Shown here one piece after another: positions 1 through 64,000 of a stretch of 64,000 nucleotides of DNA. A model generated the notes under the pieces. The model saw only the letters and a program-made list of their open reading frames with translations. It did no database searches and was not told where the DNA came from. The first letter of the stretch is position 1. Each line of letters starts with the position of its first letter. Origin of the DNA: Propionivibrio dicarboxylicus (lineage in GTDB: Bacteria; Pseudomonadota; Gammaproteobacteria; Burkholderiales; Rhodocyclaceae). The DNA lies in assembly GCF_900099695.1 (NCBI RefSeq), contig NZ_FNCY01000001.1:124001-188000 (forward strand), written 5' to 3'. Made by a program: the position numbers and the translations under genes.

Positions 1-84
1 CCAGCGGTCAATTGAGAGCACACCCTAGCGAAACGAACGAATACGCGAAACGTCGATTATCTCAGGAAACAGGGCCGGAAAAGA

Positions 85-113
85 AAAACCGCCCGCAAAT
101 GGCGGGCGGTTTT
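85..113 (-). terminator. Rho-independent terminator of rpoH
   Basis: A 12-bp perfect inverted repeat (85-96 with 102-113, 5-base loop) is G+C rich at its core. Read on the minus strand it ends in a run of T. It lies just downstream of the rpoH stop codon, as expected for an intrinsic terminator. Confidence 0.85.
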
Positions 114-135
114 GGCTGTGGTGTCAGGCGCCGGA

Positions 136-987
136 TCAGGCGACCAGCGGTGCCAGACTGGCGCGCATCTTCTGCATCGCCTTGACCTCGATCTGCCGGA
201 TACGCTCGGCCGACACGCCGAATTCCGCGGCAAGTTCATGCAAGGTTGCCGGTTCTTCAGCCAACCAGCGCGACTCGACGATGCGCCGACTACGCTCATC
301 CAGTTCACCCAGCGCCATCTGCAGGCCTTCGCCTTGCAGATGATCCGCCGCCCGGCTCTCCAGAACTCGCACCGGCTCGGAGCGATTGTCCTGCAGGTAG
401 GCGATCGGCGCGAAGGCCTCGTCCTCATCGTTACCGGGCTCGAGCGCCACGTCGTGACCGCTCAGCCGGGTCTCCATCTCGGTCACGTCTTCCGGCTTGA
501 CCTTGAGCTGTTCGGAGATCGCGTCGATCTGCGCCGGGGTCAGCGCCTCGCTGCTCTCCTTCATGCTACGCAGATTGAAGAACAGCTTGCGCTGCGCCTT
601 GGTCGTCGCGACCTTGACGAGGCGCCAGTTGCGCAACACATATTCGTGGATCTCGGCCTTGATCCAGTGGATGGCGAAGGAAACCAGGCGCACGCCCTGC
701 GACGGGTCGAAGCGCTTGACCGCCTTCATCAGGCCGATATTGCCTTCCTGGATCAGGTCGGCATGCGGCAGACCGTAACCCAGATAGCCGCGCGCAATCG
801 AGATGACCAGACGCAGGTGCGAAAGAACCAGCTGACGCGCCGCTTCCAGATCGTTTTCCTCACGAAGGCGCGTTGCCAGCCGGAACTCTTCCTCCTCGGT
901 CAGAATCGGAAATTGTTTCGCTGCCTGAATGTAGGCGTCGATATTGCCTACCGCAGAGATCGTCGGGAACGCCAGTGCTTGCGTCAT
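136..987 (-). CDS. rpoH: RNA polymerase heat-shock sigma factor RpoH (sigma-32)
   Basis: Sigma factor that directs RNA polymerase to heat-shock promoters. The 283-residue product has the usual length and order: region 2 (RLVISIARGYLGYG, DLIQEGNIGLMKAVKRFDP, residues 58-94), the diagnostic RpoH box QRKLFFNLR at residues 132-140, and a C-terminal region 4 helix-turn-helix (ELAAEFGVSAERIRQIE). A strong AGGAGGT ribosome site lies 9 bases before the ATG. A perfect CIRCE operator is about 46 bases upstream, so HrcA repression is likely, as known for rpoH in other betaproteobacteria. The upstream neighbour has been displaced by the Tn7-like element whose left end is at 1106. Confidence 0.97.
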   Translation of the reverse strand: MTQALAFPTISAVGNIDAYIQAAKQFPILTEEEEFRLATRLREENDLEAARQLVLSHLRLVISIARGYLGYGLPHADLIQEGNIGLMKAVKRFDPSQGVRLVSFAIHWIKAEIHEYVLRNWRLVKVATTKAQRKLFFNLRSMKESSEALTPAQIDAISEQLKVKPEDVTEMETRLSGHDVALEPGNDEDEAFAPIAYLQDNRSEPVRVLESRAADHLQGEGLQMALGELDERSRRIVESRWLAEEPATLHELAAEFGVSAERIRQIEVKAMQKMRASLAPLVA

Positions 988-1032
988 TTGGAATCACACC
1001 TCCTGTTGTTACTAGGATTACCCAGAGCCATT

Positions 1033-1059
1033 TTAGCACTCGTTGCGTAAGAGTGCTAA
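1033..1059. promoter_or_regulatory. CIRCE operator (HrcA binding site) upstream of rpoH
   Basis: Exact match to the CIRCE consensus TTAGCACTC-N9-GAGTGCTAA (arms 1033-1041 and 1051-1059). It lies 46 bases before the rpoH start. On the minus strand TTAGCA and TAAAAT, 18 bases apart, overlap the element and could be the -35/-10 of the repressed promoter; that promoter reading is an inference. Confidence 0.93.
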
Positions 1060-1100
1060 ACGCTCGAAAGGTTTCTTGTAACAGGGTGTTGATCACCGCG

Positions 1101-1105
1101 GCAAC
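1101..1105. repeat. Target site duplication, left copy (GCAAC)
   Basis: GCAAC directly abuts the left terminal inverted repeat and is repeated exactly at 20859-20863 next to the right one. Five bases is the duplication size of Tn7-family elements. Confidence 0.88.
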
Positions 1106-1151
1106 TATCGTCCGCAATTCAACTTGCTCCTTCCGCAACTCAACTTGCTCC
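1106..1151. repeat. Left transposon end: inverted repeat plus second TnsB-type site
   Basis: The 22-bp terminal repeat (1106-1127) overlaps a 20-bp unit at 1111-1130. A second copy at 1132-1151 in the same orientation differs at one base. Tandem ~20-bp units at an end are the typical layout of TnsB binding sites. The terminal bases are TATCG rather than the usual TGT. Confidence 0.85.
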
Positions 1152-1300
1152 CCTCGGAAAGTATCAATTTTGGCCAGCGAGCCACTTCAACGGTGACGGC
1201 TGGGCCTTAGTATGCCCTGGGGGGCAGCAACGAGTTATAGTCATGCTTTCGATAAAAGGCTGGCCAAATAAGCCATTCCAGCCAACACAACAACGAGAAC

Positions 1301-3139
1301 ATGAATCAACAAGCCCTCTCCTCCTTCATTTGGTCAGTTGCAGACCTACTACGCGGCGATTACAGACAATCCGAATACGGCAAAGTAATCCTCCCATTTA
1401 CAGTTCTGCGCCGCCTGGATTGTGTGCTTGAATCCACCAAAGCGGCCGTGTTGGCCGAATTGAAAGCAAAGACGGCTGCCGGACTTAATCCTGACCCGTT
1501 TCTCCTACGCAAAGCGGGCCAGGGTTTCTACAACACTTCGCCGCTCGACCTCGGCAAACTCTTGGGCGACCAGGACAACATTCGCGAGAACCTCTATGCC
1601 TACATTCAGGGGTTTTCGCCGGCAGCTCTGGACATCTTTGAGCGCTTCGAGTTCTTCACCCAGGTCGAGCGACTGGCCAAAGCCGGGCTGCTCTATCTAG
1701 TCACTGAGAAATTCGCCAATATCGACCTACACCCGGATATCGTCGATAACGCCCAGATGGGCCTGGTGTTCGAGGAGCTAATTCGGAAGTTCGCCGAAAT
1801 CTCGAACGAGACTGCCGGGGAGCACTTTACCCCGCGCGAAGTCATCCGGCTGATGGTGAATCTACTGTTTATTGAGGACGACGATGTTCTGACATCTGGC
1901 AATGCTGTTGTTCGGACCATCTACGACCCAACAGCCGGCACAGGCGGTATGCTTTCCGTGGCCGGTGAATACCTGTTGGAGCTCAATCCATCGGCTCGCC
2001 TAACCATGTTTGGTCAAGAGCTCAACGATGAGTCCTACGCCATCTGCAAGGCTGACATGCTCATCAAGGGCCAGGATGTCGGCAATATCGTGGTCGGCAA
2101 CACCCTTTCCGAAGATGGCCACGGTGGCCGTAAATTCGATTACATGCTCTCCAATCCGCCGTTTGGCGTCGAATGGAAGAAGGTCGAGAAGGAAGTTCGC
2201 AAGGAAGCCGCGGACAAAGGTTTTGACGGCCGTTTCGGCCCCGGGTTGCCCCGGGTCTCCGACGGCTCAATGCTGTTCCTGCTCCACCTCATCAGCAAGA
2301 TGCGTCCGGCTGTCGATGGTGGCAGTCGTATCGGTATCGTTCTCAATGGTTCGCCCCTGTTTACCGGCGGAGCAGGCAGTGGAGAATCTGAAATCCGTCG
2401 CTATGTGCTGGAAAACGACTTGGTCGAGGCCATCATCGGTTTGCCAACCGATATGTTTTACAACACCGGTATTAGCACCTATGTCTGGATTCTCTCCAAC
2501 AAGAAGCCAGGGGTCCGCAAAGGTAAGGTACAGCTCATCGACGCAAGCAGCTTCTGGCAGAAGATGCGCAAAAGTCTCGGCAGCAAGCGAAAAGAGCTGT
2601 CCGACGAACATATCGCCGATATCACACGCCTGTTCGGCGCATTCACCGAAGCCAACCTTGCGACTTTGCTGGATGCCTCTGGCAAGGAAATCAGCCGGGT
2701 GCTCCTGGCTGAGGGGGAAACCCCTCCTCCAGTGCCAGAAGGCTGCCGTATCAAGACAGTTCCGATTTCACGCATCTTCAAGGATGAGGAATTCGGCTAC
2801 ACGACCATCACCGTCGAGCGCCCGCTACGCGATGCTGCCGGCAAAGTCCTGGTTGGCGAGAAGGGAAAACAAAAGGGCAAGCCCCAACCCGATGCCGCTC
2901 TGCGCGACACGGAAAACGTCCCGCTCTTGGACGATATTGACGCTTATTTCAAGCGGGAAGTGTTAGCGCATGCTCCGGATGCCTGGATTGACCAGGAAAA
3001 ATCCAAGGTCGGCTATGAAATCCCGTTCAACCGACATTTCTATGTCTTCGAGCCTCCGCGGAGCCTACATGAGATTGACGAAGAGTTGAAGGCGGTGGCC
3101 ACCAACATCACCAAGATGCTTGAGGGGCTGGCGGAATGA
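1301..3139 (+). CDS. hsdM: Type I restriction-modification methyltransferase HsdM
   Basis: Modification subunit that methylates adenine in the recognition sequence and forms the core of the HsdR2M2S complex. The 612-residue protein has the N-terminal HsdM helical domain (residues 1-150), the S-adenosylmethionine motif [10 protein letters not shown] near residue 209 and the catalytic NPPFG motif near 285, both in the N6-adenine methylase fold. It is the first gene of hsdM-hsdS-hsdR; its TGA overlaps the ATG of hsdS in an ATGA. It is the first cargo gene inside the left transposon end and points inwards. The size is normal for the family, with no sign of damage. Confidence 0.96.
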
Positions 3140-4479
3140 GCTTGCCAAGGTATCAGGGTTACAAGAATAGCGGTATTGCGTGGCTTGGCGATGTCCCATC
3201 TCACTGGGAGGTAATCCGCTACAAAGAACTTTTTGCAGAACGGAATGAGCGCTCGACAGAAGGTGGTGAAACATTGCTATCAGTCTCCGCGTACACGGGG
3301 GTCTCCCCTCGGGCAGATATCATCGACGAAGGGGATTTCTTAAGCCGCGCAGAGTCACTTGAAGGCTATAAGGTTTGCTATCCCAACGACCTAGTGATGA
3401 ACATCATGCTCGCTTGGAATCGTGGGCTTGGATTCTCCGCGTACCATGGGATTGTTAGCCCGGCCTACAGCGTTTTTTCTCTCAAGCGTAAAGATAATCC
3501 TAGGTTTCTTGACTATCTGGTTAGAGAAGATAAGACCACGCTCCAATTCAAGGCATATTCATCAGGGGTGATTGAGTCTAGGTTACGGCTCTATCCCGAA
3601 GTGTTTGGGGCATTGTCTTGTAGTGTACCTCCACCAGAAGAACAAGAAGCCATCGCCACCTTCCTCGACCGAGAAACCGCCAAGATTGACGCCCTGGTTG
3701 CCGAGCAGGAAAAGCTTCTCACGCTCTTAGCAGAAAAGCGCCAAGCCACTATTTCACAAGCTGTGACCAAGGGCCTGAATCCGGATGTGCCGATGAAGGA
3801 TTCGGGGGTAGAGTGGTTGGGAGAAGTACCGGCACATTGGGGGCACAGAAAGAAACTTCTTGATTTGGTGACAAGCCATCGACACTCCTTTGTAAACGGC
3901 CCCTTTGGAAGTGACTTGCTCACATCAGAGCTTGTCTCTGATGGAGTGCCCGTCATCTATATCCGGGATATCAAGCAGAGCGGCTATTGCAGGGTTAGTG
4001 AATGGTGCGTTACCGAAGAAAAGGCCGCACAACTTCAATTCTGCAACGTCCTGCCGGGAGACGTTTTGGTGGCCAAAGTCGGAGACCCACCAGGTTTGGC
4101 CGCTGTTTACCCACAAAATGAGCCAAACGGAATTATTACCCAAGATGTAATTCGTCTTCGGCTTGATATCTGTAAGGCCGATGGCAACTACGTCTGCTGG
4201 TTGCTTAACTCAAAATATGGTCAAACAGCGATTGACCAAATCTCGGTCGAATCGACGAGAACACGAGTGGGACTTGGAGAGTATAAGCAACTCCGGTTTT
4301 TCATCCCCCCGTTGAAAGAGCAGCAGGCGATTTCTATATTTCTTGATAAAGAAATGGGAAGGCTTGATGCACTTACGGTTGAAGCCTTGCGAGCAATTGG
4401 CCTCCTTAAAGAGCGCCGCACCGCCCTAATCTCCGCCGCCGTTACCGGAAAAATCGACGTCCGTCACCTAGCCAATTAA
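3136..4479 (+). CDS. hsdS: Type I restriction-modification specificity subunit HsdS
   Basis: DNA-recognition subunit of the type I complex. The 447 residues hold two target-recognition halves, each opening with a similar block ([16 protein letters not shown] near residue 10 and [16 protein letters not shown] near 220). Each half ends in a conserved helix ([20 protein letters not shown] near 170 and [20 protein letters not shown] near 395) that spaces the two half-sites. It overlaps hsdM by 4 bases and is followed after 11 bases by hsdR. The recognition sequence cannot be read from the protein. HsdS genes vary quickly by recombination; this one looks intact. Confidence 0.95.
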
Positions 4480-4490
4480 GAGAGCGCCAA

Positions 4491-7400
4491 ATGCCAGGCC
4501 TGCACCAAGAACACCACTTCGAATCGGCGATTTGTGAGCATCTTGGTCAGAATGGCTGGCTCTATGAGGAAGCCGATGCCACCCTGTACGACCGGCAAAA
4601 TGCTCTGTTCCTTCCCGACCTGCTAACCTGGGTCGAGGCCACCCAGCCGGATAGCTGGCAACAACTGAGCAAGACACACGGTGCCAGCCTGCCGAAGGTC
4701 CTGGCCGAGCGGGTACGTAAATGCCTTAACGAGCACGGCACGCTGGAAGTGCTGCGCCGCGGTGTCGAGATAGTCGGCCTCAAGAAGCCGCTCGCCATGG
4801 TGCAGTTCAAGCCAGCACTGGGACTAAACGCAACCATCCAGAAAGCCTACGAGGCCAACAGCCTTCGCGTGGTCCGCCAAGTCCATCACTCGTTGAACAA
4901 CACCAAAGAAGCACTGGACCTGGTGCTCTTCGTGAACGGTATCGCCGTGGCTACCGCCGAACTGAAGTCCGACTTCACGCAAAGCGTCGGCGATGCCGTC
5001 GACCAATACCGCTTTGACCGTCATCCGACCCCGAAGGGAGGACTGGTCGAACCGCTGCTGGCCTTCCCCGGCGCAGCCCTCGTCCATTTCGCGGTTAGCC
5101 AAAGCGAAGTCATGATGGCGACGCAATTGGCTGGTCCGGCCACGACTTTTCTGCCGTTCAACCGCGGCAATGAAGGTGGCGCAGGCAACGAACCCAATCC
5201 CTATGGCTACGCCACCGCTTACCTCTGGGAAGACGTCTGGCAGCGCGACAGCTGGCTCGAAATCCTCGGTCGTTACCTCATGGGTAAGCGCAACGACAAG
5301 AAACAACTGACTGGCGTCATCTTCCCGCGCTTCCACCAACTCGACGCCACGCGCAAACTGGTGGCCGACGTTCTAGAAAACGGACCCGGCGAGCGTTACC
5401 TGATTCAGCACTCGGCCGGCTCCGGCAAAACCAACTCGATAGCCTGGACTGCTCACTTCCTGGCCGACTTGCATGATGCTAAGCACCAGAAGCTGTTCGA
5501 CAGTATCCTGGTGGTTTCCGACCGCAATGTGCTTGACGCCCAATTGCAGGAAGCTATCTTTGATTTTCAGCGCACCACCGGCGTGGTTGCCACCATTTCC
5601 GATGACCACGGCAGCAAGAGCGCCCAACTATCCCAGGCACTCAAGGACGGCAAAAAAATCATTGTCTGCACTATCCAGACCTTCCCGTTTGCGCTCGAAG
5701 CCGTCCAGAAGCTCTCGGCCACCGAAGGGAAGCGCTTTGCCGTCATTGCCGACGAAGCCCATAGCTCCCAGACCGGAGAAGCTGCTGCCAAGCTTAAGCA
5801 GGTGCTGTCTGCCGAGGAGCTTGCTGAATTCCAGGATGGCGGCGAAGTTGATACCGAGACCTTGCTGGCTCTCCAGATGTCGGCCAAGGCCAGCCAAGAC
5901 AAAGGCCTGACCTACATCGCCTTCACGGCAACGCCCAAGCAGAAGACGCTTGAGCTGTTCGGCCGCAAAGACGAAGACGGCTTACCTCAAGCCTTCCACG
6001 TCTACTCGATGCGTCAGGCGATTGAAGAAGGCTTCATCCTCGATGTCCTCCAGAACTACACGACCTACAAGCTGGCGTTCAAGCTCGCCAACAATGGCCA
6101 GGAGTACGACGAGAAACAGGTCGAGAAGTCGGAAGCCCTGAAGGGAATCATGCAGTGGGTCCGCCTGCACCCCTACAATATCGCGCAGAAGGTCCAGACG
6201 GTCGTCGAACACTTCCGCGAGAACGTTCAGCCGCTGCTCAACGGTAAGGCCAAGGCCATGGTCGTGGTCAGCAGCCGTAAAGAGGCCGTACGCTGGCAGA
6301 AGGCCATCACGGCCTATATCCAGAAGCATAGTTACAAGCTGGGTGTCCTGGTAGCCTTCTCAGGTGAAATCACCGACTACGATAGCTACCCCGAATCCGT
6401 CTCGGAACACAGCAAACTGCTCAACCCTGAATTGAAAGGGCGAGATATCCGCGATGCCTTTGCCGAACCGGACTATCACCTGCTGCTGGTAGCCAACAAA
6501 TTCCAGACTGGTTTCGACCAACCGCTGCTCTGCGGCATGTATGTCGATAAACGGTTGGCCGGCATCCAAGCGGTACAAACGCTGTCCCGACTGAACCGCG
6601 CTTATCCCGGCAAGGACACCACCTACATCCTCGACTTCGTCAACGAATCCGAGGATGTCCTGGAAGCCTTCAAGACCTATTACGAAACCGCCCAGCTCGA
6701 AGCTACCACCGACCCGAACCTGGTCCTCGACCTTCGCGCAAAATTGGACGCTGCCGGTTACTACGATAATTATGAGGTCGACCGGGTCGCCCAGGTAGAG
6801 ATGGACCCGAAAGGCACACAGGCTCAACTCAATGCCGCCATTGCGCCCGTCGCAGACCGACTGCTCAAACGCTACAAGGCCCTTCGGACAGCCAAAGCCA
6901 CTGCTGACGCCAACAAGGACGAACAAGCTGCCAAGGCAGCCAAGGAGGCGATGGAAGTGCTGGTGCTCTTCAAGAAAGACATGGGCGCCTATAACCGCCT
7001 CTATGCCTTCTTGTCGCAAATATTCGATTACGGCAATACCGACATCGAGAAACGCTTCATCTTCTTCAAGCGTCTGATACCGCTACTGGACTTTGGGCGA
7101 GAGCGGGACACCGTTGACCTATCCAAGGTGGTGTTGACCCACCACACCTTGCGTAACAAGGGACAGCATAGCCTTGACCTTCAGCAGGGCGAATCGAAGA
7201 AGTTGCAACCCATGGCCGAAACTGGCGGCGGCACTCTCCATGACAAGGAAAAGGCCTATCTCGAGGAAATCATCCAGCAGGTGAACGGGCTGTTCGAAGG
7301 CGACCTTTCTGACAACGACCAGCTCGTCTATGTGAATGGTGTCCTAAAAGGGAAGCTCCTGGAGAACGAAACGCTGGTTCAGCAGGCGGCCAACAACACC

Positions 7401-7604
7401 AAGGAGCAGTTTGCCAACTCTCCAGACCTGTCACAAGCGCTTCTCAACGCCATTATGGATGCGCTGGGTGCGCATACAACGATGAGCACCCAGGCTCTGG
7501 GCTCGGAGAAGATTCGCGAGGGATTGAAAGATACTCTGTTGGGGCCGGCGCAGTTGTATGAGGAGCTTCGAGCTAAGGCTTGGCCGTCAGCCACAGTTGC
7601 TTAA
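4491..7604 (+). CDS. hsdR: Type I restriction endonuclease subunit HsdR
   Basis: Motor and nuclease subunit that translocates and cuts unmodified DNA. The 1037-residue protein carries an N-terminal PD-(D/E)xK nuclease (DLVLFVNGIAVATAELKSDF, near residue 144), then a superfamily 2 helicase with Walker A SAGSGKT near 308, DEAH near 422 and TATP near 481, the later helicase motifs (ANKFQTGFDQPLL, QTLSRLNR), and a helical C-terminal region. It is the last gene of the hsd operon. Length and motifs are complete, so the R-M system is probably functional. Confidence 0.95.
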   Translation: MPGLHQEHHFESAICEHLGQNGWLYEEADATLYDRQNALFLPDLLTWVEATQPDSWQQLSKTHGASLPKVLAERVRKCLNEHGTLEVLRRGVEIVGLKKPLAMVQFKPALGLNATIQKAYEANSLRVVRQVHHSLNNTKEALDLVLFVNGIAVATAELKSDFTQSVGDAVDQYRFDRHPTPKGGLVEPLLAFPGAALVHFAVSQSEVMMATQLAGPATTFLPFNRGNEGGAGNEPNPYGYATAYLWEDVWQRDSWLEILGRYLMGKRNDKKQLTGVIFPRFHQLDATRKLVADVLENGPGERYLIQHSAGSGKTNSIAWTAHFLADLHDAKHQKLFDSILVVSDRNVLDAQLQEAIFDFQRTTGVVATISDDHGSKSAQLSQALKDGKKIIVCTIQTFPFALEAVQKLSATEGKRFAVIADEAHSSQTGEAAAKLKQVLSAEELAEFQDGGEVDTETLLALQMSAKASQDKGLTYIAFTATPKQKTLELFGRKDEDGLPQAFHVYSMRQAIEEGFILDVLQNYTTYKLAFKLANNGQEYDEKQVEKSEALKGIMQWVRLHPYNIAQKVQTVVEHFRENVQPLLNGKAKAMVVVSSRKEAVRWQKAITAYIQKHSYKLGVLVAFSGEITDYDSYPESVSEHSKLLNPELKGRDIRDAFAEPDYHLLLVANKFQTGFDQPLLCGMYVDKRLAGIQAVQTLSRLNRAYPGKDTTYILDFVNESEDVLEAFKTYYETAQLEATTDPNLVLDLRAKLDAAGYYDNYEVDRVAQVEMDPKGTQAQLNAAIAPVADRLLKRYKALRTAKATADANKDEQAAKAAKEAMEVLVLFKKDMGAYNRLYAFLSQIFDYGNTDIEKRFIFFKRLIPLLDFGRERDTVDLSKVVLTHHTLRNKGQHSLDLQQGESKKLQPMAETGGGTLHDKEKAYLEEIIQQVNGLFEGDLSDNDQLVYVNGVLKGKLLENETLVQQAANNTKEQFANSPDLSQALLNAIMDALGAHTTMSTQALGSEKIREGLKDTLLGPAQLYEELRAKAWPSATVA

Positions 7605-7883
7605 TATATTTATATATCAACCACCTCGCCATGAGTTTAACCCTTGCGGCTTTCAATCCGCCAAATAGTCCGCCAAATCAAACGCCACTTGAGTGGCCAT
7701 GTTCTTTTAATGCATTGAAATATAAGACGAATATAATTCATAGAATCAGCCACGCAATCCGCCAAAGAATCAGCCAATTCGTCGTCTCGGGTCCTTTCGT
7801 GCCATTAGAATTGACGACTAATGGAGACTTGTTTTTCCATACCGTACGTTGCACTTATGTTTAGCTAACCTAGGAATTCTTGC
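7605..7883. other. A+T-rich spacer between hsdR and the CBASS operon, with short direct repeats
   Basis: No gene is supported here. The stretch is markedly A+T rich and holds three copies of TCCGCCAAA (from 7657, 7669 and 7758) and two of GAATCAGCCA (7743-7752, 7767-7776). It probably carries the CBASS promoter; no clear -35/-10 pair stands out. Confidence 0.5.
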
Positions 7884-9482
7884 ATGCTAGGTTCAGTAAT
7901 CGTCTCGTCACCACCCATGCATCCCGTCGGATTGACCGATGAGGAGCTGGCTCGTCTGCTTCAAGGGCTTTTAGCCGCTGGGAAAGAATCTCTGCTGGTA
8001 GTCAATCGATTCACCTGCAGTGTGTTTTCGAAGGAAGCCTCGACCAATGTGTGGGACTTTGAGGGTATCGGTGACCTTGGTGGAGACTCCTTGAGCGCCA
8101 TGTCTTCGTACTTCAGGCGCCGTGTCCTTAAATGGGCTGAAACCACCGCAACTAACCCAAGGGATGCCAACCTATCAGCCTTGAGGGTCACTGCAGCAAC
8201 CAAGAAAGTGGTTCAGTCTTGGCAGGCTGCAGTGCTCGGGGCCACTACCTCCAAGGGGCGCACAGGTGAGGTAAGTTCAAAAACAGCTCAAAAGGTGTTC
8301 ATGGCATCGGCGTGGCGCTGTCAATTTGATGGGTGCGGCGAAGACCTTTCATCTCATTTTGCGACAGATGGGCACGCGAACTACAGCTATCTCGCCCACA
8401 TCGTTGCCTCGTCGGCAGATGGCCCTCGCGGGGATGCGGTCCAGTCTCCACTGCTAGCCGACGACGCTGAGAACATCATGTTGCTTTGCGACAAGTGCCA
8501 TCGGCTTATCGACCGAGTAGCTCCGGCCATTTATACAACGGAAAAGCTTCGAGCCATGCGTGCCCGAAACGTTGCCGATATAAAGCGCCTTCTTGCTGGT
8601 CTCCAGTACCCACCGGCTGAGCCAATCATGCTAATCGGCAACGTCACGGGGCAGCCTCATCACTACTCGAAGCGGAACGTCGAAGACGCCATGCTTAATG
8701 TCGGGCTAAGACCTAGTAGAGATGAGCCGGAGTATTTCTGTTTCAATAGCTACATCTTGCACAACCCGCATTCGGCGGCATACTGGGGCAGTCTCTTCGA
8801 GTCGCTTTCCACCGACATCCCTCGCATGAAAGCCCTCTTGAACGGCTCGGCGCGAGGTCATGCGCGACCTCACCTTGCTGTCTTCCCGATACATAGCACC
8901 TCAGTTTTGATACTGGGCGGTCGGCTCATTGGTGACACGGCCGGAGTTTCAGTCTTTCAATTCCACCGAGACAAGGTGGCGGGCAACCAAGGTGGGCAGT
9001 GGGCATGGCCGTCGGATGCTACCGAGCCACGCCCCGAAAAGTATCGACTGGAGGTTCTCAAGGACCACCAGAGTGAGACCGAGGCTTGCCTATTGGTGTC
9101 ACTGACGTTCGACATTGCTCAAGATAGACTGACTGCTGAATGCTACGAAAACGGTGTGCTGAAGTTGCCAACTCTTAAGCTCACCGCTAACCGATTTAGC
9201 TCTGATGTCATCGGACATCCCAAGGACTTGGAACTCTTTGGCACCAAGCTGGATGAAGCCATCCGTACACTTCAGGATAGATGGAAGGTTCGGCGCATTC
9301 ATCTCTTCGTAGGTGCGCCGGCTTCTGCCTGCTTCCGTGTAGGGCAAAAAATTCAAGCACGCAATCAAGCCATATATGTCTGCTACGAGACCGACCGGGG
9401 CTCCGGAAGCCCGTTTAAGCAAACCATAGAAATTTCATCAACCTTGGTCTCCGGCCCTGGCGGTGAGCAGGTAGCGCTCTAA
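7884..9482 (+). CDS. cap5: CBASS effector: HNH endonuclease fused to SAVED domain (Cap5-like)
   Basis: Probable killer protein of the CBASS operon: the SAVED domain senses a cyclic oligonucleotide made by the adjacent CD-NTase, and the HNH domain then degrades DNA. HNH residues are H172, N197 and H206, with a likely zinc site at C146, C151, C202 and C205. The C-terminal half is SAVED-like, including the block HLFVGAPASACFRVGQKIQ near residue 475. At 532 residues it is clearly longer than ordinary Cap5 proteins (roughly 370-400), because about 130 residues of unrecognised sequence precede the HNH domain. The chosen ATG has AGGA 8 bases upstream; a later ATG at 7917 is possible. Confidence 0.88.
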   Translation: MLGSVIVSSPPMHPVGLTDEELARLLQGLLAAGKESLLVVNRFTCSVFSKEASTNVWDFEGIGDLGGDSLSAMSSYFRRRVLKWAETTATNPRDANLSALRVTAATKKVVQSWQAAVLGATTSKGRTGEVSSKTAQKVFMASAWRCQFDGCGEDLSSHFATDGHANYSYLAHIVASSADGPRGDAVQSPLLADDAENIMLLCDKCHRLIDRVAPAIYTTEKLRAMRARNVADIKRLLAGLQYPPAEPIMLIGNVTGQPHHYSKRNVEDAMLNVGLRPSRDEPEYFCFNSYILHNPHSAAYWGSLFESLSTDIPRMKALLNGSARGHARPHLAVFPIHSTSVLILGGRLIGDTAGVSVFQFHRDKVAGNQGGQWAWPSDATEPRPEKYRLEVLKDHQSETEACLLVSLTFDIAQDRLTAECYENGVLKLPTLKLTANRFSSDVIGHPKDLELFGTKLDEAIRTLQDRWKVRRIHLFVGAPASACFRVGQKIQARNQAIYVCYETDRGSGSPFKQTIEISSTLVSGPGGEQVAL

Positions 9483-9507
9483 TCTTGAACCATGAAAGCC
9501 TCTTGAT

Positions 9508-10725
9508 ATGACTACTGCAAATAGCTACGCAAAACGCATTTTTGATGCCCTCCAGGCACGCCAGGAAAGGGTCCAATGGGAGGCTTTCATTGTGGAGATG
9601 CTTCAGAAGCTGGAACTCTCACAGGAAGAGCGTGCTCGAGCCACCGCGCGATACGAAGCGCTCGGGCGACACGTTGCAGCAAAGCTGGATATGGCCGATG
9701 CCGATGCGTACGTCTTCGTCCAAGGCTCCATGCGCACACAGACAACGGTATCGCCGAGAGGCAACCAGAATTTCGACCTCGACATAGTGGTAAAGCTTAC
9801 GGGCCCAAAGGTTCATGGCATTACTAACCCCGAACCATTCTTCCAAGCTTTTGGCTCCGCATTAAAGGGTATTCATGGCGCAGGTGAACCCACACAAAAA
9901 CGTCGCTGCTGGCGCCTCAATTACCCTGGCGAGCCATTCTATTTCGATGTAACGCCTGCCTTACCTGATAGTCGTTCGATGGGCTTGAGCGTAGCTACCG
10001 ACCTCCGGGTTCGAGACCCTGACACCCGTTGGAGTCCCTCCAATCCGGAAGAGTTTGCCGACTGGTTCTGCACGATTGCTGATAAGCGGTTCTCTTTCCA
10101 CCGAGAGCTGCGAGAGATGCTTGCCAAAGCTGACACGCAAGTCACCCCGATTCCTGATACACCTGTTGGTATCGACGATATCCTTCGGCGCGGCATTCAG
10201 CTTATGAAGCTGCATCGTGACAACTATTACTGGAATCTTTCTGAAGAGCGAAAGGACGCGAAGCCCATTTCAGTCATCTTGGTAACGTTGGCCGGACATG
10301 CCTACAACAACATGGTGACCCACGAACAAACGGCCTATTCATCGCCTATTGAAGTCCTTTTGGAATTGGTTGACCGCATGCCTCGGGGCATTTTTACTGA
10401 TGGCAGGAGCTACTGCGTTTCAAACCCGGCGTTAACTATGGAGAACTTCGCTGACCGCTGGAACTCCGATAGAGGCCTTCGAGCGCGGGAGTTCAATACC
10501 TGGCATAAGCAACTCGTTGCTGACCTTGAGGCTCTGTTCTCAGAGGAGTACAGCAAGAAGAGCGAGGCTCGTATTAGGAGCGTCTTTGGCCAATATGGCG
10601 TAGATGCTTGGAAAGCCTCGATGCCTACAAGCCCATTACAAGGCCTGCTCGCCGCGGTTCCTGGTCAGCCTCGGACCAATCCGACGACGGTGCGTCCTCA
10701 GGGTTCGAAAAACACGCTGGCTTGA
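9508..10725 (+). CDS. CBASS CD-NTase (cyclic oligonucleotide synthase)
   Basis: cGAS/DncV-like nucleotidyltransferase that makes the cyclic nucleotide alarm on phage infection. The pol-beta-type active site is visible: GS at residues 73-74, then D90 and D92 (FDLDIVV), and a third aspartate in FYFDVTP at 147. The protein is 405 residues. Its C-terminus ends in a flexible tail closing with Leu-Ala, the kind of end joined to targets by Cap2 in type II CBASS. It lies between the HNH-SAVED effector and Cap2. The clade and nucleotide product cannot be assigned by eye; Cap5-linked enzymes are usually of clades C, D or G. Confidence 0.92.
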   Translation: MTTANSYAKRIFDALQARQERVQWEAFIVEMLQKLELSQEERARATARYEALGRHVAAKLDMADADAYVFVQGSMRTQTTVSPRGNQNFDLDIVVKLTGPKVHGITNPEPFFQAFGSALKGIHGAGEPTQKRRCWRLNYPGEPFYFDVTPALPDSRSMGLSVATDLRVRDPDTRWSPSNPEEFADWFCTIADKRFSFHRELREMLAKADTQVTPIPDTPVGIDDILRRGIQLMKLHRDNYYWNLSEERKDAKPISVILVTLAGHAYNNMVTHEQTAYSSPIEVLLELVDRMPRGIFTDGRSYCVSNPALTMENFADRWNSDRGLRAREFNTWHKQLVADLEALFSEEYSKKSEARIRSVFGQYGVDAWKASMPTSPLQGLLAAVPGQPRTNPTTVRPQGSKNTLA

Positions 10726-10736
10726 AGTAGGTCTGC

Positions 10737-12464
10737 ATGGTCAAACCTTTTGCCGTCGCTGCAAAGGCAGTTGAGGCGTGGATAACTGACGCTGGAAGGC
10801 CGTTTGCAACCCGTGTAGAAAGCGTGCCGGGGTCGTCAAAACCGATGGCGTGGAAGTTCAAAGTATCCCACCCGCGGTTACTGCACGATACTGCGAAGCT
10901 CTCTCTGCCCCGTGACTTCCCTGCAACCCCTGCCCAAATCTATCTGCACAAAGACCACTGTTTGGTTCTTCCACACGTGGAAGAGACGGGAAAGGTCTGC
11001 TTAGGCGTGGAAGCAACCCCTGACGACTATGCCAACCCCGTTCAAGCCATAGGCCGGGTCCTTAGTGCGTTCGAGCATTTCCTGACGCAATGCAATGACG
11101 AAGACTGGATAGCTTCCGAGCTCAGGCGTGAGTGTTGGTCTTACTGGATGCGGTTTTGCGACAAAGTTGCATCACGCAGGAATGCGCGACCGACGCCCAA
11201 ACATCTGTATGTGGCCATCCGGGGGCTGACAACGATTGAGGAAGGCTCACTAGCCATCTACTTGGTCGGTACCGGCCGTCAGAAAGTAAAAGCCGTTGTT
11301 GCTTGCCATGGGGACACGGACCCGCATAGCTTGGCGCGACGTCACGGCATATCTGACGGTCAATTGGCTCGTGGGACAGCACTGTTCGTCCCTCTACCCA
11401 TTGGCCAGGATTGGCGGCCCGGTGTTTGGCCTCAGGACTTTGAAGACCTTGACATGCTGGTGGGCCAACTATCGGATAACGCGGTATCCGTTATTTCGTG
11501 GCTACAGCAGTTCGCCGACAAGCCGCGGCAGTTGTTCCTTGTGGCTTTTGTTCAAGGCCAGTTCGTATATGCTTACCAGTTGTGTCCGCCACTGGTTCAA
11601 AGACTGACACCACCTGCCATCGAGCCACTTCCAGCGATTCGGTTGGACGCCGAATGGTCCCTGACGCGAGGCTATGGCTCGGATGAGTTCGCCAGCCGGC
11701 AGGATAAACGCGTCTTGGTTCTTGGCTGCGGCTCCTTGGGTAGTCCGGTAATCGAACTTCTGGCCCGCGCCGGCGTAGGTAGCATCATCATCGTCGACCC
11801 CGACTTGTTCTTGCCGGAGAACTGTTCACGACACGTTCTTGGCTTATCATCGGCGTATCAAGGCAAAGCAACGCGGCTTGCCGAGCGTTTGACCCGAGAA
11901 ATCCCCGGAGTGACCGTCCAAGGAGTGTCTGCCTTAGCCAGCTCTTGGGTGAGCGACCGGGCAACACCTGGCATGTTTGACCTGGTGGTTGATTGCACAG
12001 GCGAGAGTTCCGTGCGAGCTCTCTTGAGCCAGTATCGGCATAGCGCTTTTCAGGGCACGCCTATCGCGCATGCCTGGCTTGAGCCGTTCTGCGCAGCCGC
12101 ACACGTCGTTCTAGTGGGGGCGGCCGATGCTTGGCCGATGTCGGACCCCGCTGATGCTTTGGTCAATGCCGCCGAGTGGCCAGAATCGACGAAGCACGAG
12201 ATACCCGCGTGCGGAGCCGGGTTCCACCCCTATGGCGTTGCTGACACCTGGCAAGCAGCGGGTTTTGCTGCTGAGCGGCTATTAAGTGCCCTTGGCCGGG
12301 CGTCAGGTGACTCGGCGATTTGGTCGTGGGTGCGCTCCAAGGCTTACTTTGACGCACTCAATGTTGGTGCAAGGCCCAGAGCAATTGTCCCGTTGGCTGG
12401 CAGTGAGCAAGACTCCAGGATGCTGTCACGAGGCTACGACGAGGTACTAAATCCCAATGGCTGA
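10737..12464 (+). CDS. cap2: CBASS Cap2: E2-E1 ubiquitin-transfer-like fusion
   Basis: Cap2 conjugates the C-terminus of the CD-NTase to other proteins and so primes the enzyme, by chemistry like ubiquitin activation. The 575-residue protein has an N-terminal E2-like domain (residues about 1-150, likely catalytic C88 in KVCLG) and a C-terminal ThiF/E1 adenylation domain. The latter begins near residue 323 with the nucleotide-binding glycines of VLGCGSLGS, followed by VDPD and a candidate catalytic cysteine in IPACGAG near 491. It overlaps cap3 by 8 bases. Its presence makes this a type II CBASS. Confidence 0.92.
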   Translation: MVKPFAVAAKAVEAWITDAGRPFATRVESVPGSSKPMAWKFKVSHPRLLHDTAKLSLPRDFPATPAQIYLHKDHCLVLPHVEETGKVCLGVEATPDDYANPVQAIGRVLSAFEHFLTQCNDEDWIASELRRECWSYWMRFCDKVASRRNARPTPKHLYVAIRGLTTIEEGSLAIYLVGTGRQKVKAVVACHGDTDPHSLARRHGISDGQLARGTALFVPLPIGQDWRPGVWPQDFEDLDMLVGQLSDNAVSVISWLQQFADKPRQLFLVAFVQGQFVYAYQLCPPLVQRLTPPAIEPLPAIRLDAEWSLTRGYGSDEFASRQDKRVLVLGCGSLGSPVIELLARAGVGSIIIVDPDLFLPENCSRHVLGLSSAYQGKATRLAERLTREIPGVTVQGVSALASSWVSDRATPGMFDLVVDCTGESSVRALLSQYRHSAFQGTPIAHAWLEPFCAAAHVVLVGAADAWPMSDPADALVNAAEWPESTKHEIPACGAGFHPYGVADTWQAAGFAAERLLSALGRASGDSAIWSWVRSKAYFDALNVGARPRAIVPLAGSEQDSRMLSRGYDEVLNPNG

Positions 12465-12942
12465 CCAGAGCCTTCGCTTCCGCTTGCCTGGCGCTGCGTG
12501 GAGCCTTGAGATACCCTCGGATAGCTTGTCTGTGCTCAAGAAGCATGCACAATGTGGTTGGATGAAACGAGAGGTCGTTGGCCAACTTTACGCTCTCGAC
12601 CTCACGAAAGAGGTTGTCGTAGTCGATATGGTCACGAAACTCCCAGCACAATGGTCTGCGTTCGCTGGCGTTGGTTTCGACCTTCGAGACGCGGAAGCCG
12701 AACGAGAGCGACTTTTTGAACAAGGGCTTCACTGTCTTGGGTTTTGGCATACGCATCCGGAACCAATACCGTACCCGTCGGGAACGGACCTCCAGATGGC
12801 TGCTGACCATGCTAACGCATCAAAGAGCCTGTTTACTGGGCTCCTTTTTTTGATTGTGGGGAAAGCTCCGTTCCCACAGGGGCTTGGTGTTTGGCTTCAC
12901 GACGGCCATCAGGCATTGCGAGCTGCACCAGAGGAGCTGTGA
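12457..12942 (+). CDS. cap3: CBASS Cap3: JAB/JAMM deconjugating metalloprotease
   Basis: Isopeptidase-like zinc protease that reverses Cap2 conjugation. The 161-residue protein has the full JAMM signature: E39, then H98-x-H100 and D111 (FWHTHP...PSGTD), the H-x-H-x10-D spacing of the family. It overlaps the end of cap2, so the two are translationally coupled, and it closes the CBASS operon. Nothing in the sequence looks broken. Confidence 0.92.
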   Translation: MADQSLRFRLPGAAWSLEIPSDSLSVLKKHAQCGWMKREVVGQLYALDLTKEVVVVDMVTKLPAQWSAFAGVGFDLRDAEAERERLFEQGLHCLGFWHTHPEPIPYPSGTDLQMAADHANASKSLFTGLLFLIVGKAPFPQGLGVWLHDGHQALRAAPEEL

Positions 12943-13121
12943 AGAGACATTCACCCTGGCTTAAGTGGATGCTTCGAAGGAACATTTCAATTCTCGGAAC
13001 TTTGAGTCCCCTGAGCGGAGTTGTACTCCCGCTTTGCTCTTGGTGCTGTTAGGCCAAGGGGGATGTTTTCCGCAGTCAATTTTTTGGCCGGCACGCTATC
13101 CTCCGGCCTCCTGGCGCGATG

Positions 13122-13556
13122 CTAGGAACGCAGGTGCTTGGCAATCAACTCTGCCGGGTCTAGCGTTTCGCTGGCGTTCGCATCGGCCGTGCTCAGGTAG
13201 GCTCGAAGAAACTCGAACATGGCATAACGGGCCTCCGCCCCTAATCTACCGTCGGGTTGCCCCTGCGCATATTTTTCGACCAATTCGAAAACACGCTTCT
13301 CCAGACTGCGCTGTTCCTCCGCTGCAGGTGGGCTTTTGCGCCCAAACAGGACGTAGTTGAGGTCTATGCCGCTGTTTCCTATTGCCGACAAGAATCTGAC
13401 GGTAGGTGACCGTGATTCGCTTTCGTATTGGCCTTGAGCCAGTCGCTGAACCCCGGCAGCTTCCGCGAACTGTGCTTGGGTAAAGCCTAAGCGCTCGCGC
13501 TCTTCCCTGAGTCGTCGTCCAAAGCCAGCCGGAATAATGGTCATTTGTGCACTCAT
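13122..13556 (-). CDS. XRE-family helix-turn-helix repressor
   Basis: A 144-residue DNA-binding protein with an N-terminal XRE helix-turn-helix (residues about 11-65: FGRRLREERERLGFTQAQFAEAAG) and a helical C-terminal half that probably dimerises. It stands opposite the CBASS operon and divergent from the gp16-like gene. The 113 bases between them hold two inverted repeats that make good operator candidates. It may repress itself, the neighbour, CBASS or transposition; the sequence does not say which. No peptidase domain is seen. Confidence 0.82.
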   Translation of the reverse strand: MSAQMTIIPAGFGRRLREERERLGFTQAQFAEAAGVQRLAQGQYESESRSPTVRFLSAIGNSGIDLNYVLFGRKSPPAAEEQRSLEKRVFELVEKYAQGQPDGRLGAEARYAMFEFLRAYLSTADANASETLDPAELIAKHLRS

Positions 13557-13565
13557 GTAGAAATT

Positions 13566-13614
13566 ATTGTCGCCGGGTCGACAATTGAAATCAAAGATGA
13601 TAGATTGATTTCAA
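13566..13614. promoter_or_regulatory. Paired inverted repeats, likely operator of the XRE repressor
   Basis: Two palindromes sit in the divergent intergenic region: ATTGTCG-N6-CGACAAT (13566-13585) and TTGAAATCA-N12-TGATTTCAA (13585-13614). They share one base at their junction. The first begins only 10 bases before the XRE start codon, so binding there would block its transcription. The role is inferred from position and symmetry. Confidence 0.6.
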
Positions 13615-13687
13615 TTGAATTTATTTAGGCGCAAAAATCACGATAATAGCATGCAAAATATAACACTAAATGCGCAAAGTGCCAACT

Positions 13688-13918
13688 ATGTTCGAAAGTA
13701 CCAAACGTGTTCGTGTGATTTTTGAAGAGGCCGGAATACCGGTTTCTTCATGGGCTCGAGCCAACGGCTTTTCGACCGGGCTTGTCTATCAAGTTCTGGA
13801 GGGGAAGCGGAAGTGCCTGCGTGGGCAGAGCCATCAGATAGCTGTGGCGCTGGGTTTAAAAACGGGGCTAGCGAGTTCCTTGGAGCAGTTGAACGAGCGG
13901 TTGCACCGGGAAGAGTAA
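13688..13918 (+). CDS. Small DNA-binding protein, BcepMu gp16-like
   Basis: A 76-residue protein if it starts at the second ATG (13688); an upstream ATG at 13670 would add six residues. It resembles the BcepMu gp16 family found in Mu-like phages and transposons, with an unusual helix-turn-helix pattern (WARANGFSTGLVYQVLEGKRKCLRG followed by IAVALGLK). Such proteins are thought to be transcriptional regulators of the mobile element. It is divergent from the XRE gene and precedes the tns operon. Family recognition is from memory of the motif, without a search. Confidence 0.7.
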   Translation: MFESTKRVRVIFEEAGIPVSSWARANGFSTGLVYQVLEGKRKCLRGQSHQIAVALGLKTGLASSLEQLNERLHREE

Positions 13919-13962
13919 CTATTGCCCGACCGATTTGATGGAGGAGAGATGAGGTAGAACGC

Positions 13963-13997
13963 AAAAAAGCCGGAAGTCCTTGATGGTCATCCGGCTT
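13963..13997 (-). terminator. Possible minus-strand terminator hairpin before tnsA
   Basis: An 8-bp perfect inverted repeat (AAGCCGGA 13967-13974, TCCGGCTT 13990-13997, 15-base loop) is followed, on the minus strand, by six T. No minus-strand gene ends here, so it may instead insulate the region or act on antisense transcripts. The remaining bases from 13919 to 14157 hold no gene I can support. Confidence 0.4.
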
Positions 13998-14157
13998 CGC
14001 CCTGCCCAGGCAGGAGGTGATTCTTGGTTGGCGCTAAGAGTATCTCCAAGCCAGGCGGCGAAGTCAAGAGATTTGTTGTCTTTTGAAACCGTGCTTTGCG
14101 TAAGTGCATGCATATGCATGTCCTGCTGCTGCGCTAAGGCTCAGCTTGGAGAGTTCC

Positions 14158-15120
14158 ATGGCGACGAAGAAAAGGAAGTTCAGAAAATCCCCGAAGCCTC
14201 TCGTGGAGGTGCCCGGCGCACCTATTCGTCACCTTGCCGAATGCAGCCCTCATCGAACCACCGGGGGGCGATTTGTGGAAGGTATAACTCAGTTCGATGC
14301 CGAGTACGAATCCCACATTGAGAGCGGCGTGCTTAACCACCTGCTCCTCTGCCATGATGTTCGTGCCATCACCTCACAGGCCAGTGAAGAGCCCTATTCG
14401 CTGGAAGGCAAGATTCGCCACCATATCCCTGATTTCACCGTTGATGCGTTTGTTGATGGTCTTCGGCTCGAAGTCAAATCATTGACTTTCCTGGTTCGAG
14501 AAGATTCCCTGGACAAATACGTCGCGATAGCTCGGGCGTACCGGGAGAGACAGATACCCTTTGCTTTCTTGGTGGACGCTCAACTGGCAGAAGAGCCACG
14601 AAGCTCTTCCGTGAAGCTGTTGTCGCGGTACGTTACCTCACGAGTTCCGGCAAATAATGTCGCTCGAATCACTGAAACTTTGACGGCGGGTCCTCTCTCG
14701 ATTCTCGATTTGATGACGCGCGCCTCCGTTGAACTAGTCGATGTGTGGTCGATGATAGCGACCCGAAAAATCTGCTTTGACTGGAGCATACCTCTTCACC
14801 CTCGCACGACAGTCGTCAGCCTGCCCGCGCAACCTTTTGGAGGATTAGCCCTTGAGTCGATTATTGGTTCGGGCAGGTACAGTGGTCTTCTGGCAGAAAT
14901 GGCTATGGGTCGTCGACCGGCAAATAAACCACTCCTGGCGGATGCGGCGACTTGGCGACGGAGTCGTCAGCCTGTTAGCCCACGGGGATTTTTTGGTGGC
15001 GCTGTCCTTGGGGCGCCTCTACGTAGTCTCACCGAGGAGGAGCGCCTATTTCGAAACGCTTACCACCGAGGAGGTTTCTCGCTTGGTCAGGTCGCTGGTT
15101 CAATCGACGCCGGCAAGTGA
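14158..15120 (+). CDS. tnsA: TnsA-like transposon endonuclease
   Basis: Cuts the 5' ends of the element so that, with TnsB, it leaves by cut-and-paste. The restriction-fold active site is visible: E52 or E55, D92 in HHIPDF, then E105 and K107 in LEVKS. The start chosen (MATKKRKFRK) has GGAGAG 7 bases upstream; an in-frame ATG at 14104 lacks one. The protein would be 320 residues, somewhat longer than Tn7 TnsA (273). A second frame from a TTG at 14852 with a good GGAGGA site overlaps the last 90 codons, so the true C-terminus deserves checking. It is first in tnsA-tnsB-tnsC-tniQ1-tniQ2, 12 bases before tnsB. Confidence 0.88.
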   Translation: MATKKRKFRKSPKPLVEVPGAPIRHLAECSPHRTTGGRFVEGITQFDAEYESHIESGVLNHLLLCHDVRAITSQASEEPYSLEGKIRHHIPDFTVDAFVDGLRLEVKSLTFLVREDSLDKYVAIARAYRERQIPFAFLVDAQLAEEPRSSSVKLLSRYVTSRVPANNVARITETLTAGPLSILDLMTRASVELVDVWSMIATRKICFDWSIPLHPRTTVVSLPAQPFGGLALESIIGSGRYSGLLAEMAMGRRPANKPLLADAATWRRSRQPVSPRGFFGGAVLGAPLRSLTEEERLFRNAYHRGGFSLGQVAGSIDAGK

Positions 15121-15132
15121 GCGGGACGAAAA

Positions 15133-17121
15133 ATGGGCCACTTTTACTTCGAGAAGGGATTGGTTGTAAAACGACTCGGTCAATTCCTTGAGTATTCGTC
15201 TCGTTGTGGAGATGAACTGTATTTCGAGAATCCGGAGACTGGTAAGCGGGAGACGATAGAGGAGTCTTCATTCTGGGAAGAGCAACAAACCGGGCGCCTC
15301 GCCGTCTTGACTGCGTTTTCCTCGCCAAAGGCGTTGCTATTACCAGAGGAGCCGGAGCCAACAATCGATGTAACTTTGGCCGATATCCCCGAAAAGCATC
15401 AAGATGAAGTGATAAGGCGGCACGACTACATCAGCCGCTTGAAGGCAGCAGGAATCACCAAAGGTCAGAAGCAGCTTATTCGAGAAGAAGCTGAAAAGAT
15501 AGCCAAGGAAATTGATGACCCACGCGGGGTGCCGAGTGAATCCACTTTGCGCCGCTGGTGGCGGCTATTTGAGAAAAACAGTTACAACGTCTTTGCGCTG
15601 GTGAATAAGAACGCCAGGAAAAGCCCGGCCAAACGGCTGGATGGTGAAAGCGAGAAATATCTTCAAGACAATATTGAGGAGGTCTATTTACAGCCAACTC
15701 GGCCCGGGGGCGCTTCGGCCTATCGTCAGTACAAAGATACCCTGGAGCGGGAAAACTCGCTACGGCAACTGAACGGAGAGCAATTGCTCACCTTGGTGTC
15801 AGAGCGCACCTACCTGAACCGCATCAAGCTGCTGCCTAAAGAAGAGGTGTTGGTGGCGCGGTTAGGACGGGAAGCCGCCAGGCACACGCTCAAAATGATT
15901 AAGGGCCATCTACCGGCGGACTTCCCGCTGGACTGCGCGGAGCTTGACCATACGCCGATGAACCTCTATGTCATTGATGACCGCGCGTTGCTTCCCCTTG
16001 GGAGGCCCTGGCTAACAGCCATCAAAGACCGTCGGACCGGCATGTTACTTGGCTTCTTTATCTCGTTTCACCAAACCGGACTGCGTTCGATTTTTGGGGC
16101 CATTAAGCACTCTTTGCTTTCGCATAATCGCGCTTACGAGATTTGGCCTGAGCTCGAAAACCCTTGGCCGGCACATGGCTGTGCCGTGAAATATGTTTCG
16201 GACCGTGGAGCGGATTTCTTAAGCAAGCGATGCAAGGCAGCGATTCTTTCGTTGGGGAGCGGATACGAGCATTGCGAGCGTCGTACCCCCTGGTTGAAAG
16301 CCTCCATCGAGAGATTCTTCCTGACACTGGAACAGACTTTTTTTGAGATGCTTCCCGGAAGAACTTTTTCCTGCCTTAAGGAGCGTGGCGATTATGACCC
16401 CGCAAAGGATGCGGTAATCAGAGTCTCAACCCTCGCCTTCTTGTTGCACAAATGGGCGGTTGACCATCACAACGTCTTTCCGAACAAAAGAACGCAGGAA
16501 ATACCGCTACTGGTATGGAAGGAATTGGTAGGCGTGGCTCCGCCGCCATATCCGGCCAGCATTGACGCACTGGATATTATCCTGGGCGAGCGACATACGG
16601 GGTGCCTATCACACGAAGGAATACGGTTTCAATGGCTCAACTATGCCGACGACACATTGGCTGAAATGATGAAGCAGCTTGGTAGAGATACAAGGGTCGA
16701 CTATGTCGTGTCATCGGAAAATTTGGGGCAAATTCATGTGCAGAACCCACGGACAAAAGAGTACATCCTGGTGCCATGTACTCGCCCTGACTATGCGCAA
16801 GGACTTAGCCTACACCAGCACAAATGCTTGCGAAAAGAAGCTGGCGTTAGGCTGAAGGCAGTGACTGCTGTCGATACCCTGAGAGAAACCCGGCTAATGA
16901 TTAATGACCGAATCCGTGAGGAAATCGCCAACAAAGAGAACATTCCCAAGGCGCGCCTAGCAAAACTTGCCGAGATTAACTCCAACGCCATTCTGAATGG
17001 CGAATCGAGAACTATCCTGACCCCATTCGCCGGCCAGCAGCTTTCCAGGCAAACCCCGTTAGAAATTAAACAGGCCACCGCCCCCATCACCGACATACCG
17101 ATTTTTGCCTGGGGCATCTGA
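15133..17121 (+). CDS. tnsB: TnsB/TniA-like DDE transposase
   Basis: Catalytic transposase that binds the end repeats, cuts the 3' ends and joins them to target DNA. The 662-residue protein has an N-terminal DNA-binding part (residues 1-260) and an rve-type core with D272 (ELDHTP), D357 (VSDRGADF) and E393 (KASIERFF); the 35 residues between the last two are typical of DDE integrases. A C-terminal domain follows and ends in a tail that probably contacts TnsC. The start lies 12 bases after tnsA. The next gene begins at once after its TGA, so translation is coupled. Confidence 0.95.
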   Translation: MGHFYFEKGLVVKRLGQFLEYSSRCGDELYFENPETGKRETIEESSFWEEQQTGRLAVLTAFSSPKALLLPEEPEPTIDVTLADIPEKHQDEVIRRHDYISRLKAAGITKGQKQLIREEAEKIAKEIDDPRGVPSESTLRRWWRLFEKNSYNVFALVNKNARKSPAKRLDGESEKYLQDNIEEVYLQPTRPGGASAYRQYKDTLERENSLRQLNGEQLLTLVSERTYLNRIKLLPKEEVLVARLGREAARHTLKMIKGHLPADFPLDCAELDHTPMNLYVIDDRALLPLGRPWLTAIKDRRTGMLLGFFISFHQTGLRSIFGAIKHSLLSHNRAYEIWPELENPWPAHGCAVKYVSDRGADFLSKRCKAAILSLGSGYEHCERRTPWLKASIERFFLTLEQTFFEMLPGRTFSCLKERGDYDPAKDAVIRVSTLAFLLHKWAVDHHNVFPNKRTQEIPLLVWKELVGVAPPPYPASIDALDIILGERHTGCLSHEGIRFQWLNYADDTLAEMMKQLGRDTRVDYVVSSENLGQIHVQNPRTKEYILVPCTRPDYAQGLSLHQHKCLRKEAGVRLKAVTAVDTLRETRLMINDRIREEIANKENIPKARLAKLAEINSNAILNGESRTILTPFAGQQLSRQTPLEIKQATAPITDIPIFAWGI

Positions 17122-17122
17122 C

Positions 17123-18097
17123 ATGGGCGCAGCAGTTTTCCAAACGAAGTCCATTTTCCAGGGCTTGGAGAAGGCACAACCTAAAGACTTGGCGCCAGAC
17201 GATAGAAGACTCCTGGCTTTGCGTGGAACCGAAGTGGAACGCGCGGAATTTACACGCGTGGTCTCAATTGCGGTGCCCTCTTACCGGCGCAGTATGAAAT
17301 TTATGGAAACTCTTCTGGAAAAATCGGACAAATTCAAAAGCCCTGGTGGGTTGTGGATATTCGGTGGCGGAGGAGAGGGGAAGTCGTTTATTTTGCAGGC
17401 CTTCCTGTGTAAGCACCTGCCTGTCGAAACGACGGAAAGATATGTGTGCCCTGTTTTGTATCTTCGATTTGACGGTAGGCCGGCTGAATCGGAGATTTAT
17501 CTATCAATTCTCCTGAAACTTGGCCAGAACCCGGAGTCAGTCAGATTCGATAGCAACAGCAAACTTCGCCAACTTGCGAGTAATGCGCTAAAGCAGTGCA
17601 ACGTCAAAATCATTTTGTTTGACGAAGCACAACATCTATTTCTGTCCGTATCGGGAAATCGAACCAGAGACCGATTTGGTGGGGTTTTAGGCGACTCGCT
17701 CAAGACACTTTATGACCAACTTGAGTCGGTTGCTTTCGTATTTGCCGGGACTCCGGGTTTGGAGGCCATCTTGGCGGATACTCAAATTTCGACGCGCTGG
17801 CCTGGAACGCTGAAGCTTGAATCCTTCAAATATGATGAGATTTTTATTGGCCTCCTGGGGGCGCTTGATAGCGCGCTACCGATGGAGGAATTATCCGGAT
17901 TAGCCGACGAGGAATTGAGCAAGAAAATCTATGAAACGTGCGGCGGCAACTTTCGTCGCTTGAAAAACTTCCTTGCAGATGCAGTAGCCATCGCAGCTTC
18001 AGCAGGTGCCAAATCAATATCAATGGTGCATTTTGCCAAGGCCCATTTCCAGATTTTCTGTGTCGAACAAACCCCATTTGGGCTCGTCGACATATGA
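17123..18097 (+). CDS. tnsC: TnsC/TniB-like AAA+ ATPase, transposition regulator
   Basis: ATP-dependent adaptor that forms filaments on DNA and links the TniQ target selectors to the TnsAB transposase. The 324-residue protein has Walker A (GGGGEGKS, residues 81-88) and Walker B (IILFDEAQ, D167 E168). The ATG at 17123 follows the tnsB stop directly; a TTG at 17105 is the alternative. Its own stop overlaps the next ATG (ATGA), showing tight coupling with tniQ1. Confidence 0.94.
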   Translation: MGAAVFQTKSIFQGLEKAQPKDLAPDDRRLLALRGTEVERAEFTRVVSIAVPSYRRSMKFMETLLEKSDKFKSPGGLWIFGGGGEGKSFILQAFLCKHLPVETTERYVCPVLYLRFDGRPAESEIYLSILLKLGQNPESVRFDSNSKLRQLASNALKQCNVKIILFDEAQHLFLSVSGNRTRDRFGGVLGDSLKTLYDQLESVAFVFAGTPGLEAILADTQISTRWPGTLKLESFKYDEIFIGLLGALDSALPMEELSGLADEELSKKIYETCGGNFRRLKNFLADAVAIAASAGAKSISMVHFAKAHFQIFCVEQTPFGLVDI

Positions 18098-19116
18098 GCG
18101 AATTTCGAGTAATCCACCGAGTGACGCCATTTCCCGAAGAGTACGTGCTCGGGTACCTCCACCGTGTGGCAGAAAAGAACGGCATCAAAGGCATTCAGAG
18201 TCTGTTGTCCGATGCATTGGGAACGCCACGGCATTCGGTATCTTTAACGGTGGTGACAAAGCTCGCGACTTACTGTCGCTTGTATCCGGAAGAGGTGGAG
18301 CAACTGTCCGGGATTGAGAGACGCAACCACGATGGAGTGCGGTCATGGCAAGTGTGCGGCGAATGGGTTACCAAAGCAGCGTTCATCGCCCCGAATCATC
18401 GCAAGTTTTGTCCCTGCTGCTTACGCGAAGCACCTTTTGTCAGAGGGTGTTGGCAACTGGTTTTCTACAATGCTTGCGCTCGCCATCGAACGCGCCTGCT
18501 GGATTGTTGCCCGAAGTGTCGAAAGCGGCTGAACTGGACAGCACATCGCCTTGAGTATTGCGCCTGTGGTTACAAACTCGCAGATGCCGAGGCACTTCAC
18601 GCATCGAACGACGCGTTAACCATGTCGTTCCTAATCGAGCTACGTGGCGGCGCTCGAGTACCTCCGGGAGAGTCCTTGGGGGTCGGTCACAGAGAGTTTG
18701 ACCTCCTGGCCGGCTTGAGTTTGGATGGCCTGCATAAAACGATATGGTTTCTCGGACATTGCCTCAAAGACTTGGGACGTTATGGGACGGGGCACGGGAG
18801 GCTAAAGCGCGGTCAAACCGAGGTGGATTTGATGATAAGGCACACTTTTGAGTTGCTAAAGGATTGGCCAAAGGGATTCGGCGACTTACTGGCCGAATAC
18901 GCGCGGCGCCCACCGGCAGATTACCAGGGGCCCCTCGAAGGAAGGCTGCTTGGTCCAGTACAGCGGTATTTGCGACAGGAACTGGATGGCGAGGAAATGG
19001 CGTTTATTCGATTGACATATGAGCAGCATCTGCGAACCATTTGGCAGGAGTTCGGACATAAGCATCGACTTCGGCGTGTCCGGCAACTTGAATTCGATTT
19101 CGAAAAACAGGAGTAA
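18094..19116 (+). CDS. tniQ1: TniQ/TnsD-family target selector (first copy)
   Basis: DNA-binding target selector of the TniQ family, 340 residues. The N-terminal TniQ domain (residues 1-150) is followed by clustered cysteines typical of the family's zinc fingers: FCPCCLREAP, CARH, CCPKCRKRL and CACG between about residues 106 and 167. It starts within the tnsC stop codon (ATGA). The element encodes a second, different TniQ next door, so it probably has two targeting routes. Which one recognises the chromosomal site near rpoH cannot be told from the sequence. Confidence 0.9.
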   Translation: MSEFRVIHRVTPFPEEYVLGYLHRVAEKNGIKGIQSLLSDALGTPRHSVSLTVVTKLATYCRLYPEEVEQLSGIERRNHDGVRSWQVCGEWVTKAAFIAPNHRKFCPCCLREAPFVRGCWQLVFYNACARHRTRLLDCCPKCRKRLNWTAHRLEYCACGYKLADAEALHASNDALTMSFLIELRGGARVPPGESLGVGHREFDLLAGLSLDGLHKTIWFLGHCLKDLGRYGTGHGRLKRGQTEVDLMIRHTFELLKDWPKGFGDLLAEYARRPPADYQGPLEGRLLGPVQRYLRQELDGEEMAFIRLTYEQHLRTIWQEFGHKHRLRRVRQLEFDFEKQE

Positions 19117-19118
19117 CG

Positions 19119-20222
19119 GTGGCTGACCGAAAGGAATTAATCTCCAAAGTCCTGTCCGATATCCAAGCCAACAATCACCTCGCTGCTAGCTGCCCGACGC
19201 GCCAGCGAATATTCGGGACCCCTGCTCCGATAGACGGTGAGGCATTTAGCTCCTGGCTTTGGCGCACAACAAGTGGGGTTGGCATTTCAACGAGGGCATT
19301 CCGTAAGATTCTCGGATTGGAGGTACCCCCTGGTTGGGTTGACGCCGGCTGGTATCAGCCAGACTGGAGCCGGTTCGCCGAGGTCTTCGCGCTACCGGTC
19401 GAGGATTTTCGGAGGCTTGAGCCTCCGGTGGACAGTCCGTTCCGGCGTGCCGATTTCGCTTGCGTTACAACCAGCATATTTCACAAACTTCCCGTCTATC
19501 GATTCTGCGAGAGCTGTATGCGGAACGACAAAACACCGCACATCCGGTGGCTGTGGCGATTGAAATGCGCCTTTGTGTGTCCAACTCACGACAGCGTGCT
19601 ACGAGACCGGTGCCCGCACTGCGGACATTTGTTTCAACTACCAATTCAGGATTGGGTACGTGGGAAGGTTAACCTGCTTCTTTGCGGCCTGTGCGGTGAA
19701 AGCCTGGTCGACTGTCAGCCAGTAACGCTGCCGCACGAACTTCACTATTACGTGCTCGGGAGGCAGACGGAGTTGCTTTGCCTTATGTCTGAAAAGAAAA
19801 AACCTCCTTGTGCCTCCGGGCTGCCCACCCCTGTTGAGCCACCCCTGTTGCGTGTTAGCCCTAGCGGTTACATCGACGTCGACCGCGACGATAACGCAAC
19901 GAAGCTTTTTCGGTATCTGCTTTCTAGCCTGGCTAACAAAGGTCAACTGTGCTCAGCCGATAACGTGCGTCAATTTCGCAGCTATTTGTTGGAAGTTCCT
20001 GTCCCGCAGGAATCTGGAGACCCCAAATCGCTGGCGTTGGGATTTGCCGGATACAAATTGTTTGGATACGAAAGTATTTACATTCAGGAGCATCTAACCA
20101 AATGCCAGAGTGGGACGTACTGGTATCCACCGAGTGATGAAATGCTCACATCAAGAGCAAATCAGGGAATGTGCCAGGCAGCGCGGGAATGGATAGACCT
20201 TCTCGATACGTTGCCGTCGTAG
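19119..20222 (+). CDS. tniQ2: TniQ/TnsD-family target selector (second copy)
   Basis: A second TniQ-family protein, 367 residues, starting at GTG only 3 bases after tniQ1 with AGGAG just upstream. It has an N-terminal TniQ-like region (FSSWLWRTT, residues 44-52) and zinc-binding clusters: CESCMRND, CPTHDSVL, CPHCGHLF and CGLCGESL (about residues 128-206). The two TniQ proteins align only in these general features, so they are not a recent duplication. Pairs of TniQ proteins in Tn7-like elements usually serve a fixed chromosomal site and a mobile target respectively; that division is inferred here. Confidence 0.88.
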   Translation: MADRKELISKVLSDIQANNHLAASCPTRQRIFGTPAPIDGEAFSSWLWRTTSGVGISTRAFRKILGLEVPPGWVDAGWYQPDWSRFAEVFALPVEDFRRLEPPVDSPFRRADFACVTTSIFHKLPVYRFCESCMRNDKTPHIRWLWRLKCAFVCPTHDSVLRDRCPHCGHLFQLPIQDWVRGKVNLLLCGLCGESLVDCQPVTLPHELHYYVLGRQTELLCLMSEKKKPPCASGLPTPVEPPLLRVSPSGYIDVDRDDNATKLFRYLLSSLANKGQLCSADNVRQFRSYLLEVPVPQESGDPKSLALGFAGYKLFGYESIYIQEHLTKCQSGTYWYPPSDEMLTSRANQGMCQAAREWIDLLDTLPS

Positions 20223-20343
20223 GACGACTACGTTTCCATACCGGGTGTATCTAGTCCTAATCGACAAGATAAGCCTTCCGCCATGCAGCCTAATAATAGA
20301 CTGCTATATTGTATTGACGTCGATAAAAGTCTAATATTGGGCT

Positions 20344-20688
20344 ATGGACCTGTATCAACTAACGAATGATGAAGTGGCGCAACGCATAGCTGCCTCGCTA
20401 CGAGCTTGGCGGGTAGCGCGTGGGGGTGCAGCGACAACCCAGGAGGTCCTGGCTAAGCGGGCTGGAATCGGCTTGACGCCTCTCAAGAGATTCGAAAAAA
20501 CGGGCGCCATTACTCTGCGCAATCTAATCGCAATTTTGCGCGCTATGGAGTTGCTGGAGAATTTTGACGGCGTATTTCCCGACCCGGATTCCCCCAGCCC
20601 GCTCGATATTTTGGCGGCTGAACAGAAAAAGGCCAAGAGGGCGCGAAAACGCGCGCCCCGGTCGTCGGTCGCAGTGTCAAAGAAATGA
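20344..20688 (+). CDS. XRE-family regulator, HipB-like
   Basis: A 114-residue protein with an XRE helix-turn-helix (residues about 8-75) and a basic C-terminal tail (KKAKRARKRAPR). The segment FPDPDSPSPLDIL resembles regulators that usually precede HipA-type kinases, but no hipA follows: the transposon end is reached within 36 bases. It may control the tns genes. TAGACT (20297-20302) and AGTCTA (20328-20333) upstream form a spaced inverted repeat that could be its operator. Confidence 0.75.
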   Translation: MDLYQLTNDEVAQRIAASLRAWRVARGGAATTQEVLAKRAGIGLTPLKRFEKTGAITLRNLIAILRAMELLENFDGVFPDPDSPSPLDILAAEQKKAKRARKRAPRSSVAVSKK

Positions 20689-20723
20689 TGCGGCCAGTTC
20701 GCTTGGTTGCTCAAGACAGACGA

Positions 20724-20858
20724 GGGGCAAGTTGAATTGCGGAGAGTCCGAAAAGGAGCAACTTCAGTTGCCGAATCTCCGGGGGTCATGTTGCGAAAAT
20801 ATTGGTAATGTACTGATTTATAAGGCGCGCATGGGGGCAAGTTGAATTGCGGACGATA
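20724..20858. repeat. Right transposon end: inverted repeat plus internal TnsB-type sites
   Basis: Three copies of the ~20-bp end motif, inverted relative to the left end: 20724-20743, a weaker copy at 20755-20774 (16 of 20 bases) and the terminal copy at 20834-20853, inside the 22-bp repeat 20837-20858. The different number and spacing from the left end (two tandem copies) gives the asymmetry usual in Tn7-like elements. Confidence 0.85.
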
Positions 20859-20863
20859 GCAAC
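20859..20863. repeat. Target site duplication, right copy (GCAAC)
   Basis: Exact repeat of 1101-1105 directly outside the right inverted repeat. Joining the flanks at one copy restores a simple intergenic region between moaD and rpoH. Confidence 0.88.
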
Positions 20864-20945
20864 CGGCAGTTTGTCTCGGCGCCCGGATGTTTTCGCTGTT
20901 TTCCCGACGATGGGTGCCGCATCGCCTGCACGCCCGAGACAGGGA

Positions 20946-21203
20946 TCAGCCCCCGCCAATGGCCGGAAAGACCGAAACGACGTCGCCCGACTGAAGGACA
21001 CGCGTCGCCAAGTCGGGCTTGAGTACGTGTCGCCCATTGACGAAGGCGATATGCGCGAGATTGAGCGGCACGCCGAGCGTCGTCAGCGCATCGGCCACCG
21101 TCGCCGTATCGGGAAGTTCGAGCGGGACTTCCGTGCTCGCGCCCGGCGGCAGGTAATCCCGGAGTGTCGCGAAGAGTCTCAGCCTGATATTCATCGCCGC
21201 CAT
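20946..21203 (-). CDS. moaD: MoaD-like sulfur carrier linked to AOR
   Basis: Ubiquitin-fold sulfur carrier for synthesis of the pyranopterin (Mo/W) cofactor. The product is 85 residues from the ATG at 21203; a second ATG at 21194 is equally possible. It ends in FPAIGGG, the Gly-Gly tail that is adenylated and thiocarboxylated. It lies directly downstream of the AOR gene on the same strand, so it probably serves that enzyme. A terminator-like hairpin lies between them. The Tn7-like element is inserted 82 bases past its 3' end. Confidence 0.88.
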   Translation of the reverse strand: MAAMNIRLRLFATLRDYLPPGASTEVPLELPDTATVADALTTLGVPLNLAHIAFVNGRHVLKPDLATRVLQSGDVVSVFPAIGGG

Positions 21204-21205
21204 TA

Positions 21206-21241
21206 AAGAAAAATCCGGCGTGGCAACAACGGCCACGCCGG
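21206..21241 (-). terminator. Terminator or attenuator between AOR and moaD
   Basis: A 10-bp perfect G+C-rich inverted repeat (21215-21224, 21232-21241) is followed on the minus strand by TTTTTCTTT. It lies after the AOR stop and just before the moaD start, so it would end or dampen transcription from AOR into moaD. Confidence 0.8.
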
Positions 21242-21275
21242 CCTAAAACGCCCTTGCGGGCGCGTCATGATGCCA

Positions 21276-23006
21276 TCAAAAATCCCAGAACGCGTCGAGT
21301 TCCTCCGGCGTGAAGTCCCACATCACGTTATGCGGCGGAATCGCCTCATAGTTGAAGAACTCCGGCAGGCGGTCATGCTCCTTGGAAAGACCGGCCGCCA
21401 GATTGAACTGGCGTTCGAGCTTGAGCACCGACTTGCCCAGCGCCGTCACGTCGTCACCAGTCAGGGCGATCCCGTAGCGGGCGTTGATCATGTCGATCAG
21501 GGAACTCAGGCACTCCGGAATATCCAGTGCCGGGAAGGCGATGAACAGGCACATGCCAGTCGAGTCGATGGCGGCCGTGGCGATCTGCAGGTTGCGCGCC
21601 AGTTCCACCTGGCCGACCTTCGACAGGGGATCGACATGCCCACCGACGTTGAGAATATTGGTGGCGATCGAATAGCCGGAGGTATGGTCGGCGCCCATGG
21701 TGCCCATCGCATAGGTCACGCCGATGCCCTTGACGGCGCGCGGATCGTAGGCCGGGATGCCCTGATTCTTGACCACCGGCACCCGCACGATACCGAAGGA
21801 ACGACCGACATGCGCCGCGCCGCCGCCGAGCACGCGACCGAGCGGCGTGCCTTTGCCGATTTCATCGCGCAGCATGCGCACGACTTCCTTGCCGTCGCCG
21901 AACTTCAGCACGCCCGCTTCCATCGCCACGCCAAACATGACCGCGGTCTCGATACTGTCGGCGCCGATGTCGTCCATGACATGGTCGGCCTCGGCAATGT
22001 CGTCGAGATCTTCGATGCAGCAGTTGGCGCCCATCCCCCAGATCGTCTCGTACTCGAACCCCGAGGTCAGGTACTTGCCTTCCTTGTCGAGATAGACCTG
22101 CGAGCACTGGATCTGGCAACCGGCGTGACACCCGTGCGTCGGCGAACCGCCACGGGCAACGATCGTGGCATGCATCGTCTCGCCGGAAATCTTGTCATGC
22201 CCGTCGAATTGTCCGCTGGTGAAGTTGCGCGTCGGCAAGCCGCCGGCTTCGTTGAGGATATTCACCAGCACGTCGGTGCCATAGGTCGGCAGCCCCTGGC
22301 CGCTGACCGGGTGATCGAGCAGCGTCTTGGCGAAGAGCCGGGCGGCCTCCTTGAATTTCGGACCGTCCTTGGGCATCACGGGCGGCGTGCCGGTATCGTC
22401 GATCGAAATGAACTTGATCCGCTTCGAGCCCATCACCGCGCCCAACCCGCCGCGGCCGATGCTGCGAATGCGCGAATCCGGATCGGCGACCGAAATGTTC
22501 GCGGTCAGCATCTTCATCTCGCCGACCGGTCCGATCGCGATGACGCCGACGGCCAGGCCGTAGCGCGCCTGCACCTGGTTGATCAGACAATAGTTGCCGG
22601 CACCGACCAGTTCCTTCTCTTCCGCGATGGTGATGGCATTTTTCGTGACATGCACGCTGTACCACTCGTCATCTTTCGGCTGCCCTTCGATGATCAGCGC
22701 CTGAATGCCGAGCTTGGCGAGCATCTTGGCGGCCGTGCCGCCGGCGTTCGACTCCTTGATGCCGCCGGTCAGCGGGCTCTTTGCGCCGGCCGAAATGCGG
22801 CCCGAATTGGCGGCTGCGGTACCCGACAGCAGGCCGGGGGCGAAGACCAGCTTGTTGTTCGGCCCCAGCGCGTGGCAGGTCGGCGGAACCTCATTGGCGA
22901 CGATGGTCGAGGTCAGGGCCCTCCCGCCCAGACCGGCCCACGCCTCGGGAACGGTCTCTATCCGGGTGGAACGATCCGTCATATTGATGCGAACGATTTT
23001 ATCCAT
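21276..23006 (-). CDS. aor: Aldehyde ferredoxin oxidoreductase, tungsten/molybdenum type
   Basis: Oxidises aldehydes to acids, or reduces acids, with a bis-pyranopterin W or Mo cofactor and a [4Fe-4S] cluster. The 576-residue protein shows the AOR N-domain (GGRALTSTIVANEVPPT and FAPGLLSGT, residues about 27-65), the cluster cysteines CHAGCQIQC (near 285) and the last ligand in GMCLF near 485. It starts at the ATG after GGAGAA. Next to it are moaD, a divergent Fe-S protein that could pass electrons and a regulator, a full AOR locus. The in-vivo substrate cannot be deduced; AORs of Aromatoleum oxidise aromatic aldehydes. Confidence 0.92.
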   Translation of the reverse strand: MDKIVRINMTDRSTRIETVPEAWAGLGGRALTSTIVANEVPPTCHALGPNNKLVFAPGLLSGTAAANSGRISAGAKSPLTGGIKESNAGGTAAKMLAKLGIQALIIEGQPKDDEWYSVHVTKNAITIAEEKELVGAGNYCLINQVQARYGLAVGVIAIGPVGEMKMLTANISVADPDSRIRSIGRGGLGAVMGSKRIKFISIDDTGTPPVMPKDGPKFKEAARLFAKTLLDHPVSGQGLPTYGTDVLVNILNEAGGLPTRNFTSGQFDGHDKISGETMHATIVARGGSPTHGCHAGCQIQCSQVYLDKEGKYLTSGFEYETIWGMGANCCIEDLDDIAEADHVMDDIGADSIETAVMFGVAMEAGVLKFGDGKEVVRMLRDEIGKGTPLGRVLGGGAAHVGRSFGIVRVPVVKNQGIPAYDPRAVKGIGVTYAMGTMGADHTSGYSIATNILNVGGHVDPLSKVGQVELARNLQIATAAIDSTGMCLFIAFPALDIPECLSSLIDMINARYGIALTGDDVTALGKSVLKLERQFNLAAGLSKEHDRLPEFFNYEAIPPHNVMWDFTPEELDAFWDF

Positions 23007-23327
23007 GTTTTTCTCCGGGGGGTGTGACACGACAGCCAGCAGGCGTCGACATTGAAGAGTTGCGCGTACAGGGGCTTTCGAAAAAAGACCGATGCGCCCT
23101 GCCCTCCACTCTGATAACAGTATTCGACCGGGCGAAACCGGACACAAGCAAACCCGGAACATTCCTCTCCGGTTGTCACGTTTTGCCACACCTTTTCGCC
23201 CTCCCCGGGAGCGCGCACTGTCCCCAAATGACACACGGCCGGCGAACAATGCCGGCGGGACTTGCCGCCACGCCGCGTCTGGAGAATAGTCTGGACTCCG
23301 TATCCCGACGCGCCCCCAACGCCCCTC
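23007..23327. other. Divergent intergenic region between AOR and the HdrD-like gene
   Basis: About 320 bases that must hold the promoters of both divergent genes. I see no convincing -24/-12 or -35/-10 pair and no strong palindrome. Only an AOR ribosome site (GGAGA, near 23013) is clear. Confidence 0.5.
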
Positions 23328-24785
23328 ATGCCAGAGATCCCTCCCGAGCAATTCGTTCGCCAGACTATCGATCGCTGCACGGCGTGCGACTGGTGCCGCG
23401 AATACCTGGAAGAATCGACCTGCCTGTTCTTTCATCGGCTGTTTCGCCTGCACGACCGCCGGACGGCCGGCGGCGCGGCAATTACCGATACGGAAATGGA
23501 ACAGCTCCCCGACCTCTGCAACCACTGCGGCTTGTGTCCCTGCATCGACATCCGTACCTTGATCCGACAAGCCAAGGACGGCTTCGCCAAGCGGCGTGGT
23601 GTGCCGATCACCGTTCGCGCCCTCGAAGACCTGCGCCTGCTCTCCCGAACCGCCGGCGCCGTTCCCCGCATCGCCAATGCCCTGCTCCAACACCGGCAGA
23701 TCGGCCCGGGCCTGAAGCGCCTGGCCGGCATCCACCCGGATCGCAAGCTGCCGTCTTTTCCGCGGCAATCGTTCGACGTCTGGGTCCGCGCACGAAAACT
23801 CGACCAGCCGACACCCACCGACGGCCGCAAGGTCGCCTATTTCGTCGGATGCACGGCCCGCTATCTGTTTCCGGAAGTGGCGCGCGCGACGGTCGAGGTC
23901 CTCGAGCGCAACGGCGTCTCCGTCTATGTGCCGCCGCAGCGCTGTTGCAGCATGCCGAGCCTGCTCGAAGGCGATCGCGCGTTCACGCTGAAGAACGCGC
24001 GCTTCAACCTGGAATCCCTCGCGCAGGGGGTCGACGCCGGCTACGACATCATCTGCTCCTGCCCGACCTGCGGTTACTTCCTGAAATCGGTACAACCGGC
24101 CGAAGCCGTCTATTCGCCCGAATATCGCGCGCGCATCGCCCCGATCGCCGCAGAGGAGGGGAACAATCTCGAACGTATCGGCCGACGCCTGCGCGCCGAG
24201 GATCCCCTGCTCGGACAACGCCAGGACACGCTGATCCAGCGCGCCAGCAAGCCGATGACCCTCAAGTTCGTCCTCGCCGGACTGTTACGCGACCGTGGCT
24301 ACTTCGCCGAATTCGACGGCATCCAGCGACTGAAAATCGCCAGCCGGACCTACGACCTCGGCGAATACCTCCGTGAACTGGACACGCAAAGGCAATTCGA
24401 CCGCCGGTTCACGCCGGCATCCCCATCGCTGGCGTACTTTTCGCCCTGTCATCAGCGCGAACAGGAGATCGGCACGCCGTGGCTCGACGTGCTGGCAGGC
24501 GTTCCCGGCATCGACCTCCAGCGCTTTGGCGACACGCTCGACTGCTGCGGCCTGGGCGGCCTGATGGGCTACAAAACCGCCTTTCACGCCACGTCCGCCG
24601 CCATCGGCGGACGCCTGGCGCGCAAAGCACAGGCAACCGGGGCTGAGGAACTCGTGACCGACTGTCTCAGCTGTCGCATGCAGTTCAACCAACTGCTGCC
24701 ACAGCGCGTCAGCCATCCGGTCGAACTGCTCGCCGCCGCCTACCGTGCCGCCGACAACGATGCCGTGAGCGGGGGCGAGCCCTAA
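23328..24785 (+). CDS. HdrD/GlpC-like iron-sulfur oxidoreductase
   Basis: A 485-residue Fe-S protein likely to carry electrons to or from AOR. The N-terminus has two cluster motifs: CTACDWC with a further Cys (residues about 15-30) and CNHCGLCPC (about 64-72). The C-terminal part has two cysteine-rich CCG-type domains (RCCSMPS near 205 and DCCGLGG near 406), as in heterodisulfide reductase HdrD and glycerol-3-phosphate dehydrogenase GlpC. No flavin domain or membrane segment is visible. The start at ATG 23328 (MPEIPPEQF) fits the family better than an upstream one. It is divergent from AOR. Confidence 0.82.
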   Translation: MPEIPPEQFVRQTIDRCTACDWCREYLEESTCLFFHRLFRLHDRRTAGGAAITDTEMEQLPDLCNHCGLCPCIDIRTLIRQAKDGFAKRRGVPITVRALEDLRLLSRTAGAVPRIANALLQHRQIGPGLKRLAGIHPDRKLPSFPRQSFDVWVRARKLDQPTPTDGRKVAYFVGCTARYLFPEVARATVEVLERNGVSVYVPPQRCCSMPSLLEGDRAFTLKNARFNLESLAQGVDAGYDIICSCPTCGYFLKSVQPAEAVYSPEYRARIAPIAAEEGNNLERIGRRLRAEDPLLGQRQDTLIQRASKPMTLKFVLAGLLRDRGYFAEFDGIQRLKIASRTYDLGEYLRELDTQRQFDRRFTPASPSLAYFSPCHQREQEIGTPWLDVLAGVPGIDLQRFGDTLDCCGLGGLMGYKTAFHATSAAIGGRLARKAQATGAEELVTDCLSCRMQFNQLLPQRVSHPVELLAAAYRAADNDAVSGGEP

Positions 24786-24984
24786 GAGCCTATTTCCTGA
24801 CGCATTCGAGCGACACGCAACGATCGACGCTCCACGCTCGCCACGCCTCGCCAGCCCCTTGGCGAACAGCATAATTTGCACCCCTCAGGAATTCCCTTGC
24901 AAGTAGAATGACTCCGCGCGGCCACATCAACCGCGCATGACACCGCCAAGGGACCGGCTGTCCATTATTGCGTCACGGGGGAAC

Positions 24985-26898
24985 ATGGAGTCTCCGACCA
25001 AACTCGATCGCGCCAGACTGCGTCGCGCCCGCGACCTGATGCTGAAACAGGGCGAGATACCCATGGGTTATCTCGTCAGCGCGCTGCTGACGCGCTCGTG
25101 GCGCCGCAGCCTCGACGCCGGCCTGGCGCCCGACGGCCGCCTGCCCGACCCGGGCAGGCTTTCGGCCAGCGAACTCGCGCGCAGCACCGAACGTCACCAC
25201 GAGCTGATCGCCCATGCCCGCCCGGTGATGGAATACCTGCACGCACAGACGCGCAATTCCGGCAGCATGATCATTCTCTCGGACGACAAGGGCGTGCTGC
25301 TGCATGCGCTCGGCGACCCCGACTTCCTGACCCGCGCCGAGCGCGTCACGCTATCCCCCGGCGCCTCGTGGAATGAGCGTCATCGTGGCACCAACGCCAT
25401 CGGCACCGCGCTTGCGGAAGGCAAGCCGCTCGTCGTGCATGGCGGCGAACATTTTCTCGAACGCAACGGATTCCTGTCGTGCGCGTCGGCGCCGCTTTCT
25501 GCGCCCGACGGTCGCATTCTCGGCGTCCTCGACATCTCCGGCGACGAACGCCAGCATCATCCGCATACTTTCGGTCTCATCCGGGCCGCCGCGCACATGG
25601 TGGAAAACCGCCTGTTCGACGCGCATCACGCCCGCAGCCTGCGCCTCCGCCTGCACCCCTTGGCCGAGGGCATCGGCACCTTTGCCGAGGGCATCGTGGC
25701 GCTCAGCGACGACGGCTGGCTGGTCGGGGCTAACCAGGCCGGCCTGGCACTGCTCGGGCTGCATGCCGGAGATCTGCGCATCACGCCGCTGGAACGACTC
25801 CTGCAACCGCGACTGGCCGACCTGCTCGACTGGAACCGCCGCTGCCCCGGCGAACCGATGCTGGTGGCGCGTACCGACGGCGAACGCCTGTTCGTGCGCG
25901 TCGATCCGCCCCAGGTTGTGCGCAGCGGAACGCCGCCCCCGGTCGCAAGCCCCACCACAACCGAAGCGCCGCGCAGTGCGCTTAAAGCGCTCGACACCGG
26001 CGATGAACGCGTGAGCGCGGCGATCGAAAAGGCACAAAAACTGATCGGCAAGCCGATCTCGCTGCTGTTGCATGGCGAGCCGGGCGTCGGCAAGGAATGT
26101 TTCGCGCGCGCCTTCCACGCCTCGGGCCCGCGCCAGGACGGCCCCTTCATCTCCGTCAACCTGGCGGCGCTGCAGCAAGAGCTGATCGAGACCGCGCTGT
26201 TCGGCTTCGCCCCCAGCCTGTGCCGCGAGGGGGCGCTCGGGCACATCCGCGAAGCGAATAAGGGCACGCTGTTTCTCGACCGCATCGAGGCCATTCCCCC
26301 AAGCATCCAGGCCCGCTTTCTCAAGGTCCTGCTGGATCGGCGCGTCACGCCGCTCGGCGGCGAAACGGAACCCGTCGATTTCGTCCTGATTTCGGCGACA
26401 CACGCCAACCTCAAAGCGGAGATCGAGGCCGGACGCTTCGACGCCGATCTGTACTACCGACTCAGCGGCCTGACCCTGCAGCTGATTCCGCTTCGCCAGC
26501 GCAAGGATTTCACTGCCGTCGTCGCCAAGACACTCGAAGACCTCGCGCCTGATCGCCCCATCACGCTCGAACCGGCGCTCGCGACGGCATTCGCCGAGTA
26601 CGCCTGGCCAGGCAATCTTCGCCAGCTGACCAACACGCTGCGTACCGCCATCGCCCTGCTCGACGCGGACGAGACACGGATCGGCTGGAACCATCTGTCG
26701 GACGACCTGGTCGAGGAATTACACTGGCGAGTGCCATCGACAGCCCCTGCGGCGGGAGAAACGACCGAGAACCTGCGCGAACTGTCCCAGGCCACCATTG
26801 GCCGGGCCATTGCCCTGAGTCACGGCAACATGTCCGAAGCTGCGCGGCGGCTCGGCATCAGCCGCAACACCCTGTATCGACGCCTGCAGAACAAGTAA
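24985..26898 (+). CDS. AcoR-like AAA+ transcriptional regulator with degenerate sigma-54 motifs
   Basis: A 637-residue regulator with an N-terminal GAF-type sensor (residues about 70-210), a short PAS-like stretch (about 220-290), a central AAA+ domain and a C-terminal Fis helix-turn-helix (MSEAARRLGISRNTLYRRL). Walker A is GEPGVGKE (364-371). The GAFTGA loop that should contact sigma-54 is replaced by FAPSLCREGALG (408-419), and Walker B reads FLDRIE, with Arg433 where the catalytic glutamate should be. It lies between the HdrD-like gene and a MoaD-like gene, so it probably senses aldehydes or related compounds and controls AOR. Start: ATG 24985 after GGGGGA; ATG 24937 is possible. Confidence 0.85.
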   Translation: MESPTKLDRARLRRARDLMLKQGEIPMGYLVSALLTRSWRRSLDAGLAPDGRLPDPGRLSASELARSTERHHELIAHARPVMEYLHAQTRNSGSMIILSDDKGVLLHALGDPDFLTRAERVTLSPGASWNERHRGTNAIGTALAEGKPLVVHGGEHFLERNGFLSCASAPLSAPDGRILGVLDISGDERQHHPHTFGLIRAAAHMVENRLFDAHHARSLRLRLHPLAEGIGTFAEGIVALSDDGWLVGANQAGLALLGLHAGDLRITPLERLLQPRLADLLDWNRRCPGEPMLVARTDGERLFVRVDPPQVVRSGTPPPVASPTTTEAPRSALKALDTGDERVSAAIEKAQKLIGKPISLLLHGEPGVGKECFARAFHASGPRQDGPFISVNLAALQQELIETALFGFAPSLCREGALGHIREANKGTLFLDRIEAIPPSIQARFLKVLLDRRVTPLGGETEPVDFVLISATHANLKAEIEAGRFDADLYYRLSGLTLQLIPLRQRKDFTAVVAKTLEDLAPDRPITLEPALATAFAEYAWPGNLRQLTNTLRTAIALLDADETRIGWNHLSDDLVEELHWRVPSTAPAAGETTENLRELSQATIGRAIALSHGNMSEAARRLGISRNTLYRRLQNK

Positions 26899-26932
26899 GC
26901 ACGCCGCCCATCAATAATAAGGAAGCCGGATC

Positions 26933-27214
26933 ATGGCCGGGAACATTGAACTCCACGCCTTCATGGGCCTGGCCGACGTCTTTCGCCAGCGGCAGTGGTC
27001 GAACCCGCACGCCTTCTGTCTCGACGCCGATCTGACGGGGAAAGCGTTGCTGGCGGCGCTCGACATCGACGCATCCAATGTCGAAGTCATGTTCATCAAT
27101 CGCAAGGCGTTCGCCGTCGATTGCGCCCGGATTCATCCGGGCGATCGCGTCGCGCTGGTCCCGCCGGGCGTTCCCGGCCCGCACCGCTTTCTGCTCGGAT
27201 TCAAGAACCGGTAA
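26933..27214 (+). CDS. MoaD/ThiS-like ubiquitin-fold protein without a Gly-Gly end
   Basis: A 93-residue protein of MoaD/ThiS type (DLTGKALLAALDI, HPGDRVALVPPGVPGPH). The C-terminus does not stop at Gly-Gly but continues to GFKNR, so the usual sulfur-transfer chemistry would need processing or does not occur. AAGGA lies about 10 bases before the ATG. It follows the AcoR-like regulator by 34 bases and probably belongs to the AOR locus. It may be an accessory subunit or a cofactor-insertion factor; this is inference. Confidence 0.7.
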   Translation: MAGNIELHAFMGLADVFRQRQWSNPHAFCLDADLTGKALLAALDIDASNVEVMFINRKAFAVDCARIHPGDRVALVPPGVPGPHRFLLGFKNR

Positions 27215-27413
27215 TCGCCGCCTCGTCTCGCCGGGCGATGCCCACGTCATCGGCGCGAACATCTTCCTCATTCTTCATGACTTCAGCGCTGCGGCGCCGC
27301 TTGTGTTTTCCCGGTTGCGGCGGACAAGGCGCCAGATCGAACGAAGGCCTTCGCAACACCACGGTCATCCAATCGTCTTAACGGCGTAACATTCGACGCG
27401 CAGGCTGTGCGCC

Positions 27414-28196
27414 ATGCGTGTCGTGCGATCCATCTTCATCTCCGATATCCATTTGGGCACTCGTGCTTGCCAGGCAGACGCCCTGCTGGGCTTTCTGCGC
27501 GAGACACTTGCGGACAACCTGTTCCTGGTCGGTGACATCATCGATTTCTGGGCCATGCGTCGCCATGTTGTCTGGACAGAAGCCCAGAACACGGTCGTGC
27601 AGAAAATCCTGCGCCGGGCACGCCACGGTGAGCGCGTCGTCTTCATTCCCGGCAACCATGACGAAGCGCTACGCGATTATCTTGGCATCGCTTTCGGCGA
27701 CATCCAGGTTGCCAGTGAAGTCGTGCATGAACTTGCCGATGGGCGCCGTTTTCTCTTGCTGCACGGCGACGAATTCGACCAGATTACGCGCCATCACCAA
27801 TGGGTCGCGATTCTCGGCGACGTCATGTACAACGCGCTGGTCCGCGTCAACGCCCTGATTTCCTTCGTTCGGAGGCGATTCGGATGGCATTGCTACTGGT
27901 CGCTGGCCGGCTACGCGAAGCGCCGGATCAAGAAAGCAATGCAGTTCATTTTCGACTTCGAGGACGCGGCGATCCATGCCGCGCGTCAACGCGGCCTCGA
28001 CGGCATCATCTGCGGTCATATTCATTGGGCCCAGATTCGCGAAATCGAAGGCCTCTGTTACGTCAATTGCGGAGACTGGGTCGATAGCTGCACCGCCATC
28101 GTCGAGCATCTCGACGGACGACTCGAACTTATCAACTGGGGCGCCGACATGGGCAACGCAATGCCGGCACAAAAGGAGGAAGCATGCGTGTCCTGA
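27414..28196 (+). CDS. Calcineurin-like metallophosphoesterase, PlcP/LpxH type
   Basis: A 260-residue phosphoesterase with the full metal-binding set: SDIHLG (residues 10-15), GDIID (about 40-44), GNHDE (about 80-84), LLHGDEFD near 118 and GHIHWAQI near 201. The family (COG2908) includes UDP-2,3-diacylglucosamine hydrolase LpxH and phospholipase C PlcP. Its overlap with a GT4 glycosyltransferase and the diacylglycerol kinase downstream favour PlcP, which turns phospholipids into diacylglycerol for glycolipid synthesis. LpxH function is the alternative. Its last codons overlap the next gene. Confidence 0.8.
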   Translation: MRVVRSIFISDIHLGTRACQADALLGFLRETLADNLFLVGDIIDFWAMRRHVVWTEAQNTVVQKILRRARHGERVVFIPGNHDEALRDYLGIAFGDIQVASEVVHELADGRRFLLLHGDEFDQITRHHQWVAILGDVMYNALVRVNALISFVRRRFGWHCYWSLAGYAKRRIKKAMQFIFDFEDAAIHAARQRGLDGIICGHIHWAQIREIEGLCYVNCGDWVDSCTAIVEHLDGRLELINWGADMGNAMPAQKEEACVS

Positions 28197-29377
28197 TGGT
28201 TTCGGACGTCTATTTTCCACGCATCAACGGTGTCTCGACGGCCATCCAGACGTACCGGCAATCACTGCAAAAGAATGGCGTGGAGATCAGCCTGATCGCG
28301 CCGGACTACGGCAACACCGGCACCGAAGCCTGGATCGAGCGCGTGCCGTCTCGTGTCTTGCCGTGCGACCCCGAAGACCGGCTTGTGCATTGGCGTGCCA
28401 TGCATGACGCCGTCGATCGCGCCGTTCGCGGCGGCTACGACCTGATTCACATCCAGACGCCTTTCGTCGCCCATTACGCTGGAATAGCGGCCGCACGGCG
28501 TTACAAAACGCCTGTCATAGCCACCTACCACACGCTGTTCGAGGAATATCTCAAGCATTACGCTCCCTTCGTTCCGTCCTGTTTATTGAGAGGCGCCACG
28601 CGGCGTTTCTCGCGCTGGCAGTGCAATTCTCTCGATGCCGTCATCGTTCCGTCGCGCGCAATTCATTCCCGATTGCTCAGTTATGGCGTAACGACGCCAA
28701 TGCAGATACTGCCAACGGGAATTCCGCTGCAAGCGACCGTGCACGACAGCACCCGCGCGGAGTTCCGGGCGCGCTACGGCATCGCACCGACCCGGCCGGT
28801 GGCCTTGTTCGTCGGCCGTGTCGCGCATGAGAAAAACATTCATTACCTGCTCGAGGTCGCCGCCCTGGCGCGCGCATCGGTCCCCGATCTGCTGTTACTG
28901 ATCGCCGGCGAAGGACCCGCCCTGGGCTTTCTGCAGGAACGGGTCAAGGCGCAAGGATTGGAGCGCAATGTTCAATTCATCGGCTATCTCGACCGACAAA
29001 CCGAACTGCCCGCCTGCTATGCCGCAGCCGACGTTTTTGTCTTTGCCTCGCGCACTGAAACACAGGGCCTGGTACTGCTCGAAGCGATGGCCGCCGGTTT
29101 GCCCGTAGTGGCGTTGGCAGAGATGGGCACCATCGACATTCTCGGGGCGAAACGCGGCGCGGTCGTTCCTGAAGACTCACCCGCGGCCTTCGCCCGGATG
29201 TTGTCGCTCTTGCTGCTCGGCGAAGACTGGCGCAAGCGTCTTGCGGCAGAAGGCCGTAAATATGCAGCCGAGTGGTCGGACGAGCGATTGGCCGTCCGGA
29301 TGGCTGCGTTGTATCGCGACGTCGTTGCCACCCACACGGGCGAGCAAGCGTCCGGTGTCGGTCTGCTGCCAATGTGA
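28184..29377 (+). CDS. GT4-family glycosyltransferase (Agt-like)
   Basis: A 397-residue GT-B enzyme of family 4, cytoplasmic or membrane-associated. The N-terminal domain begins VLMVSDVYFPRINGVSTAIQ, and the C-terminal donor-binding half has VGRVAHEKN near residue 208 and the E-x7-E motif ETQGLVLLE near 291. The ribosome site AAGGAGGAA is strong and lies inside the preceding phosphoesterase gene, which it overlaps by 13 bases. With PlcP next door, a diacylglycerol glycosyltransferase (Agt) making glycolipids is likely; glycosylation of another lipid is possible. Confidence 0.82.
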   Translation: MRVLMVSDVYFPRINGVSTAIQTYRQSLQKNGVEISLIAPDYGNTGTEAWIERVPSRVLPCDPEDRLVHWRAMHDAVDRAVRGGYDLIHIQTPFVAHYAGIAAARRYKTPVIATYHTLFEEYLKHYAPFVPSCLLRGATRRFSRWQCNSLDAVIVPSRAIHSRLLSYGVTTPMQILPTGIPLQATVHDSTRAEFRARYGIAPTRPVALFVGRVAHEKNIHYLLEVAALARASVPDLLLLIAGEGPALGFLQERVKAQGLERNVQFIGYLDRQTELPACYAAADVFVFASRTETQGLVLLEAMAAGLPVVALAEMGTIDILGAKRGAVVPEDSPAAFARMLSLLLLGEDWRKRLAAEGRKYAAEWSDERLAVRMAALYRDVVATHTGEQASGVGLLPM

Positions 29378-29415
29378 GCGTCGATGATATTCAACTATTT
29401 GGAGGGCTTCTGTTC

Positions 29416-29667
29416 GTGGCGACACAACGATTTTGTTATCACTGCCGACGCAGTCATCCGGTCGAAGAGATGCGTCAAGTTGTCACCCGCGGCCGTCTCC
29501 GATGGCGTTGCCGACGGAGTGTCATGGCGGCCCTGGCGAGTCGCGAGGAACGCGATCGCTTCGGTCGATCCGTCGCGACGATGAATCGCACCACCGCCCG
29601 AAAACCCCTGCCGCGTTGTGTGAGCGAACTGTTGGTCATATTACGGGACGATAAGGAATGGCGTTGA
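29416..29667 (+). CDS. Small zinc-ribbon-like protein of unknown function
   Basis: An 83-residue protein starting at GTG 29416 with GGAGGG 9 bases upstream. It has CYHC near the start and a third cysteine in RWRC about 22 residues later, plus the pattern HPVEEMRQVVTRG, which I recall from short uncharacterised betaproteobacterial proteins. It lies between two glycosyltransferase genes and overlaps the second by 10 bases, supporting a real gene. No function is known. Confidence 0.6.
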   Translation: MATQRFCYHCRRSHPVEEMRQVVTRGRLRWRCRRSVMAALASREERDRFGRSVATMNRTTARKPLPRCVSELLVILRDDKEWR

Positions 29668-30725
29668 GAATCCTGATCATTAGCGATGCCTGGGAGCCAC
29701 AGGTCAATGGCGTCGTTCGCACGCTGAAAATGACGCGCCGTGAACTCGAAGCAATGGGAAACGTGGTCGATATCATTTCCCCGCTCGAATTCCGCGCAAT
29801 TCCCTGTCCGACCTACCCGGAAATCTCATTGGCATTGACGACGCGGCGCACACTCGAACGCCGCATCGACACATTTGCGCCGGATTGCCTTCACATCGCC
29901 ACCGAGGGTCCGCTGGGATGGATGGCGCGACGTATCGCGCTCCGTCGCAAGTGGCCGTTCACAACCGCCTACCATAGCCGCTTCCCCGAATATGTGCAGC
30001 TGCGTTTCGGCATACCGCTGGATTGGACATACGCCTTGCTACGCAGATTTCATAACGCTGCACGAGCCACCCTGGCACCGACGCCGACCATCGTCGCCGA
30101 TTTGCATGCGCGCGGTTTTCGCCATGCTCGCTTATGGTCACGCGGCGTCGATTTCGGCATTTTCACCGACACTGGGGATCGTGAAGCCACTCAACAAGGA
30201 CCGATTTTCCTTTACGTCGGCCGCATCGCCGTCGAAAAACAGGTTGACGCCTTCCTGGCGCTGGATCTCCCCGGCGAAAAATGGGTGGCGGGCGAAGGGC
30301 CGGAGCGGGCGAAGTTGCAAGCACGTTTTCCCGACGCGCATTGGTTCGGTGTGCTCAAAGGCGAGGAATTGGCACGCTTGTATCGCTCGGCAGATGTGAT
30401 GGTCTTTCCCAGCGTCACGGACACATTCGGGCTGGTGATGGTCGAATCGATGGCCTGCGGCACCCCGGTTGCCGCGTTTCTGGCCCCGGGACCGATCGAC
30501 GTCATCGGCGAATCAGCCGGGGGCGTCATGCATCGGGATCTGCGCGAGGCGTGCCTGAGCGCACTCAAATTGTCGCGTAGCGCCGTGCGACAGCATGCCG
30601 AGAAATTCCCCTGGCACGCAGCGACGACGCAACTATTGGCGGCACTCCAAGTAATTCCAGATAAGTTGCGACGGCCTGAAACCAGCGCCCCCTGCTTATC
30701 GACTGCAGCAGGAAAGATTTCCTGA
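29658..30725 (+). CDS. GT4-family glycosyltransferase (second)
   Basis: A 355-residue GT-B glycosyltransferase resembling mannosyltransferases of the MgtA/PimB type: ILIISDAWEPQVNGVVRTL at the N-terminus, YVGRIAVEKQ near residue 190, GEGPER near 214 and DTFGLVMVE near 254. It overlaps the small zinc-ribbon gene. It is clearly different from the first glycosyltransferase, so the two could add successive sugars to one lipid. The donor sugar is unknown. Confidence 0.82.
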   Translation: MALRILIISDAWEPQVNGVVRTLKMTRRELEAMGNVVDIISPLEFRAIPCPTYPEISLALTTRRTLERRIDTFAPDCLHIATEGPLGWMARRIALRRKWPFTTAYHSRFPEYVQLRFGIPLDWTYALLRRFHNAARATLAPTPTIVADLHARGFRHARLWSRGVDFGIFTDTGDREATQQGPIFLYVGRIAVEKQVDAFLALDLPGEKWVAGEGPERAKLQARFPDAHWFGVLKGEELARLYRSADVMVFPSVTDTFGLVMVESMACGTPVAAFLAPGPIDVIGESAGGVMHRDLREACLSALKLSRSAVRQHAEKFPWHAATTQLLAALQVIPDKLRRPETSAPCLSTAAGKIS

Positions 30726-30778
30726 ATAGCATCGTCACCCCCTGAATCCCCAGCCCCAGCTGGGTGAGGAGAACCATA

Positions 30779-31156
30779 TTGCGTGAGGAAAGCCCATTCA
30801 AGGGAAAAACCGGCCTTCGCCGGATCTGGTGTGCGCTGAATTACAGTCTTGCCGGCTTGCGCGAAGCCTATCGGTGCGAGGACGCATTCCGACAGGAGAC
30901 GCTACTTGCCCTTGTCCTGATGCCGCTGAGCTTTTTCCTGCCCGTCAGCGGCTCCGAGCGCGCCCTGATGATCGCCAGTGTCCTGCTCGTGCTCATTGTC
31001 GAACTGGTCAACTCGGCGATTGAAGCAGCCATCGATCGCATCTCACTCGATCGTCATCATTTGTCAAAACGCGCCAAGGATATCGGCAGTTCCGCCGTGC
31101 TACTGGCCTTGCTCAATATCGGGCTGGTCTGGTCTTGCGTGCTCTTCGGCAAGTGA
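30779..31156 (+). CDS. dgkA: Diacylglycerol kinase DgkA
   Basis: Small integral membrane kinase that phosphorylates diacylglycerol to phosphatidic acid. The 125-residue product has the family's three membrane helices and the signature RALMIASVLLVLIVELVNSAIEAAIDR in two pieces around residues 65-92 (catalytic E in ELVNSAIEAAID). The start is TTG 30779 with GAGGAG 8 bases upstream; a GTG at 30764 would overlap that site. Here it probably recycles diacylglycerol released by the PlcP-like enzyme. Confidence 0.93.
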   Translation: MREESPFKGKTGLRRIWCALNYSLAGLREAYRCEDAFRQETLLALVLMPLSFFLPVSGSERALMIASVLLVLIVELVNSAIEAAIDRISLDRHHLSKRAKDIGSSAVLLALLNIGLVWSCVLFGK

Positions 31157-31191
31157 AGGGCAAGATCGACGTAGTGATTGGGGAGCGGCTC

Positions 31192-31566
31192 TTACTTCTT
31201 TCCGCTTTCCGGAATTTTGGGGAGTCTGTTCAGCAGAATGAGAATCTCGCCGTCAGTCTTATCGTTCAGCAATTGCAGCCCCAACCTGACAAGATCCCTT
31301 TTCTTGACGTCCACGCCCTGATCGACGAGTTGTTCCTTCCTGGCAATCAGGGTGTCATATTCGGTCTTGAGCAACGAAAACCGCTCTCGAACGGGTTCAT
31401 CCTTTTTCCTCAACGCCTCATCCAGCGGATAGGAAAAAGCACGCGCCAAGCGGCGTCTTTTTCCCGTGGTGACGGGCTCCGAATTCGGCGGGGTGGTTTT
31501 ATCGTCGCCGTCATTGCCTTCACGCTGTTTCTTGGCGGCTGATCGAGGATTTTTTTGAGTATTCAT
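31192..31566 (-). CDS. Hypothetical basic protein
   Basis: A 124-residue protein not recognised. The first 50 residues are polar and lysine/arginine rich (MNTQKNPRSAAKKQREG) and probably disordered; the rest looks helical (SLLKTEYDTLIARKEQLVDQ). It converges on dgkA, 35 bases away. No signal peptide or membrane segment is visible. The start ATG 31566 has no clear ribosome site; an upstream in-frame ATG at 31644 is less likely. Confidence 0.6.
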   Translation of the reverse strand: MNTQKNPRSAAKKQREGNDGDDKTTPPNSEPVTTGKRRRLARAFSYPLDEALRKKDEPVRERFSLLKTEYDTLIARKEQLVDQGVDVKKRDLVRLGLQLLNDKTDGEILILLNRLPKIPESGKK

Positions 31567-31933
31567 CACGTGGTTTCGTTTTGCATCAACAGGAACGCTC
31601 CGGCGAGTCAAACACGACACGCCAGGATCATGACAAAGATCCATGACACAGATACTAGCGCAGGGAAATGATGCTTGCCTGACATCTGATGTTCATGCCA
31701 GCAGGTCAATTCACCTGAGTGCTTCGCGCCAAGCGCGGTCGGCACGAGCGCAATCTCGCGTCAATGGCCGTTTCTTTCGATTGAACAAGCATACCGAACT
31801 CATATTACAAATTGATTACGGACATTCATGAACAGCGCCTCCGGCACACCGTTCGCATGACACATTTCTGTCATCGTCCTTAAATCGTTGGATGCAACAA
31901 TCCGCTGACATTCCATCACCGAGGGTTTTCTTC
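31567..31933. other. Intergenic region, nothing recognised
   Basis: About 370 bases between divergent genes. It must hold both promoters, but no convincing promoter pair, palindrome or RNA gene is visible. The right end carries the GAGGG ribosome site of the hemerythrin-like gene. Confidence 0.5.
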
Positions 31934-32347
31934 ATGAGAACGCAAGAACACCAAATGCCTATCGGCGCCAAAGGGCACTTCCCATTCGACGAGCATTGCA
32001 GCGAACTGATCCGGCTGCTCAAATTACTCGATCTCAGCCCTTTGCACACGATTGCCAGCCAGACTTTCATTGAAAGATTCCGGCTCCTGGTCAACGCCGC
32101 CGACGCCTTCTTTCTTCATGAAGAAGAGCTGCTCGGACTCCATTCGATTCCCGGCGCGGTGAAGCAGCGCCATTTGGCGAGCCACAGAAGGATCCGCGAT
32201 CTTTTTTATAGCGTTCATATTGACGCGATTAAAGGGAGAAACCAGACGGCCATTGAAATTTACGAACGGATTGGCACCGAAATCGAGCGCCACCTTTCGG
32301 AGTTCAGTGCTGATTTCAAGGAATATCTCCGACCCGTACGGCATTGA
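31934..32347 (+). CDS. Hemerythrin-like domain protein
   Basis: A 137-residue helical protein with spaced His/Glu residues in the pattern of bacteriohemerythrins: DEHCSELIRLL near residue 18, FFLHEEELLG near 61 and HLASHRRI near 80. It probably binds O2 or another small molecule at a di-iron site. The ATG at 31934 has GAGGG upstream. It stands alone. A role in oxygen sensing would suit a diazotroph, but this is inference, and the domain match is partial. Confidence 0.65.
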   Translation: MRTQEHQMPIGAKGHFPFDEHCSELIRLLKLLDLSPLHTIASQTFIERFRLLVNAADAFFLHEEELLGLHSIPGAVKQRHLASHRRIRDLFYSVHIDAIKGRNQTAIEIYERIGTEIERHLSEFSADFKEYLRPVRH

Positions 32348-32398
32348 TCTCCACCCCCGCGGTGCGATTGACGTCGCTACTCGCGGAGGATGATGCGC

Positions 32399-32872
32399 CT
32401 AGGCAAGGCGCCTTGGCCGATCCATCGTCTGCATTCTCAGCACCTGCATCGCCGAATGCTCGAAACCCAGCTTTTCGTAGAACGCCAGCGCGGGTGCGTT
32501 GTCCTTGTCGGACAACAGGGTGACGCGCGGCATGCCCTTGGCGGCGGCCCACGCCAACACATGTTCGACGAGCCGATGACCGAATCCACGGCCGCGCCAG
32601 GTCCGACTGACGACCACATCCTCAAGCAGCACGACGCGCCGGCCCTCGGCGGTGCTGACGGTGAATAGCGCGTTGGCCATGCCGGCGACGTTTCCGTCGA
32701 TGCGCAGCACGAAGAGCTGGCCGACCGCCGGATTGTCGAGGATGAGATACAGCCCGGCGAGCTGCTTGTCGCGATCCGGCGTGAAATCGCTTTCGAGCGT
32801 GAAGAGCTCGGCCAGCAAATCGGCCATCGGTTCGAGGTCATCGTCGGTAGCGACGTCGATACGTGCTTCCAT
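32399..32872 (-). CDS. GNAT-family N-acetyltransferase
   Basis: A 157-residue acetyltransferase with the acetyl-CoA pyrophosphate-binding motif RGRGFGHRL (residues about 93-101, R/Q-x-x-G-x-G/A) and the later block APALAFYEKLGF typical of GNAT enzymes. It is the last gene of the minus-strand series nifQ, Mop, secreted ORF, NafY-like, GNAT, 64 bases after the NafY-like gene. The substrate is unknown. Its place in the series may reflect co-transcription rather than a nitrogen-fixation role. Confidence 0.85.
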   Translation of the reverse strand: MEARIDVATDDDLEPMADLLAELFTLESDFTPDRDKQLAGLYLILDNPAVGQLFVLRIDGNVAGMANALFTVSTAEGRRVVLLEDVVVSRTWRGRGFGHRLVEHVLAWAAAKGMPRVTLLSDKDNAPALAFYEKLGFEHSAMQVLRMQTMDRPRRLA

Positions 32873-32936
32873 GTCTATCCAGTCAATCCGGCAGAACTGG
32901 TCGACACACGATAATGCCGTCCTTTGCCGTTGTCAT

Positions 32937-33329
32937 TCAGTGCGTCCCGAACAGATCGTGCACCTTGCACAGCATCGTCGTGATGTCGAAGCGCGTTTCG
33001 GCGAGCGCTTCTCCGGCAAGCAGCTTGCGCACCGCTTCGCGCGGATCGATCTCGCCGGTGAGGATCACGCGCGCGCCGCGCGCCGCCATATGACGAAGGA
33101 AACCTTCGCCGGCACTGCCGGTGATCACCACGTCGGCACCGTCAAGCGGATGCGCGCCTTCACCGTAGTCGCCGAAATGATGGATCAGCTGCATCTTCTC
33201 CAGCACGATGCGCCGCGCATCGGGAATCGACGCGGCATCGGCGGCGGCGAACATCAGCCAGTCACGCGTCCGACCCGCATGTCCTGCGATCGTAACGAAA
33301 TTCCGGGTACCAACAGCAATTTTCAACAC
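32937..33329 (-). CDS. NafY/NifX-type dinitrogenase cofactor-binding protein
   Basis: A 130-residue protein of the NifB/NifX/NafY superfamily (IAVGTRNFVTIAGHAGRTRDWLMF; later DGADVVITGSAGEGFLRHMAARG). These small proteins carry FeMo-co or its precursors between scaffold proteins. It lies in the nifQ series together with the molybdate-binding Mop protein, which supports a part in molybdenum cofactor traffic. AGGAG is near the ATG. It is distinct from the nifX at 37672. Confidence 0.82.
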   Translation of the reverse strand: MLKIAVGTRNFVTIAGHAGRTRDWLMFAAADAASIPDARRIVLEKMQLIHHFGDYGEGAHPLDGADVVITGSAGEGFLRHMAARGARVILTGEIDPREAVRKLLAGEALAETRFDITTMLCKVHDLFGTH

Positions 33330-33344
33330 ATGCTCCTTTCATGC

Positions 33345-33527
33345 TCAGTGCCGATCCCGACTGCGTCGCCTGTCCGGCAAGGCGGCGCTGAGGGCCTCGT
33401 TATAACAGACGACGATGCCGGGTCTGGGAGCCCCTGTCGTCCACGCATCGATGGCAAGCTTCAGTTCGTCTGCGGGCGTGGAGAACGCGGCCAGCAGCAC
33501 GGCGACTGCCAGGATTTTTGCGATCAT
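33345..33527 (-). CDS. Small putative secreted protein
   Basis: A 60-residue protein starting with a short signal-peptide-like segment (MIAKILAVAVLLAAFSTPADE), then a short polar mature part with one cysteine and an arginine-rich end. GAGGT lies about 10 bases before the ATG. It sits between the Mop and NafY-like genes with gaps under 20 bases, so it is probably translated. I do not recognise a family. Confidence 0.55.
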   Translation of the reverse strand: MIAKILAVAVLLAAFSTPADELKLAIDAWTTGAPRPGIVVCYNEALSAALPDRRRSRDRH

Positions 33528-33544
33528 GCGTCAGCACCTCGCGC

Positions 33545-33970
33545 TTACGACGGCACCGCCAAGATGACGTGCGAGGCTTTGATCAACGCACAGGCGTGCG
33601 TGCCTTTGGCGAGACCGAGGTCGTGGATGCTCTCGTTGGTGACCGTCGCCACGACGAGCTTGCCGCCCGGCAGCTCGATGACCACCTCGCCGTTAATCGC
33701 GCCTTCCTGGCAGCGCACGACCGTACCGCACAGCCTATTGCGCGCGCTGGTCTTTAGCGACGTATCGGTCGTCACGATGACCCACGGCGCCTTGATCAGC
33801 GCGTAGGCTTCGATGCCCGGCTTGAGGGCGAGTTGGTCGATGCTGTCGTTGGTGACGACCGCAGCGAGTTCGTCGCCACCGCCGATATCGAGGACGACTT
33901 CGGCGTTGATGGCGCCTTTCCTGAGCGATTTGACGCGGCCGAGGAATTGGTTGCGCGCACTGGTTTTCAT
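33545..33970 (-). CDS. Di-Mop molybdate-binding protein (ModG-like)
   Basis: A 141-residue protein made of two TOBE/Mop domains of about 70 residues, each beginning TSARN and containing KGAINAEVVLDI or EGAINGEVVIEL and a DS/ES-I-x-x-L-x-L block. Such molbindins store or buffer molybdate in the cytoplasm. Directly downstream of nifQ, it probably feeds molybdenum into FeMo-co synthesis. AGGAAATAAG precedes the ATG. Confidence 0.92.
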   Translation of the reverse strand: MKTSARNQFLGRVKSLRKGAINAEVVLDIGGGDELAAVVTNDSIDQLALKPGIEAYALIKAPWVIVTTDTSLKTSARNRLCGTVVRCQEGAINGEVVIELPGGKLVVATVTNESIHDLGLAKGTHACALIKASHVILAVPS

Positions 33971-34053
33971 ATCTTATTTCCTGATGTGTTGATCGGTAAG
34001 AACGCATACCGCCAGCGATATGGCGCCCTGCGTCGGCAGTGTGGCCCGGACAA

Positions 34054-34599
34054 TCAGTTGTCCTCCGGCCCGAAGCAGATTCTGAAATCGCAGCAGTCGG
34101 CGCAATGCGGTGACTTGCAGATCGGAATTCCCGAACGCTCGCACAGTTGCCGGTAGAAGAATTTCTTCCATTTCATGTCACCGACATTCTTCGCGGCGAG
34201 CGCCGGAAAATGCGTCGTCATCAGTTCCGAGAGAACCCTGCGACTGGGTAGCCCCATGTCCTGCCAGAGATGGTTCTCGCCCATCGCGGCGGTGGCGATG
34301 GCGTGCGCCAACCAGGTTTCCTGCACGCGTCCGCCGGCGCGATGGTCGAGCAGCAGCTCGACGAGGTCGTCGAACTCGTCGAGTTCGAACAGGCGGCCGC
34401 GTCCGCCGGCGACGGGTGACGCGCCGTTGCGGCAGTCGAGCCCCGGGAAGTATTCGTCGATCAGGTGGCTGAAGCCGTCTTCACTCAGGCCGCGGATCAG
34501 CGGCGCACGTCCGGCGCGCAAGGACATCGCGATGACGCCGGCGAAAGCCAGCGTGTCCGGGCGCTCGGGATGGCGGGCGAGAGAGAGGGGTAGCGTCAT
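34054..34599 (-). CDS. nifQ: NifQ, molybdenum donor for FeMo-co synthesis
   Basis: Iron-sulfur protein that brings molybdenum to the FeMo-cofactor assembly machinery. The 181-residue protein ends in the diagnostic motif C-x4-C-x2-C-x5-C (CKSPHCADCCDFRIC, near residue 162). AAGGAGAT lies before the ATG. It heads a minus-strand series with a molybdate binder and a NafY-like carrier and is divergent from nifE; a sigma-54-type promoter is just upstream. Confidence 0.95.
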   Translation of the reverse strand: MTLPLSLARHPERPDTLAFAGVIAMSLRAGRAPLIRGLSEDGFSHLIDEYFPGLDCRNGASPVAGGRGRLFELDEFDDLVELLLDHRAGGRVQETWLAHAIATAAMGENHLWQDMGLPSRRVLSELMTTHFPALAAKNVGDMKWKKFFYRQLCERSGIPICKSPHCADCCDFRICFGPEDN

Positions 34600-34650
34600 C
34601 GTGAGATCTCCTTTGCTGCTGATGTGTTGCCTGCGGGTCGTTCACTCCTA

Positions 34651-34665
34651 GCAAAAGTCCTTCCA
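34651..34665 (-). promoter_or_regulatory. Sigma-54 promoter of nifQ
   Basis: On the minus strand TGGAAGG-N4-TTGC-T: the -24 GG and a perfect -12 TTGC at the right spacing, with two mismatches in the rest of the -24 box. It lies 52 bases before the nifQ ATG. The NifA sites at 34697 and 34739 could serve it as well as nifE. Confidence 0.72.
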
Positions 34666-34696
34666 TCCCGCCGGGCCGGCAATTTCGTTGCGCGAA

Positions 34697-34754
34697 TGTC
34701 GGATTCGCGACAAGACGCCCGGCCCCGGCAGCGCACTCTGTCGTGATCGCCACA
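34697..34754. promoter_or_regulatory. Two NifA upstream activator sites between nifQ and nifE
   Basis: Two exact TGT-N10-ACA sites at 34697-34712 and 34739-34754. They are the NifA enhancer motif and lie 32 and 74 bases upstream of the nifQ -24 and about 190 and 148 bases upstream of the nifE -24, both workable distances for enhancer looping. Confidence 0.82.
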
Positions 34755-34901
34755 AAGCCACCCGGCGCCACCGCGAGCGTCGACGTCGGTGACAGCTTGG
34801 CGCCGCACGTGCCGAAACACGCGGCCGGCTTCGACCGGCGCCGGTCGCGGGGCGTTTTCATGCCACCGCCAGTCGCCTCGACCCGTGCGGCTTCCCGCCC
34901 G

Positions 34902-34916
34902 TGGCACGCAGCTTGC
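34902..34916 (+). promoter_or_regulatory. Sigma-54 promoter of nifE
   Basis: TGGCACG-N4-TTGC, a perfect -24/-12 element, 26 bases before the nifE ATG. The 343-base gap between nifQ and nifE holds this, the nifQ promoter and two NifA sites; no other gene is seen in it. Confidence 0.93.
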
Positions 34917-34942
34917 AAGACGAGGTCCGAAAGGATTCCGCC

Positions 34943-36376
34943 ATGAAGACGAGCGACATCGCCCTGCTGATCAACGAGCCCGCCTGTTCGAACAACGCGA
35001 ACAAGGCCAAGGGCGGCTGCACGCGTCCAAAGCCCGGCGCGACCGCTGGCGGCTGCACCTTCGACGGCGCGCAGATCACCCTGTTTCCGATCGCCGACGT
35101 CGCCCACATCGTGCACGGGCCGATCGCCTGCGCCGGCGACTCCTGGGACAACCGGGGCACGCGCACGAGCGGGCCGGGGCTCTACCGGATCGGCATGGCG
35201 ACCGACCTCTCCGAACAGGATATCGTCATGGGCCGCAGCGAGAAACGGCTGTTCCATGCCATCAAGCAGGCGATCGACACGCACGCGCCGGCTGCCGTCT
35301 TCGTCTATGCCACCTGCGTTACAGCGATGATCGGCGACGACCTGCCGGCGATCTGCAAGGCAGCGCAGGCGCGCTGGGGCGTGCCGGTGGTGCCGGTCGA
35401 CGCGGCCGGCTTCTACGGTTCCAAGAAACTCGGTGACCGCATCGCCGGCGAGACGATGTTCGAGTACGTCATCGGTACGCGCGAACCCGACCCGGTGCCC
35501 GACTCGGCGCAACGCCCCGGCATCCGCGTCCATGACATCGCTCTGATCGCCGAATACAACATCTGCGGTGAGTTCTGGCACGTGGCGCCGCTGTTCGACG
35601 AACTCGGCCTGCGCATCCTTGGCGCGCTCTCGGGCGATGCGCGTTTCCGCGAAGTGCAAACGATGCACCGCGCCGAAGCGTCGATGGTCGTCTGCTCCAA
35701 CGCCCTGCTCAACGTCGCGCGCAAGATGAAGGAACGCTGGGGCGTGCCGTATTTCGAGGGCAGTTTCTACGGCATTTCCGACACGTCGAAAGTCCTGCGC
35801 GAATTCGCCGCGCTGCTTGGCGATGACGACCTCACGGCGCGCACCGAAGCGTTGATCGCCCGCGAGGAAGCCAAGGTCCACGCCCTGCTCGCCCCCTGGC
35901 GCGCGCGCTTGAAGGGCAAGCGCGCCCTGCTCTACACCGGCGGCGTCAAGTCCTGGTCGATCATTTCCGCCTTGCAGGATCTGGGCATGGAGGTCGTGGC
36001 CACCGGCGTGCGCAAATCGACCGAGGAAGACAAGGAACGCATCCGCGCACTGATGGGCGAGGACACGCACATGATCGAGGACGGCAACCCGGCCGGCCTG
36101 CTCAAGATCTACAACGAGAAAGGCGCCGACGTGCTGATCGCCGGTGGTCGCAATCTCTATACGGCAATGAAGGCGCGCGTGCCCTTCCTCGACATCAACC
36201 AGGAACGCGAACATGCCTATGCCGGTTACGCCGGCATGGTCGAGATGGCGCGCCAGCTGGCGCTGACCATCGAGAACCCGGTCTGGCTGGCGGTGCGCAA
36301 ACCGGCGCCGTGGGCGCACGTCAGGCGCGTCGGCCAGCCGGTCGTCATTGCGGAAACAGGAGCGCGCCATGGCTGA
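34943..36376 (+). CDS. nifE: NifE, FeMo-cofactor assembly scaffold alpha subunit
   Basis: With NifN forms the scaffold on which the NifB product is matured to FeMo-co. The 477-residue protein is homologous to NifD, with conserved cysteines in EPACSNN, KGGCTRP and [14 protein letters not shown] near the N-terminus and the NifE pattern [20 protein letters not shown] near residue 330. AAGGA lies 8 bases before the ATG. It is the first gene of a run from nifE to nifS, driven by the sigma-54 promoter upstream, and overlaps nifN by 8 bases. Confidence 0.97.
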
Positions 36377-37763
36377 AATCATTCGCCGCGCCAAGGCCCT
36401 GACGGTCAGCCCGCTCAAGGCGAGCCAGCCGGTCGGCGCCGCCCTGGCCTTCCTCGGACTGCGCAACTGTCTGCCAATGCTGCACGGCGCGCAAGGCTGC
36501 ACGGCCTTCGGCAAGGTCTTTCTGGTGCGCCACTTCCGCGAGCCGATCCCGCTGCAGACGACGGCGATGGACCAGATCGCCACGGTGATGAATGCCGACG
36601 AGAACGTGCTCGTCGGCCTCAAGACGATCTGCGACAGGAACCATCCCGACGTCATCGGCTTGCCGACGACCGGGCTGTCCGAAACACAGGGAACCGACAT
36701 TCACCGTCTGGTACGCGAGTTCCGCGCCAAGCATCCGGAATATGCCGATGTCGCGGTGGTTCCGGTCAATACGCCGGACTTCAACGGCTGTTTCGAGAGC
36801 GGCTTCGCCCTGGCGCTCGACGCCATCATCGAAACGCTGGTGCCGGAAACGCGCCACGCACGACGGCGACATCGCCAGGTCAATGTACTGGCGTCGTCGA
36901 TGCTTTCGCCGGGCGACATCGAAGCGATCAAGGACTGGATCGAAGCCTTCGGTCTGCGTCCGGTCGTCGTGCCCGACCTCGGCGATTCGATGGACGGCCA
37001 CCTGATCGAGAAGCAGTACACGCCGTTGACGCTCGGCGGCGCGCCGCTTGCCGAGATTGCGGCGATGGGCGAGTCGATCGCCACGCTGGCGATCGGCCGT
37101 TCGATCGGCGCAGCGGCCGACCGGCTCGAAGCGCGCACCGGCGTGCCGACCTTCCGGTTCGACCACCTGATGGGACTCGACGCCAGCGATGCCTTCACGC
37201 ACGCCTTGTCAGACATCTCCGGCGTAGCGGTGCCGGCGAAAATCGAGCGGCAGCGCGCGCAGTTGCTCGATGCGATGGTCGATACGCATTTCATGACCGG
37301 CTTCCTGCGCGTCGCGCTGGCGCTCGAACCCGATCTGCTCAAAGGCTTCGCCGACCTGTTCGCCGGCATGGGCGCCGAGGTCGTGACGGCGGTGACGCCG
37401 GCCCGCGCCGAGGTGCTCGGGAGCGTTTCCTGCCACGCTGTTCAGATCGGCGACCTGGAGGATTGCGAGCAGGCGGCCGCAGCATCCGGCGCGCAACTGC
37501 TGGTCGGCAATTCGCACGGCGACACGCTCGCCAAACGTCTGGGCATTCCGCTGTTGCGCGCCGGCTTTCCCTTGTATGACTGCGTCGGCGGCTACGCGCG
37601 CGGATGGGTGGGCTACCGCCAGTCGCGGCAAGCCCTGTTCGATATCGCCAACCTTTTCCTGGGGCAGCACCATGAGCTTCCTGCCTACCGATCCATTTAC
37701 CGAACCGACGTCATGCCCACCCCCTTGCGGACGCAAGCTGGCGCTGGCCTGGTCCACCACTGA
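36369..37763 (+). CDS. nifN: NifN, FeMo-cofactor assembly scaffold beta subunit
   Basis: Beta subunit of the NifEN scaffold, 464 residues, homologous to NifK. The family marks are [32 protein letters not shown] (about residues 18-50, given here in its conserved sense: Cys and Gly positions match) and FNGCFESGF near 140. It overlaps both nifE and nifX, so the three are translationally coupled. Confidence 0.96.
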
Positions 37764-38193
37764 GACGGTGCCCGCGATGCTCAAGGTCGCCTTCGCCACC
37801 TCCAACCGCACGACCGTCGACCAGCATTTCGGCGCGTCGCTCGGCTTCGCTATCCACGCGATCGACGGCGAGCGCACGCGGCTCGTCGAAGTGGCGGAAT
37901 TCCCCGAGGAATCGATGGACGGCAACGAGGACAAGCTGGCGCAGAAGATTTCCGCGTTGGCCGGTTGCGCCGCCGTCTATTGCCTGGCGGTCGGCGGTTC
38001 GGCGGTCCGTCAGTTGCTGGCGGCGGGGATTCAGCCGTTCCGCCTCGACGACGAACGCAGCATCGACAGTCTGCTCGACGAACTGCGTCGCGCGGCGCAT
38101 GACGGCGGCGTCGCCTGGATCGACCGCATCGTGCGGCGCGCGGCCGATGCCGACCGCTTCGAGCGTATGGCCGAGGAAGGATGGCAGGAATGA
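37672..38193 (+). CDS. nifX: NifX, FeMo-cofactor precursor carrier
   Basis: Small carrier of NifB-co and the VK cluster between NifB and NifEN. The NifX core starts at [18 protein letters not shown] and the whole protein is 173 residues from ATG 37672 (GGGG upstream). An internal ATG at 37777 would give a shorter protein, but Azotobacter NifX also has an N-terminal extension. It overlaps the end of nifN by 92 bases, an unusually long overlap, and the next gene by ATGA. Confidence 0.92.
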
Positions 38194-38642
38194 ACGAGAC
38201 CGTCGAACGGCGCGGCGAGGTCATCCGCTTCGATGACGATGGCCTGGCGCAGGTACGGCTTGAGCGTGAGTCGGCCTGCGGCCAGTGCGGCAGTCGCGGC
38301 ACCTGCGGCGCCGGACAGACAGCGGATCAAATCGTCCGCCTGCGCCTGTCGACAACGCTGCGTGTCGGCGACGCAGTGACCGTATCGACCTCGTCGGCGT
38401 CGGTCGTCGTCGCGGCATTGCTCGGCTATGCGCTGCCGGCGGTCTGTCTGCTGCTCGGCGCGATCCTCGCCGAACTCTACGCCGGCAACGACGCAGCCAC
38501 GGTCGCCGGCGCCGCGCTCGGTTTCGTCGCCGGGCTGCTGATCGCGCGCGCGGTCGCGCCTGCGGCGCTCGGCAACACCCTGGCACCCAGCGCGTTGCCG
38601 GATCACTGCAGCCACACTTTTCACCCCGGAGCACCCTCATGA
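38190..38642 (+). CDS. rseC: RseC/MucC-like membrane protein in the nif operon
   Basis: A 150-residue protein with an N-terminal cysteine motif ([11 protein letters not shown], near residue 31) and two membrane helices ([22 protein letters not shown] and the segment near GFVAGLLIA). This is the layout of RseC, which works with Rsx/Rnf in reducing SoxR or signalling to sigma-E. It lies between nifX and the DUF269 gene, with ATGA overlaps on both sides. Since the cluster also has a full rnf operon, it may help assemble or tune Rnf; that is inference. Confidence 0.88.
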
Positions 38643-39103
38643 CCACGATTGCCAACCCGTTCGACACGCTGCGCGAGACCGACTTCATCAAGGAAATGGT
38701 GCGCCAGATGCGCGCGCTCGACAGCTACGGACAATTCGACGGGCAACCCGCCGAGCGCCTGCTCGATCCCTTCGTCCTGACCAAGGAGCGCAAGGCCGAG
38801 ATCCCGCTCATCGGCGATCCCGACGAAACCACGATCGCCTGCGTGCGCGCCTTCTACAACGCGATCTCCGTAATGATCGAGAAGGAATGCGGCCTGATGG
38901 CCGTGCCGCTGGTGCATCTCTCCTACGAAGGCTTCGGACGTGTGCTGATCACGGTCGGCAAACTGGTCGTGCTCGACCGCACCCTGCGCGACGTGCATCG
39001 CTTCGGCTTCGAGAGTCTGTCGAAGATGAAGAACGAGGCCGACAAGTATCTGGCGGTGGCGCTGGAGATCGTCGGCAAGTACCCGGAAGTTGCCGGACTG
39101 TAG
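38639..39103 (+). CDS. NifX-associated nitrogen fixation protein (DUF269)
   Basis: A 154-residue protein of the NifX-associated DUF269 family, found almost only next to nifX in diazotrophs ([45 protein letters not shown]). Its biochemical role is not settled. It starts inside the rseC stop codon (ATGA) and is followed after 47 bases by the nif ferredoxin. Confidence 0.93.
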
Positions 39104-39150
39104 CCCCCCCTTTTTTTCTACCCCACCCTTTTTTGATTGAGGAAACTGAC

Positions 39151-39450
39151 ATGGAAAACATCACTGGCCTGACCCTCGGCGGCACTCCCTGGACACCTGA
39201 GTTCATCACCGAAATCAATCCCAAGAAGTGCATCGGCTGCGGCCGTTGCTACAAGGTCTGCTCGCGCGATGTGCTCGACCTCATGGATCGCGGCGAGGAC
39301 ATGGACATCGACGACGAGGATTACGACGAGGACGATACCGCCTCGGTCATGACGATCAAGAACGCCAAGGACTGCATCGGCTGCGGCGCCTGCAGCCGGG
39401 TCTGCCCGAAGGGCTGCTACAGCTATTCGGCCAGCCCGGTGATGGCGTGA
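39151..39450 (+). CDS. fdxB: Nif-specific ferredoxin III, 2[4Fe-4S]
   Basis: A 99-residue bacterial-type ferredoxin with two cluster motifs, [11 protein letters not shown] (near residue 29) and [15 protein letters not shown] (near 76), joined by an acidic linker rich in Asp/Glu. This long acidic spacer is typical of nif-specific ferredoxin III. It lies between DUF269 and nifU and may supply electrons to cofactor assembly. GAGGAAA lies before the ATG. Confidence 0.94.
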
Positions 39451-39542
39451 TCGCCTGGCGAGGCCCGCTTCCGGATACCGCTCAGTCGCTGCAATGACAT
39501 CGAAGTTGGCCGCTGCATTTTTCAAACATCAGGAGTCGCGCC

Positions 39543-40466
39543 ATGTGGGACTATTCCGAAAAAGTTCGTGAGCATTTCTTCAATCCGCGCAATGCCGGTC
39601 CGATGGCCGATGCCAACGCCGTCGGCGACGTCGGTTCGATCCAGTGCGGCGACGCGCTGCGTCTGATGCTCAAGGTCGACCCGCAGAACGAGCGCATTGT
39701 CGACGCCCACTTCCAGACTTTCGGCTGCGGCTCGGCGATCGCTTCGTCATCGGCGCTGACCGAGATCGTCAAAGGCATGACGCTCGACGAAGCCTTGCAG
39801 GTGTCGAATCAGCAGATCGCCGATTATCTCGACGGACTGCCGCCCGAGAAGATGCACTGCTCGGTGATGGGACGCGAGGCCTTGCAGGCGGCGGTCGCCA
39901 ACTACCGCGGTGAAGCCTGGTCCGACGATCATGAAGAAGGCGCGATGGTCTGCAAGTGCTTCGCCGTCGATTCGGTGCTGATCGAGGACGTCGTGCGCGC
40001 CAACACGCTGACCACCGTCGAGCAGGTGACGCAGTACACCAAGGCCGGCGGCGGCTGTTGCAGCTGTCATGAAGGCATCGAGGAAATCCTGGCCAGGACA
40101 TCGGCCGAACACTGCACCGCACCGATGCCTCCGTCATTGGCTGAACTGCCTTCGGCCTCGACGACTGACGCCGTGCCCGAGCCGGTTATCGAGGCCGAGA
40201 GCAAACCGCGCCTCACCAATTATCAGCGCATGCGCAAGATCGAGGAAACGATCGAGGCCATCCGTCCGATGCTGCAACGCGATCACGGCGACATCGAAGT
40301 CGTCGAGATCAACGGCAAGAACATCTACGTCAATCTCAAAGGCGCCTGCCAGGGCTGCATGATGGAACAGGCGACGCTCTCCGGCATCCAGGCGCAGCTC
40401 GTCGAGGCGCTCGGCGAATTCGTGCAGCTGCTGCCGGCGGCTTTGCTCGCGCAGGCGCGGAGGTAA
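39543..40466 (+). CDS. nifU: NifU, iron-sulfur cluster scaffold
   Basis: Scaffold that builds [2Fe-2S] and [4Fe-4S] clusters for nitrogenase. All three domains are present in 307 residues: the IscU-like part with C35, C62 and C106, the central permanent [2Fe-2S] domain (CKCFAVD and GGCCSCHEG), and the C-terminal Nfu-like domain with CQGC. It works with NifS, which starts 3 bases later. Confidence 0.97.
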
Positions 40467-40469
40467 GCG

Positions 40470-41687
40470 ATGACCCCGATCTATCTCGACAACAACGCGA
40501 CGACAGCCTGCGATCCGGCGGTGGTCGCGGCGATGCTGCCGTACTTTACCGAACAGTTCGGCAACGCCTCGTCGATGCACAGCTTCGGCAACCAGGTGGC
40601 ACAGGGTCTGAAGGGAGCCCGCGGTGCGGTGCAGCAGTTGCTCGGCGCCGAATTCGATTCCGAGATCATCTTCACCTCCTGCGGCACCGAGTCCGATTCG
40701 ACGGCGATCCTCTCGGCGCTGCGGGCGCAGCCCGAACGCAAGCAGATCATCACCACGGTGGTCGAGCACCCGGCGATTCTGGCGCTGTGCGAGCATCTGG
40801 AGAAGGAAGGCGTGGTCGTCCATCGCCTCAAGGTCGATAAGCGGGGACGGCTCGACCTCGACGAATACAAATCCCTGCTCTCGCCGCGCACGGCGATCGT
40901 CTCGGCGATGTGGGCCAACAACGAAACCGGCACGCTGTTTCCGGTCGAGCAAATGGCGGCGATGGCGCGGTCTGTCGGCGCGATGTTCCACACCGACGCG
41001 GTGCAGGCGGTCGGCAAGGTGCCAATCGACCTCAAGTCGAGCAAGATCGACATGCTCTCGTTGTCCGGGCACAAGCTGCATGCGCCCAAGGGCATCGGCG
41101 TGCTCTACCTGCGGCGCAACACGCGCTTCCGTCCGCTCCTGCGCGGCGGCCACCAGGAACGCGGCCGGCGTGCCGGCACGGAGAACTCGGCGTCGATCGT
41201 CGGCCTCGGCAAGGCGGCCGAACTCGCCCTCGAACACATGACGTTCGAGAACACCGAAGTGAAGCGCCTGCGCGACAAGCTCGAAGCCGGCATCCTGGCG
41301 CAGGTGCCGCATGCCTTCGTCACCGGCGATCCGGCCAATCGCCTGCCGAACACCTCGAGCATCGCCTTCGAGTATGTCGAGGGCGAAGCAATCCTGCTCC
41401 TGCTCAACCAGCAGGGCATCGCGGCGTCGAGCGGCTCGGCCTGCACCTCGGGATCGCTCGAACCCTCGCATGTGATGCGCGCCATGGGCATCCCGTACAC
41501 GGCCGCGCACGGCACCATCCGCTTCTCGCTGTCGCGCTACAACCGCGAGGAAGAGATCGATCGCGTCATCGCCGCGGTGCCGCCGATCATCGCGCAGCTG
41601 CGCAAGCTCTCGCCGTACTGGAACGGCAACGGGCCGGTCGACGGCGCGGCCGCCGGGGCGGTCACATTCGCACCGGCCTACGCGTGA
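40470..41687 (+). CDS. nifS: NifS, cysteine desulfurase
   Basis: Pyridoxal-phosphate enzyme that takes sulfur from cysteine for NifU. The 405-residue protein has the PLP lysine in SLSGHKLHAPKG near residue 200 and the catalytic cysteine in ASSGSACTSGS near 325, a class I layout. It is tightly coupled to nifU. A sigma-54 promoter for nifV begins shortly after its stop. Confidence 0.96.
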   Translation: MTPIYLDNNATTACDPAVVAAMLPYFTEQFGNASSMHSFGNQVAQGLKGARGAVQQLLGAEFDSEIIFTSCGTESDSTAILSALRAQPERKQIITTVVEHPAILALCEHLEKEGVVVHRLKVDKRGRLDLDEYKSLLSPRTAIVSAMWANNETGTLFPVEQMAAMARSVGAMFHTDAVQAVGKVPIDLKSSKIDMLSLSGHKLHAPKGIGVLYLRRNTRFRPLLRGGHQERGRRAGTENSASIVGLGKAAELALEHMTFENTEVKRLRDKLEAGILAQVPHAFVTGDPANRLPNTSSIAFEYVEGEAILLLLNQQGIAASSGSACTSGSLEPSHVMRAMGIPYTAAHGTIRFSLSRYNREEEIDRVIAAVPPIIAQLRKLSPYWNGNGPVDGAAAGAVTFAPAYA

Positions 41688-41696
41688 TCCACGCCG

Positions 41697-41712
41697 TGTC
41701 GGCTTTGCGACA
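41697..41712. promoter_or_regulatory. NifA activator site upstream of nifV
   Basis: Exact TGT-N10-ACA, ten bases past the nifS stop and 63 bases before the -24 of the nifV promoter. Confidence 0.8.
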
Positions 41713-41774
41713 AAAGGCGCTGCGTCGTTCCGGCGCCGATTCGCAAGCGATTGAAAAGGCGTGACAAATCATTC

Positions 41775-41789
41775 TGGCACTGGAATTGC
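41775..41789 (+). promoter_or_regulatory. Sigma-54 promoter of nifV
   Basis: TGGCACT-N4-TTGC-T, a near-perfect -24/-12 element, 22 bases before the nifV ATG and paired with a NifA site upstream. It makes nifVWZM a separate NifA-dependent transcript. Confidence 0.92.
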
Positions 41790-41811
41790 TGTTGTATCTC
41801 CAGGAGGTAAC

Positions 41812-42945
41812 ATGGCCATGACACGCACTACCATCCCGGTGATCAACGACACCACACTGCGCGACGGCGAACAATCGGCCGGCGTCGCTTTCAGCCTCGA
41901 CGAAAAACTCGCGATCGCCCGCCAGCTCGATGCCATCGGCATTCCGGAACTGGAGGTCGGCATTCCGGCGATGGGCGCGCTCGAACAAGAGAGCATCCGG
42001 GCCGTCGCCGGTCTTGGCCTCGCCGCGCGCCTGATGGTCTGGACGCGGATGTTGCGCGCCGATATCGACGCCTGTGCCGGCCTGGGGATTCATCTCGTCG
42101 ATATTTCCGTCCCGGCCTCCGACCAGCATCTCGCCTACAAGCTGCGCAAGGAACGCGGCTGGCTGCTCGACCAGTTGCCGGCGCACATCGCCTACGCGCT
42201 CGACGCCGGCTTCGAGGTCGCCGTCGGCGCGGAAGACGCGTCGCGCTCCGATCCCGGTTTTCTCGCGCAGATCGCCGACGTTGCCCAGAAGGCCGGCGCG
42301 CGTCGCATCCGCTTCGCCGATACGCTCGGCGTGCTCGATCCGTTCTCGATGGCCGAGCGGATTGCCGACCTGCGCCGCCGCACCGATCTTGAAATCGAAA
42401 TTCACGCACACGACGATCTCGGCATGGCGACGGCCAACACGCTGGCCGCGGTGCGAGCCGGGGCGACGCACGTCAACACGACGGTGAACGGCCTCGGCGA
42501 ACGCGCCGGCAACGCGCCGCTCGAAGAAGTCGTGCTCGGCCTGTTCCAGTGCCACGGCATCGACGCAGGCATCGACCTGAAGGGATTCCCGCGCGTGTCG
42601 GAACTCGTGGCCTGCGCCTCCGGGCGACCGGTACCGTGGCAGAAGAGCGTCGTCGGCGAAGGCGCCTTCGCGCACGAATCCGGCGTGCATATCGACGGAC
42701 TGATCAAGAACCCCGACAACTACCAGGGTTTCGACCCGAGTCTCGTCGGCCGCCAGCATCGTTTCGTGCTCGGCAAGCATTCCGGAAAAGTCGGCGTTCA
42801 GGCCGTGTACGCGTCGCTCGGCGAGCGGATCGCCGACGCCGAGGCGGCGCAGATTCTGGACAGCGTCCGCGATTTCGTGAACGCGGCGAAACGGCCGCCA
42901 TCGTCGCAAGAGTTGCTGGCACTGCTGGAAGGCGCGCGGCACTAG
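41812..42945 (+). CDS. nifV: NifV, homocitrate synthase
   Basis: Condenses acetyl-CoA with 2-oxoglutarate to homocitrate, the organic ligand of FeMo-co. The 377-residue protein has the HMGL-like signature [16 protein letters not shown] near the N-terminus, the metal-binding [14 protein letters not shown] near residue 198 and [18 protein letters not shown] near 221. The ATG at 41812 follows a perfect AGGAGGT; an earlier GTG at 41761 lies upstream of the promoter and is ruled out. Confidence 0.96.
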
Positions 42946-42975
42946 GCGCGGCGAGACATAAGCGAGGACATTGCA

Positions 42976-43284
42976 ATGAGCATCGAACTTGAAATGGCCG
43001 AACTGGAATCGGCCGAGGACTTCCTGACCTACTTCGGCATCGCCTACGATCCCGGTGTCATCCAGATCTGCCGGCTGCACATCCTGCAGCGCTTTCACGA
43101 CTACCTCAAACACCGGGCCGACACAGCCCCCCCGACCCACGAGCAGTATCGCGACTGCCTCGCACGCGCCTATGAGGACTTCGTGCATTCGGATGCGCAG
43201 ACCGAGAAGGTCTTTCGCGTCTTCAAGCGCGCCGCCGGTATCGCCACGGTGCCGCTGTCGTCGATCCGGCGCGCGAGGCCGTGA
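42976..43284 (+). CDS. nifW: NifW, nitrogenase-stabilising protein
   Basis: A 102-residue protein of the NifW family (ESAEDFLTYFGIAYDPGVIQICRLHILQRF, in its conserved sense), thought to protect the MoFe protein or help its maturation. Its TGA overlaps the nifZ ATG by one base. It lies 30 bases after nifV. Confidence 0.94.
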   Translation: MSIELEMAELESAEDFLTYFGIAYDPGVIQICRLHILQRFHDYLKHRADTAPPTHEQYRDCLARAYEDFVHSDAQTEKVFRVFKRAAGIATVPLSSIRRARP

Positions 43285-43757
43285 TGCAGACGCGCTGGGA
43301 TATTGGCGAGTCGGTCCGCGTCGTGCGCAACCTGCGCAACGACGGCACCTTTGCCGGCACCGCCGTCGGCGAACTGCTGATCCGCGCCGGCAGCACCGGC
43401 ACGATCGTCGACGTCGGCACTTTCCTGATCGACCAGGTCATCTACACCGTCCACTTCCTCGATGACGATCGCATGGTCGGCTGTCGCGAAGAAGAGCTGG
43501 ACGACATCGACGCCCCCTGGCTGCCGAGCCGCTTCGGTTCGCGCGAACGCGTCGCCTCGGCGCAGCGCCTCAAGCTCGGCGCCGAACTGACGATTGCGCC
43601 GGGGACGGTCGGCGAGGTGCTGCGCGTGCTGCGCGACGGCGCTGCCCCCGTCTATCACGTCCATTTCGACAGCCATCGCGGCCGTGTCTTCGCGGTGCCG
43701 GAGTCGGCGCTGCGTGCGTTGGAGGAAAGATTGGAGAAGCGTCATGAAATCGCCTGA
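43284..43757 (+). CDS. nifZ: NifZ, P-cluster maturation protein
   Basis: Helps form the second P-cluster of the MoFe protein. The 157-residue protein has two related blocks, RWDIGESVRVVRNLRNDGT near the start and KLGAELTIAPGTVGEVLRV in the middle, each followed by a YTVHF/YHVHF strand. It overlaps nifW by one base and nifM by 14. A GTG at 43281 is a possible alternative start. Confidence 0.93.
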   Translation: MQTRWDIGESVRVVRNLRNDGTFAGTAVGELLIRAGSTGTIVDVGTFLIDQVIYTVHFLDDDRMVGCREEELDDIDAPWLPSRFGSRERVASAQRLKLGAELTIAPGTVGEVLRVLRDGAAPVYHVHFDSHRGRVFAVPESALRALEERLEKRHEIA

Positions 43758-44622
43758 ACGAAACAACTCCGACACCCACGCCTACCTCGTGCTGAAGCTG
43801 GCGCAGGAACTGTTCCGCAAATCGCCGACGGCGCTGACGGCCGAGGAGCGTGCACGCGTCGATCAGGTGGCGCGACGCCAGCGCGAGATCGAGCGCCGCA
43901 TCCTCGCGGCGCCCGAGGCGGCCGGCGTGCATTTGCCGGCGGCATCGGTCGACACGGCGTTCGCCGATGTTCGTTCGCGTTATGCCAGCCGCGAGGAACT
44001 CGACGCCGCGCTCGACGCGGCCGGGCTCGACCTTATCTCCTTGCGCGCCTCGATCGAACGCGACCTGCGTTTCGAGGCGGTGCTGGAGCGCGTGTCCGCC
44101 CGCACGCCGACGCCCAGCGACATCGACGCCGAGATCTTTTACCTGATGCACCGCGATCGCTTTCATCGCCCGGAAAACCGTACGCTGCGCCATATCCTGA
44201 TCACCATCGACGATGCCGTGCCGGGCAGCGAGCGCACGGCAGCGTATCGCACGATCGCGGCGATCCGCGCCCGCGTCATCGCGACGCCGTCGCGCTTCGC
44301 CGACGAGGCGCTGCGTTATTCGCAATGCCCGAGCGCCGTCGAGGGCGGCCTGCTGGGTACCGTGCGGCGCGGCCAGCTGTTCGCCGAACTGGAACCGACG
44401 GCGTTCGCCTTAGCGCTCGGCGAGGTGTCTGACATCGTCGAATCGCCAATGGGCTTTCACATCTTCCATTGCGTCGCCATCGAGGATGACAGCGTGATTC
44501 CCTTCGTGGCAGTACGCGAGAAGATCCGCACCGCGCTGGCCGAATCGCAGCGCGCACGCGCGCAAAAAGCCTGGATCCGGCAGTTGTTTGCCGACGATCA
44601 GGCGGCGGCACGGGCGGCGTAG
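43744..44622 (+). CDS. nifM: NifM, parvulin-type prolyl isomerase for NifH
   Basis: Peptidyl-prolyl cis-trans isomerase needed for folding of the Fe protein NifH. The 292-residue protein has an N-terminal helical chaperone part and a C-terminal parvulin domain (RTLRHILITID near residue 140; CPSAVEGGLLGTVRRGQL and VSDIVESPMGFHIFHC, the rotamase motifs). It is the last gene of nifVWZM and converges on rnfH. Confidence 0.94.
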   Translation: MKSPERNNSDTHAYLVLKLAQELFRKSPTALTAEERARVDQVARRQREIERRILAAPEAAGVHLPAASVDTAFADVRSRYASREELDAALDAAGLDLISLRASIERDLRFEAVLERVSARTPTPSDIDAEIFYLMHRDRFHRPENRTLRHILITIDDAVPGSERTAAYRTIAAIRARVIATPSRFADEALRYSQCPSAVEGGLLGTVRRGQLFAELEPTAFALALGEVSDIVESPMGFHIFHCVAIEDDSVIPFVAVREKIRTALAESQRARAQKAWIRQLFADDQAAARAA

Positions 44623-44681
44623 CGCCGGTTCGAGTTCTCCGCGCAGGAACGGGGGCGGCAGTCGATTCAGGCGCAGTTCTC

Positions 44682-44697
44682 ACCGCCGCGCGGCGGT
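44682..44697. terminator. Palindrome between nifM and rnfH
   Basis: A 16-bp perfect palindrome, ACCGCCGCGCGGCGGT, lies between the convergent nifM and rnfH genes. It lacks a T run, so it may be a weak bidirectional stop or mRNA end structure only. Confidence 0.4.
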
Positions 44698-44740
44698 CAG
44701 CCTGCCGCGCGGTCCGGAGGCAAGGACCGGATCCTCTTTC

Positions 44741-45022
44741 TCATTCGTCATCATCGGCGCCGACACCGTCGCGGCGCGGCACCGTCTGCGGATCGCAGAC
44801 GATCGGACGGTAGATCTCGATGCGATCGCCGGGACGCAGCGCGGTGTCGGGCTTGACCACCTTGCCGAAGATGCCGACCTTCTGCGCGTCGAGATCGATC
44901 GTCGGAAACTGCTGCAGGATGCCCGACCGGTCGATCGCCTCGCGCACCGTCGTCGCTTCGGGAACGTCGATGGTCATCCAGACCTGCTGGGCATGTTCGG
45001 AATAGGCGACACCGATTTGCAT
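44741..45022 (-). CDS. rnfH: RnfH-family ubiquitin-like protein
   Basis: A 93-residue protein of the RnfH/UPF0125 family (IGVAYSEHAQQVWMTIDVPE; RPGDRIEIYRPI), a beta-grasp protein often last in nif-linked rnf operons. Its exact role is unknown. AGGAGAA lies before the ATG, 26 bases after rnfE. The acidic C-terminal tail is usual. Confidence 0.92.
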   Translation of the reverse strand: MQIGVAYSEHAQQVWMTIDVPEATTVREAIDRSGILQQFPTIDLDAQKVGIFGKVVKPDTALRPGDRIEIYRPIVCDPQTVPRRDGVGADDDE

Positions 45023-45048
45023 GGAGTTCTCCTGGATGGGGCAATCTA

Positions 45049-45732
45049 TCAGTGACAGCCGGCGACGGCATCGGGAACGGCTGTCGCCGGCGTCGTGCGG
45101 GCGGCGGCCCGTAATTCAAACAAACGACGCAGCGCGAGCAACAGACCGAGGACAAGGAAACCGGCCGGCGGCAAGATCATCATCAGCATGCCGCCGTAAT
45201 TGGGAAGGACCTTGATTTCGAGGAAGGCGAACGCCGGACCGAGCAACAGGCTGGCCTGCGCAAACAAGGTGCCGGCGCCGATCAGTTCGCGGATCAGGCC
45301 GATCACCGTCAGCGAGGCGGTAAAGCCGAGACCCATGAACAGGCCATCGAGCGCCGAGGCGAGCACGCCCGAACGCGAGGCAAAGGCTTCGGCGCGGCCG
45401 AGCACGGCGCAGTTGACGACGATCAGCGCGATGAACAGGCCGAGCACGCGATAGAGGTCGTGCATCCAGGCGTTGAGGCTCATGTCGACCAGCGTGACCA
45501 GCGTCGCGATCAGGACGATATAGACCGGGATACGCACCTGCGGCGAGACAAAGGCGCGCACCGAAGAAATCAGCATGTTCGAGCAGACGAGCACGGCCGT
45601 CGTCGCCAAGCCCATGCCAAGTCCGTTGGTACCGCTGGTGGTGACGGCCATCGTCGGGCACATGCCGAGAATCTGGGACAGGACGATGTTCTGGTCCCAG
45701 AGACCGTTGCGGGAAATTTCACGGAAATTCAT
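45049..45732 (-). CDS. rnfE: RnfE, membrane subunit of the Rnf complex
   Basis: A 227-residue integral membrane protein with about six helices, homologous to RnfA and NqrD (GLWDQNIVLSQILGMCP; VLIATLVTLVDMSL; LIVVNCAVLGRAEAFA). It contains the paired cysteines that hold the membrane [2Fe-2S] cluster with RnfA. It overlaps rnfG by 4 bases. Confidence 0.95.
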   Translation of the reverse strand: MNFREISRNGLWDQNIVLSQILGMCPTMAVTTSGTNGLGMGLATTAVLVCSNMLISSVRAFVSPQVRIPVYIVLIATLVTLVDMSLNAWMHDLYRVLGLFIALIVVNCAVLGRAEAFASRSGVLASALDGLFMGLGFTASLTVIGLIRELIGAGTLFAQASLLLGPAFAFLEIKVLPNYGGMLMMILPPAGFLVLGLLLALRRLFELRAAARTTPATAVPDAVAGCH

Positions 45733-46367
45733 CGCGTGGACTCCTTCGGCGAATCGTTGAGAATTTCGGCGCGATGCGCGGCGTAGAACTCAAGGCCCTG
45801 GCGGACCGCCTTGACGACCGCGCGCGGCGTGATGGTGGCGCCGGCGAACTGGTCGAAGACGCCGCCGTCTTTTTTAACGGCCCATTGCGCCGGCGGCGGC
45901 GACGACAGCGACTTGCCGGCGAAATCGTCGATCCAGCGGCTTTTCGCGCTTTCGATCTTGTCGCCGAGCCCCGGCGTCTCCTGATGTTTGATGACGCGCG
46001 CGCCCAGCAGGCGGCCGTCGCGATCGAGTCCGATCAGGATGTTGATGTCGCCGGCATAGCCACGGCCGCTGACCTGGAAGACCGTGCCGCAGATGGCGCC
46101 GGCAGCCGTGCGGGCGCGATAGACGGTGCGCGGCGGCCCGTCGCCACCGCTGACGAGGATCGTGTCCCGGACGAGATCGTTGCTGGCGAAGCCGGACGGC
46201 AGCACCTGTTCGAGCGACGTCTGGAGATCGCGCTGTTCGGCCGCGGCGATCCCCGGCAGCGTGGCGGTATTGGCGACGACGAGGGCGAGGCCGCTGAGCA
46301 TCGCGACGATGCCGAGCGAGACCGGCTGGTACGCGAGTTTGTCGCGCCACAGGGCAAGCGTGCTCAT
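45729..46367 (-). CDS. rnfG: RnfG, periplasmic FMN-bearing subunit
   Basis: A 212-residue protein with one N-terminal membrane anchor (LGIVAMLSGLALVVANTATL) and a periplasmic FMN-binding domain. FMN is joined covalently to the threonine in FAGATITPRAV near residue 175. ATGA overlaps join it to rnfD before and rnfE after. Confidence 0.94.
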   Translation of the reverse strand: MSTLALWRDKLAYQPVSLGIVAMLSGLALVVANTATLPGIAAAEQRDLQTSLEQVLPSGFASNDLVRDTILVSGGDGPPRTVYRARTAAGAICGTVFQVSGRGYAGDINILIGLDRDGRLLGARVIKHQETPGLGDKIESAKSRWIDDFAGKSLSSPPPAQWAVKKDGGVFDQFAGATITPRAVVKAVRQGLEFYAAHRAEILNDSPKESTR

Positions 46368-47461
46368 GATTTGGCTCTTTCTGTCTCCGGGTTGAGCGGG
46401 GCGCCGCGCCAATCGCGACCGAGGATGCGCGGGCGCAGGTAGCGATCGATCACCGGCGTCAGCGCATTCATCAGCAACACGGCGAAGGCGACGCCCTCGG
46501 GATAACCGCCCCAGGTGCGGATGATGAAGGTGAGCAGGCCGCAGCCGGCGCCGAAAACGAGTTGTCCGGCCTTGGTGTTCGGCGATGTGACGTAATCGGT
46601 GGCGATGAAGAACAGACCGAGTGTTGCGCCGCCCGACAGCAGGTGGGTGGCGACATCGAGGTATCGGGCCGGATCGACGGCATGAGCGATGGCGGCGGGA
46701 ACGACGAGGCCGGCCGCCATCGCCGCCGGAATATGCCAGCGGATGACGCCGGTAATCAGCAGCAGCGCACCGCCGGCGGCAATCAGCAGCGACGCCGTCT
46801 CGCCGAGGCTGCCGGCGCGGGCGCCAATCAGCGAACTGGCCGGCGCGGCGGCGCCCGAAAGCGCGTGGACGAGATCGACGCCGCGCGACAGTTCGGTCTT
46901 GGCGAAACTCAGCAGGGAGGCGCTGGCAATGGCGTCGAGCTGAGGAACGCCGTTGAGCAGGATCATCAGCCCGTCATGCAGGCCGGGCGCGGTCGCGGCC
47001 GTGATCGGCAGCGGCGCGACCCAGGCGGTCATCGGCACCGGAAACGAGATGAGCAGGAAAACGCGCGCCACCATGGCCGGATTGAACAGATTGCAGCCGA
47101 GTCCGCCAAAGACCTGCTTGGCGATGACCGTGGCAAACAGGCCGCCGAGCGCGCCGATCCACCAGGGCGCCCACGGCGGCAGCGACATCGCCAGCAGCCA
47201 GCCGGTCAGCAAGGCGGAGCCGTCGCCAAGAACCGCGGCGACGGGCCGCTCGGAAAGACGCAGGCAGAGCGCCTCGCCAGCGAGCGCCGAGAGGACGGTG
47301 ACCAGCCAGAGGAATATCGCCGGCCAGCCGTAGAGCCAGAAGGCAAACAATGTCGCCGGCATCAGCGCGGCGCAGACCGTCAGCATGATGCGTGAAATAC
47401 TGTTGCCGGTCAGATGATGCGGTGAGGCCACAGGCGGCAGGCTGATCGATGACGGGTTCAT
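46364..47461 (-). CDS. rnfD: RnfD, membrane FMN-bearing subunit
   Basis: A 365-residue protein with about nine membrane helices, of the NqrB/RnfD family (KQVFGGLGCNLFNPAMVARVF; FIATDYVTSPNTKAGQLVFG; RTWGGYPEGVAFAVLLMNALTP, each a family mark). It binds FMN and forms part of the ion-translocating core. It overlaps rnfC and rnfG by 4 bases each. Confidence 0.95.
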   Translation of the reverse strand: MNPSSISLPPVASPHHLTGNSISRIMLTVCAALMPATLFAFWLYGWPAIFLWLVTVLSALAGEALCLRLSERPVAAVLGDGSALLTGWLLAMSLPPWAPWWIGALGGLFATVIAKQVFGGLGCNLFNPAMVARVFLLISFPVPMTAWVAPLPITAATAPGLHDGLMILLNGVPQLDAIASASLLSFAKTELSRGVDLVHALSGAAAPASSLIGARAGSLGETASLLIAAGGALLLITGVIRWHIPAAMAAGLVVPAAIAHAVDPARYLDVATHLLSGGATLGLFFIATDYVTSPNTKAGQLVFGAGCGLLTFIIRTWGGYPEGVAFAVLLMNALTPVIDRYLRPRILGRDWRGAPLNPETERAKS

Positions 47462-48969
47462 GCGGCATTCTCCGTGGACAAAGCGGCCTCGGCGGCGGCC
47501 TGCGCCGCTTTCTGCGCGGCCCGTTCGGCCTTGCGGCGCGCGGCCGTTTCGGCCTTCTCCCGCGCGTCGCGTTCGAGCCGGACCGCGCGCTCGGCGGCCA
47601 GTTTCCGGGTCGCTTCCATGCGCAGCGTGCTGCGTTCCTGCGCCCAGAGTTCGCTCTTGGCGTGGCTGAAGTACTGCACCAGCGGCAGGTGCGAAGGGCA
47701 GATATAGGCGCAGCAGCCACAGGCGATGCAGTCCGGGAGACCGAGCACGGCGGCATCCTTGAGACGGTCGTTGCGGATCAGCGCCGCCATCTCCAGCGGC
47801 AACAGGCCGACCGGACAGGCCTGCGTGCAACTGCCGCAGCGGATGCAGGGGCTCGGCGGCGGCGTCGCGATATCGTCCTCGTTGAAGGCGAGAACGCCGG
47901 CCGTCCCCTTGACGACCGGCACCTGTGCATGCGGCAGCACGCTGCCCATCATCGGACCCCCCATGACGAGCCGCGCCGGCTCGCTCTTGAGTCCGACGAA
48001 GTCGAGCAGATCGGACACCAGCGCACCGACCGGCACCATGAGGTTACCCGGCTGCCACACGGCGCCACCGTTGACGGTGACAATGCGGCGGATCAGCGGC
48101 TCGCCGAGGCGCAAGGCACGATGCACGGCGTTGGCCGTGCTGACGTTGTTAACGATGACACCGACATCGGCGGCGCGGCAGTCGGACGGCACCTCCTTGC
48201 CGGTCAGCGTCTGGATCAGCTGGCGGTCGGAGCCCATCGGATAGCGCGCCGGCACCGGCCGCACCGTGACCTCGGCGAAGCCGGCGGCGGCGCGGCGCAT
48301 GGCGGCGATCGCTTCGGGCTTGTTGTCTTCGATGCCGACCAGCGCCTCGCGCGCGCCGATCGCGTGCATCATCAGCCGGATGCCATCGACGACGTCGGCG
48401 GCGTGGTCACGCATGATGCGGTCATCGCAGGAGAGATAGGGTTCGCACTCGCCGCCGTTGACGATCAGCGTCGTCACCTTCGAGCGCTTGCCGAGCGCGA
48501 GCTTTGCCGCTGAAGGGAAGGTGGCGCCGCCGAGCCCGACGATACCGGCGGCGGCGACGCGTTCGGCGATCTCATCGGGCGCCAGCGCGAACGGGTCGGC
48601 GACGATGTCGATGTCGCCGGCACTGTCGTTGCCGTCCGGGATGAGCGTGATGGCGGAGAAGGGTAGCCCCGAGGGATGCGGCGCCGTGATCTCGCCGATC
48701 GCCGCGACGGTGCCCGAGGTGGACGCATGCACCGGCGCCGAAATGCGACCCTGCGCTTCGGCGACCAATTGTCCCTTGCGGACCTTCTGTCCGGGCAGCA
48801 CGATCGGCCGCGCCGGCTGTCCGACGTGCTGCTGCAGCGGCAGGTAGAGACGTTCCGGCAGCGGCAGCTGGCGCAAGGGCGCATCGGCGGCCGGCCGCTT
48901 GTGGTCGTCGGGATGGACGCCCCAACGCGGCGCGGCAAACCGGTGCAGGAAAGTTTCGATCAGGCCCAT
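47458..48969 (-). CDS. rnfC: RnfC, NADH-binding Fe-S subunit
   Basis: A 503-residue peripheral subunit that takes electrons from NADH. It has the flavin/NAD domain (GGATFPSAAKL; NGGECEPYLSCDDR), two [4Fe-4S] motifs (CIRCGSCTQACPVG near residue 375 and CIACGCCAYICPS near 413) and an Ala/Lys/Arg-rich C-terminal tail, which varies among species. The ATG at 48969 begins MGLIETFLHRF. With RnfB it could push electrons to ferredoxin for nitrogenase. Confidence 0.96.
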   Translation of the reverse strand: MGLIETFLHRFAAPRWGVHPDDHKRPAADAPLRQLPLPERLYLPLQQHVGQPARPIVLPGQKVRKGQLVAEAQGRISAPVHASTSGTVAAIGEITAPHPSGLPFSAITLIPDGNDSAGDIDIVADPFALAPDEIAERVAAAGIVGLGGATFPSAAKLALGKRSKVTTLIVNGGECEPYLSCDDRIMRDHAADVVDGIRLMMHAIGAREALVGIEDNKPEAIAAMRRAAAGFAEVTVRPVPARYPMGSDRQLIQTLTGKEVPSDCRAADVGVIVNNVSTANAVHRALRLGEPLIRRIVTVNGGAVWQPGNLMVPVGALVSDLLDFVGLKSEPARLVMGGPMMGSVLPHAQVPVVKGTAGVLAFNEDDIATPPPSPCIRCGSCTQACPVGLLPLEMAALIRNDRLKDAAVLGLPDCIACGCCAYICPSHLPLVQYFSHAKSELWAQERSTLRMEATRKLAAERAVRLERDAREKAETAARRKAERAAQKAAQAAAEAALSTENAA

Positions 48970-48989
48970 GACAATATCCTCAGGCGGGT

Positions 48990-49523
48990 TCAGGCAAGTG
49001 CGGGCGCCGGTTTCGGCCAGACCCAATGCGGCAGCGTGACGGGAACGGGCTGCAGCGTCGCCGCGCCGGTCGGACAGCGCTCGATGCAGTTGCCGCAGCC
49101 GGTGCAGGCTTCGCGAATGACGTTGTGAATCTGCTTGGGCGCGCCGATCATCGCGTCGGTCGGACAGACCTTCAGACAGCGGCAGCAGCCGATGCAGATT
49201 TCCTCGGCGATGACGGCGAGCTTGGGCCCGTCATCGACGATGTCGCCGAGATCGACGCTGATGCCGAGTTTCTCGCCGAGCATCGTTGCCAGGGCCTTGC
49301 CGCCGGCCGGGCAAACCGTGACGGTGGCACTACCTTCGGCAATCGCCTGGGCGGCCGCGGCACAGCCGGCCATGCCGCATTGCCCGCAGTTGGAGCCGGG
49401 CATCAAGGCAATCAGTTCGTCGACGAGCGGATCGCCCTCGACGGCGAAGCGCGTGGCGGCGACACCGAGGCCAAGGCCGAGAAGGGCGCCGAGAAGGGTC
49501 AGGCTGATGACGGCGGCAAACAT
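48990..49523 (-). CDS. rnfB: RnfB, ferredoxin-interacting Fe-S subunit
   Basis: A 177-residue protein with an N-terminal membrane anchor, a Fe-S domain (SNCGQCGMAGC near residue 44, VCPAGG) and two ferredoxin-type clusters (CIGCCRCLKVCP near 111, CTGCGNCIERCP near 140). It is the likely docking point for the ferredoxin that feeds nitrogenase. It lies 13 bases after rnfA and 20 before rnfC. Confidence 0.96.
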   Translation of the reverse strand: MFAAVISLTLLGALLGLGLGVAATRFAVEGDPLVDELIALMPGSNCGQCGMAGCAAAAQAIAEGSATVTVCPAGGKALATMLGEKLGISVDLGDIVDDGPKLAVIAEEICIGCCRCLKVCPTDAMIGAPKQIHNVIREACTGCGNCIERCPTGAATLQPVPVTLPHWVWPKPAPALA

Positions 49524-49536
49524 CGCGATCGATCTC

Positions 49537-50118
49537 CTAGCTGAGGTTGAGTCCGGAAAAGCCCATGAATGCGAGTGACATCAGGCTGGCGAGGATGAAA
49601 GCGATCGGCGCTCCGGAAAATGCTGCCGGAATACGGGCGAGCGCGAGTCTTTCGCGCATCCCGGCGAACATCACCATGGCGATGCTGAAACCGGTCGAGG
49701 CGCCGAAGTCGTAGATGACGGCCGTGACGAAACTCTGTCCTTCCTGCGTGTTGATCAGGGCCAGCCCCAGCACCGCGCAGTTGGTGGCGATCAGGGGCAG
49801 GTAGATGCCGAGCGTCTGGTAGAGCGAGGGCGCCATCTTGTGAATCACCATCTCGGTAAATTGGACGATGGCGGCGATGACGAGGATGAAGGAAATGATG
49901 CGCAGATAGCCGAGGCCGAGCGGCGCGAGCAGCCAGTGTTCGATGTTCCAGCACACCGCCCCGGCCAGGACGATGACGAAGGTCGTCGCCATGCCCATGC
50001 CGAGGGCGCCGTCGATGCGCTTCGACACGCCCAGGAACGGGCAGAGCCCGAGAAACTTGACCATCACGACGTTGTTGACGAAGGCGGTCGTAATCAGCAG
50101 CGCAATGTATTCACCCAT
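49537..50118 (-). CDS. rnfA: RnfA, membrane subunit of the Rnf complex
   Basis: A 193-residue six-helix membrane protein ([43 protein letters not shown]), homologous to RnfE/NqrE, whose cysteines share a [2Fe-2S] cluster with RnfE. It is first of rnfABCDGEH, divergent from nifL. Gene order and nif linkage match the Rhodobacter and Azotobacter rnf1 arrangement. Confidence 0.95.
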
Positions 50119-50188
50119 GATGGCTCGATTGAATCGCGTGAAAGTGAGGAAAGGCGCAAGGCCGGAATAGTCCTTTGCCGGTCCTGAT

Positions 50189-50203
50189 TCACGAATCGTG
50201 CCA
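50189..50203 (-). promoter_or_regulatory. Possible sigma-54 element upstream of rnfA
   Basis: On the minus strand a perfect -24 box TGGCACG is followed after 4 bases by GTGA in place of TTGC, 71 bases before the rnfA start. The weak -12 makes this uncertain, although the shared NifA site at 50315 supports it. Confidence 0.45.
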
Positions 50204-50314
50204 AGCGCGCTCGTCGCCTCCCCGAAAATGTGCGGTCGCGCCATAAACCGCACCGTTACGGTGTTTTCGGTGAGCGCCCGGGCGAGCGGCGCGTCGTCGG
50301 AATTGCCTCAGGAA

Positions 50315-50330
50315 TGTCGCAAGTCCGACA
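50315..50330. promoter_or_regulatory. NifA activator site between rnfA and nifL
   Basis: Exact TGT-N10-ACA. It is 130 bases upstream of the candidate nifL -24 and 112 bases from the candidate rnfA -24, so it could serve both divergent operons. Confidence 0.72.
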
Positions 50331-50459
50331 AGCTGCGACAAAGCCGACAGACGGGCGATGTCCCTGCCGGCATAAGGGACAAGATCGGGAACAAGATCTG
50401 GAACAAGCGTAAACAACGGCAAATTGCCGACCGTGCCCGGCATCGCAGGGGACGGCCAA

Positions 50460-50474
50460 TGGCACGGAACCTGC
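50460..50474 (+). promoter_or_regulatory. Candidate sigma-54 promoter of nifLA
   Basis: TGGCACG-N4-CTGC-A: a perfect -24 box and a -12 with one mismatch (C for the first T). It lies 33 bases before the chosen nifL ATG and would start transcription about 20 bases before it, which also excludes the earlier ATG at 50489. Confidence 0.65.
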
Positions 50475-50506
50475 ATCGGACTCGTTACATGACACAGGAA
50501 ACGATC

Positions 50507-52042
50507 ATGAACACTCCGCAGTCGACACACGGATCGCCGACGACCATCGTGCCGCAGATTTTCGAGCAGGCGGTCGAGCAGGCAGACATCGCGATCTCGA
50601 TTTCCGACGTGAACGCGACGATCATCTATGTCAATCCGGCCTTCGTGCGGATGACCGGCTATGCGCCGCATGAACTGGTCGGTGCCAACCAGTCGATCCT
50701 CTCGAACAAATCGACGCCGGTGGCGGTGTATGACGAATTGTGGGCGGTCATCTCGCGCGGGCTGGCCTGGAACGGCCGCCTCGTCAACCGGCGCAAGGAC
50801 GGCAGCAAGTATCTCGCCGATCTCCTCATCACGCCGGTCGTCGATGGCGACGGCGAGATCAGCCACTATCTCGCCCTGCAGCGCGACGTCACGCCGCTGC
50901 ACCGCCTCGAATGCGAAGTCGCCGGCCAAAAGGCGCTGATCGAAACGGTCGTTGATTCGGCGCCGCTCGTCATCGCGCTGGTCGATCGTCATGACAAGGT
51001 CGTGCTCGACAATCACGAATACAAGAAGCTGATGGGCGACCTGCGCATGGTCGAACCGGCGCGCCTGATCCTCGACGCGGTGCGCGCCGACGGTACTGTG
51101 CTGCGCCCGTCGGTGCGCATCAGCGACCCGGCGTTCAGCGAACACGAACTGCGCCTCGAGTCGCCGGCCGGACCGCGCTGGTTTTCCTGTTCGGGCCTCT
51201 GGGTGCAGCGCCAGCCCGGCGATGCTGACGGCTTTTTTCACCGGCGCGACGACTGTTATCTCCTGCTCATCGCGCGCGAGACGACACGCCAGCGCGCCGA
51301 ACAGGAAAAGACCCGTATGGCCTTGCTGCAAGCGATGATGGCCGAGGAAAGCCGCATCGACACCTTGCAGGAATCGCTGTCGGCGGCGGTGTACAAGATC
51401 GAGGGACCGGTCAATGTGATGGCCTCGGTGATGGCCACGATCGAGCGACGCTCCGGCCTCGATCCTGCCGCCGCCGCGCTACGCGAGGCGCTTGCCGCCT
51501 GTCGCGAGACGGTGGAGACCTTGCGCGCCGTCATCCCCGAACACCGGCCCGAATCGCAGACGACCGTCAACATCAATGAAGTGATGCGCGATGTACTCGA
51601 CATCAGCACCGAACGCATGCTGGCGGCAGGGATCACCGTGCACTGGCAGCCCCAGGCGGTGATGCCGCCGGTGCTGGGCTATGCCAAGCGCTTGCGCACG
51701 ATGTTCAAGGCGATCGTCGACAACGCCATCGACGCGATGAATGCCAAGGGCTGGACGCAGCGCGAACTGCGCGTGACGACGCGCGCCGCCAGCGGCAACA
51801 TCAGCGTCATCATCGAGGACAGCGGACCGGGGATCCCGATCGCCCTGCGCCTTAAAGTCTTCGAGCCTTTCTACTCGACGCGCAAGGCCGGCGGGCAGCA
51901 TCTTGGCACCGGATTGTCATCGGCGCAGCAGGTCGCCGCCGTCCATGAGGGCGTCATCAGGATCGAAGCCGGCGATGCCGGCGGTTGCGCCATGCATGTG
52001 ACATTGCCGGCCTTGCGCAAGGGAAGCCTGCCATGGTCCTGA
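50507..52042 (+). CDS. nifL: NifL, redox/fixed-nitrogen sensor and anti-activator of NifA
   Basis: Flavoprotein that inhibits NifA in oxygen or ammonium. The 511-residue protein has PAS1 (residues about 22-135, with NPAFVRMTGY; binds FAD in homologues), PAS2 (about 150-280), a central linker and a C-terminal GHKL ATP-binding domain (NAIDAMN, EDSGPGIP, GTGLSSAQQV), with no conserved phosphorylated histidine (YKIEGPVN in place of the H box). AGGA lies 8 bases before the ATG. It overlaps nifA by 10 bases. Confidence 0.95.
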   Translation: MNTPQSTHGSPTTIVPQIFEQAVEQADIAISISDVNATIIYVNPAFVRMTGYAPHELVGANQSILSNKSTPVAVYDELWAVISRGLAWNGRLVNRRKDGSKYLADLLITPVVDGDGEISHYLALQRDVTPLHRLECEVAGQKALIETVVDSAPLVIALVDRHDKVVLDNHEYKKLMGDLRMVEPARLILDAVRADGTVLRPSVRISDPAFSEHELRLESPAGPRWFSCSGLWVQRQPGDADGFFHRRDDCYLLLIARETTRQRAEQEKTRMALLQAMMAEESRIDTLQESLSAAVYKIEGPVNVMASVMATIERRSGLDPAAAALREALAACRETVETLRAVIPEHRPESQTTVNINEVMRDVLDISTERMLAAGITVHWQPQAVMPPVLGYAKRLRTMFKAIVDNAIDAMNAKGWTQRELRVTTRAASGNISVIIEDSGPGIPIALRLKVFEPFYSTRKAGGQHLGTGLSSAQQVAAVHEGVIRIEAGDAGGCAMHVTLPALRKGSLPWS

Positions 52043-53607
52043 GCAACGAATCCACCCGGCCGGGGCTGACGACGCTGCGCCGGATCGAACTCGAAACGCT
52101 CTATGGCGTCGGCGAGATTCTCTCGCGCACGCTCGACTTCCGTCATACGCTGCGCGAAGTGCTGCGCACACTCGACGAGCACGCCGGCATGAGCCGCAGT
52201 CTGGTCACCGTCGTCGATCCGGAGAGCGGCGACCTCGTCGTCCATGCGGTCAGCATCGACGAGGAAGGCGACCGCGGCGACATCCGCTATCAGCCGGGAG
52301 AGGGACTGCTCGGGCTGATTCTCGACGAGAAACGCACGATCGCCCTGCCGCGCGTCGGCGACGAACCACGCTTTCTCAACCGTCTCGGCGTCTTTGATCG
52401 CCGTCTGCCCTTCATCGCCGCGCCGATCAGTCTGGCCGGCAAGCTGCAGGGCGTGCTCGCCGTGCAGCCGAACACGCCGGACGACGGCCTGCTCGAAGAA
52501 CGCACGCGCTTTGTCGAAATGGTCGCCAACCTGATCGGCCACAGCGTGCGCCTCTCACTCGACATCGAGCGGGAAAAGAAGACGCTGGTCGAAGAACGCG
52601 ACAACCTGCGCCGGACGGTGCGCCATCAGTACGGCTTCGACAACATCGTCGGTCGCTCGGCGGCGATGCGCCGCGTCTTCGACCAGGTGCGCATGGTGTC
52701 GAAGTGGAACACCACCGTACTGCTGCGCGGCGAGACCGGCACCGGCAAGGAACTGATCGCCAACGCCATCCACTACCATTCGCCGCGCTCGGGCGGACCG
52801 TATGTGCGCCTCAACTGCGCGTCCTTGCCCGAGAACCTGCTCGAATCCGAATTGTTCGGCCATGAAAAGGGCGCCTTCACCGGCGCCGTCAGCGCACGGC
52901 AGGGGCGCTTCGAGATGGCCGACGGCGGCACGCTGTTCCTCGACGAAATCGGCGAAATCTCGCCGGCGTTCCAGGCCAAGCTGCTGCGCGTGCTGCAGGA
53001 AGGCGAACTCGAACGCGTCGGCGGCACGCGCACGCTCAAGGTCGATGTGCGTGTCATCGCCGCGACGCACCGCGACCTCGAAGCTGCCGTCGATGCCGGC
53101 AACTTCCGCGAAGACCTCTACTATCGCCTCAACGTCATGCCGATTGCATTACCGGCGCTGCGCGAACGGCTGGAAGACGTGCCCGATCTTGCCAGTTTCC
53201 TCGTCCGGCGCATCGGCGAAACGCAGGGCCGGCGGATCGTGCTGACCGACGCGGCGATCCGGCGCCTGAGCCAGTACGGCTGGCCGGGCAATGTGCGCGA
53301 ACTGGAAAACTGCCTGGAGCGGGCAACGGTGATGTCCGAGTCGGGCACCGTCGACGCCGACCTGATCCGCATCGACCGGCAACGCGAGATGCCCGCCGTG
53401 CCGGCCACCACCTGGGACATGCCCCCGACGCCAGAGGTTGCCCCTCCGTTCGGCAACGACGCCGAACCCGACGAACGCGCCCGCGTCATCGCCGCGCTTG
53501 AGCAAGCCGGCTGGGTACAGGCCCGCGCCGCACGCCTCCTTGGCATGACGCCGCGTCAGATCGCCTACCGCATCCTGACGCTCAACATCGAAGTGAAAAA
53601 GCTGTAG
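52033..53607 (+). CDS. nifA: NifA, sigma-54-dependent activator of nif genes
   Basis: Master activator of nitrogen fixation. The 524-residue protein has an N-terminal GAF domain (about 25-170), a central AAA+ domain with GETGTGKE near residue 237, an intact GAFTGA loop near 281, FLDEIGE near 310 and a C-terminal Fis-type helix-turn-helix ([19 protein letters not shown]). The cysteine motif of oxygen-sensitive NifA is absent from the interdomain linker, which fits control through NifL. It ends just before a long hairpin. Confidence 0.97.
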
Positions 53608-53611
53608 ACGA

Positions 53612-53652
53612 CACGGATATGACGATTCGTGAGCCGAATCGTCATATCCGTG
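53612..53652. terminator. Long hairpin after nifA
   Basis: A perfect 17-bp inverted repeat (53612-53628, 53636-53652) with a 7-base loop, 5 bases past the nifA stop. There is no T run after it, so it may stop transcription only partly, or protect the nifLA message from 3' decay. Confidence 0.65.
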
Positions 53653-53698
53653 CGATCCGCAGCTGCCGGCGTCACACCGGCGATCACGCGCCTTCCCG

Positions 53699-53745
53699 TG
53701 TGGCCTTTGTGACACGCAGCCTCCCGGTTTGTTTGTCTTGCTACA
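53699..53745. promoter_or_regulatory. Two NifA activator sites upstream of nifB
   Basis: Exact TGT-N10-ACA at 53699-53714 and 53730-53745, centred about 95 and 65 bases upstream of the nifB -24 element. Their centres are 31 bases apart, about three helical turns. Confidence 0.85.
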
Positions 53746-53801
53746 TAAACCACTTTGAATAAAAGCCAGCAATAACAGCGGCTTGCGCCAACATCGCCGT
53801 T

Positions 53802-53816
53802 TGGCACGTCGATTGC
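53802..53816 (+). promoter_or_regulatory. Sigma-54 promoter of nifB
   Basis: TGGCACG-N4-TTGC-T, a perfect -24/-12 element, 34 bases before the nifB start and paired with two NifA sites. It probably drives the run from nifB to draG. Confidence 0.94.
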
Positions 53817-53850
53817 TCAAGGCACATGGACACAGCGTGCGGAGACTATC

Positions 53851-55344
53851 GTGGAGCATCCAGACATCATCATTCCGGTCGTACCGGCTTCGGGCGGCTG
53901 TAGCGCCAGCGCATGCGGGGCGTCTGCGCGGCAGATGGGCGGGTTGCCGGAGGCGGTCCGTCGCAAGGTCGAAGAACATCCGTGCTATTCGGAGCAGGCG
54001 CATCATTATTTCGCGCGCATGCATGCGGCCGTCGCGCCGGCGTGCAACATCCAGTGCAACTACTGCAACCGCAAGTACGACTGCGCCAACGAATCGCGTC
54101 CCGGCGTCGTTTCCGAAGTGCTGACGCCCGAACAGGCGGTGCAAAGGACGCTGGCCGTGGGAGCGGCGATTCCGCAGATGTCGGTGCTCGGCATCGCCGG
54201 CCCGGGCGACCCGCTGGCCAATCGCGAACGCACCTTCGCGACCTTCCGCCTGCTTGCCGAGAAGGCGCCGGACATCAAGCTGTGCGTGTCGACCAACGGC
54301 CTCGCCTTGCCCGAGTGCGTCGACGAACTGAGCCAGCACGCCATCGAACACGTGACGATCACCATCAACTGCGTCGATCCCGACATCGGCGCGAAGATAT
54401 ACCCGTGGATCTTCTGGCAGCACCGCCGCGTACGCGGGCGCGCCGCCGCCGAGATCCTCATCGCGCAGCAACAGAAGGGACTGGAAATGCTGGTGGCGCG
54501 CGGCATCCTGGTCAAGGTCAATTCGGTGCTGATTCCCGGCGTCAATGACGGCCACCTCGAAGAGGTCTCGCGCATCGTCAAGGCCAAGGGTGCGTTCCTG
54601 CACAACGTCATGCCGCTGATCGCCGCGCCGGAACACGGCACTTTCTACGGACTGACCGGCCAGCGCGGCCCGACGGCGGCCGAGCTGAAAGCCGTGCAGG
54701 ACGCCTGCGCCGGCGACATGACGATGATGCGCCATTGCCGCCAGTGCCGCGCCGATGCGGTCGGCCTGCTCGGCGAAGATCGCGGCGCCGAGTTCACGCT
54801 GGAGAAAGTGGCGGCGATGGAAATCGACCACGAAGCCGCGCTGGCGCGCCGACTGGCGTTCCGCGAACAGGTGCGCGCCGAACTGGAAGCGAAACGCACC
54901 CAGGCCGCGACGCAGGTGATCGCCCTGCACCGGCCGCCGCGCAAACCGCTCGGACGCCCGGTGCTGATGGCCGTCGCGACCAAGGGCAACGGCATAATCA
55001 ATGAGCATTTCGGCTACGCGCGTGAATTCCTGGTGTATGAAGCAAGCGAAGCCGGCGTTCGCCTGATCGGCCACCGCAAGACGGAAAAATACTGTGGCGG
55101 CAGCGAGACCTGCGGCGACGGCGAGTCGAGGATCGACCGCATCGTCCGTACGCTCGAAGGCTGCGAGGCGGTGCTCTGCGCGCGCATCGGCATCGAACCG
55201 TGGAGCCGGCTGGAAGCGGCCGGCATCCGCCCGGATACCGAACACGCCATGGAAGCGATCGAGGCGGCCGTGGCGGCGGTGTGGCGCGCGATGCTGGAAA
55301 AAGGCGAACTCGCCGATGCCGCGACGGAAAGGCAGCGTGCGTGA
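53851..55344 (+). CDS. nifB: NifB, radical SAM enzyme making NifB-co
   Basis: Builds the 8Fe-9S-C core of the nitrogenase cofactor. The 497-residue protein has the radical SAM motif C65-x3-C69-x2-C72 (CNIQCNYC) and the usual core (GIAGPGDPLAN; NSVLIPGVND). A C-terminal NifX-like domain (MAVATKGNGIINEHFGYA) is fused on, as in other proteobacteria. The start is GTG with GGAG 8 bases upstream. Its TGA overlaps the next gene's ATG. Confidence 0.96.
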   Translation: MEHPDIIIPVVPASGGCSASACGASARQMGGLPEAVRRKVEEHPCYSEQAHHYFARMHAAVAPACNIQCNYCNRKYDCANESRPGVVSEVLTPEQAVQRTLAVGAAIPQMSVLGIAGPGDPLANRERTFATFRLLAEKAPDIKLCVSTNGLALPECVDELSQHAIEHVTITINCVDPDIGAKIYPWIFWQHRRVRGRAAAEILIAQQQKGLEMLVARGILVKVNSVLIPGVNDGHLEEVSRIVKAKGAFLHNVMPLIAAPEHGTFYGLTGQRGPTAAELKAVQDACAGDMTMMRHCRQCRADAVGLLGEDRGAEFTLEKVAAMEIDHEAALARRLAFREQVRAELEAKRTQAATQVIALHRPPRKPLGRPVLMAVATKGNGIINEHFGYAREFLVYEASEAGVRLIGHRKTEKYCGGSETCGDGESRIDRIVRTLEGCEAVLCARIGIEPWSRLEAAGIRPDTEHAMEAIEAAVAAVWRAMLEKGELADAATERQRA

Positions 55345-55622
55345 TGGCGCTGCGAATTGTCGACACCTGCGTCAATTGCTGTGCCTGCGAGCCGCTGTGC
55401 CCGAGCCGGGCGATCCGGGCGGCGAAGCCGCATTTCCTGATCGATGCATCGGCATGCGGCGAGTGCCTCGGCGACTACGCCGATCCCCAATGCGCCTCAA
55501 TCTGTCCGATCGAGGGCGCGATCGTCAATGCACTGAATGAGCCGCTCAACCCGCTCGGCTCGCTAACGCACCTGCCGCCCGAGCTGTGGGCTGCGATGCG
55601 CCCGGCATCAGGCACTCCCTAG
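55344..55622 (+). CDS. fdxN: 2[4Fe-4S] ferredoxin downstream of nifB (FdxN-like)
   Basis: A 92-residue ferredoxin. The first motif, C-x2-C-x2-C-x3-C, is CVNCCACEPLC; the second is C-x2-C-x8-C-x3-C (CGECLGDYADPQCASIC), the long-spaced pattern of nifB-linked ferredoxins. FdxN is needed for NifB activity in other diazotrophs. It overlaps the nifB stop by one base. Confidence 0.93.
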   Translation: MALRIVDTCVNCCACEPLCPSRAIRAAKPHFLIDASACGECLGDYADPQCASICPIEGAIVNALNEPLNPLGSLTHLPPELWAAMRPASGTP

Positions 55623-55632
55623 GAGAACGACG

Positions 55633-56075
55633 ATGGCCACCGTGGTGTTCTACGAAAAGCCGGGATGCGCCGGCAACGCCTGGCAGAAGTCCTTGCTGGA
55701 AGCATCCGGCCATACCGTCGTGGCACGCGACATTCTGCATACCGACTGGCGGCGCCTGCAACTGCTGCCCTTCCTCAAGTCGCTGCCGATATCGCAATGG
55801 TTCAACCGCAACGCGCCGCTGATCCAAAGCGGCGCGATCAATCCGGAAGCCTTCGATGCCGCCGACGTGACGACCGTGCTCGACCTGCTGGTCGAGCATC
55901 CGCTGCTGATCCGGCGTCCGCTGCTCGACGTCGATGGCATCTGCCAGGCCGGCTTCGACATCCGCACGATCCATGCGTGGATCGGCCTTTCCGCCGCTTT
56001 CGACGGCGCGCCGGTGATCGGCAATCCCGAGGTCTGCCGGCACGGCGCCAACGGAACGACCTGTCCGGTGCGCGA

Positions 56076-56079
<4 letters not shown>
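55633..56079 (+). CDS. nifO: Nitrogenase-associated ArsC/Spx-fold protein (NifO)
   Basis: A 148-residue thioredoxin-fold protein of the ArsC/Spx type (FYEKPGCAGNAWQKSLLEASGH; RRPLLDVDG). It matches the nitrogenase-associated NifO family that follows nifB in many diazotrophs. Only one cysteine is at the ArsC position, so arsenate reduction is unlikely. AGGAGAACG lies before the ATG; it ends in an ATGA overlap. Confidence 0.9.
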
Positions 56080-57651
<1,572 letters not shown>

Positions 57652-57697
57652 CCGCCGGCGCTTTCTTCATCGTCCACTATCCACAGAGGAGTCAGAC

Positions 57698-58057
57698 ATG
57701 CCCACCATCACTTTCAGCAGCACGCTGCACAAGGACAAGACCGTCTATGCCGTCGCCGGCAGCCACAAGAAGACGATTCTCGATATCGCCAAGGAGAATC
57801 ACGTCCCCATCGATTTCAGCTGCGGCGATGGCGAATGCGGCAACTGCCTGGTCAAGGTCTTCCCGCTCGATCGCAAGAAGCGCATGGCGCATCCGCTGAC
57901 CGATCACGAGATCGCGATTCTCAAGGATATGGGCAAGGTGACGCAGGACGAGGTCGACAAGATGCTGGTCGACGATTTCATGCCGAACGAATGGCGACTG
58001 GCCTGTCAGATGGTCCTGCGCGACGAGGACCTCATCGTCGAGTATCCGAGCCGCTGA
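57698..58057 (+). CDS. [2Fe-2S] ferredoxin, FdxD-like (second of pair)
   Basis: A 119-residue [2Fe-2S] ferredoxin with CGDGECGNC (near residue 43) and RLACQM near 101. Between them it carries an insert of about 25 residues (HPLTDHEIAILKDMG) typical of the nif-linked FdxD group. AGAGGAG precedes the ATG. The two neighbouring [2Fe-2S] ferredoxins differ enough to suggest different partners. Confidence 0.9.
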   Translation: MPTITFSSTLHKDKTVYAVAGSHKKTILDIAKENHVPIDFSCGDGECGNCLVKVFPLDRKKRMAHPLTDHEIAILKDMGKVTQDEVDKMLVDDFMPNEWRLACQMVLRDEDLIVEYPSR

Positions 58058-58133
58058 GGACGACGGGGGCCGTCCTGTGGCGAGCCCCGCCCCGACGAAT
58101 GACCGGCAAGCCAACGGCGAAGCAGGTGCCGAC

Positions 58134-59039
58134 ATGAACAGCGCGCGCGTCGCCCGCGCCGAAGCCGCCTATCTCGGATTGGCGCTTGGCGACGCGCTGG
58201 GCGCGACGGTCGAATTCATGACGCCGCGCGAGATCGCGCAACGTTACGGCGTCCATGGCGAGATCCGCGGTGGCGGCTGGCTGAACATCAAACCCGGCCA
58301 GGTCACCGACGATACGACGATGGCATTGGCGCTCGGCAAGGCGATCCTCGACGACAACGGCGAAGTCAGCGCGCTCTCCTGCGCGCGCGCGTTCGACGCC
58401 TGGATGCGCGGCAAACCGATCGACATCGGCAACACCGTGCGGCGCAATCTCGTCGCCTTCCGGCGCAGTGGCGACCCCGAGGCGAAACCCTCGGAATTCG
58501 ACGCCGGCAATGGCGCGGCGATGCGCGTGCTGCCGGTGGCGCTGGCGCTGTTCGGCCGCGATGAAGCGACGATCCGCGCCGGCGTCCGCGCCCAGGCGCA
58601 TGTGACGCACCACAATCCGGCGTCTGACGCCGCCTGCGAGTGCATCGTACTCGCCGTGCAACAGTTCATGCGCGGCGCCCCCCTGAGCGCCGTCTATCGC
58701 CGCTGCATCCTGCCCTACGTGACGGCCAATCCCGAGTGCTCCTATCGCACGCGGCGGCGCGAAAACCCGAGCGGCTGGATTGTCGAGACGATGCAGGTGG
58801 TGCTGCAGTCGCTGATGCAGACCGACAGCTTCGAAAGTTGCCTCGTCGATGCCGTCAATCGCGGCGGCGACGCCGATACGACCGGCGCCATCGTCGGCAT
58901 GCTCGCCGGCGCCTGTTACGGGATCGAGGCGATTCCGCCGCGCTGGATCAGGGCGCTCGATCCGGCGGTGAGCCTCGCCTGTCGCAACCAGGCGCGTGCC
59001 CTGATGGCGTGCGCCGACAAGGCGACCGGCGCTACTTAA
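58134..59039 (+). CDS. draG: DraG, ADP-ribosyl-dinitrogen reductase hydrolase
   Basis: Removes ADP-ribose from NifH and so turns nitrogenase back on. The 301-residue protein has the ADP-ribosylglycohydrolase metal-binding pattern: GDALGA and GQVTDDTTMALAL near the N-terminus and RGGDADTTGAIVG near residue 242. Start ATG 58134 has AGGT upstream; a GTG at 58077 would add 19 residues. It overlaps the convergent SIR2-like gene by 8 bases at the stops. Confidence 0.95.
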   Translation: MNSARVARAEAAYLGLALGDALGATVEFMTPREIAQRYGVHGEIRGGGWLNIKPGQVTDDTTMALALGKAILDDNGEVSALSCARAFDAWMRGKPIDIGNTVRRNLVAFRRSGDPEAKPSEFDAGNGAAMRVLPVALALFGRDEATIRAGVRAQAHVTHHNPASDAACECIVLAVQQFMRGAPLSAVYRRCILPYVTANPECSYRTRRRENPSGWIVETMQVVLQSLMQTDSFESCLVDAVNRGGDADTTGAIVGMLAGACYGIEAIPPRWIRALDPAVSLACRNQARALMACADKATGAT

Positions 59040-59874
59040 GCGTCTCCGCCTGTAGCAACGCCGACCAACTGTTCTCGATCAGCGCGATACCGATGCGTTC
59101 GAGGAAACGCCGCTCCTTGACCGTCGGGTCGGCGATCATCGCCCAGCCGGCGGGCGACCCCGCGCCATGGATCAGATCGGAAAGCACCATGCGTTCGGTA
59201 TCGCGGTTGAGACGCATGCCGAGCAGCAGATACCGTTTCTCCCGACGCAGCGCCTTGACGAACGGCGGCACGGCAAAGCCGCCCATCAGCTCGGTAATGT
59301 AATCGACATAATCGGCATCCGAGGCGATGTAGCTCGGGTGCGGCCGTGGGCAGCCCATCGGCTTGAACAGGACCGGGAGACGCGGATCGGCCTCGTCGGG
59401 CAATATCGGTGCATAGACGGCGCCGTCGTGGCGGTACAGCTTGAAACGATAGCTCGTGCCACTGATCCGCGCGCAACCAAGGATCAGCGTATGCGGTGAC
59501 CCGGCGTAGCTGTCCAGCAGCTGGGTGTCGCGATTGATGTCGATGACATAAGGCGGGCGGATCGATTGCAACCAGTCGTGCAGACTCGCCCGTGACCACT
59601 CGCGGTCGGCGTAGGTGTCGTGGAGGAAGCGGGTGACGGCCGTGCGTCCGCGCTTCAACTCGACGTTCATCGCCGCGCGCGAGAACTCGTACATCAGTTT
59701 CGCCGCCATCGGCCGGCCGCCGTTCATCGCGAGGATCAACTGCTCGCTGGTGGCGGGCATCTGCCCGCCCTTCTTCTTATGCACAACGTCGGCCAGCGCG
59801 CCGGCGCCGAGATAGGGAACGATGCTGCCGTCGTGCAGCCCGGATAGAAGTGTCGTGCGGAGCGTGGCGTCCAT
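59032..59874 (-). CDS. SIR2-like domain protein linked to draG/draT
   Basis: A 280-residue SIR2_2-type protein, not a classical sirtuin. Visible marks are PYLGAGAL (residues 20-27), IDINRDTQLLDSY (111-123), FKPMGCP (170-176), YIASDADYVDYI and YLLLGMRLNRD. The catalytic His of the usual K-x-H-G block is Met173 here, so it may bind NAD+ without hydrolysing it. GAGGA precedes the ATG. Gene position between draG and draT, an upstream NifA site and a weak sigma-54 element suggest a role in NAD+-dependent control of nitrogenase; this is inference. Confidence 0.75.
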   Translation of the reverse strand: MDATLRTTLLSGLHDGSIVPYLGAGALADVVHKKKGGQMPATSEQLILAMNGGRPMAAKLMYEFSRAAMNVELKRGRTAVTRFLHDTYADREWSRASLHDWLQSIRPPYVIDINRDTQLLDSYAGSPHTLILGCARISGTSYRFKLYRHDGAVYAPILPDEADPRLPVLFKPMGCPRPHPSYIASDADYVDYITELMGGFAVPPFVKALRREKRYLLLGMRLNRDTERMVLSDLIHGAGSPAGWAMIADPTVKERRFLERIGIALIENSWSALLQAETLK

Positions 59875-59906
59875 GGGCGATCCTCGGTGAGTCCGGGAAT
59901 CGCCAT

Positions 59907-59921
59907 GCAAGAAACGCACCG
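59907..59921 (-). promoter_or_regulatory. Possible sigma-54 promoter of the SIR2-like gene
   Basis: On the minus strand CGGTGCG-N4-TTGC-A: a perfect -12, the -24 GG at the right spacing, but three mismatches in the -24 box. It lies 33 bases before the ATG and 75 bases from a perfect NifA site. Confidence 0.5.
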
Positions 59922-59995
59922 CACGTCACCCCCGCCTCGTGACAAGGACCGGGCCGAGGTTCCCGCCATTCCACCGGGCAATGACGATGTCGTCT

Positions 59996-60011
59996 TGTCG
60001 CGTTTGCGACA
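59996..60011. promoter_or_regulatory. NifA activator site between the SIR2-like gene and draT
   Basis: Exact TGT-N10-ACA, whose N10 itself continues the palindrome (TGTCGC...GCGACA). It lies just past the draT stop codon, upstream of the SIR2-like gene. Confidence 0.75.
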
Positions 60012-60014
60012 AAG

Positions 60015-61913
<1,899 letters not shown>

Positions 61914-62002
61914 GTCTCGGCGGCAGCGTCACCGGAAACCTGAGTTAACGATCACGGGCGCCGTGTCGAGCTGAAGACCGCCGCCCCGACAGGAGAAGCA
62001 AA

Positions 62003-63478
62003 ATGAGCTTGCTCAACCGCGAAGAAGCCGAAGCCCTCATCCAGGAGGTGCTCGAGGTTTATCCCGAAAAGGCCAAGAAGGACCGGGCCAAACACCTGAT
62101 GGTCAATGACAAGGCCATTACGCAGTCGAAGAAGTGCATCACCTCCAACCGCAAGTCGGTGCCGGGCGTGATGACGCAGCGCGGCTGCGCCTACGCCGGC
62201 GCACGCGGCGTGGTGTGGGGACCGTTCAAGGACATCATCGCCATCTCGCACGGCCCGATCGGCTGCGGCCAGTATTCGCGCGGCGGCCGCCGCAATTATT
62301 TCGCCGGCACCTCGGGCATCGATTCGTTCTGCGACGTGATGTTCTCGTCGGACTTCCAGGAGAAGGACGTCGTCTTCGGCGGCGACAAGAAACTCGCCAA
62401 GCTGATCGACGAGGTCGAAGGGCTGTTCCCGCTCTCCAAGGCGCTTTCCGTGCAATCCGAATGTCCGATCGGCCTGATCGGCGACGACATCGAAGCCGTC
62501 TCAAAGAAGAAGGCGGCCGAGATCGGCAAGACCATCGTCCCGGTCCGCTGCGAAGGTTTCCGCGGCGTCTCGCAATCGCTCGGCCACCACATCTCCAACG
62601 ACGCGATCCGCGACTGGATCATCTCCAATCGCGACGGCAAGCTCGAACCGGGCGGCCCCTATGACGTCGCGATTCTCGGCGACTACAACATCGGCGGCGA
62701 TGCCTGGGCGTCGCGCATCCTGCTCGAAGAAATGGGACTCAACGTCGTCGCGCAGTGGTCCGGCGACGGCACCATCGCCGAGATCGAAAACACGCCGAAG
62801 GTCAAGCTCAACCTGCTGCACTGCTACCGTTCGATGAACTACATCGCGCGGCACATGGAAGAGAAGTACGGGATTCCCTGGCTCGAATACAACTTCTTCG
62901 GTCCGTCGAAGATTGCCGCGAGCCTGCGCGAGATCGCCTCGCACTTCGACGACACGATCAAGGAAGGCGCCGAGCGCGTGATCGCCAAGTACAAGCCGGC
63001 GATGGACGCGATCATCGCCAAGTTCCGCCCGCGTCTCGAAGGCAAGAAAGTCATGCTCTATGTCGGCGGCCTGCGTCCGCGCCACACGGTCGGCGCCTAC
63101 GAAGATCTCGGCATGGAAGTCATCGGCGCCGGCTACGAGTTCGCGCACAACGACGATTATGACCGCACGATGCACGACCTCAAGGACACGACGCTGATCT
63201 ACGACGATGCGACCGGTTACGAGCTTGAAGAGTTCGTACGCCAGTTGAAGCCCGATCTGGTCGGCTCCGGCATCAAGGAGAAATACACCTTCCACAAGAT
63301 GGGCGTGCCCTTCCGCCAGTTGCACTCATGGGACTACTCCGGCCCGTACCACGGCTTCGACGGCTTCGCTGTCTTCGCCCGCGACATGGACATGGCGGTG
63401 AACAACCCGTGCTGGACCCTGTTCAAGGCGCCCTGGCAGAAGCCGGCCGAAAGTACGGCGGAAGCAGAAGCCGCGTAA
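62003..63478 (+). CDS. nifD: NifD, nitrogenase MoFe protein alpha chain
   Basis: Alpha subunit that holds FeMo-co and reduces N2. The 491-residue protein keeps all known ligands: C62, C88 and C154 for the P-cluster, C274 (LLHCYRS) and H441 (FRQLHSWD) for FeMo-co, and H195 (SLGHH) near the active site. These match Azotobacter NifD almost residue for residue. ACAGGAGAAGC precedes the ATG, 89 bases after nifH. Confidence 0.98.
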
Positions 63479-63497
63479 GGACAACCCCACGGCATGC

Positions 63498-63559
63498 GCA
63501 GCGGGCACGACGAAATGCGAAGGCAAGACCATGTCATGGTTGCTCGCCGTGCCCGCCGC
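63498..63559. other. Long imperfect hairpin between nifD and nifK
   Basis: The 165-base nifD-nifK gap contains nested inverted repeats: outer arms 63498-63513 and 63544-63559 (14 of 16 pairs) and inner arms 63523-63533 and 63535-63543 (9 pairs with a 2-base bulge). Together they fold into one nearly continuous stem of about 60 bases. It could be a message-stability element or a partial stop that sets the NifD:NifK ratio. Confidence 0.65.
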
Positions 63560-63643
63560 GTCGCCGGAGTGAAAAGTCGTTGATCGAATTCCCTCAACTT
63601 CTGTTCGCGTCCACGGATGAGTGGCCGGACAAAGGAGATGCAA

Positions 63644-64000
63644 ATGCAAGTCGCTGACAAAATCAAACCCTGTTTTCCGCTCTTCGCCGAGCCGGAGTAT
63701 CAGAACATCTTCGAGAGCAAGCGCGCTTACGAAGAGCGCCATCCGAAGGAAAAGGTACAGGAAGTGTTCGAGTGGACGACCACTCAGGAGTACCAGGATC
63801 TCAACTTCAAGCGCGAAGCGCTGACGGTCAATGCGGCCAAGGCCTGCCAGCCGCTCGGCGCGGCGCTGTGCGGCCTCGGCTTCGAGAAGACGATGGTCTA
63901 CATCCACGGTTCGCAAGGCTGCGTGGCGTACTTCCGCACCTACTTCAACCGGCACTTCAAGGAACCGATCGCCTTCATCGCCGATTCGATGACCGAAGAC
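63644..64000 (+). CDS. nifK: NifK, nitrogenase MoFe protein beta chain (5' part)
   Basis: Beta subunit of dinitrogenase, cut by the window end after 119 codons. The start (MQVADKIKPCFPLF) follows AAAGGAGATGCAA. P-cluster ligands C68 (KACQPLGA) and C93 (GSQGCVAYFR) are present. It is the last seen gene of nifHDK. Confidence 0.96.
   Translation, partial: MQVADKIKPCFPLFAEPEYQNIFESKRAYEERHPKEKVQEVFEWTTTQEYQDLNFKREALTVNAAKACQPLGAALCGLGFEKTMVYIHGSQGCVAYFRTYFNRHFKEPIAFIADSMTED

What the first reader, a model, noticed from the sequence alone, without database searches (positions are those of the whole stretch)
1106..20858. Complete Tn7-like element loaded with two anti-phage systems
Perfect 22-bp inverted ends, a 5-bp duplication (GCAAC) on both sides, a full tnsABC-tniQ-tniQ operon, and cargo made wholly of defence (type I R-M plus type II CBASS). 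It is an intact, precisely bounded mobile defence island next to a nitrogen fixation region. Tn7-like elements are known to carry defence genes, but this combination in this lineage may be undescribed.
Basis: partly seen in the sequence, partly recalled or inferred. Interest (0 to 1): 0.75.

Follow-up and report, generated by a model that had tools for sequence, protein, structure and literature searches.

The report
Defence transposon homing to heat-shock switch
A complete Tn7-like jumping element carrying two anti-phage systems sits next to CIRCE, the operator of bacterial heat-shock genes, and several distant relatives in other bacteria sit at the same switch, which points to a new landing site for this transposon family.

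Summary
Confirmed: 1106-20858 is an intact Tn7-like element (22/22-bp ends, GCAAC on both sides, end arrays, tnsABC plus two tniQ) carrying type I R-M and type II CBASS. Such cargo is already known. The new part lies 46 bp outside the left end: a perfect CIRCE (1033-1059, HrcA operator) before rpoH. Among eight related elements with enough flank (window included; TnsB at least 37% identical), six have the tnsA-side end beside a CIRCE before groES or rpoH: five at 36-66 bp, one at 193 bp; two sit at an ArsR-type palindrome instead. Of 39 more distant Tn7-like loci one has a CIRCE, again 65 bp from a TSD-verified end. A Polynucleobacter sibling shows the empty site in 27 of the 29 best-matching relatives; in the window's own genus none was found. 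The genome has only two CIRCE sites. These elements encode two short TniQs and no long TnsD. Best reading: a Tn7-like lineage that homes upstream of CIRCE. Which TniQ reads it, and whether HrcA is needed, is open. My literature searches found no description of this site.

The parts
136..987 (-). rpoH (sigma-32), host gene next to the insertion
   Evidence: TIGR02392 E 7.5e-123
1033..1059 (.). CIRCE, TTAGCACTC-N9-GAGTGCTAA, between rpoH and the element; proposed attachment signal
   Evidence: 0 mismatches; one of only two sites (up to 2 mismatches) in the genome; present before rpoH in 10 of 10 genus relatives scanned, one with 1 mismatch
1101..1105 (.). target duplication GCAAC, left copy
1106..1127 (+). 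left (CIRCE-proximal) terminal inverted repeat
   Evidence: 22/22 with right end
1111..1151 (+). two left-end repeats, 21 bp apart (presumed TnsB sites)
   Evidence: similar 21-bp layout in the left ends of 6 of 7 relatives, by eye (Silvimonas unclear)
1301..3139 (+). hsdM, type I methyltransferase
   Evidence: PADLOC MTase_I E 2.6e-271
3136..4479 (+). hsdS, specificity subunit
   Evidence: E 1.7e-121
4491..7604 (+). hsdR, type I restriction subunit
   Evidence: E 4.5e-35
7884..9482 (+). CBASS effector, HNH-SAVED (Cap5-like)
   Evidence: PADLOC Effector/Endonuclease E 3.8e-225; SAVED E 1.5e-39; solved SAVED protein 7rwk E 6.1e-25
9508..10725 (+). CBASS CD-NTase, CdnG-like
   Evidence: PADLOC Cyclase E 1.3e-93; CdnG 8hsb E 9.6e-37
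10737..12464 (+). CBASS Cap2 (E1-E2)
   Evidence: E 7.1e-223
12457..12942 (+). CBASS Cap3 (JAB)
   Evidence: E 3.7e-64
13122..13556 (-). XRE/HTH regulator, divergent from the tns operon
   Evidence: HTH_31 E 3.8e-7; homologue beside tnsA in 7 of 9 relatives
13670..13918 (+). small Cro-like DNA-binding protein (inferred)
   Evidence: no Pfam hit; homologue in 4 of 9 relatives
14104..15120 (+). tnsA (true start may lie further inside)
   Evidence: NF033179 E 1.8e-4, below cut-off; homologue found in each relative aligned
15133..17121 (+). tnsB, DDE transposase
17105..18097 (+). tnsC (TniB ATPase)
   Evidence: PF05621 E 1.2e-19
18094..19116 (+). tniQ1, 340 aa, candidate target selector
   Evidence: PF06527; profile closest to I-F CAST TniQ
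19119..20222 (+). tniQ2, 367 aa, second short TniQ
   Evidence: PF06527
20344..20688 (+). HTH (HipB-like by eye) orphan gene
   Evidence: no Pfam or PADLOC hit
20724..20853 (-). three right-end repeats (presumed TnsB sites)
20837..20858 (-). right terminal inverted repeat
20859..20863 (.). target duplication GCAAC, right copy

Best explanation
1106-20858 is an intact cut-and-paste Tn7-like transposon. TnsA+TnsB would excise it at the two end arrays, and TnsC plus the two short TniQ proteins would direct it, in one orientation, to a site about 35-66 bp upstream of a CIRCE (HrcA operator) in front of a heat-shock gene, leaving operator and promoter in place. In the window it used the CIRCE of rpoH; in relatives that of groES. 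The cargo (type I R-M, type II CBASS) would protect the host, and a divergent HTH pair probably represses the tns operon. Shown: gene content, ends, TSD, empty site in a sibling, recurrent CIRCE adjacency, orientation. Inferred: that CIRCE (as DNA, or HrcA bound to it) is what is recognised, that TniQ1 and/or TniQ2 recognise it, and that any of the genes are active.
For: Ends, TSD, arrays. Gap from CIRCE to element: G127 36, window 46, Methylobacillus 49, Silvimonas 58, Methylophilus sp. 14 66, Polynucleobacter 193, i.e. 6 of the 8 elements (window included) with TnsB at least 37% identical and enough flank. Both ends with a 5/5 TSD and an inverted repeat clearly above the chance pairs: window GCAAC (22/22), Polynucleobacter GAAAT (19/22), Methylophilus CGTGT (19/22). 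More distant element G224 (TnsB 29%): TSD CTAAT, 15 identical terminal bases, gap 65. G1080, another Polynucleobacter: left-end-like array 60 bp after CIRCE and a tnsABC-tniQ-tniQ operon on the contig that bears the other flank. Controls: 1 of 39 other Tn7-like loci (728 kb) has a CIRCE, and it is G224. Only 2 CIRCE sites in the 4.53-Mb genome: a chance place within 70 bp on one side is about 3e-5. The tnsA-side end faces CIRCE in all seven cases where tns genes and CIRCE are on one contig. The window's element is at rpoH and the others at groES, so CIRCE is the shared feature; the window genome's own groES CIRCE has no element beside it in the 3-kb locus read. HrcA is present in all eight hosts with a CIRCE-adjacent element (among the 10 of 12 genomes with a match). 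Empty site in 27 of the 29 best-matching Polynucleobacter loci.
Against: The gap varies (36-66), whereas a directly bound site usually gives a fixed distance (recalled), and Polynucleobacter lies at 193. Two of the 8 (Azonexus, MAG84) are not at CIRCE but about 28-30 bp (counted by eye) from a palindrome before an ArsR-family gene, although MAG84's contig holds a CIRCE before groES 20.9 kb from its end. TniQ1 does not group by target with support. The end pairs of G127 and Silvimonas (each 15/22 with a 5/5 TSD) are no better than chance pairs in the same search (others reached 16/22), so those two rest on their left ends; Methylobacillus and G1080 have one end placed. Control stretches reach only about 17 kb beyond tnsA, or less, so elements with more cargo there could hide a CIRCE. 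Short TniQ pairs also occur in elements not at CIRCE. The region before rpoH carries other, non-Tn7 sequence in genus relatives, so it may be a tolerated spot. The same contigs suggested and tested the idea; only G224 and G1080 were found afterwards.
Confidence: 0.8

Rival explanations
1. The element is an ordinary Tn7-like transposon whose TniQ recognises some other feature shared by these promoters (for example a sigma-32-type promoter or AT-rich upstream DNA); CIRCE is a bystander.
For: CIRCE lies within or beside the promoter in these genes, and CTTGAAA-like letters appear beyond CIRCE in several groES flanks (read by eye). Gaps measured from that motif also vary.
Against: The rpoH and groES upstream regions share little besides CIRCE (by eye); no such clear motif is seen in the window's flank.
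Confidence: 0.12
2. Safe-harbour bias: insertions upstream of rpoH/groES survive because they do no harm, with no specific recognition.
For: Genus relatives have differing, non-Tn7 sequence beyond the rpoH CIRCE.
Against: A 36-66 bp gap in 7 of 8 CIRCE cases and one orientation in the seven that can be read; 38 of 39 other Tn7-like loci lack a CIRCE and the one that has it is again at its end.
Confidence: 0.06
3. A form of the best explanation in which the selector does not read DNA itself: a short TniQ docks on host repressor HrcA bound at CIRCE (in relatives, on ArsR- or GntR-type repressors).
For: Both TniQs are short (336-343 and 288-375 aa) and TniQ1 is closest to the adaptor TniQ of I-F CASTs; Faure et al. 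2023 (PMC10293859, sections 10 and 11 read) take a short TniQ as a sign of a further selector; relatives lie near palindromes before repressor genes; HrcA is present in all eight hosts with CIRCE-adjacent elements.
Against: No direct evidence; CIRCE implies HrcA anyway; palindromes before regulator genes are common.
Confidence: 0.25

Closest known systems
Tn7 and Tn7-like transposons with defence cargo (Benler et al. 2021, PMC8649781)
   Same: tnsABC, TniQ/TnsD, 5-bp duplication, TnsB-site arrays, R-M and CBASS cargo
   Different: insertion next to CIRCE before rpoH/groES; two short TniQs; ends begin TATCG in the window (TCTCG, TGTCG, TATSG in relatives, TGCGG in G224) rather than always TGT (recalled as usual); tns operon reads outward, with tniQ2 next to the distal end and cargo between the CIRCE-side end and tnsA
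Type I-F3 CAST elements (Tn6677, PseCAST)
   Same: closest solved TnsB and TniQ; Xre-type regulator genes are reported in I-F3 elements (PMC11406308, passages seen); insertion tens of bp from the recognised target (50-60 bp in CASTs, PMC8649781 section 6)
   Different: no CRISPR-like repeat array inside the element and no cas family among the hits of the ten cargo and HTH proteins scanned
Tn6022 with TniQ+TnsF (Faure et al. 2023, PMC10293859)
   Same: short TniQ working in a Tn7-like element
   Different: no third selector gene recognised in the tns operon; target is not comM
Type II CBASS with HNH-SAVED effector and CdnG-like cyclase
   Same: all four genes present
   Different: nothing notable

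Membership tests
Tn7-like transposon | TnsB DDE transposase | tested here: met
Tn7-like transposon | TnsC/TniB ATPase | tested here: met
Tn7-like transposon | TniQ/TnsD target selector | tested here: met
   two TniQ
Tn7-like transposon | TnsA endonuclease (cut-and-paste branch) | tested here: inconclusive
   weak NCBIfam hit below cut-off; position and homologues fit
Tn7-like transposon | 5-bp target duplication and end arrays | tested here: met
Tn7-like transposon | recurrent attachment site, one orientation | tested here: met
Tn7-like transposon | transposition activity | not testable with these tools
   no experiment
CRISPR-associated transposon | cas genes / CRISPR array | tested here: not met
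   no CRISPR-like repeat family in 1000-20960; no cas family among the hits of ten proteins scanned
Type II CBASS | CD-NTase, effector, Cap2, Cap3 | tested here: met
Type I R-M | HsdM, HsdS, HsdR | tested here: met

The most novel reading that the evidence does not exclude
A branch of Tn7-like transposons with paired short TniQs uses host repressor-operator complexes as landing pads: HrcA on CIRCE (window and seven others), an ArsR-type operator (Azonexus, MAG84) and a GntR/YtrA-type operator (Roseateles, Rubrivivax). TniQ docks on the bound repressor or on the palindrome, so target choice changes by adapting to another transcription factor: transposition guided by transcription factors rather than by RNA or a dedicated long TnsD.
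Probability: 0.2. Interest if true: 0.9.

Novelty: new variant of a known kind. Interest (0 to 1): 0.63.

Why it matters
Attachment sites of Tn7-like elements named in the papers I read are conserved genes or tRNA genes (glmS, comM, parE, tRNA). A lineage that homes to a widely conserved regulatory operator would add a new class of safe site, help explain how such defence islands spread between distant Proteobacteria, and offer a small protein-only system for insertion upstream of a promoter. It also makes a concrete question testable: does a TniQ read DNA itself or ride on a host transcription factor?

Tried and rejected
An empty site in the element's own genus: rpoH was found in 14 of 18 genus relatives; the moaD-AOR side matched over its length in G380 (no rpoH hit there) and from AOR on in G373, where rpoH lies on another contig. 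So the joined site could not be tested there. Exact-match search for the end motif in viral contigs gave two single matches, read as chance. Direct use of the window's end motif on relatives failed at first; the TSD-plus-inverted-repeat search worked. An apparent G680 end was a chance repeat in a coding gene. TniQ1 as the selector because it tracks the target: identities hint at it (window TniQ1 closest to Polynucleobacter 39.7%, TnsB closest to MAG84 55%), but the trees give no support. The HTH pair as selector: rejected, since it was not found in Silvimonas (at CIRCE) while hth1 is present in Azonexus and MAG84 (not at CIRCE). The TniQ2 model was too poor to use (mean pLDDT 53.6). A 10.5-bp helical phase of the gaps: remainders scatter, not claimed. 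Rfam: no match in 1-24000. Rows dropped: L086 and L089 (TnsB 49%, 46%) were not scored because their contigs end before the tnsA-side end; a partial second TnsB in G680 and one in G1065 were not followed. The class-wide TniQ1 search (9 of 369 genomes) gave no further close family member beyond G127. The AOR query in my flank set for searches was out of frame and says nothing; one search used an in-frame one.
Full report
The element runs from 1106 to 20858 with 22/22-bp inverted ends and the 5-bp duplication GCAAC; 60 shuffles of the first 40 kb gave at most 18 of 22 under the same search. Both ends carry arrays of the terminal motif. Between them lie type I R-M (1301-7604), a four-gene type II CBASS (7884-12942; HNH-SAVED effector, CdnG-like cyclase, Cap2, Cap3), a divergent HTH pair, tnsA-tnsB-tnsC-tniQ1-tniQ2 and an orphan HTH gene. 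GC is lower in the element than in most of the window beyond it. One TnsB match was found in the whole genome. The first nif gene among ten proteins scanned lies about 19 kb to the right.

Between rpoH and the element lies a perfect CIRCE, the operator of the HrcA heat-shock repressor (name and function recalled), at 1033-1059; 46 bases separate it from the element's first base. The genome holds only two CIRCE sites at up to two mismatches: this one and one in front of groES, with no element beside it in the 3-kb locus read.

Relatives. Ten elements, the window's included, have TnsB at least 37% identical to it; two lie on contigs too short to score. Of the other eight, six have the tnsA-side end beside CIRCE: G127 36 bp, window 46, Methylobacillus glycogenes 49, Silvimonas amylolytica 58, Methylophilus sp. 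14 66, Polynucleobacter parvulilacunae 193. The gene behind CIRCE is rpoH in the window and groES in the others; in Methylobacillus the groES frame is interrupted and groEL follows. End pairs well above chance with a 5/5 duplication: window, Polynucleobacter (19/22) and Methylophilus (19/22, a 48.4-kb element). The pairs proposed for G127 and Silvimonas reach 15/22, which other pairs in the same search also reach, so their right ends are unsure; for Methylobacillus only the left end is placed. By eye the left ends of 6 of 7 relatives share the window's layout, an 8-base tip beginning T(A/C/G)T and repeats 21 bp apart; Silvimonas is unclear.

Controls. I scanned 39 further Tn7-like loci (TnsB 24-32% identical; all other full rows): 33 fetched for about 17 kb on the tnsA side, four of them cut short by small contigs, and six held with 10 kb or less there. 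In the CIRCE cases of the family CIRCE lies within 14 kb of tnsA, so the range is comparable, but longer cargo would be missed. One of 39 (728 kb) contains a CIRCE. That one, G224, is an element whose left end, with TSD CTAAT and 15 identical terminal bases at both ends, lies 65 bp from the CIRCE of groES. It too has two short TniQs (open frames of 358 and 341 aa), matching the TniQ2 and TniQ1 profiles in swapped order. In the order-wide TniQ1 search, of the 26 other matches at E 1e-20 or better (family members and G224 left out) 21 lie in open frames of 593-811 aa and 5 in shorter ones; the CIRCE elements have 336-343 and 288-375 aa. Short TniQ pairs are not confined to CIRCE elements (L092, L093).

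Empty site. In Polynucleobacter the 600-bp joined flanks of the sibling element run through the junction in 27 of 29 loci. These 29 are the best-matching of 56 other genomes with a match; several of the 27 not compared match only up to about 33 bp beyond CIRCE. The two exceptions also break between CIRCE and the junction. One of them, G1080, has a left-end-like array 60 bp after CIRCE and, on the contig that carries the other flank, its own tnsABC-tniQ-tniQ operon; its two ends could not be paired. A further species, G1086, has by eye a right end of the Polynucleobacter type before the native right flank near the same spot. So this groES site seems to have been hit more than once in one genus.

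Exceptions. Azonexus fungiphilus and a MAG (TnsB 55% to the window, 85% to each other) sit about 28-30 bp from a palindrome in front of an ArsR-family gene followed by an acyltransferase gene (names by eye). The Azonexus right end abuts a second copy of a left end, so its duplication is not independent evidence. Two more distant elements with paired short TniQs, in Roseateles and Rubrivivax, have left arrays 85-102 bp from a GGTGTG...CACACC palindrome in front of a GntR-like gene (name by eye); their right ends were not found. These four give the bolder idea of operator homing, but each pair is one lineage, and palindromes before regulator genes are common.

Mechanism. The common factor of the eight CIRCE cases is CIRCE itself, one orientation in the seven that can be read, and, in seven, a gap of 36-66 bp, similar to the 50-60 bp between CAST targets and insertion (PMC8649781, section 6 read). 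The selector is most likely TniQ1, TniQ2 or both: no other gene is constant in the operon, and the HTH pair was not found in Silvimonas. TniQ1 resembles the adaptor TniQ of I-F CASTs (AlphaFold model of mean pLDDT 70), and Faure et al. 2023 (PMC10293859, sections 10 and 11 read) note that a small TniQ without a large C-terminal extension goes with additional selectors. HrcA, which all eight hosts with CIRCE-adjacent elements encode, is the obvious candidate, but direct DNA reading by a TniQ pair is equally open. Trees neither support nor reject TniQ1 as the determinant.

Literature. Defence cargo in Tn7-like elements is established (PMC8649781, sections 6, 7 and 10 read). Seven searches, of which I saw listings and starts of abstracts only, found no report of this site: Tn7-like+groES (5 papers), transposon/CIRCE element/insertion site/groESL (12 with at least three terms), TnsD+groEL+attachment site (1, E. 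coli attTn7), Tn7+CIRCE+HrcA (0), genomic island/TniQ/groES (207 with at least two terms, 15 listed), Tn7-like/transposon/rpoH/upstream of rpoH (7 with at least three terms, 6 listed), Tn7-like+target site+repressor+operator+TniQ (2). Term counts for groES or groE and for heat shock are zero in the main texts of PMC10293859, PMC8649781 and PMC11406308. The library lacks most subscription journals, so this is not proof of novelty.

Noticed in passing
window 13122-13918: Divergent HTH pair before tnsA, hth1 found beside tnsA in 7 of 9 relatives and hth2 in 4 of 9; looks like a CI/Cro-type switch on the tns operon, comparable in role to the Xre regulators reported for I-F3 CASTs.
   Followed up: partly
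window 1106-1110 and 20854-20858: Element tips read TATCG, not TGT; relatives have TCTCG, TGTCG or TATSG, so the terminal TG/CA usual in this superfamily (recalled) is not always kept.
   Followed up: partly
window 20344-20688: Orphan HTH gene (HipB-like by eye) between tniQ2 and the right end; no toxin partner recognised beside it.
   Followed up: no
window 7654-7780: Short direct repeats around CCGCCAAA in the gap between hsdR and the CBASS effector gene.
   Followed up: no
L015-L028, L116-L125 (upstream of rpoH in genus relatives): CIRCE before rpoH is conserved in the genus, and the DNA beyond it differs between species; L017 and L020 show AATTAAAGTCGAAAAC-type repeats. No tns homologue was found in L116-L125.
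   Followed up: partly
L085 / L101-L104 (Azonexus fungiphilus): Left and right ends of two copies abut (59904 and 59907 in the joined stretch), with a further right-end motif at 60411 and a second hth1-hth2-tnsA fragment: tandem or nested elements.
   Followed up: no
L079-L081 (G680), about 27 kb from its tnsB: A second, partial TnsB (49% identical locally) with a stop inside.
   Followed up: no
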